Made by a program: the position numbers and the translations under genes. DNA of 64,000 nt from Tetrahymena thermophila SB210. Its lineage: Eukaryota; Ciliophora; Oligohymenophorea; Hymenostomatida; Tetrahymenidae. Where the stretch lies: positions 1 through 64,000 of the forward strand of contig NW_002476421.1 in assembly GCF_000189635.1 (NCBI RefSeq), given 5' to 3'. The notes below the pieces were generated by a model, which did no database searches, was not told the DNA's origin, and was given only the letters and a program-made list of their open reading frames with translations. Shown piece after piece: positions 1 through 64,000 of the stretch. Within the stretch, counting starts at the first letter, position 1; the number at the start of each line of letters is the position of its first letter.

Positions 1-2
1 TT

Positions 3-407
3 CTTTTCCACTCTAAGATAATAAGTTGGTGGATTTTAGTAAATCTTATGCTTTTTAACTTTATAGTTTTAATTTATACGATTTATAGCTTATGCAGAGG
101 TATATATATCAAATACTTCAAAGTGAGATTTATAGTATCAAAAGTTTAAGAAACTGAGGTTTCAATTAAATGGAAGCAAATAAGAAACAATTTTAAGTTA
201 AAAAGATATATCATTTCCAAAAAAAATGCACCAATCCCTCTATCAGTGAATGAAATACTTAATTAAAGTGCTGATATTAGTTAATTTAGTAGCTATTCTT
301 CAAAGAATTTTGAAGAAAAATCTGATTGCATAAATGAATTATCTATTAAATGGTAAATAAATCCTCTTAAAGTGAGAGAGATAGCTCTTCCAAAAATTCA
401 AAAATGA
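3..407 (+). CDS. C-terminus of a large cysteine-rich multi-pass membrane protein (5' partial)
   Basis: Reading frame 3 is open from the window edge to a TGA at 405-407 with TAA/TAG read as Gln, giving 134 aa. It begins with a hydrophobic membrane segment (SWWILVNLMLFNFIVLIY), followed by a basic tail. The tail aligns residue by residue with the C-terminus of the 2595-aa protein at 25708-33654: IYIKYFKVRFIVS against LYIKFFQKRFIIS, and LSIKWQINPLKVREIA against LSIKWSMNPMHARHIA. This shows that another full-length, membrane-anchored member of the same family lies mostly to the left of the window. The tail should be cytosolic if the orientation matches the usual positive-inside rule, which is an inference. 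No start can be seen. Confidence 0.8.
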
Positions 408-3400
408 TTTCATTATAAATTTTTAAAATGCCTAAATATATATATGTCATGTTAATTTCCTTTTTAATATTTTTTAAGTGAAAAGTAAAAATAATTATTT
501 TTTTTATTTTAACTTTCCTTCAAAATAATTTTTTAATTTAGATGCTCATTTATTTAGGCTTATGAATTTCTAAATTTTTTATTATATAACCTACCTTATT
601 TAATTTTTTTTAATAAGTTCATAAAAATTAACCTTAATTAATCTATTATCTATATTTAGTAAATATAACAATTTTTATTCTATTTATTTTCTACAAAATT
701 TATAAAAACTTTACACTTTATGAAATTAGGAACTATTACAGTTTAATAAAAATTAAAAAAATTCATATAAATTTAATAGTTTATTTAATAATAATTTAAA
801 AAAATAAGATAAATCTTTGATAAAAATTTTTTTTTCTTTGTCAAAGAATTAAACTTTGATTAAACATTTTTAATTTTTTAATCATTCAAAACCTTTTTAA
901 AAACCTTTTTTTTTTTATTAAATATATGTTAAATATTTTTATTAAAAGTTTCAAAAGTAATATTTATTATTGTATTAAATATATATTTCCTACTCTAGAA
1001 ATAATTATCCGAGTATAGCTATATATCACTAAATTATTTTTTAGTAAATATCTCTATTTTTAATTACTATTGAGATATTAAACTTAATTTTCTTTGCTTT
1101 CTAATTTAACTTAACTATTTTTAGTCCTCCATTTTCTTTAAATATCTAATTGTGTTAGAACAATAAACTGGAAGTGATAAATTTACCTTAGGTACCTAAT
1201 TTTTATATTCTGTGATATTAGATTAAGTATTTATAATATAATTTTAAAAATATATTTTTGGCTATTCATTTTTTAAGCTAAGATCAACCAAACTAATTTA
1301 AATTTAAGCAATTTTTGTTTGTTGAAAAGTATCTTAATCCAAAGGTTTAAAAATTTAATAAAATTTAAAATGGCATAAATAATTTATATCGATTAAAATA
1401 TTTTCCTTAGCTATTATAAAGGATACTTTCTATTTTAGCATCAGAATGTTTCAAATTATTTGAGTAATTTTTTTCTAACATTATTGAATTTAAATATCAA
1501 AGCCTATTATTTAATTGAGTGGTTGTGTTTTTTTCTACTAAAGAAGCTTTTCATAGTGTCTTTACGATTGCTTATAAAATTAAATAAAAATAACTAATTT
1601 TTACATGAATACCTTTTAGAAATTCGGCAGTATTTGTTTTGTTTTTTTTCATTTACAAACTCTTTAATAGATCTAAAAATCTAAGGAGTTTCCTTTAACA
1701 ATTTCAATAGTTTTTCTTCTTCTTTGATTTTTTCACTTTGTTATATTTGACAGCTACTATTTATTCATTGTACTTATACTCAAAAACACATCCAAAACCA
1801 CATTATGAAATGTATGATGATAAGTATATCCTCATATTTTGAATTAATCCTAAATTAATCTCAGATTATCTGAATCAAATATCACTCATACTCTTCTTAT
1901 GTTTCTATAGTGCCTAATATTTAAGTTAAATGTCTTTTCATTGTTTCATGATTAGCAATAATTCCTTATATACAAAATAATTAAAATATTTAACATTTAT
2001 AATAAATTTTTGTTTAATTTGAATAATACATACTATTTATTTTATAAAAAATTTTTTTTATTTACCTTTTTATTTGTTTCTTTTCTTTTAATTTTTTTTT
2101 AATTAAATTATATAAAATTTTTAATTAAATAAGTTTTTTAAAATATTAATGATGAATAATTATTTTTTTATTTTCAATCATGATAATAAAACTAAAAATA
2201 GTTTATGATTTTCCTCAAAAACCTCAAAATTAATTTATATTAGCAATTTCACTTTATTAGATAACATTTATTTATTTTAGATTTTATTTAATTAATTCAA
2301 AAAATAAAAAACAAAATAAAATAAATTCTATATTTAACAGCTAAATAAAAAAGAAAAGAATATTTTTTAAAATTTATTAAATATAAAACTGATATATAAA
2401 AATTAAAAGATTAATAATTTTTTTTATATAAACTTTAAAAAAAATAAAATTTTCTAATATTTTATCAAAATACCTTCCTTCAAAAAGAAAATTTATCTTC
2501 TCATTATTAAATAAAAAGCATAATTCGCTTAGCTTTTATTTTACCTTTAGTTCAATTATATTTGTTTTACATTTTTCATAATAATATATTATTAAATATA
2601 TTTTGAAATTATAGATCTTAGCTTTTTCAAGTTGTAAGGCTGAAGAAAAAATTCTAACACATTCTATTAATATATCTAAAAGAATCTTTACATACCTAAA
2701 AATTATACAAAACATTAAAAAAAATAAAATAATGAAATTAGTTTGTATATTAATTATTTATAATAGATAAAAACATAAGAACACATTTTTGAGTAATTTC
2801 AAATTCTTGAAGCACTTTTTGTAATTAAATACTCAATTAAATTCTTTTTGTTTTTTTCGATATTTGAATATCAAAAAAAAAGGTAATATTTAAATGAATG
2901 ATTATAAAATACCTATTAAAAAATATCAATCTATTGTTTTTAATTTATAGAGTGAATCCAACTAATAATATATGTTTTAATGAAAATTTAATTTAATATC
3001 ATTCTTATAGATTTTGAAAAATGTTAAGTAAAGTATATTAGATTTTATTAAAATTATTTCTGAAATAATATCCTTAATTAATTTTATTTGTAAACTTATG
3101 AGTACAAATTCATTATACTATTTAAAAAAGAATAGATGAGAGAAATTAAGAAAATTATGGTAAATTATATTTAACTTATCTATAAATACTTTTAATATTA
3201 GATTTTTTACTTTTTTAGTGCCAAAAGAATAATAATTTTCTTACTTTATTTTTTTTCATTTAGTTTTCCCAATTTAATAAAATGATAATTAATGTTTTTC
3301 AAATAACTCAATTTGAATAAAATTTTAAAATTAAAATAATATTTAAAAATATGATGTATTTGACAGTAATTATGATTTTAAAAATGTATTTAATTTAAAA

Positions 3401-3656
3401 AAGGAAAGTTTAATTCAATTACTTTAAACATTTATTGACAAAAGAAAATTGCTCTCTTTATTAAATTATTAGTGTTGAATATAGATTAAGATATTTAATA
3501 ATTTTTTCGGATATTTAATTTCTAAACATTATTTATTCTAAAGTGATTTTTACCCACAAGAAGATTAATTTGTTTGATAACATTAGATAATGTACAATTT
3601 CATTTCGTGCTTATAATCTTATTTATAAAATAAGGAATAACAAAAAAGTAAGAAAG
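408..3656. other. Spacer with degenerate antisense kinase remnant; start of the ~10-kb duplicated unit
   Basis: There is no intact gene on either strand. Roughly 900-1260 resembles the sequence that follows the Cys-rich genes at 5400-5800, 15850-16090 and 21380-21600. Roughly 1260-3656 is repeated at 11050-13515 with small indels. A decayed protein-kinase-like stretch on the minus strand is listed separately. Confidence 0.6.
1100..1850 (-). pseudogene. Decayed protein-kinase-like remnant (copy 1)
   Basis: On the minus strand a Gly-rich-loop-like motif (CGFGCVFEYKYNEQIVAVK) is encoded around 1740-1825, including a VAVK lysine. After a frameshift comes an alpha-C-like stretch (EEEKLLKLLKETPQIFRSIK) at about 1650-1730. 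Further along are a catalytic-loop-like LAKENILIDINYL near 1380-1415 and a KIAQIQ..VDLS stretch near 1270-1330. The order matches a protein kinase N-lobe, catalytic loop and DFG region. At least two frame changes and in-frame TGA codons interrupt it, although introns could explain some of these. The same pieces with the same breaks occur at 11040-11700. What is seen is the motif order; kinase origin is inferred from it. Confidence 0.45.
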
Positions 3657-5197
3657 ATGTAAACTTACAAATATTTCCTATTCTTTTTAAGCATAAACTA
3701 TTCAATAATTTAAAGAGTACTTGCTCAAGTTTACTATAACTATCATGATTTAGGTAGCAATTTAAAAGAATTAAGTCCTTTATTAATCAGTGAAAATATA
3801 TCTAAATAAACCCATTCAATCAAAGTAGAATCAGAAGGTTTGAAAAGTCTTATAGGGGCTAGCTGCCAAGCTATATTTGAACTTAGTATCTCCTCACCTA
3901 GGTAAAGCTATATTTAAATCAATATTTAAGTAAATTTTACGAAATCTAAATATAATTAGGAATATATCTTTTATAATTTAAGATTAATCTTAGAGAATTT
4001 TACACTTAACTCTAAGTTAGTCAATATATAACTTCACTATATAGCAAATAGTTGACTAATCTTACTTAATTTACACTATATTTTCTTATGGAAATGAAGA
4101 AAACGTTTGGAACCTATTTAAAATTAAAGGATTAAGGTAAATAATTTTTCATAAATGGAATATCATCATCTAAATATCTTTGAATTTTATTTCAATTTAT
4201 TTTATAAATTATATTTGATTAAAATAGGTTATTCATAAATATAAATAATTATTAGCTAAAATAAAATATTTCTTATCAAAATATTAACTCTTCATTTCTA
4301 AGACTACTATTAACATGTAATGAATAATAATTCTTTCATCCTATTTATTAGCGCTGTGAAAATTGCCACCCTAATTGCAAAGGTTGCACAGAATATAAGA
4401 AGTGCAAAGATTGTTAAAAAGCACCTGGTAAAAATGAGAGGTAGGACTAACTTGCAGATGGGTTTTGTGATCCTTGTCCATCAGGATAAACTTGGAGACC
4501 TAATAATATATGTAATGGTTGTTCAGATACATGCAATTGTGATAATAAAAAATAATGCATTTCCTGTAAAGATAGTAGTAAAAATTAGCTTAATGTCGAA
4601 AGAAACACATGCGAACCATGTTAGTTAGACTAAAGATATTATATTGAAGGATAATTTTGCAAAAGATGTAATATTATTTGTAAGACATGCAAAGGACCAT
4701 CTGATAGTGATTGTTTATAGTGTATTGACGGAGCTAAAAAATATGAAGATGGAAGTTGCAAATATAACAATTAAAATCCTAATGATTGTGTTTCTCCTTA
4801 CAAATAAGATAAATCTTAAAATTGTGTTTTATGTAATTAAGATGGCTAGTATGCTAAAGATAAAAATTGTGTTGAATGTTAAGCTGATTTAAAATGTTAA
4901 AAGTGTTCACCTGAGACATAATGTACTTAATGCTCTTAGGGATATTTCTTAAAAGGAAACGTATGTCAGTAATGCCCACCTTAGATGAACTGCTTAACTT
5001 GCATAAATGAAAACTCATGCGAATCTTGTGAACCAGGTAAATTTATTTAAAAGGATGGAAAATGCGATAAATGTGAATAAGGATATTACATAGAAAGTAA
5101 ATATTGTAGATAATGTAAAATTGGATGTAGTAGCTGTACATCATACTTTAAATGTGATTAATGCATGCCATAGTTTTATAAATTAAAAACGGGATGA
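3657..5197 (+). CDS. Secreted cysteine-rich repeat protein, 438 aa (copy A1)
   Basis: There are three exons: 3657-3901, 3960-4136 and 4303-5197. The GT..AG introns are 58 and 166 nt, and the spliced length of 1317 nt is divisible by 3. The protein starts with a hydrophobic signal peptide (MQTYKYFLFFLSINYSIIQ). A short N-terminal domain of about 120 residues follows, and then Cys-rich repeats to the end (CENCHPNCKGC, CKTCKGPSDSDC, CEQGYYIE). The spacing resembles furin-like or growth-factor-receptor cysteine-rich repeats, which are widespread in ciliate surface proteins. No C-terminal membrane segment or GPI-type hydrophobic tail follows the last repeat (QFYKLKTG), so secretion is the simplest inference. 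It is a tandem paralogue of 13516-15499: the first two exons have identical lengths (245 and 177 nt) in both copies, while exon 3 is about 440 nt shorter here. The ligand and role are unknown. Confidence 0.82.
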
Positions 5198-7779
5198 TAA
5201 ATAACAAATTAATTCTAATATTATAATTTTATTTAATATTTATTTGTAATATTTAAAATAAAGTTTTATTTAAGCTAATAACTTAATTTACTTTAAATCT
5301 TTAAAAAACATTACTTTGATTTTTTGAGAGTTTTCAAAATTTTGTTTTAATAAAATATTTTTAAATTTTCATCCACTTTATTTGCTTAATCCTTGATATT
5401 AAGCATTTATTAGTATAAAATTAAAGTCAAACTTTAATTTAACACTAAAAAGTTTTATATTTTAAAAAAGTAATTAAATTTCTTAATGTTTTATAAAATA
5501 TTTTACTAACATCTTAAAAATGTTTACTTAATATATATTTGATAATATTTGTGTTAAATAAATCACTAAACTGTTTTTCAATAAAAATCTCTATTTTTCA
5601 TTTTAATTGAGAGATAAAAACTTAATTCTTTCTTTTCTAATTTATATTAATATTTTTAGTTCTCCATTTTCTTTAATATAAATATATATTGTTTTAGCAT
5701 AAAAAATAATAGGGAAGTGATAAATAGCAGTAATTGATACCTAATCTTTATATTAATCCATATTTTAGATAAATATTTTATAATATTTTAATATTATTTA
5801 GAAATATATTTTAGCTAATTTATAAAGCTTAGATCAATTTCATCTCAAGTATAAAATAGTTTTAATTATAAGCAAATTAAATTTCTCTTAAGAAATTAAG
5901 ATAAATAAAGATTTTATCAGAGATATTCTAAGCTAAACGAATAAAAAATATGTATTAATGAGCTTGAATATCATATATATATTTTTCATATATATTTTAA
6001 TATTCTTTTAGTTTTTATCTAAACTATTTTTAAAAATGTGTTTAAAGTAAAATAAAATTGTGGTTTGAAATTTACTTTCATAACTTTCAATTAAAATATT
6101 CTAACTGGAAGGAGTAGCCAAATTCTTAAATATTTGACTAATATAATTAATTTTACATGTTCATCTTTCAGAAAATAAGGTTATTGATCACTTACTAGAT
6201 TTATAATTAACCATTTTTCATAATATTTAATCTAATTAATATATATCTTTTTATGTTTGTGTTATATTTAAATATTAAAAGCACATGATCTTTCAGCCTA
6301 ATCTTAAGAGTTTTTAAAATCATATTTGATGAATTAATTATTCTCTTTTTGTATTTTAACAATTTCACATGAAGTTTTTTTAAATATACTTTTGAGATAG
6401 CAAAATGGTTAAGAATAGAATAGTTTGATTCAAAAAATATAAGAAAGCTAAAAGCAATAAAATATTTCGAAATATTTATATTTATGGACTGCTAACTAAA
6501 AAGTATTATCAGTTACTATTAAAATTTAAAATAAAATTTATGATATATATTAGCATGAAAAAATATTAGTAGCCCCTATTTTTATCAAGTAGAATTAATA
6601 AAAAAGGGTTCAATTAAAAAGTTAATTACTTAAAAAATTAAAAATTTAAAATAAAAAAACTTAATTTTATTTTTTATTTTAACATAAAAAAAACATTAAA
6701 TAAAAATTTTATTTTAAATTAAAAAAAATAGACAAACAATGAATTTAAAAATAAATTATTATAAAAAGATAGATTTTATAATTTATTTTTATATAAGTTA
6801 ATTAATATTTAATTCGATTGTTAATATTTTATTGCTTAAATTTAAAACTTAATGCAAAAATTTGTTAAATTATTTAGAGCTTGTTTTACAATTAATTTAT
6901 TTAGAAAAAATATAAATTAAATTTCTAATTATTTCAGTAAGTTTAACGTTTAAATTGTATTCACTAAAATATAATAAATAATAATTTTAATAATTTCAAT
7001 TAATTATTAAAATAGATTAGTTTTATAAATAAAATTTTTTTGACTTGAAACTGTAAAATTTTGTACTTATTTTTATTGATTATAAAAATAATTTTAATAA
7101 GCTTATTATAATATTTTTCTTAATGAATAATATATACTTTTATATCTATAACAACATTATAAAATTAAAACAGATATCTTACTCTGAGTATAATAAGCTA
7201 TATTATTATTGCTATTTAATTTTACAGCAGATAAAAATAATTTAGTAACTAATACTTTCTTTATTTTTAGATCTTAATAGAACAAAATCAAATTACTAGA
7301 ACCAATTACAAATTTATATTAGATCATTTTTCTTGGGTATTTTAAGGAATAAGAGGTAAGATTAATTAACGAGAGTAAAATTTTTATTTAGATAATAATT
7401 ACATTATTTTTATTTCTTTGATAGTTTTTCAAATTTAAAGAATTTGTTAATGTTTTAGGTTTATTAGGTTGAGATCTTCAATATTTTAGTTATAAACTGT
7501 GAATCCTCATTAATTAATTTTCATCCAATATAATTTTTACTATTTATCCATAGACTTTTAAGGTAATTCTCTTTAAAAAAAATAATTAAATTAAGTAAAA
7601 TTTTATAATTTGAGAAATCACAATAATTACTTATCTTTATATAAATGAAAATTAATTATTTGATTTGCATGAATAGCAAATTAAGATAAATATTGTTTCA
7701 GCCTGAAAATTTAATAATTAATTTTTTAGAAAAATTTACTAATTTTTTGTTTTTTTAAATGTTAAATAGAGGAATAAAA
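5198..7779. other. Duplicated 3' and 5' spacer between Cys-rich genes
   Basis: There is no intact gene. About 5198-6640 is a diverged copy of the sequences that follow the genes ending at 15499 and 21073. About 6830-7779 is a copy of the sequence upstream of the gene at 18602 and, in part, of 10300-11045. On the minus strand of 5580-5850, stretches such as KENGELKIL and RKERIKFLSL hint at more of the decayed antisense coding sequence, but no frame is sustained. Confidence 0.5.
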
Positions 7780-10214
7780 ATGCTAACTATTAGATTTAAT
7801 ACTTTAATCTTTTTAATAATCATTTTAACTTAAAAGATAGGTAATTCATTTTATAATTTTAAATATTTTCTTTATTTTAACATCTATTTATTTTTTCATA
7901 AGTATCTAGAACTTTTATATTTAGCGATTAGACCTTTTAGAAAGAATAGGAAATAATAATAAAATAAGAATTGTTCTCTTTTTAAGATACTTTATGCTCT
8001 ATTTAAATATAATTTGCAAGCAAATATTATAACCAACAGTAAATTAAAAGTTTTTTTTATAGTTTTAAATTAATATATTAAATAAATAAATAAGGTATAA
8101 TTTTACAAGTATTTAACCTGAAAATATTGATGTTTAAAGAATTATTTTAGAAGAAACTAAAGTACAGTTAGATTTTGTAAGAATTCAAAAATATAAAGAT
8201 ATTAAAATTAAAGTCATTTTATCTTACAACAATTAATATTTATAAAATTAGTAACCTATTCTTCAATACAAGTAAATCTGCTTTTTCTTTTTTTAAAATA
8301 AATTTAAATTAGTATAAATTTTAAAAATTCAGAACTCAATGCTTAAATTATACAAATAGCTAGATTCAAAAAAGATTACTATAAAAATCTTGTACTGATA
8401 ATACTTATTATGAAATTGTATACTAAGAATGTATGTAGTGTGGATAATATTGTTATGGTTGTACAAACTATTACTAGTGTAATGATTGTATTAAAAAAGG
8501 TATAAGTGGTAGATATGAATATTTATATGATAAAACTTGTGGTACCTGTAATGATGGATTATCTAGTTCAAAATTTAGTAATCAATGTTAAGGAAAGTCA
8601 GATAAATGTAAAGATATTTCAAGTGATGGTAAATAATGCAATAGTTGCAAAGATAGTAGTCTTTTTATTAACGAAGAATTAGCAACCTGTTAAAAATGTA
8701 ACACTAATAATGGGTGGTATATTAGTGGTTAGTATTGTAGAAGGTGCCCATATCAATGTTTATCATGTAAAGGACCTAATCCTAATGATTGCATTGCTTG
8801 TAGAGATAGATTATTGAAATATGATGATGGAAGATGTGAATTTAATCCTAATTACCGTTGCTCTGATGGTTATTATAAATCTTAATAAAATTGTATTAAA
8901 TGTCCAAGTAAATGTACAAAATGCACATCTGACAAAAAATGTGTTGAGTGTGAAGGAGGTTCTTTTATTATGCAGAATTAATTATGTGAAGATTGTTTGA
9001 TAGGTAAAGGGGAATTCTTTGATGGGAAATAGTGTTCTAAGTGTTCATAATATTGCTAATCTTGTTAAAATTTGTAAACATGCTAAGTTTGCTAAGATAG
9101 CTATTATTTGAAAGAAGATAACTCAGGATGTATGAGTTGTGCTTAAAATAGCTAATATTTTATTGATGAGAAATATTGTAAATTATGTGATTCTAAATGT
9201 TTAACATGCTCTGAAAATAAAACAAATTGTTTATCATGTGTATAAGGGCTTTATTTAACTAAAGACAGTAAGTGTGTTAAATGTGATTAAGACGGATTTT
9301 ACATTGATGGTTCAAAATGCTTGTCTAATGAATGCAAAGATGGCTTTTATTATAACTTAAGTACTAAGAATTGTGGTCCATGCTACAATAACTGTAAAAC
9401 ATGCAAAGGAGGTGGAGAAAAAGATTGTTTAACTTGCTTGAATTTGAATGAATATCTATTTCCAGTAGGATATTGTGGTATTTGTAGAGAAGGAGATGGA
9501 TATGTTTTAAAAGATCAATACTGTATTCAATGTGCTTCAAACTGCTAAAAATGTTCAGGTGATAGTGTAAGTGAATGTATTTCTTGTAAAAGTGGGTATA
9601 ATTTTATGACTGATGGAAGATGCGACAAATGTAATTAAAACCTAGGATAATTTATTGATGGGCTAACTTAAAAATGTAAGGATTGTCATGCTTCATGCAA
9701 AACATGCATAGGAGAAAGGGAGGATTAATGTGATGAATGTCATATAGAATATATAAAAGATGATTAAGAGAAATGTAGAATATGTAAAATAAATGAAGGT
9801 TAGTTTTTGGATCTAGTTGGCAAATGCTAAGTTTGTCATAGAAATTGTTAAACTTGTAATGGAAAAGAGGAAAATAAATGCTTAACATGTAAGCCAGGAT
9901 TTTATAAGGATGAAAGTGATTAAGGAAAATGCGTTTCCTGTGATACAGAAAATGGTTTTTTTATTTCTGAATAATACTGCAGAAAATGTCACTCAACATG
10001 TAAAAAATGCTTTAATTCTTAATCAGAAAATAGTTGTATAGAATGCAATGCTGACCTTTATCTTTTTACTGATGGGAGATGTGATGTATGTGGATAAGGG
10101 TTCTATGTTGAAAATAAAAATTGTAAATAATGTAAATTTGGATGTAAAAGTTGCAGATCAAACTTTAGTTGCGATGTATGTCTACCATAGTTTTACAGAA
10201 AAAAAATTAATTGA
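7780..10214 (+). CDS. Secreted cysteine-rich repeat protein, 751 aa (copy B1)
   Basis: There are four exons: 7780-7840, 7903-8038, 8095-8271 and 8333-10214. Their lengths are 61, 136, 177 and 1882 nt, and the total of 2256 nt is divisible by 3. The first three exon lengths and their phases are identical in the genes at 18602 and 25708. The signal peptide is MLTIRFNTLIFLIIILTQ. A conserved non-repeat domain of about 105 residues follows (FSDQTFQKEQE, VQLDFVRIQKYKDIKIKV). The rest is a continuous series of CxxC/CxxxC repeats (CMQCGQYCYGC, CKTCKGGGEKDC). The last module (CKQCKFGCKSC..CDVCLPQFYRKKIN) resembles the end modules of the other short family members. There is no membrane segment. The segment after about 9320 is closest to 29940-30640 of the giant gene, so the gene is a mosaic. 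Function is unknown; a secreted or surface-associated role is inferred. Confidence 0.85.
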
Positions 10215-13200
10215 CTAAATAAAACAATAGATTTTTGAGGATAAAAAATCTTTGGAAAAAATTATGAAAAAACAATTTTATTGTATATTAATTAAAAAGA
10301 AACAGCATTAATTATTTAAAGATTAAAACCTTTAAATTTAAATAATATATTTTCATTTATTTAATCCGATAGTTTTTATTTTATTTCTTTGTTTTAAAAG
10401 TCAAATCTGAAACATTTTTTAAATTATTGCAAGTTTGTTTGTTTTACAAAATTATGTTTTAAGATTAAATTAATTAAATAAATTTTTAATAAATTAATTA
10501 ATTCTTATTTCTTTAAAAAAAATATAAAGTAAATTACTAATTATTTCAATAAGAATAGATGGATAATGTTTAAAATTATTTTTACTAAAATATGATAGAC
10601 AGTAATTGCAGTAACTTTAATTAATTATTAAAATAGACTTATTTTTTAATAAAACTTGTTTGATTTGAAGCCATAAAACTTTCTTCTTATTTTTATTGAT
10701 TGGGTAAATGTTTTTAATAAGCTTATTATTTAAGTAAATATTTGTTGGATGATACTTTTCTATATATAGTAATACTACTAAATTAAGGCATATCTCTTAC
10801 TCTAGTTTTATAAGTTATACCATAATTAATATTTAATTTTACAAGAGATAAAAATAATTTAGGAATACTTTCTTTTTTAGACTTTAATAGAACAAGATCA
10901 AATTAATAGAACTAATTAAAAACTTATATTTATTCATTTTTCTGGAATCTTAAAGAAAAATAACAAAGAGAAATAGAGGCAAGTAAAATCTTTAAATTAA
11001 TAATAATTACATTCTTTTTATCCCTTTGATAGTTTTTCAAATTTAAAGAACTTATTAATATTTATATAATTTTAGATATAAATTTTGGTTATTTTTTAAG
11101 CTTATACCAACCAAACTTTAAAATAATCTAATTTTAAGCAATTTTTGTTAACTTGAAAAGTATCTTAATCTGAAAGTTTAAAAATATAATAAAATTTTAA
11201 ATAGCATAAAATATTTACATGAATTAAAATCTTTTTCTTGGCTAACTTAAAGAATACTTTATGTTTTAACATCAAAATATTTGAAATTGTTTTAGTAATT
11301 TTTTCAAAGACTGTTGATCTGAATACCAAAGCCTATTTTTAGTTGAGTAGTTGTGTTTTTTTAGAACCAAAGAAGCTTTTTATAGTGTCTTTAAGATTGC
11401 CTAAAAAATTTAATATTTTTAAAAATTAATATTAATTTTTACATGAATATTTTTTAGAAATCATGCAGAGTTTTACTTTTTTTTTCATTTACAAACTCTT
11501 TAATAGATCTAAAAACATAAGGAGTTTTCTTTAAAAATTTCAATATTTATTCTTCTTCTTTGATTATTTAACTTTGCTACATTTGGCAGCTACTATTTAT
11601 TCATTTTACTTAGCCTCAAAAGCACACCCAAAACTACCTTGTGAAATGAATTATGATTAATAAGCTTACACCATTTTTTTGAATTCATAGTAAATTAATC
11701 TTAGATTATTTGTATCAAAAACCATACTCTTCTTATGTTTCTACAAGTAGTGTCCTAAATAATTTGTTAAAATTTTTCTATATGTGCCTATTTTTAAGTC
11801 TTGTCATTATTCCATGGTTAGTAATAATTGCTGATATATAAAATAATTAAAATGTTTAACAAATAAGAACAAATTTTTGTATAATTTTAAATTATAAAAA
11901 AATTTTAATTAAAAAAGTAGAAAAATTATTAATGAATGAATGATTATTTTTTTATTAATAATGATGATAAAAAAGCTAAAAATAGATTATGATTTTCCTC
12001 AAAAACCTCAAAATTAAATTTATTTTATTGCTAAGAGATAAATTTAAATAATAATTAATTTATATTAAGTAATTTTACTTAATTAGATAATTAATATTTG
12101 TTTATTTTAGATTCTATTTTATTTTAATTTCAAGAAATAAAGACCAAAATAAAATAAATTCTATTTATAAGAGCAAAATAAAAAAGAAAAGAATAGTTTT
12201 TAAAATTATGTAAATATAGTCTGATACATAAAAATTAAAATATTAATAATTTTTTTTTGAATTTAAACTTTTCAAAAATTAAATTTTCTAATATTTAATC
12301 AGAATACCTTCCTTAAAACATATAAATTATCTTCTAATTAATCAAATAAAAAGCATAATTCATTTAGTTATTATTTTACCTTTTTTAGTTCAATTATATT
12401 TTTTTTATATTTTCATAATAATATATTAATAAATATATTTTGAAATAAATTTTTTATATTAAATTTTATCTATTTCGATAAATCTTAGCTTATGAATTGT
12501 AAGGCTCTTGAAAAAAATTCTAAGACTTTCTATTAATGCATCCAAAAATATCCTTACATACCTAAAAACTACACAAAAAATTAATAAAAATAAATGAAAT
12601 GTGGTTTGTATATTAATTATATAAAGACCGATAAAAACATATCTTTGAGTAATTTTAAATGCTTCAAGTGCTTTTTGTTATTTAATACTCAATTAATAAA
12701 GTCTTTTTGTTTTTTTCCATGTTTGAAAATTAAAAACTAAGGTAATATTTATATGAATGATTAAAAAGTACCTTACAACAAATATCAACCTATTGTCTTT
12801 TAATTAATAGAGTGAAATCCAACTAATAATTTATTTTTTAGTGAAAATTCAATGGAATAACATCCTTTTAGATTTTGAAAAATGTTAAGTAAAGTATATT
12901 AGATATTATTAAAATTATTTCTATATCCTTAATTAATTTTATTTGTGTATATTTAAGTGTAATTTCATAATACTATTTAAAAAAATATAGATGAGAGAAA
13001 TTAAGAAAGTCATGGTAAATTTTATTTTACTTATCTCTAAATGCTTAAATGGTATTCTATTTTTTACTCTGTTATTACCAAAAGATCAATAATCTTCTTA
13101 CTTTTTTTTTTTCATTTAGTTTTCCTAATCTAATAAAATATTAATTTATGCTGTTTCAAATAACTCATATGAATAAAATTTTAAAATTAAAATACTATTT

Positions 13201-13515
13201 AAAAATATGATGTATTGGATAGTAATTATTATATTAAATATGTAATTAATTTATAATATTAAAGCTTAATTCAATTAATTTTAAAATTCACAAAGACAAA
13301 AGAAATAATTACTTTTTATCAAATTACAATTTATGAGTGTTTACTGTAGTTTTACATATCTAATGTAATGATAGAAGATTAAGATAATTCTAAACTTTAA
13401 TTATTATTAATTTGATTTTTATACACAATAAGATTGCTTAACTTTAGATAATTTACAATTTCTTTTCATGATTATAATATAATTAAATATAAAAGAATAA
13501 GAAAAAGTAAGAAAG
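10215..13515. other. Second copy of the spacer block with antisense kinase remnant
   Basis: There is no intact gene. About 10300-11045 matches the sequence upstream of the genes at 7780 and 18602. About 11050-13515 matches 1260-3656. The block directly precedes the second copy of the short Cys-rich gene, as expected for a tandem duplication of about 10 kb. Confidence 0.55.
11040..11700 (-). pseudogene. Decayed protein-kinase-like remnant (copy 2)
   Basis: This is the counterpart of the remnant at 1100-1850. On the minus strand SQGSFGCAFEAKQNEQIVAAK (Gly-rich loop plus lysine) lies at about 11580-11660. EEQILKFLKKTPYVFRSIK lies in a shifted frame at about 11490-11570, and LAKKKILIHVNI, which aligns with LAKENILIDINY of copy 1, lies near 11210-11250. 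The catalytic-loop aspartate context is degraded. The frame shift sits at the same place in both copies, so the break predates the duplication, unless it is an unrecognised intron. Confidence 0.42.
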
Positions 13516-15499
13516 ATGAAATCTAACAAATATTTCCTTTTATTTTTAACTATAATCTATTCTATAATTTAAAGAGTACTTGCTCAAGTTTACTATAACT
13601 TTCATGATTAAGGTAACAACCTAAAAGAAATAAGTCCTTTATTAATCAGTGAAAATATATCAAATTAAACACATTCAATCAAAGTAGAATCAGATCATTT
13701 GAAAAATTTTATAGGTGCTACCTACCAAGCTATATTTGAATTTAGTACCTCTTCACCTAAGTAAAACTATATTTAAATTAACATTTAAATAAATCTTACC
13801 AAATCTAAATATAATTAGGAATATATCTTTTATAATTTAAGATTAATCTTAGAGAATTTTACACTTAATTCTAAGCTAATCAATATAGAGCTTCACTATA
13901 TAGTAAATAGTTGAATAACCTTACTTAATTTATACTATATATTCATATGGAAAAGATGAAAGCGTTTGGAACTTGTTTAAAATTAAAGGATTAAGGTAAA
14001 TAATTTTTCATAAATGGAATATCATCATCAAAATATCTTTTAATTCTATTTCAATTTATTTTATAAATTCTATTTTGAATTAAAATAGGTTATTCATAAA
14101 TATAAATAATTATTAGCTAAAATAAAATAATTCTTATCAAAATATTAACTCTTCCTTTCTAAGACTACTATAAAAATGTGGTGAATAATAATTTTTTCAT
14201 CCTATTTATTAGCGCTGTGAAAATTGCCATCCTAATTGCAAAGGTTGTACAGAATACAAAAAGTGCAAAGATTGTTAAAAAAAAGCTTAACTTTAGAGGT
14301 ATGATCAGCTTGCAGATGGATTTTGTGATAATTGTCCATCAGGATAACGATATGACATACAAAATTAATGCAAAGGCTGTTCAGATACATGCAACTGTGA
14401 TAATAGTAATAAATAATAATGCATTTCATGTAAAGATAAAAGTAAAAATTAGCTTAATGTCGAAAAAAATACATGCGAACCATGTTAGTAAGACTAAGGA
14501 TATTATATTGATGGATAATTTTGCAAACGGTGTAATATTATTTGTAAGACATGCAAAGGACCATCTGACAGTGATTGTTTAGAATGTATTGATGGAGCTA
14601 AAAAATATGAAGATGGAAGTTGCAGATATAATAATTAAAACCCTAACGATTGCATTTCTCCTTACAAATAAGATAAATCTTCAAATTGCGTATGTAATTA
14701 AGATGGCTATTATCTTAAGGATAAAAATTGTGTTGAGTGTTAAGCTGATTTAAAATGTTAAAAGTGTTCAATTGAGACATAATGTACTTAATGCTATACA
14801 AATAAACCTGAAAAATATCTTCAAGATGGAAAAAAATGCTCTGATTGTAAATAAAACGGCTACTTTATAGATTAAAGTTAAAGCATTTGTGAAAATTGCA
14901 TTAAGAATTGTAGCATATGTAATAATAAATCTGAATGTTAAAAATGTAATTCTGGCTTTTATTTCTTAGAAGATAATAAATCTTGCTCTTAGTGCGAATA
15001 AGATGGATATTATATTGATAAATCTAATTAATTTTGCAATAAATGCCCACAGGAGAAGATGTGCTAAAAATGTAATAATAATTTGAAATGTACTGAATGC
15101 TAAAGTGGTCTCTACCTTTTTAATTCAGATAACTGTATTCCTTGCGATGAAGGATATTTTAAAAGTGGAAAAAATTGTTTTAAATGTGCAGATAATTGTG
15201 AAAAGTGTTCATCAGAATTTCAATGTATTTAATGCTCTTAGGGATATTTCTTAAAAGGAAATGTATGTCAGTAATGCTCACCTTAAATGAAGTGCTTAAC
15301 TTGTATTAATGAAATATCTTGTGAATCTTGTGAACTAGGTAAATTTATTTAAAAGGATGGAAAATGCGATAAATGTGAATAAGGATATTACATTGAAAAT
15401 AAATATTGTAGATAATGTAAAATTGGATGTAGTAGCTGTACATCATACTTTAAATGTAATTAATGCATGCCATAGTTTTATAAATTAAAAACTGAATGA
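13516..15499 (+). CDS. Secreted cysteine-rich repeat protein, 585 aa (copy A2)
   Basis: There are three exons: 13516-13760, 13819-13995 and 14164-15499. The introns are 58 and 168 nt, and the 1758-nt spliced length is divisible by 3. The signal peptide is MKSNKYFLLFLTIIYS, and the mature protein probably begins near QVYYNFHDQG. The N-terminal domain and first Cys modules match 3657-5197 closely. Exon 3 has extra Cys modules (CSDCKQNGYFID, CSQCEQDGYYID, CKKGY-type units) between the shared start and the shared end module (CDKCEQGYYIENKYCRQC). The paralogues therefore differ by insertion or deletion of whole repeat modules. There is no membrane anchor. Function is unknown. Confidence 0.85.
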
Positions 15500-18400
15500 C
15501 AAATAATAAATTAATTCTAATATAATAATTTTATTTAATATTAATTTGTAATATTTAAAAAAAAAGTTTTTTCTTAATATAATAAATTAATTTACTTTTA
15601 ATCTTTAAAAAAAATTATTTTGATTTTTTGAGAGTTTTGAAAATTTTGTTTTAACAAAAATACTTTTAAATTTTCTTCTACTTGATTTACTTAATCTTTG
15701 ATAAAAAATACTTATGTTTATAAAATTAAAGTTTGACTTTAATTTAACACTAAAAAGTTTAATATTTTAAAAAAGTAATTAAGTTTCTTAATGTTTTATA
15801 AAATATTTCCTAACATCTTAAAAATGTTTACTTATTATATATTTGATAATATTTGTGTTAAATAAATCACTTAACTGTTTTTCAATAAAAATCTCTATTT
15901 TTCATTATAATTAAGAGATAAAAACTTAATTATTTCTTTTCTAATTTTCTTAATATTTTTAGTTCTCCATTTTCTTTAAATAAATATATCTATTGTTTTA
16001 GAACAAAAAATAATAGGGAAGTGATAAATATAAACAATTAATACCTAATTTTTATATTCATCCATATTTTAGTTAAATATTTAAAAAGATTTTAATATTA
16101 TTTAGAAATATATTTTAGCTATTTTATAAGCTTAGATCAACTTCATCTCAAATATTATAAAGTCTTAATTATAAGCAAATTAAATTTCTATAAAGAAATT
16201 AAGATATATATAGATTTTAAGATATTCTAAGCTAAACGAATAAAAAATATGTATTAGTGAGCTTAATCATCATATATATTTTAATATTCTTTTAGTTTTT
16301 ATCTAAACCATTTTTAAAAATGAGTTTAAAGTAAAATAAAATTATGGTTTGAAATTTACTTTCATAACTTTCAATTAAAATATTCTAACTGGAAGGAGTA
16401 ACCAGATTCTTAAATATTTGACTAAGATAATTAATTTTACAAGCTTATCTTTCAGAAAATAAAGTTATTGATCACTTATTAGATTAATTATTAACCATTT
16501 TTCATAATATTTAAGTTAATCAATATATATCTTTTTATGTTTATGTTATATTTAAAATATAAAAGACTTAAAAGCACATGTTCATTCAGCCTAATCTTAG
16601 GAATTTTTAAAATCATGTTTGATCAATTAATTAATTATGGTGTTTTTGCATTTTAACAATTCACAATGAAGTTTTTTTAAATATACTTTTGAGCGAGCAA
16701 AATGGTTAAAAATAGAATAGTTTGATTCAAAAAATATATGAAAGCTAAAAGTTATAAAATGTTTTGAAATATTTATATTTATGGAATGCTAACTTATCAG
16801 TTACTGTTAAAAATTAAAACGAAATTTAGCATGAAAAAGTGTTATGTTTGACATTAGTTAGTTAGTCCCTATTTTTATCTAGTAGAATTAATAAAATTCA
16901 ATTAAAAAGCTAATTGTTTAATCAAACTTCTTTTCATCTCAATTAATTATTTTATTATATAAGCTAAGATAGAATAATTTCATAAAATAATATTATGATA
17001 TTATTTAGATTTATATTTTCTATTATTCAAATAATAATTTAAAATAAAACAAAATTAGATGCCATTATTTATTCTAAAGTATGAAAATTAACAACAACTT
17101 TACCAAAATTATATACAATTTCAATAGACTAAAATTATATTTAGGAACTCCTTACTCTACTAAGTATATTACATACTGATCTTAAATATTTTATCACGTA
17201 ATACTCTATTCTCTAATTTTAATTCTTTTTATAAATAATTTAAAAAGATATTGCTATTCTCTGATAATTATTTCTGTAGCAGGAAATAAATATTCAGTAG
17301 AATAATTAATATTATTTTAAAATTTAAAGAAAATTTAAAACAATAAAAAAATGTATCTATTGAAATATGTTTCGAACCAGAAAGAACAAAAAAAAAAATG
17401 TTTAATCAAAGATTTAATTTGTTTTTTAATGAAGAAATATGTATTTTTTTTTTTTGATAAATTTTATTTTATTAACTTTCATAAAAAATAAAATTTACAA
17501 TCAAATATTTTATGATTTTTTTAAATACTAAATATATTTTTTCTTCTCTCTTTTTTAAAATTTTTTGTATATAATTTAGAGATAACAATTGAATTCAATT
17601 TTACTTAAAAGAAACCACGTAAATTATTTGAAGATTAAAAGCTAAAAATTAATAAAAATATATATATTTTAATTTATTTAATTCGATTGTTTATATTTTT
17701 TTTCTTAATTTTAAAAACTAAATATCAAAATTTGCTAAATTATTCAGAGCTTGTTTTACAATTAATTTTATAAATTTTTAATAAAATAATTAATACTAAT
17801 TTATTTAAAAAAATAAAGTAAATTTCTAATTATTTTAGTAAGGTTAACATTTAAATTATATTTACAAAATATAATAAATAATAATTGTAAAAATTTCAAT
17901 AATCATTAAAATAGATTAATTTTATAAATAAAATTTGTTTGACTTGAAACTGTAAAATTTTGTACTTATTTTTATTGATAAAAAAATAATTTTAATAAGC
18001 TTATTATTATTTAAGTAAATATTTTTCTAAATGGATTTTATATACTTTTATATCTAAAACAGGATAATAAAATTAAAACAGAACTCTTACTTGAGTATAA
18101 TAAGTTATACCACTATTAATATTACAAGAAATAAAAATAATTTAGAAAACTTTCTTTCTTTTTAGATCCTAATAGAACGGAATCAAATTACAATTACTAG
18201 AACCAATTACAAATTTATATTTAATCATTTTTTGTGGGTATCTTAAGCAATAAGAGGTAAGAGTAATTAACGCAGGTTCAAATATTAATTATTATTTTTT
18301 ATTCGTTTGATAGTTTTTCAAATTTAAAGAATTTATTAATGTTTTAGGTTTATTAAGTTGAGATTCTGTTTTTTAGTTATTAACTGTAATTCCCCATTAA

Positions 18401-18601
18401 TTAATTTTCATCCAAGATAATTTTTACTATTAATCCATAGACTTTTACTTATCTTTAAAAATAAGAAAATTAATTATTTGATTTTATTTGCATAAATAAC
18501 AATTTAAGGTAAATATTGTTTTCCAACCTGAAAATTTAATAATTAATTTTTTATAAAAATTTACTAATTTTTTTTTTTAAATGTTAAAAAGAGGAATAAA
18601 A
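15500..18601. other. Spacer, third-unit copy
   Basis: There is no intact gene. About 15500-17600 is shared with 21074-23150, and its first 1.4 kb is also shared with 5198-6640. The part from about 16940 to 17640 is missing from the first unit. About 17640-18601 is shared with 6830-7779. Confidence 0.5.
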
Positions 18602-21073
18602 ATGCAAACTAAAAGATTTAATACTTTAATCTTTTTAATAACCATTTTAACTTAAAAGATAGGTAATTCATTTTATAATTTTAAATATTTTCTTTATTTT
18701 AACATCTATTTATTTTTTCATAAGTATCTAGAACTTTTATATTTAGCGATTAGACCTTTTATAAAGAATAGGAAATAATAATAAAATAAGAATTGTTCTC
18801 TTTTTAAGATACTTTATGCTCTATTTAAATATAATTTGCAAGCAAATATTATAACCGATAGTAAATTTAAAGTTTTTTTTAATAGTTTTAAATTAATATA
18901 TTAAATAAATAAATAAATAAGGTATAAATTTACAAGTATTTAACCTGAAAATGTTGATGTTTAAAGAATTATTTTAGAAGAAACTAAAGTACAGTTAGAT
19001 TTTATAAGAATTCAAAAATAAAAAGATATTAAAATTAGAGTCATTTTATCATACAACAATTAATATTTATAAAATTAGTAACCTATTCTTCAATACAAGT
19101 AAATCTGTTTTTTCTTTTTTTAAAAAAATTTAAATTAAAATAAATTTTAAAAATTCAGAACTCAATGCTTAACTCATACAAATAGCTAGATTCAAAAAAG
19201 ATTACTATAAAAATCTTGTACTGGTAATACTTATTATGAAATTGTATACTAAGAATGTATGTAGTGTGGATAATATTGTTATGGTTGTACAAACTATTAC
19301 TAGTGTAATGATTGTATTAAAAAAGATTTAAGAGGTAGATATGATTATTTATATGATAAAACTTGTGGTACCTGTAATGATGGATTAAAGAGTTCAACAT
19401 TTAGTAATCAATGTAAAGGAAAGTCAGATAAATGTAAAGATATTTCAAGTGATGGTAAATAATGCAAGAGTTGCAAAGATAGTAGTCTTTTTATTAACGA
19501 AGAATTAGCAACTTGTTAAAATTGTGACACTAATAATGGGTGGTATATAAGTGGTTAGTATTGTAAAAGGTGCCCATATCAATGTTTATCATGTAAAGGA
19601 CCAAATCCTAATGATTGCATTACTTGTAGAGATAGATTAGTGAAAAATGATGATGGTACATGCTATAATCCTAATTAACTTTGCTCTGATGGTTATTATA
19701 AATCTTAATCAAATTGTGTTAAATGTCCAAGTAAATGTACAAAATGCGCATCTGACAAAAAATGTGATGAGTGTGAAGGAGGTTCTTATATTATGCAGAA
19801 TTAATTATGTGGAGATTGTTTGATAGGTAAAGGAGAATTCATTGATGGGAAATAGTGTTCTAAGTGTTCAGAATATTGCTAATCTTGTTAAAATATATAA
19901 ACATGCTAAGTTTGCTAAAATAGTTATTATTTGAAAGAAGATAACTCAGGGTGTATGAGCTGTGTTTAAAATAGCTAATATTTTATTGATGAGAAATATT
20001 GTAAATTATGTGATTCTAATTGTTTAACATGCTCTGAAAATAAAACAAAATGTTTATCATGTGTAGGAGGGCTTTTTTTAACAAGCGATAATAAGTGTAT
20101 AAAATGTGATTAAAATGGATTTTATATTGAGGGATCCAAATGTTTACCTTGCAATCCTGAATTAAATTGCTAAAAATGTAATAGCAGTAAATCTTGCACT
20201 GAGTGTAGTCCTGGACTATTTATTTAATCTGATATAAATAATGGATGTGGTATTTGTAAGGATGGTTTTTTCACATCAGGTAATTATTGCAAGCGTTGCA
20301 AAGAAAATTGTTATAAATGCAAAGATTTGAATAATTGTGAAAAGTGTGCTGATGGATTTTTTTCCAAAAATGGAATTTGTACTTTATGTCCTGAAGATCT
20401 AAAATGCAAAACTTGCTCAGATGAAAAAACTTGTACCAGTTGTAATAGTGGTGAATTTATTTAGCCTAATAATACATGTAATACTTGCAAAGAAGGATAT
20501 TACATAGACGGTATATTTTGTAAAAATTGTAAATAAAATTGTTTAAAATGTAGCTCATAGGATACTTGTAGCTAATGTACTGATGGATATTTTCTTAAAT
20601 CTGGTAACTGTGAATCTTGCAATCCTTCATTAAATTGCTTGACTTGCTCAGATAAACTTTCTTGCGCATCTTGTTCTAAAGATAAATATATAAATCCAGA
20701 TGGTAAATGTGATTTTTGCTTAGAAGGGTATATTATTGAAAATTAATTTTGTAAAAAATGTTCAGATAATTGTTAAAAGTGCTCATCAGTATCTTAATGT
20801 ATTTAATGCTCTTAGGGATATTTCTTAAAAGGTAATGTATGTAAATAATGTACTCCTTAAATGAATTGCTTAACTTGCTTAGATGAAAGCTCTTGTGAAT
20901 CTTGTGAACCAGGTAAATTTATTTAAAAGGATGGAAAATGCGATAAATGTGAATAAGGATATTACATAGAAAATAAATATTGTAGATAATGTAAAATTGG
21001 ATGTACTATCTGCACGTCATACTTTAAATGTGATTAATGCATGCCCTAGTTTTATAAATTAAAAACTGTATGA
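18602..21073 (+). CDS. Secreted cysteine-rich repeat protein, 762 aa (copy B2)
   Basis: There are four exons: 18602-18662, 18725-18860, 18922-19098 and 19159-21073 (61, 136, 177 and 1915 nt; total 2289 nt, divisible by 3). The signal peptide is MQTKRFNTLIFLITILTQ. Most of exon 4, to about 20920, is nearly identical to 26241-27990 of the giant gene, including long runs such as CNSSKSCTECS and CKEGYYIDGIFC. The last modules switch to the end shared with the A-type genes (FIQKDGKCDKC..QFYKLKTV) and stop. The gene therefore looks like a truncated relative of the giant gene with an end module grafted from another paralogue. There is no membrane segment, so secretion is inferred. Confidence 0.85.
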
Positions 21074-21771
21074 TTACTAATAAACTAATTCTAATTTAAT
21101 AATTTTATTTAATATTTATTTGTAATATTTATATTTAGAAATATTACATTTGTTTTTTGGAAATTTTCTAATATAGATTTTTTAATAAAAATATTTTCAT
21201 ATTTTATTCCATATTTTTGTTTAATCTTTGATATTAAGCACCTATTTGTATTAAATCAAAATCATATTTTAATTTAACACTAAAAATGTTAATATCTTAA
21301 AAAGTAATTAAATTTCCTAATATATTATAAAATATATGCTAACATCTTAAAAATATTTCATAAAATATATTTGATAATATTTAAGCTAAATATATCTATA
21401 AATTAATTTTCAATAAATATATCTATTTTTTAATTACAATTGAGACATAAAATTTAAATTCTTTCTTTTCTAATTTATCTTAATTATTTTTAGTTCTCCA
21501 TTTTCATTAAACATTTCTATTGTATTATCACAAGAAACAATAGAAAATTGATAAATTTACACCATATTATCAATTTTTTATATTCATCCATATTTTAGTT
21601 AAATATTTATGATATTTTAATATAATTTAAGAAATATATATTGGCTATTTATAAAGCTTAGATAAACTCAATTATAAAATAGTCTTAATTTAAGAAAGTT
21701 AAATTTCTATAAATAAATCAAGATTTCTAAAGAATTTACCATAGAAATTCTAAGCTAAACGAATTAAAATA

Positions 21772-21871
21772 NNNNNNNNNNNNNNNNNNNNNNNNNNNNN
21801 NNNNNNNNNNNNNNNNNNNNNNNNNNNNNNNNNNNNNNNNNNNNNNNNNNNNNNNNNNNNNNNNNNNNNNN
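21772..21871. other. Scaffold gap (100 N)
   Basis: There are exactly 100 N. The 17 bases before the gap (ctaaacgaattaaaata) are repeated immediately after it, so the two contig ends overlap. Confidence 0.98.
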
Positions 21872-23404
21872 CTAAACGAATTAAAATATACATATATTAA
21901 TGAGCTTGGCTATCATATATTTTGGATATTTTAATATTCTTTTAGTTTTTATCTACACTATTTATAAAAATGAGTTTAAAGTAAAATTAAATTTTGGTTT
22001 GAAATTTATTTTCATAACTTTGAATTAAAATATTCTGGCTCGAAGGAGTAAAGGTTTATCTTTCAGAATATAATATTACTAATTATTTATTAGACTATGA
22101 TTGAAACCTTTTTTATAATATCTACATTAATTCATATTTATCTTTTTATGTTTATGTTATATCTAAAAGTTAAAAAGACTTAATAGTATCTGTTCATTAA
22201 TCCTAATCTTATAGCATGTTTGTTTAAAACATATTTGATGAATTAAATACGTTCTGTTTGCATATATAACAATTTTGAATGAAGTTTGTTTAAATATACT
22301 TTAGAGCTATCAAAATAGTTAAGATAAAGAATCATATGGTTCTAAAAACAAAAAGAAAGCCAAAAGAAATATAATGTTTTAAAATATTTATATTTCATGC
22401 TAACAAAAAGCATAATAAGTTATATTTAAAAAATAAAATAACAAATTAAAATGAAATTTATGATATATTAGCATGAAAAATGTAAATTTTGACATTAGTT
22501 AGTCCATGTTTTTATCAAGTAGAAGTAATAAAAACTATTCAATTAAAAAACTAATTATTTAATTAAGTTTTTTTTTTTCACCTTAAAAATGATTGAATAC
22601 TACTAATAAATAATGTCTTAAAAAATATTATTACAAAATGAATTAGATTTTAAATATTTTAGATGATTTATATTTCATGAATATTATGAAATAAATAAGA
22701 AAGATATTATATCTATTAAAAATTCAAAATTATTTTTTATGTTATACAATAATCAAAATCCTTAAAATTCATTTATGAAAATAATACTAACCAAATTTAC
22801 ATATTTATTACATAAGCTAAGATAAAATAATTTCATAAAATAAGATGATAATGATAATCATTTAGATTTAAATTTTTCTTTTAAGTAAAAAATTATTAAA
22901 ATAATTTAAAATAAAACATAATTATTTCTTTGCCATTATTTATTCTAAAGTATGAAAATTAAAAATAACTTTGCTAAAATTATATTTAATCAAAATATAA
23001 AAATAAGATTTAGAGATTCCTTTAATATCGAAAGTATAATACATACTAATCTTATATTTTAAATATCTCATCATGCAATAGTCTATTATCTTATTTTAAT
23101 ATTTTTTGTAAATAATTTAAAATGAAATAAATGTTAAAAAATATAATCTATACTGAACCATTTCTCTAAAAAAAGATAATGTTCAAATCAAAATTATATT
23201 TTTTATATTTATGTATTATCTTTTTACCATTGATATAATAGTGAAATGTTTTTAACATTGGCTTAAAATTTTTTGATTTAATTTTATAAAAAGGCAATTT
23301 AAAATTAGCCTTAAAAGTACTTCTTTAAATAATATAATTTTTTTCTATAAATTAAAATAAATATTCTAAGTATTTTATAAAAATATTAGAAAAGTACACA
23401 ATAT

Positions 23405-23740
23405 GATTTTTTAACTAGAAAATAATTTAAGCCATAATAACTAATCATTTATATTTTATTGGTTTTTTATTATATAAAACATCATATAGCTTTAATGGGT
23501 TTAAAGAACACTTATTTAATCAGGAAATTTCTTTAAATAAAATATATATTATGATTGAAAATTACTTTTTGATTTTTAACTAGAAAATAATTTAAGCCAT
23601 ACAAACTAAGAATTTATCTTCTTTTGGTTTTATATTCTATAAAGCATCTTAAATAGCTTAAATGAGTAAAAAGAACACTTAATTTACTGAGAAAATATTC
23701 ATAAATAAATATTTAAAAAAATATGGAATGTTATACTAAT
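23405..23740 (+). repeat. Two-copy tandem repeat, period about 166 bp
   Basis: The landmark ttttaactagaaaataattt followed by aagccata occurs near 23408 and again near 23574. Similar downstream text (ggttttttattatataaa against ggttttatattctataaa, then aaagaacactta) supports two diverged copies. Confidence 0.7.
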
Positions 23741-24047
23741 TTTTTTATTATCTGTTATTACATAAAAGGATTTATCATAAAAATATTACACAATTTTTAG
23801 GATTAAGACATAGTTTTTTAGATTGCTTCAATATAAGAATTCTTTAATTAAAAGTCCTTGTTAACTTCTATACTTAAAAATCTTATTATACTTTATGAGT
23901 ATTTTAGCAATTATTAAATTCATGCAAATTTTACAACTATTACGAATATTTACTAAAAAATAATTTATGTTTTAAGAATTTAAAATAATAATTTTATTTT
24001 TAAGATATAAAAATGTTGCATATATAAATATATTGAAGGAACAAATC

Positions 24048-24314
24048 ATGTTTCTAAATGAGAAAGATAGATATTATAAAAAGCTCTTAGATTTGCCTGC
24101 GACTAATCTAAAAGATAAGAGTAAATAAATTTGCCATAAATAAATTCGCTTTCTACTTTATTAACATTTTAATTACACATATTAAATTGAATTTGTACTA
24201 GAAAGAAGTGAATAAATTTATAGAACGATTATAAATTCATAGATGAATATGCAATTTAATGATATAAAAAGTTTTTTAAATTTATCCAATAAATATTTTT
24301 TGCATTTTAAATGA
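24048..24314 (+). CDS. Possible small protein, 88 aa
   Basis: This is an intact ATG-to-TGA frame under the ciliate code (MFLNEKDRYYKKLLDLPATN...). The residue composition looks coding (LPATNLKDKSKQ, IEFVLERSEQIYRT), but the product matches nothing I recognise. Because TGA is rare in this A+T-rich DNA, open frames of this length also occur by chance. No intron or neighbour supports it. It could be an exon or a relic. Confidence 0.3.
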
Positions 24315-25707
24315 GCTATTTTAAATAGGATTTATTTTACTATCATAATTAATATGTTTATTTTTTTCCCTTAATTCTGGCTAGCTTTTATTTATATAAT
24401 TTAATATATTATTTATTTTATTTGATAGAACATTAAAGAATGTAAAAGACTCAAGACTTTTTGCATAGTATAATTTAAATTTTTTCTAAAATAAATATCA
24501 TTTTTAATATGAAAAATGCTTAGAAGCAAATAAATAGGTTTTATATTTGTTTCAATACATAATATCTAAAGAATTTAAAGTAGATTAATATAAACTTACA
24601 TAAATTTTACTTCATATGACTTTTGTTTCTATTTTTAATATTATTAATAGCAAAGATATCTTGATTTGACTTTTTTAATAAAGTTAGTCATTCAAAATTT
24701 TATTTCTAATTATTAAAATATTCTATTTTGATTCGTATTAATATAAATTATTCTAAAAGAGAATATAAAATATATATATTTTATAATAAGTAAGAAATAT
24801 AACTCAAGCATTAAAAAATTGAAATCTAATATTGTCAAAAGTTTTATCAAAAATTACTTTAAAATCTAAGGATATAATTTGTTTGTTAGTTATTGATTTG
24901 ATTTGGGAGCAGCTGAATAAATTTAAAAACATGAGATTGTAATAAAAATGCAATTAAAAGAAAAAATTGAGGAGTATGATTATTATAAGAAGAATAATTA
25001 TTTGTAAATTAATAACTTATTTTATGTGAATTTTATTATTTCATTTGCTAGTTAGTTAGCTATTTAGTACTAATAAATTTGTAGCAATAGTTCTAGTCAC
25101 CAATTTCCTTTTATTCTGAAATTGATGAATATAATTCCTGTTAAAGAAATCTGTGGTAAATTAGTTATTAATTTATATTTTATTTTTTATAATCAATTAT
25201 TTAATCAATACTGATTAATTTTTGGTATATTTTTTCGCAATAAAAATTGAAATAATATTTAACATAATTTATAATTATATATTCATTTTATTAAAATTAT
25301 AGATATTTTTATTTTCTATTAACTATAAAATTAAGATTTTCATTATAATATTTTCGGTTTAACTCTATTAGTCGATTTAAAATTATTAGCTAAATAAAAT
25401 CATCTATTTGCAAAATTAAGAAAATAATCTAATTAAAATTTATCATAAAAATATTGATCTACATTTCTAGAAAAGAAAGAGATATTAATTTAATTATTTT
25501 TTAATGAACCAGTGATATTAAATATATCTGCTCAAAGTGTTTTCTAGTAAATTAAAAGTAAGAAATTATTCAATATAGCAATGCATCTATATTAATATGT
25601 TGACCTACATATACTTATATTATTATATAATTAATTTTTTGTCAAAAATTTATTATTTTTCAAATTTCAACGCAACTTATTAAAATCTTTGTTACTCTAA
25701 AACAAAA

Positions 25708-28700
25708 ATGACTTAACTTTCATTTAATGTACTTTTCTATTTGCTAATCTTTTAAGTTTCTGAAATAGGTAAATAACCTACAAAATATTTAAATTTATTT
25801 TTACATTTTTATTAAAAGCATCAAGGGTTTTCAAATTTAGTGATTAGACTTTTTATAAAGAAGAAGAAATTATTATTTAATAGTCATTATTTTCTTATGA
25901 AGAAACTAATTGTTCAATTCATATAAAGTTTGGAAATTAAGATTTTTAGAATTTGTAATTTATTTTTTTTAAATTTTTCTATTTTAATAAATATTTTTTT
26001 TAGATTTAGCTTTACTAGTATTTATTCTGAAAATGTTGATGTTTAAAAAATTATTTTAGAAGAAACTAAAGTACAGTTAGATTTTATTAGAATTCAAAAA
26101 TATAAAGATATTAAAATTAGAGTCATTTTATCATACAACAATTAATATTTATAAAATTAGTAACCTATTCTTCAATACAAGTAAATCTGTTTTTTCTTTT
26201 TTTAAATAAATTTAAATTAATAAAAATTTTAAAAATTCAGAACTAAATGCTTAAATCATACAAATAGCTAGATTCAAAAAAGATTGTTATAAAAATCTTG
26301 TACTGGTAATACCTATTATGAAATTATATACTAAGAATGTATGTAGTGTGGATAATATTGTAAAGGTTGTACAAACTATTACTAGTGTAATGATTGTATT
26401 AATAAAGATATAACAGGTAGATATGATTATTTATATGATAAAACTTGTGGTACCTGTAATGATGGATTAAAGACTTCATTAACAAATAATCAATGTAAAG
26501 GAAAGTCAGATAAATGTAATGATATTTCAAGTGATGGTAGATAGTGTAGGAGTTGTAAAGATATTAGACTTTTTATTAACGAAGAATTAGCAACTTGTTA
26601 AAAATGTGACACTAATAATGGGTGGTATATAAGTGGTTAGTATTGTAGAAGGTGCCCATATCAATGTTTATCATGTAAAGGACCAAATCCTAATGATTGC
26701 ATTACTTGTAGAGAGAGATTATTGAAATATGATGATGGAACATGCTAATTTAATCCTAATTAACTTTGCTCTGATGGTTATTATAAATCTTAATAAAATT
26801 GTATTAAATGTCCAAGTAAATGTACAAAATGCGCATCTGACAAAAAATGTGATGAGTGTGAAGGAGGTTCTTATATTATGCAGAATTAATTATGTGGAGA
26901 TTGTTTGATAGGTAAAGGGGAATTTATTAATGGGAAATAGTGTTCTAATTGTTCAGAATATTGCTAATCTTGTTAAAATTTGAAAACATGCTAAGTTTGT
27001 TAAAATAGCTATTATTTGAAAGAAGATAACTCAGGGTGTATGAGTTGTCTTTAAAATAGCTAATATTTTATTGATGAGAAATATTGTAGATTATGTGATT
27101 CTAAATGTTTAACATGCTCTGAAAATAAAACAAAATGTTTATCATGTGTAGTAGGGCTTTTTTTAACAAGCGATAATAAGTGTATAAAATGTGATTAAGA
27201 TGGATTTTATATTGAGGGATCCAAATGTTTACCTTGCAATCCTGAATTAAATTGCTAAAAATGTAATAGCAGTAAATCTTGCACTGAGTGTAGTTCTGGA
27301 CTATTTATTTAATCTGATATAAATAATGAATGCGATATTTGTAAGGATGGTTTTTTCACATCAGGTAATTATTGCAAGCGCTGCAAAGAAAATTGTTATA
27401 AATGCAAAGATTTGAATAATTGTGAAAAGTGTGCTGATGGATTTTTTTCCAAAAATGGAATTTGTACTTTATGTCCTGAAGATCTAAAATGCAAAACTTG
27501 CTCAGATGAAAAAACTTGTTCCAGTTGTAATAGTGGTGAATTTATTTAGCCTAATAATACATGTAATACTTGCAAAGAAGGATATTACATAGATGGTATA
27601 TTTTGTAAAAATTGTAAATAAAATTGTTTAAAATGTAGCTCATAGGATACTTGTAGCTAATGTACTGATGGATATTTTCTTAAATCTGGTAACTGTGAAT
27701 CTTGCAATCCTTCATTAAATTGCTTGACTTGCTCAGATAAACTTTCTTGCACATCTTGCATTAAAGATAAGTATATATATCCAGATGGTAAATGTGATTT
27801 TTGCTTAGAAGGGTATATTATTGAAGATTAATTTTGTAAAAAATGTTCAGATAATTGTTAAAAGTGCTCATCAGTATCCTAATGTACTTAATGCTCTTAG
27901 GGATATTTCTTAAAAGGAAATGCATGTAAGTAATGTACTCCTCAAATGAATTGCTTAACTTGCTTAGATGAAAGTTCTTGTGAGTCTTGTGAGTCAGGTA
28001 AATTTATCAAAGAAGATAAAAGATGTGATAAATGCGAAGATGGGTTTTTTGTTGAAAATAAATATTGTAAAAAATGCAAAGATAACTGTGCTAAATGTAA
28101 ATCTTAGGGTGAATGTGAAAATTGCTCAACAAATTATTATTTTGAAGATATAGCTATTTCACCAAATTGCGTTTAATGTTAGGGTCCAAATAAATTCATA
28201 TTTAATAATAATACATGTAAAAATTGCAGGGATGGTTTTAATTGTTTTTCCTGTAACAACGAAAACTCATGCTTAACTTGTGACACAAATAGCTAATATA
28301 AATATTTATATCCTAAAGAAGGCAAGTGTGTAGATTGTAAGCAAGATGGGTTTTATGTTAACGATGATAAATGTTTATAATGTAATTAAAGCTATAACTG
28401 TCAAACATGTTCAAGTGATACAAAATGCTTAACTTGTTTAAAAGATTATTTTCTGAATAATTTAGAATAATGTGTTAAATGTGATTAGGATGGTTAATAT
28501 ATTGATGGGAATTATTGTAAATCATGTAGCTCTTCTTTTCCTAATTGCAAATAATGCTCCAAAGATGGATGCAAAGTGTGTCAAACTAAGTTTTATCTAT
28601 ATCCAGATAAAACATGCAGTGATATTTGCAGTGATACTTATTACATAAACCAGTAAGATTGTAAGCCTTGTGAAAACAATTGCAAAACTTGTGACAATTA

Positions 28701-31700
28701 ATTTGAATGTAAAACATGTAAAGATACATATTTTCTATAGCCTGATAAAACATGCAAATAAATGTGTTCAGATGGCTTTTATACAACTCCTGATAACAGG
28801 TGTCTGTAATGTAATCCAAAATTAAATTGTAAGACATGTTCTAATGATTCATCATGCAACGAATGCTAAGATTCATTCTTTAAAAATAAAAATAATATTT
28901 GTGTTCCTTGTACAGAGAGTGGCTTCTATAAAAAAGAAAAGCAGTGCTTGGAGTGTAAATAAGAATTGAATTGCTAGTCATGTGAAGAAGATAAATGCCT
29001 AAGTTGCAAATAAACAAATGAATATATTCAAGAAGATGGCAGTTGTGCTATATGCAAGGAAGATGGATACTTTATTTAAGATAAATACTGTAAAAAGTGT
29101 AACTCTTTAGCTAAATGTAAAACTTGTATAAATAAATCTGAATGCTTAACTTGTTATCCTCCTGATAATTTGTAAAAAGACAAAACTTGTGGGTAATGCT
29201 TGTAAGGTTAATATTCTGAGTTAGGTCTTTGTAAATCATGCAAACCAGATTATAATTGCAAAACTTGTGAAAACGGGAATAGTTGTTCATCGTGTCCTGA
29301 GAATCTTTTTATAGATTTCTAAAATAAATGTTAAGATTGTAAAGGAGATGGTATTTTTATTGAAAAAACAACAAATTAATGCATGAAATGCAACGAATTA
29401 AAAAATTGTAAAACATGCGAAAATGTAAATGATTGTATTAGTTGCTCAAGTGGTAGTTATTTATATGATGATAATTCATGTAAACCATGTGGTGATGGAT
29501 ACTTTATTGAAGGAAATAGATGTAAAAAATGTAATTAAACGTCTTTATTTTGTGCTACTTGCTCTAAAATAGACTCTTGCGATAGCTGCTTAGATGGATA
29601 TTATCTGGATTAAAATAAAATATGTGTCAAATGCGATTAAAATGGATAGTATAAAGAAGGAAAATAATGCAAAAACTGTGATCAAAAGTTAAATTGTTTA
29701 ACATGTTCAAATGGAAATTCTTGTGAAACTTGTAAAGGTGATGACAAAATTCAAGAAAACTTAAGTTGTGCTCCTTGTATTTAAGGTTATTTTGTCGAAG
29801 GAAAATTTTGTAAAAAATGCTAAGAAACTTTTAAATGTTAAACTTGCTCTAGTTTTAATGCATGTGACACCTGCTTCCCAGGAGATTTTTTAAAACCTGA
29901 TAAAAGTTGTGGAAAGTGTTAAGATGGTTTTTTCTAAAATTTAATCACTAAAAATTGTGATACATGTTATAAAAACTGTAAAACATGCAAAGGAGGTGGA
30001 GAAAAAGATTGTTTAACTTGCAATAATTCGAATGAATATCTATTTCCTGAAGGAAATTGTGGTATTTGCAGAGAAGAAGATGGATATGTATAGAAAGATA
30101 ATTACTGTATTCAATGTGCTCGAAACTGCTAAAAATGTTCAGGTGCTAGTGTAAGTGAATGTATTTCTTGTAAAAGTGATTATAGTTTTATGATTGATGG
30201 AAGATGTGACAAATGCGATTACAACTAAGGAAAATTTATTGATGAGGTTACAAAAAAATGTAGAGATTGCCATAACACTTGTAAAACCTGCAGAGGAGAA
30301 AGAGAGGATTAATGTGATGAATGTCAAACAGGTTATATAAAAGATGATTAAGAGAAATGTAAGATATGTAAAATAAATGATGGTTAATTTTTGGATCCAA
30401 ATGAAAAATGCTAAGTTTGCCATATAAATTGTTAGACCTGTAATGGAAAAGAGGAAAATAAATGCTTAACATGTAGGCCAGGATATTACAAAGATGAAAT
30501 CGATGTAGGAAAATGCGTTAAATGTGATACAGAAAACGGCTTTTTTATTTCTGGAGAATACTGCAAAAAATGCCACCCAACATGTAAAAAATGTCTTAAT
30601 TCTTCATCAGAAAATAGCTGTATAGAATGCAGTGGTGAAAGATTACTTCATAATGATAATACATGCAAAAAATGTGAGACATAGTAAGGATTTTATATTT
30701 AAGAAAATGGTATATTAAGCTTAAGAAAATGTTTGAATTGCCACATAGATTGTCTTACTTGTAAAGGAGGTAATTAAAATGAGTGTATTTTGTGCAAAGA
30801 ATAGCACACTTTCTTTGATGGGAATAGCATTTGTAGAAAGTGTCATAAAGATTGTGATACATGCAAAGGGCCTGATTAAAACTAATGTGAACGTTGCTTA
30901 ACACCAAAAAAATATTTATCAACAGATTCAAATATTTGCTCTACATGTAAATCCAATGAGTATAATGATGGTACCAGATGTAAGGATTGTTCTCCTAACT
31001 GCATGAAATGTGTATAATATGATATTTGTTTAGATTGTGGTAATGACACTCATCTTAAAAATGACAAATTTTGTGGCAATTGTGATTAAAATCAGTATGT
31101 AAACGATAAAAATGAATGCAGTCCTTGCCACTCAGACTGCTAATCATGTCTAGGTCCTAATAAAACTGATTGTAAAAAGTGCCAAGATGAAAATCTCAGA
31201 GTAAATAAAAACAGTATATGTGGTACATGTGATTCAAATTAATATTCTGATTAGTATAGATGCCAAGATTGTCATAGAGATTGTAAAAAGTGCAATGGAG
31301 GAAAAAATACTGAGTGTACTGAGTGTAATGATGCATCGAAATATTTTTGTAATAAGGAAGATATTAAAAATTTTTATATCAAGCATGGTATTGAATAAAA
31401 ATGCTAAAAATCTTGCTTGAAATGCCATGAAAATTGCTTAACTTGTTTTGGGGAAGGAAAGAATTAGTGCATGACATGTGCTATAGGTATTCTTTAAAAA
31501 GACTTTTCTTGCTCAAAAGAGTGTAATGAAGGTGAATTTTTTGACGAAACAACAAAATCTTGTGAGGATTGTCATAGCAGCTGCAAATCATGTTTCGGTA
31601 AGGGGAATAATTAATGTACAGAATGTTCAGACGATAAAGCATTTTTAGATTAATTTAATACTTGTGTTTATGACTGTGGTGAAGGATACAAAAAAAACGT

Positions 31701-33654
31701 TAAAACTAAAAAATGTCAACAATGCTTATACTAGAAAAATCCTGATAACACCATGGTCTGTGTGCTTGAATGCTTAGACAATTAATTTATTGATACAACA
31801 ACTCGTTATTGCACAAATTGTGAGAATAACTGTAGTAAATGCACTTCTTTAACTTTCTGCACAGAATGTGTTTAAGGTATGCATTTTTCAAGTAAAGATC
31901 AAGAAAGTTGTAAAGTCTGTGAAACAAATGAGTTTGTAACTGAGTAAAATGTTTGCTAAGTTTGCCCTTTCTTAAATTGTTTACAATGTAATCAAAAATA
32001 ATGCACAAAATGTATGTATAAATTTTTGGTGAATGATAAGACAGGATTATGTGTTTACGATAAAAGATATGACAGCTATGAATGTGAAGGAGTGAGCAGA
32101 GATGATGATAGCTGTTAGCAAGAAATAGATTTTATCAACAAATCAGATTTATTCATGAAGACTACTCAGTATACTTCGCTTAGTTTGTAAGTCGTTGGAT
32201 CATTTTATATTGGTCTTGGCTCATTTACTTAGGGTTCTATTTTATTTCAACAGGTTATAGGAAATAACATGCTTTAAGGAAAAGTTTTAAAGACCCTAAG
32301 CTTAGGCCCAACATATTACGATCAAAACTATCAAATGAATATACTAAGTTTGATCCCAAATCCTTTATCTTACATTTATTCGTATGATAATTTCGTCAAT
32401 AAAAGACCAGAAGACAATATGTCATTTAGGACTGAAACTTAATAAGAGACTAACTAAACAAGTAAATAAAGTTCTCATAGATTGCTTGAAAATTATCTTG
32501 TGAATAATGGCCTCTCCTTTATTTAATCTAGAGATAGCAGTGTTGGCTTTATAGATAGCTTTTTAAAGTACCTATTCGTCATGGGTTTTGTTGGAATAGT
32601 TATTCTGGTTTTCAATTTGATGAATCCAAACAACAACAAAATAATTCAATATTTTCATGATAACAAGTACTGCATTTTTATATAATTGCAAATGCTATTT
32701 TCTAACTTTATGTATGTGCAAATATTTAGATCAATCACCAGTATTGATTTCTATAATCTTTAAGAAGTTGACTACATCAGCATAGGCTTGCAAGTACTTT
32801 ATCTGATATTTTTCATCTTCTTTGCTCTTAGATTCCTTTAAAAGCTAATCAGATATAATCCGAAAAAAGGAAATTTTGAAGATATTAAAAATTATATTGT
32901 CCTTATATAAAACTTAATGATTAATGAACACTACAACAAGTATTACTGGTACTACTTTGAATTGAGGAAAGTATTTTAGTTATTGTTTATTTTTTTAATT
33001 GCAAATCCTCTAGCATCTTCAATCCTAGTTCTAATAACTAATTTCGTGTTTTTATTTTATCATTTCTATATGAAGCCTTTCATAGTCCTAACCGAATAAA
33101 GATATTACTATACCTTGGAAACTTTGAATTTCATAAACAGCATATTTGTATGTTTATACTTGATAACCAATTACAAAATATGTGCATGGTTGACATTACT
33201 AAGTCTGACAGTAATTAACGTAGTAATAGTAAGTTTCACTATCTTCCTTGTAATAAAAGGTTTATATATCAAATTTTTTTAAAAGAGATTTATTATTTCT
33301 ACTGACAGCAAGTCAGACATAGAATATAAGTGGAAATATATCAACTAAAATAATATAGGTTCTAAAAAATTCCTTAAATTAAAATAAATCTACAATAATC
33401 ATGTAAATGCATACAATACATAAAATAATAATAGTGCAATATTAAATAATTCTTCATTGAGTTCAAATTTAAATTCATTTAGCAATGAATAACCTGTTGA
33501 TGTTGGCGACTTATCAATCAAATGGAGTATGAATCCCATGCATGCCAGGCACATTGCAATGCAAGAATTTTCAAAACAAGACTCACAAAAAAAATAAATT
33601 GAAAATCCTTTTAAGTAGACCTATTCTATAACTTCAAAACAAACTTTCAAATGA
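25708..33654 (+). CDS. Giant cysteine-rich repeat protein with C-terminal multi-pass membrane domain, 2595 aa
   Basis: There are four exons: 25708-25768, 25819-25954, 26004-26180 and 26241-33654 (61, 136, 177 and 7414 nt; total 7788 nt, divisible by 3). Exon 4 was checked line by line and has no in-frame TGA. The signal peptide is MTQLSFNVLFYLLIF. The N-terminal domain (about residues 20-125) is shared with the shorter paralogues. Residues of about 130-2050 are furin/growth-factor-receptor-like Cys repeats with CxxC spacing. From about residue 2230 come several hydrophobic segments (YLFVMGFVGIVILVFNLM, GLQVLYLIFFIFFALRFL, LLFIFLIANPLASSILVLI, WLTLLSLTVINVVIVSF), then a cytosolic-looking tail of about 130 residues rich in Asn, Ser and Lys. 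The architecture suggests a large cell-surface protein with a huge extracellular stalk or ligand-binding region. A sensory or adhesive role is only a guess. Confidence 0.87.
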
Positions 33655-34375
33655 ATTTTTATACTAAATATATTTTTTAAGTATTTTATGCAAATAATTA
33701 AAATATATTTATTTACTTGTTTGCTTTTTTATGTTAATTCTATTTGGTATTAAATTCATTTTTATAGATTAATTTTTATAATAACGCTTTTAAATATCTT
33801 CTCTTTAGTCTCTATCTATTACTTAACAAAATATTATTCTTTTAAATTTTGATTAAACTATTTTATCTATTTTAATTAAACTATTTTTTGAAGCTTTTTT
33901 TTTTTCACTAACTATTAAGATATAAAAGATATTCTCAAAAAAAATATTTTAAATTCAATTATAAATTAAATTATTATAAAGCCTGATATACTATATATTA
34001 TGATATCTGCAATTTTATTTTTCATAAATTTATTTTGAAAAAAATAATTATTATTAAACTTAATTTCTCCTAATTTCTCTTTATATTAATATGCTATTTT
34101 ACAAAATTTTGTCCAAATTAAAGTCTAAAATATGAAGAATTAACTTTGCATTATTTTTAACTAAAATAATTAAATTTAATATTTTATTAGTTTTAATTTT
34201 ATACAAAAACTTAAATCAACTTTTTTGAAATCTAATTAATAAATATTAATTAATAATCTCAAGTTAATACTGTCTAAAAAAATATCTAAATTCAAATAAA
34301 TAACACTAAAATTTAAAATAATTCAAAAAATCATGATTTTATTTATTTAGTTTAAAAATAAAAGTTGATTATAAA
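33655..34375. other. A+T-rich spacer
   Basis: I see no gene, RNA or repeat of note on either strand. The DNA is nearly pure A/T runs, typical of ciliate intergenic sequence. Confidence 0.5.
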
Positions 34376-36047
34376 ATGAAAGATAACAATAAATCAATAA
34401 TACTAAAAAAAAACAATTCTATTAAATCTAGCTAAAGTGAGTATGAAATTGGATTCTTATTAAAGTAAAAAGTTATTAATATTTTTAAAAATAATAATAT
34501 CATTTTATTTAATTCAAAAATAGGAATATGTACATAAATGAAAATGATAAAGATGATATTAACAAAACTATTAAATCTTACTTAAATTAGTTTATAATTT
34601 CTAAAGTTTTAATTCATATGAAGTATTTTTATCTTATAAAATAAACACCTTTTTGTTAATTATTTGATTAAATAAAGTAATTATGATGCAGACTTACATA
34701 GATTAGATTAGCTTTTGATTGAATTAGCAAATTTTTCTAATCTTTCTCATTTAATTATTGATTTAAAGTAAATTTCAATATTAGCAAAGTAATTTTAAAC
34801 AAATAATTTCTATTTTAAATAGCCTATCTCAAATAGATTTACAATCATTTTCATTCTCTTTAAGTCAATTTTCTTCTATTTAAAATATCAAATTCCTTTG
34901 CTTAAGTCTATTGTAAAATTTATTCCTTACCTAGAATTTTAATTTAAATTTAATTAAATTTATTTTAGTGAGATTGGAGCAGGAGAAACTGAATGTGTGC
35001 ATATTTCCTAAGCAATTTAATAGTTCAAATCTTTAGTTTCATTAGATATTGACATAAAGTAGTTTTAGCATTTAATTAAGTTCTCTGTTTAATAAAATAA
35101 AAATAAAGAGAGAACCAAATTAAAGATTAAGGTCTGATTACTCTTTTTTAAGGAATTTAAAAATTAGAAAATCTATCTTGCTTGAAATTAGATATTGGGT
35201 AAACACATAATTAATTATTATTTTTCTAATGAAAAAATATATTAAAATATTTTTTAAGATAAAAAAGTTTTTATTTAATTCAATTTTTAGCTTGATTATT
35301 TAATAGTTGAAAATAAGATAGATAAACAAATTTAAAAAAAAAATAAGTTATTAAAAGTAAATTTAAACTAAATTTTAAAAAAAATGAGGCATGGTAATAT
35401 AGCTGATGAAGGAATTTCAACTGCTGGATAAATAGTTAAGGACATGAATAGGCTTGAAGACTTTAATTTAATCATATGGTAGTTTATTTAAAAGATTTTA
35501 ATAATCTAATAATTTGAATAAAAATTAGGGAAAACGAATTTAGTTGCAAAGGATTAACAATTTTTGCTAACAACTTAATCTATTGTTAGAGGCTAAAATA
35601 TTTGAACCTGTATTTATCGTAGAGATTCTTTAAAATTTTTATCCAAAATAGTTAATAATTATAATTTTTTAATGAAGAGAGAATTTTAATCTAGACAATT
35701 TAGGATTTTGCCAGTTTTTAGAACAAATTGGCCACATAAAAGGTCTATAACATTTTGCACTTTATCTTGTGTAAATTTTTTTAAGATTATCATATTTTAA
35801 TTTTTTTAAAAGATATTGTAAATTAAGCATGTCTCAACTCATTGATTCATTTTTACAGAACTTAAAGAAACTAAAATAATTAAATACAATAGAAATTCAA
35901 AGTTAGTAATGCTTTAGATATTGAAGATAGTTTAAATTTATAATTCTAAAAACTATTTTATAATTTAAAAGGTATTACTCTAAAGCTGACGAATTACTCA
36001 CTAGTCATTTAATGAAATTAAATAGATTAGTAAAAATGATTAAATGA
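34376..36047 (+). CDS. Leucine-rich-repeat protein, 293 aa, ten exons
   Basis: The exons are 34376-34464, 34524-34604, 34678-34767, 34969-35058, 35109-35198, 35389-35478, 35529-35618, 35678-35770, 35813-35905 and 35972-36047. The total of 882 nt is divisible by 3. Every intron is GT..AG, in phase 2 and about 42-201 nt long. Internal exons are 81-93 nt, mostly exactly 90, and each encodes one repeat of about 30 residues (LDQLLIELANFSNLSHLIIDLK; LITLFQGIQKLENLSCLKLDIG; LTIFANNLIYCQRLKYLNLYLS). The pattern resembles RNI-type LRRs of ciliate LRR proteins. The N-terminus (MKDNNKSIILKK) has no signal peptide and the C-terminus ends in LMKLNRLVKMIK. In some Tetrahymena genes such repeats accompany a kinase domain, but none is seen here. 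It is probably cytosolic and protein-binding; the partner is unknown. Confidence 0.72.
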
Positions 36048-36458
36048 ATTTTTTATATGTTTATATGTATTATTACCTTATTAATTTACGATTTGGAATA
36101 TTATAACCTAATACCTATTGAATAAAAACATTTAAAATTTGTAAAAAAACTCAAATATTTTGAGGTATAAAAAAGTGTAAATATATCAAAGATTTATTTT
36201 ATTCTAATGAGATAGCATTCTCATCATCGTTTATATCCAAGTTCGTACTTTATTTTTAAGTAAACTTTTTAAATAGAAATATTAAAATTTAATAAAGAAT
36301 ATTACACTAACTTTTTTGTGATTTGTCTTACTATATGCAAATTTATAAATTCATATAATTTATTTATTCTTTTTATCTAATTAAATTTCCATATTGCATT
36401 TCAACATTTTGAAAAAAAATAAATGATATAATAGATTAAATATTACTACGAGTTAGAG

Positions 36459-37438
36459 GAAGTAATTACTTATTTTTTATCAATATACTTTAAATTTATT
36501 TTAATTAATTAAAAAGTTTTTAAACTCTTCACTTTTATCTCATTAGGTTCTCTATATTGATCTGAGGTATATTTTATTTATATATACTATTATTATTATT
36601 TGCAATATTTAAAAAGAAGTAAATAAATTGGTGCAGTTGGTGCATTAAGATTAGGTTCAGCTTTAGCAAATTGCACTAATCTCTCAAATTTAACACTTGA
36701 TCTTTTGTAAAAATAGTTTATTTGTTTTAGGATTATCATAATTTTTTGTTATAAAAATGAATTTAAAACAAGAAAACTCTTTTAATTTTTTTTATTAGAT
36801 AGATCATAATTTGATTTACTTTTCTTTTAATTTATTATTGTACTTTTTTATTTTCTTCTTTTATCTATCTATCTTAATTTAAATTATTTTTTATTTTCTA
36901 CATTTGCCTTTATTATTTATTTATTAATTCATTTCTTATTGTTTTATATTTTTTCTTCATTATTCTTTCTAAATAACAAATTAATTATATATTTTTTCTT
37001 CAATATTTAAAAAGTTCAAATTAAATTCACGATTTAGATGTATTAGGTTTAAATTCTGCTTTGGCAAATTGCACTAATCTCTCAAATTTTAAACTTGATC
37101 TTTGGTAAAAACAGTTTATTTGTTTTTGATTGTGATATTTTTACATATAAAAACGAATTGAAATAAGATAAATATTAGCTTTTTATTTGATTTAATTTTC
37201 TTTTTCTTTTTTTATTGTATTGGTGTTTTTTTTCTTCTATCTTTCTTAATTTAACTTATTTTTTTATTTTCATATTTTTACTTTATTTTATTTTATCCCT
37301 CCTTCTAAATAACCGATTCATTATATTTTTTCTTCAATATCAAATAAGCTTTAATATTCTTGGTACAAAAGGTCTATCAGACCTAGGTTCTGCTTTAGCA
37401 AATTGCACTAATCTCAAAAGTTTGATAATTTATTTTGG
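36459..37438 (+). pseudogene. Partial LRR gene made of amplified exon-intron units
   Basis: Three clear LRR exons (36620-36706, 37015-37104, 37349-37438; 87, 90 and 90 nt, phase 2) each contain LGSALANCTNL or a close variant. A weaker exon ends at 36566 (VLYIDLR). The introns after the three exons start with nearly the same sequence (gtaaaaacagtttatttg), so the repeat unit is exon plus intron. No start exon and no C-terminal exon like that of 34376-36047 can be found. It is therefore a fragment or a decaying gene, although exons missed in the A+T-rich flanks remain possible. Confidence 0.55.
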
Positions 37439-37989
37439 GTAAAAACAGTTTATTTGTTTTGATTGTGATATTTTTCGTTATAAAATTAAATTTAAAACAA
37501 GAAAACTCTTTTAATTTATTTATATGCTTTTTTTTTTATTTTTTATTCACATAACATTTTTTTTTTTTAAATTAATTTAAATATAATTTTTTTAGTATTT
37601 TATTTTAATTTAATTGAATTAATATAGAATCTTTAATTAAATCAGTCACTCATAAAAATTGAAACTAAAACGCAAGTGTCTTAAATCAAATAGATTAGTT
37701 TTCATTACAATCGAGTGAAATGCCTATTTAATTTACAAAAGACCAAACATATATATCTAAATTATAAAACAAATAAAGTTAAATAAGCTTAAAATAGCTT
37801 TATTTATGAATTATTACAAATCTTTAAATTCGCAAAATATAAAGTTTGAAATAATATATATCGTGTATTCATTCTAAATACAACATTTTTTTTGAAAAAA
37901 ACAAATTTTGAAAATTTTTTTTTCATTTGAAAATGGGAAATATGATTATTAAATGAATTTTATCTAATATTGAGAATCTACATTTTATA

Positions 37990-38810
37990 GGTGAATTAAT
38001 CGTTTAGTTTCAATTAGAGATTAAGAATTAATGAAAAAAAAGTTGTATAAAGGAAAAAATTTTTTTACTTAATTTAAAAAATTTATTTAAAGTATAACTT
38101 TTTTTGTTCTTTAACCTATTCCATTAGCAAAACTATTTAATGATTTTTAAATAAAAAAGAAAATATTCAGGGATAATAATGATTTAATACAAAGAACGAT
38201 TGAATACTCAAGCTAAAAAATATTTGTAAAAAATAAAACAAGAAAGAATATTTAACAATTAAGGAATATTTTAGAACAAAAATTCAATGTTGATTTAAGC
38301 TAATTAATAAATAATTAAGAAGATTAAGATATGATAATCTTTATCATATACTTTAATCTAATGTAAAAGTCTATCTATTATTTTTCTGAAAACGAAAAAA
38401 CGTTTGACATTAATTATAAAATTCTGTAATCTTATTTATAAATTCTTGAAGATTAAAATATTGAATTTGTGGATCTAAAGGACATATACTATTCTGAACA
38501 TTTAGACAAGGTTGATTAAGATTTTGAATTCTTTGAATAATAAAGAATTATCATTTTAAAAGTAATCTTCAAAAAAAAAGTTAATCAGTTTTAAGAAGAG
38601 TAAACCAAATAGAAGAATAGTTTTACAAGCATTTGTTTATCTTAAAAAATAGAAATGAGAGCCTATTTTTAAGCATTTTTTATTATGTATACTTTGAAGA
38701 CCTCATTTTTTCTTAAGAATTTGTAAATTAAACGATTAACAAAAACTTTATTGAAAATATTATTTAAGCATAGAATTCTCTCTACTAATAAGCAAATGAT
38801 TGATGTGATT
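37990..38810 (+). pseudogene. 3' fragment of a GBP-like GTPase gene
   Basis: The + strand frame aligns with the C-terminal third of the intact gene at 42600-44660. It has ELMKKK, then a hydrophobic stretch, then KNKTRKNIQQLRNILEQKF, then INNQEDQDMIIFIIYFNLMQKS, then FEFFEQQR. Near 38550 the frame slips by one base, and the match continues in another frame (RRVNQIEEQFYKHL..FILKNRNESLFLSIFYY). The GTPase domain is absent. It is therefore a truncated, frameshifted duplicate. The sequence downstream of it also matches that downstream of the intact gene. Confidence 0.7.
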
Positions 38811-39343
38811 TATATTTATAACATATTAACACAATTTATAACCTTTATTTGTTACAAAAAATAAATTTTAGAAATATATATCAAAAAATAATAATAAATC
38901 TTCATATTTTTTTTAGTTACAAACTCCTTAATTTGCTTGAATATTTTAAAAAATAATGTTTCATTAATATTTTTATTTTTTTCTTAATAAATATAACTAA
39001 GAGTTATTTTGTTTGTAAATGTAATTAGCGTGATAAGCATATAGATAAATAACAAAATCATAAAATTTATGTTGGAGATTATCATTAATAGATTCAATCA
39101 ATATTCATATATAGACACTTTAAAAATTAAAAATTTGATATATTAATTTATCATGGATTATCTATCTATCTGATCTAATCTATTATTTTACTTTTTGATA
39201 TTAATTAATCTATAATATCCAATCAAAAGAAAAGATATCAGATTTTATTGGAATTTAAATAGATATATAAATTAGAGAGAGTCACTCACAAATTCACACA
39301 AGATTTGATTTGTTTAAAAATAGGTAAATAGAATAATCATAAA

Positions 39344-40390
39344 ATGAAGAATAATAAAGGTAAAATTTATAAATAAAGCAAAGCAAAAACAGTTTTAAAC
39401 GAGTTGGAAAGTGAAATTAAAAATATTCAAAGAATTTGTCGCTAAACCATCTATTAGTGCTATGTTTGTTATACTACTTCAAATACCTTCTAATATAGAT
39501 GCTAATTTTGCTTTATTTGTGATTCTTGCTAAGACAAATGGATGGCTCAGTAAATTGATTTACAAAGCAACAATATTAGACTTAAATCTACTTCTGAACT
39601 CAAACTTAACTGTTCAGGCTGTACAAGACCTTTCACTAAAGAATAATTAGATTAAAGATTTGCTACCTTTCCTATGACTTAATAAAGCCTTTTGAAGTTC
39701 TACATTAAGAGAAATGATGAGTATCAAACTTGTCCTTCTTCTAATTGCAATAATATTGGTTGGACAAGTCAAGATTGTAAAAATCTAACTTGCAATTAAT
39801 GTAATATTAATTGGGATAGTGGTTTAAATATACCAAACTCTCTTAAAAAATTTAGTTTCTCAGAGCTTTTCACTAAACTTTTTAAGATTTTTTTGACTAA
39901 AAATTGTCCTTAATGCACTGCTCCAATATATAAAGTAGGTGGTTGTAAGAAAATCAAATGTATAAATTGTGATAAATTGTTCTGTTGGAAATGTAAATAA
40001 TTAGGCCATTACACATTTTCTTTATATTGCTTTTTGATTTGCCTATTTAATTGTCTTTTAGTTGTCCTTCCTTTTAATTATTTACTCTACTATTACGGAG
40101 TTTATGATCCAGCTATCAATTAACTTAAAGAATTCTTTACAGTAGAAAACTTCTTTTATTAATATGGATTTATTTACGTTTTTAGCTTTCTTTTCAGATT
40201 AATTTACAAAAATGGTCTAGCAATTTTGATTCCATTGAATATTTTTGAAAGGAATAATACTATTATATGGAGAATATTAACTGCAGTTGATATCATTCTT
40301 TGGTTTATCTTCACCAGATGGATGGAAGTAGCATATTATTTATTAATTACCCCATAAATAGTGTTTAGCTTAATATTATTTTTTGATTGA
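39344..40390 (+). CDS. Membrane-anchored RBR (RING-IBR-RING) E3 ubiquitin ligase, 348 aa
   Basis: The gene has no introns, with ATG at 39344 and TGA at 40388. RING1 has Cys at 39, 42, 53, 56, 59, 62, 90 and 93 (CYVC..CQFCFICDSC..CSGC). The IBR has CPSSNC at 130-135 and CKNLTCNQC at 145-153. RING2 has CPQC at 188-191, GGC at 199-201 and CINC..CWKC at 206-217. In RBR ligases the Cys of the GGC motif accepts ubiquitin from E2, so C201 is the expected catalytic residue and is present. Hydrophobic segments at about 225-255, 276-300 and 312-345 should anchor it in a membrane with the RBR in the cytosol. It is shorter than Parkin or HHARI and belongs to a local family with 47853-48881, 50259-51305 and 59531-60457. 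Confidence 0.88.
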
Positions 40391-42599
40391 AATTATATTC
40401 ATATTATTTATTTATTTTGATGTTTAAATATTGTTTAAAAGTCCTTTTATTTAATAATACTTATTTATTTTTTTTAAGAGTGTTACTTTTTGATTAATTA
40501 TTTACCTTTTCCAAAATTCTTAAACAGCTTTTCAAAGAAGTAAATTATTTAAGCAATAGCAAAAAATATTTTTGTTGTTGTATGAATTTACATTTTTATC
40601 ACAAATTATTTCCTTTAATACTTTTTATATAATTATTTATCTTTGTTATTAAATTCAAGAGAGAAACATTGATAATATTGTAAACTAAAATATTAAAGAA
40701 GATTATTTATTTATTTGTTATAATTTGAAATAATCAAGAAATTATAAATAATTTTTAATGCTATTAAAAATATTGTTTGAAATAAATCAATAAAGGATAT
40801 GGTATTTTTAGTGATTTTGCTTAGCTTTCAATAATAAAAAAATATTTTTAATTCAAATTAATTTCAACATAGACTTTGGGTATTAATTAAAGCCACTCTT
40901 AATTTAGGAGAAAATGCATTATTATAATAAAATTAACCCTAAAAGGTTTCAATAATATGTATTACATCATAGTAGTGCCAAAAAAGTATTGCTGTTTATT
41001 TTAAATGTCTTTTTCCTCTATTAAGATATAAATAATTCAAAAACTTTTTTATTAATTTCTTTAGACTCTAATCTAATATTAAATTATTTTGAGTATTAAC
41101 AAATTATTCTGATTAAATTGGATGAAAATTTAAATTTTTAGAATAAATTAGTTTAAATATAGTGATTGCCTGAAAAGATTTTTAAAATTTAAGTGAATTA
41201 AAAATAAAAGACTTTTTATTATAATTGTTTTTTTTTAATTATCAATAATTAAAATAGTGATTCTAATTATTTTAGATATATTTATTCTCTAGAAAGAAAT
41301 AAATCACCTTTATGAATTTCTATAGATTCTAATATTAAATTATTTTAAGTATTAACAATTTATTCTGATTAAATTGGATTAAAATTAAAATTTTTAGAAT
41401 AAATTAGTTTAAATATAATGAAAGCCTGAGAAGATTTTTAAAAGTAAATTAATAATTTAAGTGAATTAAAAATAAAAGAGTTTTATTTATAATTGTTTTT
41501 TTTTTAAATTATCAATAAGTAAAAAAGAGAAAGAATCTATTTATTTTAGATATATTTGTCCTTTAAAAGGATATTAATAATTTATAATGAATTATATTAA
41601 TTTCTTTAATAAGATATTAATCAATTATTAAATTATCTTGGGTATCTATCAACAATTTATTCTGATTAATTTGGATTAAAATTTAAACTTTTTAGAATAA
41701 TTAATTTAAACATTTTCTTTTTATTTCAATAAAATTAGTGAGTGAATTCTGATAAAATTTTTAAAAGTAATTAATTTAAATAAATTAAAAATAAAAGAGT
41801 TTTATTTTTTATTGTTTTTTTTTTTAAATTATCAATAAGTTAATTGCTCTAAAAGTAATGCTATTTATTTAGATTTCTTTCTCCTCTATAAAAGACATAA
41901 ATAATTTAAAATTATTTTTATTAATATCTTTTATTTAGATTCTAAGCTAATATTAAATAATATCGCGTTTCAACAATTTATTCTGATTAATCTATAAAAA
42001 TTAAAATTTTTAAGAATAAATTAATATAAATATTTCTTTTATTTCAATTAAAATTAGTGAGTGAATACCTGATAAAATTTTAAAAATAAAAGAGTTTTAT
42101 TTATTGGTGTTTTTTTTCTTTTTAAGTTATTAATAAGTAAATTGAGTCTAAAAGTAATACTATTTTTTTAGATATCTTTGTCCTCTAAAAAAACATAAAT
42201 AATTCAAAATGATTATTATTAATTTCTTTAATTAGATTCGAATCTAATATTAAATTTTATTGAGTTTAGACAATTTATTCTGATTAAATTGGATTAAAAT
42301 TTAAATTTTTTAGAATAAATTAATTTAAATATTTTCTTTTTTTAAATTAAAATTAGTGAGTGAATACTTATTAAGACTTTTAAAAGTATATTAATTAAAA
42401 TAAATTAAAAATAAAAGAGTTTTTTTTTATTATTTTTTTTAAATAATTAATAAGTTAAAATGAAGATTAATTAATATCAAACAAAAAGTAGCTATTTAAG
42501 AATATTAAAATAATCAAAAACATATAAAATAAAAAATAAAAAAAATAAATAAATTGAAAAAAAAATATAATTTTAATTAATTTATTTGACAGGATCATC
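40391..42599. other. Spacer with tandem repeats and the GBP gene promoter region
   Basis: There is no gene. A tandem repeat array (about 40960-42470) is listed separately. The last 130 bp before the ATG at 42600 (caaacaaaaagtagctattt through gacaggatcatcatg) recur at 46010-46142, so this is the shared 5' flank of two genes. Confidence 0.6.
40960..42470 (+). repeat. Tandem repeat, about 5 units of 255-330 bp
   Basis: A block containing tttgtcctctaaaaa..ataaataattcaaaa, then ttaatttctttaattagatt, then aatctaatattaaat, then ttattctgattaaattggat, then aataaaagagttttatt recurs with starts near 40980, 41270, 41560, 41850 and 42160. Units are diverged by indels but keep the same order of landmarks. 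No frame is conserved. Confidence 0.78.
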
Positions 42600-44660
42600 A
42601 TGGAATAGAACAACTAAAAACCTGAATTCATTTACATGAAAAGAGATGAAGATGAATTGAAAAAAACTCTTTGTTATTTTGAAAAGGATGATAGTGGTTA
42701 AATAGTTAAATTATTATTTGAAGATGACAATTTTGAATAACTATTGTTATCAAAATTTATCTAGTTTTTAGATAATAACAAAGAAAAAGAAATTAAAATA
42801 ATAACTACTCTTGGTGAATTTGGATAAGGAAAGTCTTTTATTCAAAACTTTTTAATCTCTAAATATTAAAACCGCTCAGATTATTTAATGGTCTTTCCTA
42901 GCTCTTAGGATATTGATTCAATAACAAAAGGAATTTAATTTTATGCAATAGAAAATAATAACAAAGTTGTGGTATTTTTTGATTGTGAAGGATTTGATTA
43001 TTCTGATAAGTCAAATTATATGTAAAGTCTTGAAAAACTAGTGTGTCTTATTTGTAGGATTTCAACTGTTATTTTATACGTACATTAGAATTCTAGATAA
43101 CCTAAGTCACTTGAAAAAATTTTAAAACTTATAAACATTCAGGAGCATAATAATACTTAAATAGTAAATAATTTTGTAGAAGTTATTAATAAATGCAATG
43201 GTGACAAAATTTAGAGCTACTAAAACAATTATAAAAATTTTATATAAAAGGTATTTAAATGCTAACAACTTGATTTTAATGATGAATTTGACAATTAATT
43301 ATACTCTTGTAAGATAAAGAACGACGAAAAGTTTAATAAATTTATTTAATAAATTGAAGAAATTTAACAACTTTGTGAAAAATCTTAATATAAAACTCCA
43401 TTCGAAAATTGCAAAGCCTTTGAAAAGAAATAGAATTGTAGAAGTTTTAAGGAAATGCTGATATGTTGCTTTTAAATCATAAAAGAAGGTATTTAAGGAA
43501 ATGTGAATGTGAACCAATTCATAAGTATTATCAATTACCAGCTTGCTTAAAAATAAATCTTCCCAAAAATAATTGAAGAATGCATAGATAAAATAAAAAG
43601 CAAATGTTCTATTTAAGCTAAAAAATTACTAGAATTATAAATAAAAAGTCATATTTCTTATGCACTATTTGATTTTTTAACTATATCTTATTAAACTTAA
43701 AGTGAAATAAAGCTCAGTTAAGAATTTGAAAAATGTGTTTAAAAATGGAAAATAGAATTTTAAACAAAACTTAAAGACATTTTTACAAATAATTAAACTC
43801 TTTTAAGTGATGAAAACGCAGAAATAATTATTAATCATTACTCTAATCTTGAATCAATTAAACCAGAAGAAATTAGAGTTTACGAATTAATGAAAAAAAA
43901 ATAAAATGAAAAAATAAATTTTTTAGATCTATTTAAAATATTTATCATTTCATTTTTTTTTTTTTTAATTCCATCATCAATCTTTATTTTCGACTATGAT
44001 TTAATAAAAAATTTATTAAATAAAAGGAAAATATAAAGTATTAATAATTATTTAATATAAAGTGTAATTGAATATTCTAGATAAAAAAGATTTGAAAAAA
44101 ATAAAACAAGTTAGAATATTTAACATTTAAGGAATATTTTAGAATAAAAATTCAGAGCTAATTTAAGCAAATTAATAAACAATTAAGAAGATTAAGATAT
44201 GATCATCTTTATCATATACTTTAATCTAATGTAAAAATCTCTTTCTTTTTTTTCTGGAAACTAAAAAACGTTTGAAATTGATTATAAAATTCTGTAATCT
44301 TGTATATAAATTCTTTAAGATTAAAATATTGAATTTGTTGATCTAGAGGAAATATACGATTCTGAACATTTAGATATAGTTGATTAAGATTTTGAATTCT
44401 TTGAATAGTAAAGAACTATCATATTTAAAAGTAATAATCTTCAAAATTAGAGTTTATCAGTTTTAACAAGAGTAAACTAAAGAGAAGAATAGTTTTACAA
44501 GCATTTGATCATCTTAAAAAATAGAAATGAGAGCCTATTTTTAAGCATCTTTTATTATGCCTACTTTCAAGACCTCATATATTCTGAAAATTTTGCAAAT
44601 AAAATGTTTGACACAAACTTTGTTGCAAAGATCATTTAAGTATAGAATTCTCTCTTCTGA
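42600..44660 (+). CDS. GBP/RHD3-like dynamin-superfamily GTPase with a membrane segment, 686 aa
   Basis: The gene is intronless, 2061 nt from ATG to TGA. Residues 72-79 form a P-loop (GEFGQGKS), followed by FIQNFL as in guanylate-binding proteins and atlastins. A T109-K-G switch I motif and D128-C-E-G at 128-131 (FFDCEGFD, G3) complete the core. The family's usual RD-type G4 motif is not obvious. A helical middle region (about 180-440) precedes a strong hydrophobic segment at about 445-468 (FIISFFFFFLIPSSIFIF), then a charged region of about 215 residues. Proteins of this superfamily bind GTP and remodel or coat membranes. The single anchor and long tail are unlike classical 590-aa human GBPs. 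The neighbours are RBR ligases. A broken copy of its 3' part lies at 37990-38810. Confidence 0.78.
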
Positions 44661-46139
44661 TAAATTATTGATATAATTTTTATATATTATAAATTAACCA
44701 ACTATTAACCATTCTTTGAAAGCCTTCATATTTTTTTAGTCATAAACTAATTAACTTGTTTGATTGTTTTCAATAATAAAATTTCATTAACTTTTTTATT
44801 TTATTTTATGAACATAATTCAAAGTTATTTCATTTGTAAATGCAATTAGCAGAATAAACAGGTAAATAAATATAAAAATCATAAAATTTATGTAGAGATA
44901 TTATTATTAAAAGAGGCAGTCGATATTTATATATTGCATAACTATATTATTCTTAAATATATTAATCTTTATATGTAGATTGAATATAAATAATACATGT
45001 ATTTTATTTTCTAGAGCATAAAGTAGAATAAATAAACTTTACCATAAAATGTTTCAATATGACATTTTTTTAATTATCTAAAAACTAATGCTATTTGTTT
45101 TTGATTTCTTTGTCCTCTCTAAAAAAAGATATAAATAATTCAATATCACTTTATTAATTTTTTTAATTAGATTCTAATCTAATATTAAACTATATTGAAC
45201 ATCAACAATTTATTCTGATTTAATTTTTTAGAATAAATTAATTTAAATATTTTCATTTATTTTAATTAAAATTAATGAGTAAATAAATGCATGAGAAGAT
45301 TTTTAGAAGTAAATTAGTTTAAGTGAATTAATTATAAAAGAGTTTTATTAATAATTGTTTTTTTTAATTATCAATAAGCAAAAAAGAGATAGAATCTATT
45401 TATTTTAGATATATTTATCCTCTATAAGGATATTAGCAATTCAAAAAGACATTTATTAATTTCTTTAATTAGATTTTAATCTAATATTAAACTATCTTGG
45501 GTATCAATAATTTATTCTGATTAAATTGGATTAAAATTTAAATATTTTAGAATAAATCAATTTACATATTTTCTTTTTATTTAAATTAGCATTAAAGAGT
45601 GAATACTGATAAAATTTTTAAAATTATATTAATTTAAATGAATTAAAAGAGTTTTATTTGTAATTATTTTTTTTTAATTATAAATATGTTAGTAGCATCT
45701 AAGAGTAATGCTATTTATTTAGATATATTTGTCCTCTATAAAGACATAAATAATTCAAAATATTTTATTAATTTCTTTAATTAGATTCTAATCTTATATT
45801 AAATTTATTTTATTGAGTTTCGTCAATTTATTCTGATTGAATTGGATAAAAATTTAAATTTTTTAGAATAAATTAATTTAAATATTTCCTTTTTATTTAA
45901 ATTAGTGAATATCTGATCAGAAATTTAAAAGTATGTTAATTAAAATTAAAAATAAAATAGTTTTTATTAATAATTTTGTTTTTAAATTATGAATAAGTTT
46001 AAATAAAGACAAATATCAAACAAAAAGTAGCTATTTAAGAATAATAAAAAAAATCAAAAACCTATATTTTAATTAAAACTAAAATAAATAAATTGAAAAA
46101 AAAAATAATATTTTAATTAATATATTTGACAGGATCATC
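44661..46139. other. Spacer with second tandem-repeat block and copied GBP promoter
   Basis: There is no gene. About 44660-44960 matches the sequence after the GBP fragment at 38810-39130. A repeat block follows at 45080-46010. The final 130 bp match the promoter and start region of the GBP gene at 42470-42600. Confidence 0.6.
45080..46010 (+). repeat. Tandem repeat, about 3 units of ~310 bp
   Basis: This is the same repeat family as 40960-42470. The landmark gattctaatctaatattaaa or a close variant occurs near 45170, 45475 and 45785, each followed by ttattctgatt and aaagagttttatt. Confidence 0.75.
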
Positions 46140-46897
46140 ATGAAATAGAAGAAGTTAAATAGAAGCTAATCTTGGTTTAATTCTGATTATTTCTAAGATA
46201 AATGGATGGATCAGTTCGTTCAAACTTATCCTTATTCTAATTGCAATAAAATTGGTTGGGCAAGTAAAGATTGCAAAAAATTAACTTGCAATTAATGTAA
46301 AATTAAATGTGATTGTGGTTCAAATATACCTAACTCTCTTAATAAATTTAGCTACTCAGAGCTTTTCATTAAGCTTTTTAAGATTTTTTTGACTAAAAAA
46401 TGTTCTTAATGTGCTATAGAATATATGAATTAGGTGATTATTATAAAATAAAATGCGTAAATTGTGATAAATTGTACTGTTGGAAATGTAAATAATTAGA
46501 GTTTTATACATTTTCTTTATATTGCTTAATGATTTGCCTATTTAATTGCCTTTTAGTTTTACTTCCTTTTAATTATTTACTCTACTATTATGGAGTTTAT
46601 GATCCAGCTATCAATTAACTTAAAGAATTCTTTACAGTTCTAAACTTCTTTTAATAAAATGGACCTATTTATCTTTTTAGTTTTCTTTTCAGATTAATTT
46701 ACAAAAATGGTCTAGCAATTTTGATTCCACTGAATATTTTTGAAAGTGATATTTCTGTAATATGGAGAATAATAACTGTAGTTGATATTATTCTTTGGTT
46801 TTTCTTCACCAGATGGATGGAAGTAGCATATTATTTATTAATTATCCCATAAATATTGTTTATCTTAAAATTATTTTTTGATATTATTATTTAATGA
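46140..46897 (+). pseudogene. Broken, chimeric RBR ligase gene
   Basis: The start (caggatcatcatgaaatagaa) and upstream flank come from the GBP gene type (caggatcatcatggaatagaa). After about 20 codons the sequence joins the RBR gene 39344-40390 at DKWM. RING1 is missing and the frame resumes inside the IBR (YSNCNKIGW, CKKLTCNQC). Near 46425 the frame shifts, so the ATG frame stops at 46530-46532 after 130 codons. The remaining RING2 and membrane part continues in another frame to a TGA at 46895-46897. In that frame GGC is replaced by GDY, so the catalytic Cys is lost. It is not a functional ligase. Confidence 0.8.
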
Positions 46898-47852
46898 TTT
46901 TCATGTTTAAATATTGTTTAAAAAGTCCTTTTATTTTATAATAATTATTTATTTATTTTTAAGAGTGCTACTTTTTGATTAATTATTTACCTTTGCGAAA
47001 ATTCTCAAACAAAAAATAAATTATTTAAGTAAAAGCAAAGAAATTTTTTTTTTAGTTGTTTGAATTTACATTTTTATCCACAATTTTTTCCTTAAAATCT
47101 TTTTTATTTTTTTATAACTATTTATATTTGTTATTCAATTCAAATTGATTAATTTAGATAGAATTATAAGCTAAATTATTAAAGAAGATTATTTATAAGC
47201 TAAAATAATAATGAAATTATTCAATATTTCTTACTGATATTAAAAATTTTTCATATTGAATAAAAAGAAAATTATTGTTGGAAATGAATGAATGAATAAT
47301 TATTATTATTTTTTAATGTGATTTTATTTAGCTTTAAATAATAAAAAAAATACTTTAAATGATAAAATAATAAAGAAATAAAATCTAATTATTAATGGAT
47401 TTTATAGACTAAATGAATATTAGAAATTTAAATTTGATGAACCTTATGAAACAAAAGAAAATGTAAAAGAATAAATAAATTTTCTAGAATTTTACTATCT
47501 CTTAGGGGAAGAAGTAGAATTTTATCCAAAGCCAGTATAGATATTTAAATTATAAATATTGACGTATAGTAGATATGATTAATTAATTGATATATAGATG
47601 AGTCACTAAAATTGAATGTGAGTTTGTTTGTTAATAAACTAAAAAAAGGTGCGTCAAATATTGAATAATTACTAAATATTAATTAATCGTATTGTAACCA
47701 CTAATTAGCTAATGTTATCAATAATCTAAATTGAACCCACCTTAGTTATTCAAGTATTATTAAAATTCTTTATATGTTGTTTTTGTTTAAATGTGGTTTA
47801 TATTTTATTTTATAAAGATTAAATACTTTAAATATTATTTTTTAATTGAAAA
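46898..47852. other. Spacer with a possible coding relic
   Basis: There is no complete gene. Around 47380-47610 one + frame reads as protein-like (NGFYRLNEYQKFKFDEPYE.., INFLEFYYLLGEEVEF, FYPKPVQIF) and ends at a TGA, but it has no start codon and no recognisable domain. It may be a last exon or a relic. Confidence 0.35.
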
Positions 47853-48881
47853 ATGAATGCTTTAAAAAGTATTTTGAGAGGAATTTTAAATACTCTTGAA
47901 GGCGATAGTGATAAATTAATATAAGATAAATAACTATTAACATGCGAAGTGTGTTATGAAATTTACAGAGATTAGAACCCGTTTTGTGTAAAGTGCTTTA
48001 TTTGCTTTGGCTGCTTAGATAAATGGTTTAGCTAACAAATAAATGATTAAATAGGTAATCCTTAATGCGAGCTCATAAATTTGAAGATTTTTTGTCCTTC
48101 TTGCATGAAAAATATTAGACTTGCAGAAATCAAAAAGAAATAGAGTATTTTCAGTAATTCTTTAGATAGTCTTACACAGTTTTACTTAAAAAGAGATGAA
48201 TCTTATATATCTTGTCCATCTCCTATCTGCAAAAACATCGGATGGATAGATAATAAAAACTGTCGGAAATATTTTAATTGTACTGTTTGCAATTACAGAT
48301 GGTAAAATCCATATAAAATAAGCTTTATGAATTTGATTGTAAATTAATTCTGCCCTTAAGATGTTAAATCTAGACTTTATAAAAGTTTATTTACAAAATC
48401 ATGTCCTAACTGTAAATCTAGGATTTAAAAATATGGAGGTTGCAGAGAACTAACTTGTAGTCAATGCAAACACTCTTTTTGCTGGAATTGTAAGTCTTAA
48501 ACCCATACGGATTTTGATATAATATGTTTTATGATATGCTTATTCTAGAGTGTTTTGTTTCTTATTCCTTTTAATATTACTTTATGGTATTTAAGTTTTT
48601 ATTATGGCTTATATTCCTTGCTTTCAAATTCTATAAATCTTTATAATTTTTTATTTTAGTTTGGATATCTAAATTTGATTTTCTTTTCTTTTAGGATGAC
48701 GTATCAAGTAGGGCTATTTTATATCTTGTATTAATTCTTCATAAGAAAGAAGAAACGAATTATTATTTTTATTATTGCTGACTTAATCCTATGGTATAAC
48801 TTTACAATATGGACTGAAATTTTTTATATTATTTTGATTTTAGGATAAATTTTAATTGTGATATACAATTATAAAAAATGA
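47853..48881 (+). CDS. Membrane-anchored RBR E3 ubiquitin ligase, 342 aa
   Basis: The gene is intronless from ATG to TGA, 1029 nt. RING1 begins CEVC (31-34) and continues CVKCFICFGC (45-54) and CPSC (81-84). The IBR has CPSPIC (121-126), CRKYFNCTVC (137-146). RING2 has CPNC (184-187), the GGC catalytic site with C197, and CSQC..CWNC (202-213). The linker between IBR and RING2 (WQNPYKISF) is shared with 50259-51305. Hydrophobic segments at about 222-258, 266-300 and 302-338 follow. The expected role is transfer of ubiquitin from E2 through C197, with the enzyme held at a membrane. Substrate and membrane are unknown. Confidence 0.88.
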
Positions 48882-49744
48882 TGAATGATTAAATGATAGT
48901 TTAAGCTTATAAAATAAACACTTATTGATTAGTTGATTTAAAAGAATATTCTTATAAAAGAAAATGAAATTTCTAATAAAAGATATAAACTATGAACTCA
49001 AAATTAGTAGCTTATTTGTGTCATTATTTTTATTTACTTTAATTTTATTTTAGAATTCATATTATTAATTTGCATTTAAAATAATAAAAAATTAATCTAA
49101 AATCTTTAAATTAAAATAATTGTTTTAATAAAATAATTAATAATTAATTTAACAAGTAATTATAGCTAATCCTGTAATAAAATATCTCGAACTGTGTAGG
49201 TACATACAGATCGTGATATTTCATTTAATTTTTATGATTTAAAGCTAATTTTACACTTTTTATTTTTTAATTTTTTTTATCAACCTATTTTTATTAAATT
49301 TTGAAAAATTTTTTTGAAAATTATAAAAATAAAATTTTTTCCATCAAAGAAATAATTTTTAAAAATCGTTATGATTTTGTTTAGCAAAAATACTTTTAAA
49401 AAAATTTGTCTAAACAAATTAATATTTTAAAAATTATATCAACAGTTTTTGGTAAATAAAAAAGAATAGTTTGAGACAGAAATTAACAAATTTGCATAAA
49501 CAAATTAAATTTATTATGGCAAAGTAAAAGTAGACGATTTAAAATTTTTAATAATAAAAAAAAATTCAATTTTGATAAATTTTCTTATAAATATTTTTAC
49601 TTTAATTATTTGAGATAGAAGTTAATATTTAGTAGAACTATATCTCATAAATTAATATTTTAAATACTTTAAAGATTGTTTGAATTCTTAATTGTTTTAA
49701 TAAAATAATATCTGGTAAATATGAACCTAATTTATTAACTTATT
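48882..49744. other. A+T-rich spacer
   Basis: I see no gene, RNA or strong repeat in this stretch. Confidence 0.45.
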
Positions 49745-50070
49745 ATGGCTTAGACAGACGCCATAATTATAATAGAAAAAATTGACTCTACAATAAATTC
49801 TAATTTTTTAAATAGCTAGACAGACAGTGATTTTTGTTATTATTGCGAATATGTCAAAAAAATTAATAAAGAGTAAAAATATGACTTATTAAAAATGTAA
49901 AAATTAATATTTCCATATATAGAAGATTATTTAAAGATGAATCCTAATCAGAAATATAAGAAATGTATTAAAAATAGAATAATTAGAATTAATAAGAATA
50001 TTGCCAATTAATATAGACATTTAATAATTGATATAGAGTAAAAAATAAAAGGTATAGAAAGTTATTTTAA

Positions 50071-50133
<63 letters not shown>

Positions 50134-50149
50134 CTGGCTAGCTAATTGA
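49745..50149 (+). CDS. Hypothetical 134-aa protein with a microsatellite-encoded C-terminus
   Basis: There is an intact frame from ATG at 49745 to TGA at 50147. The first 110 residues look like ordinary coding sequence (MAQTDAIIIIEKIDS, FCYYCEYVKKINKEQKYDLL, YIEDYLKMNPNQKYKKC) and contain a CYYC pair. The C-terminal 22 residues come from a taaa repeat read as NKQI repeats. It lies 109 bp upstream of an RBR gene on the same strand. A weakly similar, broken stretch occurs near 52230-52290. I do not recognise a family. It could be a relic of a larger gene truncated by the repeat. Confidence 0.45.
50069..50133 (+). repeat. (TAAA)n microsatellite, about 16 units
   Basis: This is a perfect run of taaa/aata tetranucleotides over about 65 bp, inside the 3' end of the small open frame. 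Confidence 0.95.
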
Positions 50150-50258
50150 CACTTACTTAAATTTATGATTTGCTACAAAAGTTTGTTTTATAATAAATTA
50201 AATTGTTAAATATTATTTATTACTTAGAATTTATAAAAAGATTTCTTTTTAAAGCAAA

Positions 50259-51305
50259 ATGAAAAAAGTTAAAAATTTTTTCAGAAAAATTTTTAAGGGC
50301 TCTGAAAGTGAAGATTCTTAGAATTAAAATAAAGAAAAACAATAAGTAAAGTAAAAATTTGAAAGTTGTTAAATATGCCTTAATGAGTACATTGATAAGA
50401 ATGTATGTTGCTAAAATTGTCAACTGTGTTCTACTTGTTTAGACTAGTGGTTCAGTTAGTAAATAAAAGACTAAATTGGTGATCCTTAATCTTAACTTTC
50501 TAATGTTAAGGTATCTTGCCCTTCGTGCATGAAAGATATTTCTATAGGACTTTTAAAAAAATTTCAAAAAATATTTAGTAACTCGATTGATGCTCTCACT
50601 CATTTTTCTCTTAAAAAAGATGATTCCTATATCGTATGCCCTTCTTCAACTTGTAAGAATATAGGATGGGTTGCTAATTAATAATGCAGATCAGATTTTA
50701 GCTGTACTGCTTGCAATTATTAGTGGTAAAATCCTAATAAAATAAGCTTGACGAAAATGGTTCTTTAAATTTTCAGTAAAGATTTTAAATCTAGATTATT
50801 TAAATTCATATTCACGAAAAACTGTCCATACTGCAATACATGTATCTAAAAAAATGGAGGATGTAAACATATGACATGTGGTAAATGTAAGAAATCATTT
50901 TGTTGGAATTGCAAATTACCAATTCATAGTAGTTTTAATCTAATTTGCACTTTAATTTGTCTCTTTAAAGCTTTGACATTGCTTGGACCACTAAATTTAA
51001 TTTTATATAAATGCAACTTCTATAACTATTTATTTTCATCATTAGCAAGTTGCTTTAGTCTGAATTATTTAATCTTATAATTTGGGATCTTAAGCGTATT
51101 TTACTTTTTCTTTAGATGCGTTTATTAAGTAGCACTTATTATCATCTTTTTTATTATTTTTGGGTCAAGATAAAAATTAGCTGGATTAGTTCTTTTATTT
51201 TTCGATTTGGTTTTATGGTATTACTTTACTAGATGGATTGAAGTTTTTTATTTTCTTATGTTTGGTTTCTAAGCTGGGATTGTTTTTCTTTTCTAAATAA
51301 AATGA
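50259..51305 (+). CDS. Membrane-anchored RBR E3 ubiquitin ligase, 348 aa
   Basis: The gene is intronless, 1047 nt. A basic, Gln-rich N-terminus of about 35 residues precedes RING1 (CQIC at 37-40, CCQNCQLCSTC at 50-60, CPSC at 87-90). The IBR has CPSSTC (127-132), CRSDFSCTAC (143-152). RING2 has CPYC (189-192), GGC with catalytic C202, then CGKC..CWNC (207-218). At least three hydrophobic blocks follow (about 226-250, 262-300, 306-345; FDLVLWYYFTRWIEVFYFL). The RW(M/I)EV(A/F)Y motif near the last segment is also in 39344-40390, which ties the family together beyond the RBR. The expected role is a membrane-bound ubiquitin ligase. It lies just after 49745-50149 on the same strand. Confidence 0.88.
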
Positions 51306-53049
51306 TAAGTAAAATCCTTAAAGTAAAAAACAATCAGACTAAATTATTAAATTAATATTTTTAATTAACAAAGCAAATACTTTATTATTCTAATAATACA
51401 TTTAATTATTTCTATATCTTATTTATTTTATATATTCTACATTTTCTCTAAAAAGGAAAGTTAAAAAATACTATTTTGTCAAAATATTATTCAAAAATGA
51501 TGAAGGATTTTAATAACTTAATTCAAAAATTTCTATTTTTCAGAGAAATTATAAAGATTTTGGTATAATAAGTTTATGATACTTTTTTAATATTTTATTG
51601 TTTATTCAATTAAATAATTTATGTATTTTAAATGCTACTGATGTTTCATTTCTTTATATTATTTTGGGATTTTTCCTATTGAAAAATGAAATGAGATGAT
51701 GGTAAAATAAATTTTTTACATTATAATCTAACTGATTTATTTTTAATAGTATTTTTTTATAAAGAAAGTAGAACTTTTTTGAAGAAAATCATAAATTATT
51801 GATTCGAATAAAATATTAATTAATACTTATTAATTAAAAGAATTAAAAAAATATATATATATTTAATTTGATATATTTTATTTAACATCTAATAAGATTT
51901 TTCATTTAAAAATGAAGAAATTATTTTGGAATGTTATTTAATTTTAATCATTTTTTTAAGAATCGAGGTTATATAAAAAAAATCAATTAATTTAAAAAAT
52001 AAATTAAAATTAACATTCTAATTAGAATTTTTGAAATATTTTTGTTTTAACAATTTTATTATGAAAAATTTGTGTTGGGAGGAAAGCTATTATAAATGAA
52101 TACATATTTAGGTTATTTTTACATATTAATAATTAATTTAATTATAAAAAACATCTAAATTATAAATAAAATTTATTTACTTTTAAAAGTTAATGTAGGA
52201 AACAATCCTAAGATTTAGCCATATATATTAATACGTCAAAAATTACTAAAGATTCAAATATGACTTGATAAAAAATTAATATTTCTGGATTAAGATTATT
52301 AGAATTAGAAGGTTGTAGAGAAGCATTAAATTAAAAAAGTAAATAAAATTTTTAGGATATTCTTAGTATTTTCAGCACTGAAAGTCATATTGAGTATATT
52401 AATAAATCAAAGTAAAATATAAATTAATAAAAAAGTAAATAATTAACTTGTTTAAATTATCAAATTAAAAATAGTTAAGCTGATATATTTGACTTTGAAA
52501 AATATTGCTTGACATGAAAATTATGATTTCAATAAATTCTAATATCAATTAATTCTTTAAATAAATCAATAAAAAAATAAATAATATCACAATTTTTGTT
52601 TTCAAGAAAAGCAGAAAAAAAAACTTTAAAAATAAAAACCTATTAATTAAAAATGTATAAATTAAAATAAGTTTTAATTAATTTTATTATAGGCATCATC
52701 AAATTATTTAAAAAAATAAAAATTATCATGCAAATCTTAACTATCAAGAAAAATTTTAGTTAATAGGACTTAATATGTAAGCAATTTATCATTAAAAAAA
52801 TATTAATTAAAATTAAAAAGTAATTAGTTAAAAAAATGATAAATCTTAGAGTAGAAATAAAGAAGCAGTCTTTAACTCTTTTAAAGAAGTAATTTATAAT
52901 AACAGGATAATCAAAGAATAAATTAATTTATTTTTGAAGATAATTTCAACTGCAGAAACCTTAGACTTTTCTTCTTAAACCTTATTTTTTGTCTTAAAGT
53001 AAAAAAAAATTTAGTTATTTAAATAATTGAATACACTTTCAATCTTAAG
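51306..53049. other. Spacer and unresolved 5' part of the following LRR gene
   Basis: No complete gene is visible. An ATG at 52728 opens a short frame (MQILTIKKNFSQQ) that may be the first exon of the LRR gene. An LRR-like SLTLLK stretch near 52870 and AETLDF near 52950 suggest further early exons, but I could not join them cleanly. Confidence 0.4.
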
Positions 53050-55086
53050 GATAAAAAAGTTTTAAATTGCAGATGCTATCGATTTGGCAACTCTCATTTA
53101 ATAATATAAAAATTTGCATACATTGGCTTTAGACTTTAGGTTAAAATATAATTTTATTATAAATTCTAATTAAGATTATTAATTGAAAAATTAAGAAATA
53201 CAACTTGCCTTTTAGAAAGCATACTCGTCATAGGAGAATAATTAAAATATTCATGTGTTAACACAATCATTTTAGACATAAGGTAAAGTTATTTTTATAA
53301 TATATATTACTGATTTTATCAAAGATAATTAGATATTATGAATGAAAAGACATACAAATAAGATGTAAATTAAACTAATAAGCCTACAAATATTGTTAAT
53401 ATGAAACTAAATATTAGGTAAATTTTATTTGATATATTTAGTTTCATTTATTTTTAAAGAAAAGATAATCAATAAGTAGGAATTAAAGAGCTTTAAAAAT
53501 GCTTCACTTTTATGAATAGATAAAATAAGTAAATTATACAAAATATTTATTTTAAGAACATTTTTTTTGTCTAAAGAGTATAAAATAAATAATTATTTGA
53601 AGTTATAGCAGAAACTTTATCAAAGTTATAAAGCTTGAAATAAATAGGACTATATTTTAAGTAAATTAAACATAAATTACAATTAATTAACTAATTTTTA
53701 GTTAATCTTAGGTCTCTGAAGACAATTCTTCATTTGTGTGTGAACATTTACTAAAATGCAAAAATCTTTCAACACTTACAATGAATATTTAGTAATTAAT
53801 TAAATTATAAAATTATTTCATTTAAACTAGTTAAATTTTTTTAAATATTAATGCTAATCATTAAAAACTATCACTGTTTATAAATTGATTAAAAATTAAG
53901 TCAAAAAGTTAATAATTTAAAAAAGCGGATAGCCCGCCGTGGGGCTCGAACCCACGACCACAAGATTAAGAGTCTTGCGCTCTACCGACTGAGCTAGGCG
54001 GGCAATTCAGTCAATCTTTGTATTAAAATAAACATTTTCTTGATTTCTGTATTTGATAAAATAAATTTAAACAAATGAAATTGATAAATGATATTAAATT
54101 TATTTAATAAAATAAAAGCAATCCTTTCATGTTTAATGAAGACTTCGTGAGGCTAGGAGATATTTTATCTTCAACAAATATTATTACTTAACTAAGCCTA
54201 TTTCTATAGTATCAAAAATATTTTATAAACAATATACATTCTAAACAAAATAATAAATTAGCATAATAAATATTGATCAATAATCTGCTAATCACCTTGG
54301 AAACAGTTTTTAGAATTGCAAAACTCTTGAGTCTTTATAAGTCATAGTCATGTATTTTTAAAAGTATTTTATAATTTTTTATTGTACTTATATACTTTTT
54401 AATTTAAAGGGCTAACTAAATAACTTAAAATTAAGCATTTTATTTAGCTAAAAATCTTCAAAGTTGTGAAAAATTGAGTTCATTGCATTTAAGTTTTTAG
54501 TAAGGTTTTTAAATAGGGTAACAAACAATTTAATTAGATTTTTTTATTAAAAAGATTTTTAAACTTAAATTGTTAAGAATCAAAAAGAATAGCAAAACTC
54601 TTAGCATTTTGCAAAAAATTAACAAGTCTTAATTTAGATCTTAGGTAAATTTATATTAAATTTATGTATAAAAGCCATTATCTTTATTAGGGGAAATAAC
54701 ATAGAATAAAAGGGATGCTTAAAAATTGGCAAATACTTGAGCCTATTTCCGACATTGAAAATTTTGCAACTAAATATTTCGTAATATTAAAAATAATTAA
54801 TAAGCAATTTAAATTAAGTCTTAATTAATTCTACTTTTATAACTAAGTCTAAACAGAATTTAAAACTAAGATATTTTGCTTATGGTGAAAAACCTTAGTA
54901 AAAGTTAAACTCTAACTTATATCGTTATTGTTACACAGTATTTAATTTTTTAATTTATAATTTAACTTTTTATTTCATTTATAAATTAAAAAAAGAGATG
55001 AAGAATATTAAGAAAACCACAATTTTAGAAGAAAAGTTTTATCTTAATTATTTAAAACTAAAAGACTTGTTGCTTTTTATATATGA
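53050..55086 (+). CDS. Leucine-rich-repeat protein, multi-exon (5' end unresolved)
   Basis: Confident exons are 53050-53139, 53197-53283, 53334-53417, 53577-53660, 53702-53791, 54262-54351, 54555-54644, 54691-54780 and the last, 54996-55086, ending in TGA. Internal exons are 84-90 nt with phase-2 GT..AG introns, and each carries one LRR ([72 protein letters not shown]). The last exon ([13 protein letters not shown]) matches the C-terminal style of 34376-36047 (HLMKLNRLVKMIK). Both genes therefore belong to one family. The longest intron seen, 53792-54261, contains a tRNA gene on the opposite strand. The start exon is not settled (a candidate ATG is at 52728). The likely role is protein binding, with partner unknown. 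Confidence 0.65.
53919..53924 (-). terminator. Pol III T-run terminator of tRNA-Lys
   Basis: There are six A on the plus strand, read as T6 on the minus strand, 7 nt beyond the tRNA 3' end. Confidence 0.8.
53932..54003 (-). tRNA. tRNA-Lys (anticodon CTT)
   Basis: The minus strand folds as a full cloverleaf. The acceptor stem GCCCGCC pairs with GGCGGGC, the D-arm is TAGCTCAGTCGGTAGAGC, the anticodon stem CAAGA/TCTTG encloses loop CTCTTAA with anticodon CTT, and the T-arm has GGTTCGAGCC. The A and B boxes of an internal RNA polymerase III promoter are intact. A T6 run immediately downstream on the minus strand (plus-strand A's at 53919-53924) is a typical Pol III terminator. There is no CCA in the DNA, as expected for a eukaryote. 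It sits inside an intron of the LRR gene, antisense to it. Confidence 0.97.
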
Positions 55087-55801
55087 AAATTGATTTTGAT
55101 ATTAAACATCAATATAAGTTTAAAATTAATTTATTGTATTTTTTATTATTCAAATGAATTTGTTTTAAAATTTCTAATATTTTCAATTCTTTTTTTAAGT
55201 TAATTTCTAGATAATTTATAATTGGAGTATTTTAAAGCCAATAGGTTCAAAATCGAAATCGAGATCGAGATCTATCATGCCAAAATTTTCCCCTCCAAGC
55301 TTTTCACTTAGAGGGCTACATTTTACAACATTTTAAAAAACTTTTTAAAAAATTTTTAAGAGTTTTTTAACAACCAATATACAATCAAGGAAAAAATATT
55401 TAATTTAAGAAGCAATTGATTTATAAAAAATTTACAATAATTAATTAAAGAAAAGATTGATAAAAAATAATAAAAAGATAATTGTAAAATAAATAAATTA
55501 TAAGCTAAGATAATACATAGAATATTGATAATTTCTTAATATTTATTTTGCTTGATATAAATAAATTGCTTAGATAATATAAATAGATATTGGTAATTCC
55601 TTTAAGATTGCTTCTTAAACAAATTGCTTAATATTAGATTTAATAAATATTATTATTAATAGATTATTATAAATATAAATTTCTTGATTACTTATTAAAA
55701 AATATTAAATTTATTGTAATAAGATTGATATTATAGAATTATATTGAATAGAACTAACTAAAATTAAAATAAATAAATAAGTAATTTTGCTTGAAATTGT
55801 T
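55087..55801. other. Spacer with one arm of a diverged inverted repeat
   Basis: There is no gene. About 55221-55350 is related, in inverted orientation, to 58750-58878. A short gagatc microsatellite occurs at 55251-55272. The rest is A+T rich. Confidence 0.5.
55221..55350 (+). repeat. Left arm of diverged inverted repeat
   Basis: The order gagtatttt, aagcca, gttcaaaat, ctatcat, caaaattt, cctccaag, tttca, gagg, attttaaaaa is shared with the reverse complement of 58750-58878, at roughly 75 percent identity by eye. Confidence 0.65.
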
Positions 55802-58049
55802 ATGAGTAATATTCCTTAGAAAAATAATAAAAGAAAACAAATCTAATCTCTTGATTTAATATCCTAACCTAGGAAGCTAATTTAAAAAAATGAAATGGAT
55901 GAGCTAATGCCTGTTTCGCTCCAAGAAGATCTAAATTAAGTATTTATTAAAATTACTTTTCAAATCTACTTAAGTAGATTGTAATTAAAATATTTCTTCA
56001 GCTATTTACCAACAAAATTAACCAAAATTGAATGACAAGTAAAGAGAAATAATAACCTATTAGGGAACTACCTCTGATAGATATTAATTTCTAGCTTAAA
56101 ATACCTTAGGCACTACGTCCTAAAATTTTAAGTAATTCTTTCTCTGAAGTAGTTTGCTAATTTGTCTAGTCTAGTTATTAACAATAATTACGAATTCTCA
56201 ACAATAAGATTAAAAATTTTTTTTAATTGAAGAAGTGCTAAATCACTCTTATTAACTTTTATTTTAATAAAAATAAAAAAATTAGGATTTATTTAATTCT
56301 ATGAAAGATCCTAAGAACAGTATAAACATTGGATTGGAACTTGAACAGTAGATTTCAGTGCAGTTGAAAAAACTTAATGGATAAGTAATACAGAAAATGA
56401 AGATAAATGAAGCTAGGGAATTTACAAAGCTCTATCCCTACGAAATCGATTATTTAATAGAAGAAAATGGTAAGCTCTACGCTGTTGCATCATGGGGAAG
56501 CACTTAATTTGATTTAAATTCTTTACCTAAGGAAGAGTAAGAATATTACTTAAAATAATACAATGCTAAAACTAATTACGAACAAAGGAAGACTAGAATT
56601 GCGCTTACAGACGAGTAGATCGACTATGTAAATTAAGTGATAAATATGCAACTAAATGATGAAATTGTATTGGTGCTACGAATTTTGCACAAAACTCATG
56701 GTATAGAACCTGTTTTTGAAAGTGAATACTAATCCAAAGTCTTTAAGAGCTTTATGAAATAACCTGATGCTGCTTTTTTGATATTTTTACAGGATATAGA
56801 TCCCTAAGTAGGCTTGGATATTAATGCCTTTTGCTAAACTCACTAAATTGACATGAAAAGTGTCTAAGTTAACTACATAAAGAAGAATAAGTAGTTAAAA
56901 CTAAGATTTACTTCATTACACTAATATGAAAGATTTGTGCTTTATTACAAGAGCATTAATATCTAGATAAAATCGGATGAAAATAATTAAGATTAGACTT
57001 CTTAGGTGCTCTAAGCCTTAAAAAATATGTACAAACAGATAGTAACAAAGAGGAAAGTAAGTGAAAAAAGTAACATTGTTGAGTAAAAGGGAGAAAATAC
57101 TCCTACCAACATTAAGCCTCTTATGTTTGGAGTCAAAGATGATGAAATTTCTTGTGATAAAAATTAGAATAGACTCAAAGATATTTAATTTTTATCTTCA
57201 GATAGACAAATAGAACTAAGTAATAATATGCTTGACCTAAAAGCAGGAGAAAAATTCAGCTAAATTCCCTAAGATCATATTGAAAGCGAATCGCTGATCA
57301 TTGATTACCTTGATAAGAATAAAAAATTAAATGTAGAATAAGCAGAGTAGCTTTAACCAGTATAGAAAAAAGTTAACTACGAGAAAGGCATTACTCAGCA
57401 TTAAGGATAACCTCCAAATCTAATGACTGAATGTCTAGAATAAAAGGAAGTAATTCCTGAAGACAAAGGTCTTTATATAAAGTAATAGCTAAATAAGATG
57501 AAAAATGACAATGTTGAACATAAAAAATTAAATGTAGAATAAGCAGAGTAGCTTTAACCAGTATAGAAAAAAATTAACTAAGAGAGAGGCATTACTCAGC
57601 ATTAAGGATAACCTCCAAATCTAATGACTGAATGTCTAGAATAAAAGGAAGTAATTCCTTAAGACAAAAGTCTTTATATAAAGTAATAGCTAAATAAGAT
57701 AAAAAATGAAAATGTTGCTAATGACTAGGTTCTCGAATTTATAATTGACTTTTAGGAAATCCTCAATAAAATGGCACAAGATAAAAGGTTTTATAAGACA
57801 AAGTTTGGCATTCCAAAACTAAAAGAAAGAAAAAGCATAAATTAGCTCAAGAATGAGCATAATGTCTATTTCGAGAAGGCTTAATAACTAAAAGGAAAGC
57901 CTTTTAGTAACTAGCTATTAATCGTAGAAGAGTATAAGAAAAAATACTCAATTTTAGGATTTAGATCTTTTATGGTTGCAAAGATGATCAACGAAAACAT
58001 ATCAATGAAATCGATTTCTTAATCGAAATTCTTTAATATTATTGCATGA
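55802..58049 (+). CDS. Unknown protein, at least 582 aa, with an internal 67-residue duplication
   Basis: An intronless ORF runs from ATG 56301 to TGA 58047-58049 (583 codons). Just upstream, a splice-acceptor-like tract (aaaaaaattag) is followed in frame by DLFNS before that Met, so the real start is probably in an upstream exon. A good candidate is ATG 55802, whose 138-nt frame (MSNIPQKNNKRKQIQSLD..) ends at a GT at 55940. The intervening exons could not be resolved. Residues of about 1-230 from 56301 look globular (YPYEIDYLIEENGKLYAVASW, FLIFLQDIDPQVGLDI). Residues of about 340-475 are two copies of a 67-residue unit starting KLNVEQAEQLQPVQKK. A basic region and a globular tail follow. No known domain was recognised. 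Codon use is more G+C rich than the neighbours. Confidence 0.72.
57322..57722 (+). repeat. In-frame 201-bp tandem duplication (2 copies)
   Basis: Copies at about 57322-57521 and 57523-57722 are nearly identical, with period 201 nt (67 codons), and encode KLNVEQAEQLQPVQKK .. ITQHQGQPPNLMTECLEQKE. The few differences include E/Q and V/I changes. Confidence 0.92.
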
Positions 58050-59530
58050 AATAAATAATAATAAAAAATTTAATTTTTTATATGTCATTTATGTTTGTAT
58101 TTTATTTTACAATATTTATTTTAATCTTTTCTTCTTAAATTTTATTTTAATTCAAAGTCCTATTTAAAAGAAATATTTTAATTTAATCTTTAAAAAGTTA
58201 GTTTTTTTTTTGAATTATATTTTAATTTGATTCATGAACATTTTTAGGATAAAAATATTAATATTTATAAAATAATCAAAATTTTTAATTTAATCTTTCA
58301 CACTAAAATTATACAAGATAAAATTTCTCATAATTTTCATTTTTAATTTTATCAAAATTTTAATTTTTTGAATAATTTCAGACAAATCTCTCCCAACCGA
58401 ATTCTCAGACAAACTCTGACTGTTTCTCCATTTAAATCTTTCTTAAAATATGTTCAATTAATGCTTTTCTACTTACAGCGTTTAATGAAATTTTCTGAAA
58501 GATATTTCAAATGAAAATATTCAAGCAAACAAAAGATATTTTTTTGTTTTGATAATATTTACAAATTAAATTTTATTCAATTTATCAACTCATATCAAAT
58601 TCAAATAACATCTGAATAAATTCCTGATCTAAAAACTGTTTTATCCAATTATGTCACTCACTACTGACACATTGATAAATTATGTTTCAAATACTTCTCT
58701 GTAAAATTAATTATCATCATATGTTACTACGAATTAATGATCTAATTATGCCAATTTGTTAACAAGTTTTTAAAAATGATATAAAATATAATCCTCAAAA
58801 TGAAATACTTGGAGGAGAAAAATTTTGTATGATAGTTATCAATTTTGAACTTTTTGGCTTCAAAATAAATACTCAGATTGTAAATTCTCTGTTTCTTTGT
58901 AAAATAATTTTTTTAAATTAAATATTTATTGGATTAGATTTAAATAAAAAATAAAATTAATATTGTTTATCAAATAGTAATTAAGAAAGATAAAACTTTT
59001 TTTCAAATTATTTTTGATAAAAAGATTTAGCTAATATAAAATTCAAATTTCTAATACATAAATGAAATTTTATAAACAATCAAGATGAAAATATTTTTTA
59101 ATTGATTTAATTAAACTAATATTAATATTGAAGGTTAATATTTTTATTTTAGAAACTAATATTTTTAAAGTTAAACATTCAATGTATTCTTTGTTTTTTT
59201 GGTTCTCTTCTGCAAAGATATTAAAATGAGTTGATGAAAATTTCATGGAAAATGAAAATTTTAGTAGAAGAAGAATAATATATTGAAATGTTAATTTTTA
59301 AAGTTTTATAATCAGAAATTTAAAGCTAAAAATTAGAAATCTTTCTATGATTTAATTAATTATCTATTTTAATTGAAAACTCATACCAACTATTTGGTGA
59401 CGTATTTAGAAACGGTATGCAAATGAATTTATTATGATCAATTAATTAGCAGTTTTTACAGTTTAAGCAGCTAATAAATCAACATTTTTTATAAATAATA
59501 CTAATTCAAAAATTTTAATAGGATATTAAA
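58050..59530. other. Spacer with right inverted-repeat arm and possible antisense relic
   Basis: There is no intact gene. The right arm of the inverted repeat lies at 58750-58878. On the minus strand near 58610-58680 a protein-like stretch (WIKQFLDQEFIQMLFEFDMS) precedes a TGA, and another near 58380-58500 reads ERFKWRNSQSLSENSVGRDL. Neither has a start nor a recognised domain. Confidence 0.4.
58750..58878 (-). repeat. Right arm of diverged inverted repeat
   Basis: This is the reverse-complement partner of 55221-55350. The conserved core is caaaattt..ctcctccaag..ttca..gagg. Confidence 0.65.
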
Positions 59531-60457
59531 ATGAGATTTATAAAAGCAATTATTTTAATTGTTTACTACATTTACAAATTCTTATTATAAAAAGCTAAAG
59601 ATTTAGCTGTAAATTTAACAAGCAAAAGTTTTTCATGTTTGGTTTGCTACTAAACAACTGATAAATAAAACAAGTTTTGCCTTTTTTGTAACATATGCTA
59701 CTCTTGTTTGGATTCTTGGTTTGCCTAATAAATCAAAACATAAATAGAAAACCTGTAAGACAACAGTAATCAGCCTAATTTATATTGTCCTAGATGCAAA
59801 CGGTCTTTCTCATAAGAAAAAATATTACAGAATCAAGATAAATTTAAAAAAACGATGATTTAAATTTCTGAACTGTTTATTAAAAAAAGCGATCTATTCA
59901 TAAAATGCGCTTCAAAGAAATGCCAAAACGTTGGATGGGTGGACAACTAAAATTGCTAAGACTAATTTGATTGTCCTTCCTGTGATTTAAAGTGGATAGC
60001 TGATAAAGGATAAACTGTTTTTTAAAAATTCTCCTTGTTGTTTAGCTTCAAAGAACTTAAATCTAAATTATATAAAGCAATCTTTGCAAAAACATGTCCT
60101 CATTGCAATATTTACATAATAAAAAATGGAGGATGCAACAATATGACATGCAAAAATTGCGGAAAAGGGTTTTGCTGGTATTGTAAGCTCAAGTATCAGC
60201 ATCCTTTCACACTTTTCTGCTTCATTTTTAATTTAGCAAGATTAGCTTCTTGCTTTATATTTCCTTTTGTTGAAATAATATAATTTATTTCTAAGATATC
60301 AAAATAATTAATATCAGATTTTGCTGAGCCAATTTATTTAACACCTTTATCTATCAAATTAGCTTTCTTTTATTTCTAAACACAGTCTATTTCTCTCTTT
60401 GAAAAGTCATTGAATCTAATTACCTCAATAAAAAGAAAGCCTATTCCAGTATAATGA
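59531..60457 (+). CDS. Membrane-associated RBR E3 ubiquitin ligase, 308 aa
   Basis: The gene is intronless, 927 nt. Unlike its relatives it starts with a hydrophobic N-terminal segment ([17 protein letters not shown], residues 3-19). RING1 follows (CLVC 36-39, [10 protein letters not shown] 50-59, CPRC 86-89). The IBR has CASKKC (126-131), CQDQFDCPSC (142-151). RING2 has CPHC (189-192), GGC with catalytic C202 and CKNC..CWYC (207-218). One hydrophobic block at about 228-252 remains, and the C-terminal part is shorter and less hydrophobic than in the 342-348-aa paralogues. The RBR core motif GGCNNMTC is closest to the classical consensus. It lies 8 kb from the other copies, so it is an older or transposed member. 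Confidence 0.87.
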
Positions 60458-61049
60458 AAGATAAAATAAAATGTTCACAATATTATTTTAATATAAAAAG
60501 ATTTAAATGGTTTTGTAAGATTTATATTTGAAAATTATATTCTTAAAAATTATTTCTTGAAAAAATTTATCCGAATAAATTTTAAATAAATAACTAATTA
60601 AATTGATTTTCGTTTAATAATTCATTATTAAATTTTACTTGTAAATTATCAATAATATCTCTCACAAAATAAAAAATGTATATTTCTCAATATTGAGTTG
60701 AAACAATAAAGATTTGTTTAAATGGAGTAGCATTTATATCAATTAACTACTTAATTATTATTAAAGTAGAATTTTAACAAACAAACTACAAAAATGATAC
60801 TTTTTTAGAATGAATAAACTTCTTTTTGCATAGTTAAGATTAAAATAGTATTAAATTTTAATTCGAAAATAATTCATTTAATTTGATACAACAAAGATAT
60901 TGAAATGAATGGATAAATTAATATAATTTTAAACAAAACATATTAAAATGACATAAAAATAATACAATAAATTTATTTTTATAAACAACAAAATCTACTT
61001 AAAAAAAATATTTATTTTTCTTTTTATATCTGATTCTTTTTAAATTAGA
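60458..61049. other. A+T-rich spacer between convergent genes
   Basis: I see nothing recognisable. It separates the 3' end of the RBR gene from the 3' end of the OsmC gene on the opposite strand, so it holds two termination regions. Confidence 0.45.
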
Positions 61050-61559
61050 TCACTTCTTCTTCCATTGAATATCTAATTGACAACCTGATTAAACTACCAT
61101 TCTTGCTACAGGGCATCTTATTTTGAGGATTTCGCTTAATTGCTTGATCTGCTCTTCTGAGGCTTCAGTTTCTACAATTGCAGTTCCATAAATTTTTTGG
61201 AAAGCAGATGTGACAGGTGGTTCTTCAGTGATTGGGAGATGACCAAACCCTCTTTCATCTCTTTCTCCCTTTATGTCAAAGTGAACGTTTTTTATTGTAA
61301 TACCCATTTGTTTAGCTATGAAGTTACCTGTGGCTTATTCACAAGCAATCAAAGAGGATAAGAACAAATATAAAGGTTAGTTAACCTTTGGATCAGTTTA
61401 TATTTTGTAATTCCCATTATCAGTGATATTAGCATTCCAACCAGTACCAGTAGCAGTTAATGAGTATTATTTAGTGAAACCTGTACCAGTACCAAATTTA
61501 AATATGTTTTATGTGTGTAATTTATTTGATAGATTAATAGCTTTTTAGAACAATTTCAT
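61050..61559 (-). CDS. OsmC/Ohr-family protein, 169 aa
   Basis: The minus-strand frame runs from ATG at 61559-61557 to TGA at 61052-61050, 510 nt, without introns. The N-terminal 35 residues (MKLFQKAINLSNKLHTQNIF) are basic and lack acidic residues, which suggests a mitochondrial leader. The body has the OsmC fold signature: ATGTGWNANI strand, FLSSLIACEQATGNFIAKQMGI with Cys73 at the start of the central helix, and ILKIRCPVARM with Cys149 in the second helix. In the family this Cys pair reduces organic hydroperoxides, so a peroxide-detoxifying role is expected. A start at the internal Met85 would cut away Cys73 and half the fold, so the longer model is preferred. The upstream start is a single ATG preceded by an A-rich tract. 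Confidence 0.87.
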
Positions 61560-62673
61560 TTTTGTTATTTTTTTTTTGATATTTGCTTTTATTTTAATTT
61601 AAGTATTTATTTATTAATTGTTTATAAAAACAAACTAAAGATTTAACACTTTTTAAAGATAATTTTATTTGTAATCAGTAATTAGCTACTATTAATTTAA
61701 TCAATTATTTAATCATATTATTCATGTATAGAAATTTATTATCTCAATTTAAAACAGTAGAATTATGTTAAAATATTCGATATTTATCATTATTCTCAGC
61801 AATTATAATCTCAATGATGTATAAATAGTTTTCTGGATTGTTTCTGACACAATTTTATTAAAATCTAATAAAATAAATAAATAAAGCACATGGACTATTT
61901 AAATGTTGGTGATTTCTTTAAATAAATGTTAAGGAAAATTCCTCTAATCGTCTTAGAGTAATAAATTTAATTTTATTAAATATTTCTTGCCAGATTTCCG
62001 TTACCATCTTGTAAATTATCTCCAAGTAAATCAAGTAAATTTAGATGATTATTTTGTTTTTCAAATAAAATTTTATCTTTTTCTAGACTAATTTTCTTGA
62101 CGCATTAATTAGTAAAATCAAATGATATTAAATGTGTCAAAGTAAACAATAATAAATGCTATAAATAGATGATATTTCTAAAGATGCATATACCTGTTCA
62201 TATTAATTATCTCATTAAAATTATTTTGCTCAAAGTAAATAAATAGCATAAAAATATCTGATTTAGCATGAAAACTTAGTAAATACTTTTAAGCAAATAT
62301 GTAAAATTTCGCTCATTCTATTCTATTTCTCTATTTATTTCAATCTATTTGAATTTTTATTAGATGAATTCTAGATTAATTAATTTAAACAATTTTTTTT
62401 TCTTTTTGACGTCAATTAAGATTTCCAGAAAAGTTAATTTTTAATTTCTGATTTTGTAATTTATTTTAATTTTGAAAAAAATTCCTATCAAGTTTATTTC
62501 CAATTTTACTTTTCATAGAAGTAATTTGGAAAAAAAGGTTAAAATTTAAAAGTAATGAATAAATTATCTTGCTTCACTAAAATATACAAAAGAAGGCATA
62601 AATACTTGTAAATTAAAAATAACTTAGCAATTAGATTTTGAATTAAATTAACTTAAATATTTAAAATATAATT
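61560..62673. other. A+T-rich spacer
   Basis: I see no gene or repeat here. It contains the promoter side of the OsmC gene at its left and the 3' end of the photolyase gene at its right, both on the minus strand. Confidence 0.45.
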
Positions 62674-64000
62674 TCATTTTTTATTTTTATAATAGTGCTA
62701 ATAATTTGCTTTTTTTTCCTTTATTTATTGCTAATGCTGCTTAATTTAATTTTTTTTGAAAACTATTGAGAAAGCATCTAGGGCTCTTTGTCTTGACTCT
62801 TCATAGTTAACAATTCTTTTTGGGTAGGTATCTTCATTAAAATCTTCAACCCAAGTTTTAACGTATTTGAAATCAGGATCATACTTTTTTTGTTGCATTA
62901 CAGGATCTAATACTCTAATGTATGGGGCTTAGTCTGTTCCTGAACCATTTACCCACTGCCATCCTCCTACATTAGCTGCTAGGTCGTAATCTATTAACTT
63001 TTAGGCAAAGTACCTCTCGCCCCATCTCCAATCGATAAGTAAATTTTTAGTTAAGAAGCTTGCAGCAATCATTCTAAGCTTATTAGGTAAGTAACCTGTT
63101 TTATTTAGTTACCTCATTCCTGCATCTAATAAAGGGTAACCAGTTTTGCCTTCGCACCATGCCTTAAACTCCTCTGGGTTGTTTCTCCATTCTACTTTAT
63201 TATAAGCCTTTTTGAAATTTTCTGTAGCAAATAGAGGAAACTAATCTATCATCATCATAAAGAACTCTCTCCAGCAGAGCTCATCAAGATATTTCTAATT
63301 AAGGAGAACGGCTTTCCTAACAAGCTCTCTGATAGAAACAGTGCCAAATCTCAAATGAACACTCATCAAAGATGTTTTAATGTGAGGGTAATCTCTTGTC
63401 TTATCATAATTTTTAACCAATTCTTCATCTAACTAGCTTGGTGGAAACTCTATTCCTGTTTTTTAAAACCCTATCTATTCTAAAGTAGGAAAAGGAACTT
63501 CTACTTAGCTTTTCCAGTAATTATTCATGAGTGACTCTGATTTGTAACTCTAATAATCAGGTTCACTAAGTAAAGAGATCCATTTTTTACTGAAAGGAGT
63601 ATAGACCTTAAATGCACTTCCATCGTCTTGATGTACTTCTTTAGCTTCAAAAATAACCTAGTCCTTAAAATCTTTGAATCCTATTCCTTTACTGTTTAGT
63701 ATCTCTTTAATCTATTAATCTCTCTTTTTTGCGTATGGTTCATAGTCTCTGTTTGTGAATACACAAGAGATATCAAATTCCTCCATAAGACTCTTGAAAG
63801 CACTTTCTGCATTAGAATGTTTGACAACCATTGTTGATCCATGTTTTCTAAGGTTATCTTACATTTAACTCAAATAATTATGAATGAATTCTACTCTGCA
63901 ATCCTTTTTATCTTCGAGCTCATTTAAAATGTCTTTGTCAAATATAAACAGAGGTACGACAGGTATAGATTCCTTTAAAGCATGATAAAGCCCAACGTTG
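62674..64000 (-). CDS. Class I CPD photolyase (5' partial)
   Basis: The minus-strand frame is open from the window edge to TGA at 62676-62674, about 441 aa, and was checked with no in-frame TGA. The N-terminal alpha/beta photolyase domain is partly present ([22 protein letters not shown]). The FAD-binding C-domain has all landmarks: [62 protein letters not shown], then [24 protein letters not shown] and a [14 protein letters not shown] end. The [13 protein letters not shown] signature fits class I CPD photolyases rather than DASH or animal cryptochromes. It should bind FAD and split UV-induced cyclobutane dimers using light. The tail after RQRALDAF is a short Lys/Gln-rich extension. The first few dozen residues lie beyond the window. 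Confidence 0.92.

What the first reader, a model, noticed from the sequence alone, without database searches (positions are those of the whole stretch)
3..33654. Six-member array of Cys-rich repeat proteins mixing secreted short forms with giant membrane-anchored forms
A membrane-type C-terminus (3-407), four short secreted forms and one 2595-aa membrane protein sit in one co-oriented array. Short forms share the signal peptide, N-terminal domain and repeats but end before any anchor. Such an arrangement could supply soluble and membrane-bound versions of one surface molecule (decoy and receptor, mating or immobilisation-type antigens). The structure is seen; the biological role is inference.
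Basis: partly seen in the sequence, partly recalled or inferred. Interest (0 to 1): 0.78.

Follow-up and report, generated by a model that had tools for sequence, protein, structure and literature searches.

The report
Secreted and anchored receptor-like gene array
A run of at least eleven related genes in a single-celled pond ciliate makes both giant membrane-anchored and short anchorless versions of cysteine-rich surface proteins, which suggests, without yet proving, that the cell releases soluble partners or competitors of its own surface molecules.

Summary
The genome is most likely Tetrahymena thermophila. Window 3-407 is the tail of a long gene on contig C40, whose last 430 bases overlap the window's start (427/430). 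The array spans about 96 kb: at least 11 same-strand genes, five long with a multi-pass membrane domain and six short without one (four in the window). There are two N-terminal subfamilies, A (4 long, 3 short) and B (1 long, 3 short).

The ten genes modelled have signal-peptide-like starts and small introns in conserved places. None of the five short proteins with intact frames has a second membrane segment or a GPI-like tail, and I found no membrane exon after a short gene. All six short genes end in the same kind of cap; five also share 3' flank. Recombination probably moved a stop-containing 3' cassette between A and B genes. Substitution counts favour purifying selection in three of four short-short pairs.

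A soluble-plus-anchored surface system is therefore plausible; the decoy/receptor role is inference. Immobilisation-antigen and mating-type-locus readings fit poorly. My literature searches found GFR-domain proteins of Tetrahymena but no description of this mixture. New variant of a known kind.

The parts
3..407 (+). C-terminal tail of long A-type gene L4; the rest is on contig C40:1029671-1040901, and the two contigs overlap by 430 bases
   Evidence: match to the membrane domain; 427/430 overlap
3657..5197 (+). g1, short A-type gene; exons 3657-3901, 3960-4136, 4228-5197; 463 aa, anchorless
7780..10214 (+). g2, short B-type gene; exons 7780-7840, 7903-8038, 8110-8271, 8333-10214; 746 aa; like g5 with an internal deletion plus a diverged version of the cap
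13516..15499 (+). g3, short A-type gene; exons 13516-13760, 13819-13995, 14089-15499; 610 aa
18602..21073 (+). g4, short B-type gene; exons 18602-18662, 18725-18860, 18937-19098, 19159-21073; 757 aa; 91.9% DNA identity to g5 over 18683-20995, then the cap
25708..33654 (+). g5, long B-type gene; exons 25708-25768, 25819-25954, 26019-26180, 26241-33654; 2590 aa, 148 CxxC motifs
32050..33651 (+). multi-pass membrane domain and tail of g5 (4 segments over the hydropathy cut-off; exact number of helices not settled)
4934..5194 (+). short-form cap of g1 (last repeat plus anchorless end)
10071..10214 (+). short-form cap of g2, diverged version (28 of 48 residues identical to each of the other five)
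15236..15496 (+). short-form cap of g3
20810..21070 (+). short-form cap of g4
21772..21871 (.). run of 100 N; the same 17 bases stand on both sides of it, so it probably joins overlapping ends and hides no gene

Best explanation
An array of at least 11 tandem genes (about 96 kb, two adjacent contigs of what is most likely the Tetrahymena thermophila macronuclear genome) encodes two kinds (A and B) of receptor-like surface protein, each in a long and a short form. Long forms have a signal peptide, a small N-terminal domain and a long stack of CxxC growth-factor-receptor-like repeats on a multi-pass membrane domain. Short forms are the same N-terminal domain with 21-49 CxxC motifs (five proteins counted) and a conserved anchorless end. 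[Shown by sequence: gene models, lack of an anchor, array layout.] The short ends are a 3' cassette (last repeat, stop codon, 3' flank) that recombination attached to both subfamilies. [Suggested by the mosaic map.] The short proteins are released and act outside the cell on the same partners as the anchored forms, as competitors or soluble co-ligands in cell-surface recognition. [Inference.]
For: Ten modelled genes keep intron positions; the exons between exon 1 and the repeat exon have constant length (A 177; B 136 and 162) while introns vary. The five intact short proteins have no membrane segment beyond the signal peptide and no hydrophobic tail. A membrane-domain profile run over the open frames (40 aa or more, both strands) of the joined 99 kb hits strongly only the five long genes and one orphan fragment. 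Mosaic map: S2 = L4-like, then g5-like (94.4%), then g1-like; g2 and S1 = g5-like with an internal deletion plus cap. Of 29 genome matches to the cap, only six reach its last residues, and these are the six short genes; five of six share 3' flank. Selection: of four short-short pairs (three of them sharing genes), g1-g3 w 0.33, S1-g4 0.44 and S1-g2 0.44 have excess silent change (Fisher p 4e-9, 4e-5, 3e-4); 87-codon cap in two independent pairs w 0.13, p 3e-7. The g2 cap differs from the other five by dS 0.6-0.9 yet ends at the same place. Precedent: recombinant ectodomains of the GFR membrane proteins MTA/MTB, given in solution, changed pairing rates (PMC10901506, passages read).
Against: No transcript, protein or localisation data. 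The g2-g4 pair shows no significant constraint (w 0.67, p 0.08; N-terminal part 1.5 silent vs 13.5 replacement changes). For the last 40 and 30 codons alone, the part most specific to short forms, the test is weak (p 0.04 and 0.08). Gene conversion from long genes could imprint low dN/dS on dead copies. S2 has a frame break near the start of its repeat exon. B short forms and g5 have different exon 1 and 5' flank, so they may not be co-expressed. No partner or ligand is known, so the decoy/co-ligand step is a guess.
Confidence: 0.5

Rival explanations
1. The short genes are by-products of unequal crossing-over in a repeat-rich array: truncated copies with no function of their own, perhaps serving as donors for gene conversion that diversifies the long genes.
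For: Extensive mosaic exchange among copies; frame breaks in S2 and L2; an orphan membrane-domain fragment between L2 and L3; g2-g4 without significant constraint.
Against: Five of six short genes are open over 463-757 codons with matching introns; excess silent change in three of four short-short pairs; the same kind of anchorless cap in six genes, including one diverged version.
Confidence: 0.27
2. The short proteins are structural: soluble building blocks that assemble by disulfide-rich repeats with each other or with the long forms in a cell coat, mucocyst matrix or vesicle coat, with no decoy or signalling role.
For: Repeat-rich architecture and signal-peptide-like start; vesicles shed by T. 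thermophila carry mating-type proteins (PMC12029339 passages), which belong to the GFR-plus-TM class.
Against: No data here separate this from the best explanation; a conserved non-repeat N-terminal domain of type A or B in the ten modelled genes argues mildly for specific binding.
Confidence: 0.15
3. A programmed-rearrangement locus like mat: short genes are incomplete segments joined to a membrane exon during development of the macronucleus.
For: Type-specific 5' parts and shared 3' parts in a tandem array resemble the germline mat array (PMC3608545 passages).
Against: Incomplete and complete genes coexist in an assembly of macronuclear size; all genes lie on one strand, not head to head; g5's membrane domain lies in the same exon as its repeats; the shared short 3' part ends in its own stop.
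Confidence: 0.04
4. Assembly artefact: the short genes are wrong joins of long-gene pieces.
For: A contig break and a 100-N gap lie in the array; near-identical stretches are hard for short reads.
Against: In the mosaic map copies differ from their best source by about 5-20%; the repeat-exon frames of all six short genes are open across the mosaic junctions; the cap and its flank recur in separate genes.
Confidence: 0.04

Closest known systems
T. thermophila mating-type proteins MTA/MTB and partner MRC1 (GFR domain plus five predicted TM helices)
   Same: Large extracellular part, cysteine-rich GFR/furin-like repeats, C-terminal multi-pass membrane domain; soluble ectodomains are bioactive when supplied (passages)
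   Different: Head-to-head somatic gene pair with a separate terminal TM exon; about 80 aa of repeats rather than hundreds; incomplete copies are described only in the germline (passages). Sequence kinship of the membrane domains could not be tested.
Cysteine repeat modular proteins (CRMPs) of alveolates, incl. Tetrahymena CRMP1/2
   Same: Cysteine-rich (EGF-receptor-type) domain and several C-terminal TM segments (passages)
   Different: No anchorless paralogues mentioned in the passages read; homology not tested; GAIN-type domain not tested here
GFR-domain genes among species-specific genes of Tetrahymena (PMC6564038)
   Same: Same domain class and genus; the paper reports high tandem duplication among species-specific genes (passages)
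   Different: The passages read treat the class by counts and mention no short/long mixture or shared stop cassette
Ser / immobilisation antigens
   Same: Cysteine-rich ciliate surface proteins (start of abstract seen)
   Different: GPI-linked; the short proteins here lack a hydrophobic tail
Euplotes pheromones, soluble and membrane-bound forms of one gene (recalled; the passages seen do not state it)
   Same: Idea of soluble and anchored versions of one molecule in a ciliate
   Different: There one gene by splicing (recalled); here separate genes

Membership tests
GFR/furin-like-repeat multi-pass surface proteins of ciliates (MTA/MTB/MRC1/CRMP-like architecture) | Cysteine-rich CxxC repeats of growth-factor-receptor type | tested here: met
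   21-203 CxxC motifs in each of nine proteins counted; Pfam VSP above cut-off in g5, g2, g3, g4 and below it in g1; GF_recep_IV only below cut-off, in g5 and g2
GFR/furin-like-repeat multi-pass surface proteins of ciliates (MTA/MTB/MRC1/CRMP-like architecture) | C-terminal multi-pass membrane domain (long forms) | tested here: met
   4 segments over the cut-off in g5; domain aligned in 11 copies, 29-35% identity to g5; exact helix number unknown because structure prediction was off
GFR/furin-like-repeat multi-pass surface proteins of ciliates (MTA/MTB/MRC1/CRMP-like architecture) | C-terminal membrane domain (short forms) | tested here: not met
   no strong membrane-domain match downstream of a short gene; the weaker hits printed had E 0.0066 or worse (best 40 rows)
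Mating-type genes MTA/MTB | head-to-head gene pair | tested here: not met
   all 11 genes on the + strand
Mating-type genes MTA/MTB | sequence kinship to the MTA/MTB TM exon | not testable with these tools
CRMP | kinship to Tetrahymena CRMP1/2 and apicomplexan CRMPs; GAIN-type domain | not tested
   no CRMP sequence fetched; Pfam found nothing in the membrane part and its profile hit no PDB chain at E <= 1
Ser immobilisation antigens | GPI-attachment signal: hydrophobic C-terminus | tested here: not met
   mean hydropathy of the last 25 residues -0.38 to 0.19 in g1-g4 and S1
Soluble and membrane isoforms of one gene by alternative splicing | membrane exon downstream of the short stop in the same gene | tested here: not met
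   profile scan of the joined stretch, both strands, open frames of 40 aa or more; transcripts not available

The most novel reading that the evidence does not exclude
The array is a switchboard in which a movable 3' stop cassette turns giant anchored recognition receptors into secreted versions. The two N-terminal subfamilies each supply anchored and soluble members, forming a self/non-self or partner-sensing system of Tetrahymena separate from the mat locus, with soluble forms tuning it as added MTA/MTB ectodomains do.
Probability: 0.13. Interest if true: 0.75.

Novelty: new variant of a known kind. Interest (0 to 1): 0.47.

Why it matters
Soluble and membrane forms of a receptor are usually made by splicing or shedding (general knowledge). 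Here a ciliate appears to hold them as separate neighbouring genes whose ends are exchanged by recombination. In a genetically tractable organism, removal and tagging of short and long members would directly test whether soluble ectodomains regulate contact-dependent signalling, for which MTA/MTB already give a precedent. The contig adjacency and the S2/L2 frame breaks are also useful for annotation.

Tried and rejected
Pfam named only the CxxC repeats (Giardia VSP model; growth-factor-receptor and similar models below cut-off) and NCBIfam nothing (g5 only). I read the VSP match as repeat similarity, not kinship to Giardia. The membrane-domain profile found no solved relative; g4's repeats gave one weak match, R-spondin-1 at E 9e-4. 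The idea of a gene hidden in the N gap was dropped because 17 identical bases flank it. Literature searches for a secretome, for decoy forms and for furin-like gene clusters in Tetrahymena listed no paper on this array. Comparison with other Tetrahymena species was not tried: by their descriptions the collections hold prokaryote, viral/phage, plasmid and metagenome records.

The test for short forms in the C156 array is only partial. One DNA query (46 matches) shows repeat clusters leading up to each of the four membrane-domain copies there and no cluster without one; a match on C140 was not followed.

Limits of the selection counts: 14 pairs were run, on at most the first 700 residues; codons in poorly aligned stretches (local identity under 55%) were dropped; S2 was left out of whole-gene pairs for its frame break; L1 was not modelled; Fisher inputs were rounded by hand; pairs are not independent except where stated. 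Searches of the whole genome score only the best candidates, so copy numbers are lower bounds (150 of 213 candidates scored); the 23 cap matches outside the six short ends were not checked for stops.
Full report
Setting. The window is bases 1-64000 of contig C126 in a 101.0 Mb, 445-contig genome. The ciliate code fits. A stretch of its telomerase protein matches PDB chain 6d6v_A at all 135 aligned residues. That this entry is Tetrahymena thermophila is recalled; on that ground I take the species as most likely T. thermophila and, from the size, the macronuclear genome.

What is there. All genes of the finding are real open frames on the + strand. A whole-genome search with the membrane part of g5 found 18 matches, several at the right end of contig C40; a search with g1's repeats found more of the same family there. 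I fetched C40:976000-1040923. Its last 430 bases match the first 429 of the window at 427 of 430 aligned positions, the differences lying within the first 60 bases. So the C-terminus at 3-407 is the end of a long gene on C40, and the array runs over both contigs: L1, L2, L3 (long), S1, S2 (short), L4 (long), g1-g4 (short), g5 (long). From L1's start to g5's stop this is about 96 kb. Sequence upstream of C40:976000 was not read, so 11 is a minimum.

Gene models. Ten of the eleven genes were modelled; L1's N-terminus was read but not modelled. A-type genes have two small introns before the repeat exon, B-type genes three. Middle exons keep their lengths (A 177; B 136 and 162) while introns vary by a few bases. 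The models of L2-L4 cover only their large repeat exon; L1-L4 continue in a further frame with the membrane part. S2's repeat exon does not join in frame to its upstream exons, and L2 has a break in its repeats near C40:998.1-998.8 kb. The A-type N-domain was found in seven genes and the B-type in four, all in this array. A and B N-domains show no significant kinship (hhalign probability 0.1), but the repeats that follow do (E 7e-14). A-type short and long genes share the signal peptide and 5' flank; g5 differs from the B short genes there.

Short versus long. g1-g4 and S1 have 463-757 residues, a signal-peptide-like start, no other hydrophobic segment over the cut-off and no hydrophobic tail. 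This was judged by hydropathy, not by a trained predictor; g1's start is the weakest. A profile of the membrane domain from 11 copies was run over open frames of 40 aa or more on both strands of the joined stretch. It hits the five long genes and one orphan fragment at C40:1002685-1003556 strongly. The other hits among the 40 printed had E of 0.0066 or worse; the best of these is on the minus strand between S1 and S2. I count none as a membrane exon.

How short forms arose. Self-comparison shows a mosaic. g4 follows g5 at 91.9% identity up to 20995 and then has the cap. g2 follows g5, skips about 2.7 kb of it, follows it again and ends in a diverged cap. S1 follows g5 with about 0.4 kb skipped. 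S2 is L4-like, then g5-like at 94.4%, then g1-like. Five short genes of both subfamilies (g1, g3, S2; g4, S1) share the cap and, in the map, roughly 0.7-1.4 kb beyond the stop; ungapped identity over the first 300 bases past the stop is 76-96%. g2 shares only the cap. Of 29 genome matches to the cap only the six short ends reach its last residues; the matching repeat in g5 reads on. The g2 cap shares 28 of 48 residues with each other cap at dS 0.6-0.9, so an anchorless end at this point seems older than most of the exchanges.

Selection. Of four short-short pairs, three show significantly more silent than replacement change, and one (g2-g4) does not. The seven short-long pairs give w 0.28-0.43 and the three long-long pairs 0.28-0.33. 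The 87-codon cap gives w 0.13 in two independent pairs (p 3e-7); the last 40 and 30 codons alone give p 0.04 and 0.08. Gene conversion may bias all of these. I read this as moderate evidence that short genes are working genes.

Function. The anatomy says soluble and anchored ectodomains carrying the same N-terminal domain within each subfamily. In T. thermophila, purified ectodomains of MTA and MTB, which also carry a GFR domain and TM helices, raised pairing when given to cells of another mating type and at first lowered it when given to cells of their own; no costimulation markers were seen (PMC10901506, passages). CRMPs, another GFR-plus-TM class, act in exocytosis (PMC9670195, abstract and passages). 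GFR genes are one of the seven top classes among species-specific Tetrahymena genes (PMC6564038, passages). None of these tells what this array recognises.

Control. A different array on C156 with four membrane-domain copies shows repeat clusters leading up to each copy in one DNA search, with no sign of short forms. The letters of that array could not be read, so this is weak.

Verdict. Observation confirmed and extended; interpretation partly supported; novelty at the level of gene arrangement, not of protein class. On print: the searches listed no paper on this array; only listings were seen for most hits, and the library lacks most subscription journals.

Noticed in passing
C40:1002685-1003556 (L043:6686-7557): Orphan fragment of the membrane domain between long genes L2 and L3, 85-89% identical in DNA to L2-L4 and 78% to L1.
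   Followed up: partly
window 38804-40387, 47850-48878, 50169-51302, 59438-60454: Four genes with IBR (RBR-type ubiquitin-ligase) domains downstream of the array, of eight open frames scanned; some of the DNA there is duplicated.
   Followed up: partly
window 40926-46159: Stretch of diverged repeats of roughly 300 bp, present in two blocks (about 40.9-42.6 and 45.0-46.2 kb).
   Followed up: no
window 62674-63999 (-): DNA photolyase/cryptochrome-family gene running off the window end.
   Followed up: no
window 57319-57717: Tandem duplication of 198 bp at 96.5% identity inside a 633-aa open frame without a Pfam match.
   Followed up: no
window 53931-54003 (-): tRNA-Lys with anticodon CTT.
   Followed up: no
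C40:917038-921492: Another cluster of CxxC-repeat matches about 55 kb upstream of the array; it may belong to a further relative.
   Followed up: no
C156:235657-321145: A second array with four copies of the same membrane domain.
   Followed up: partly
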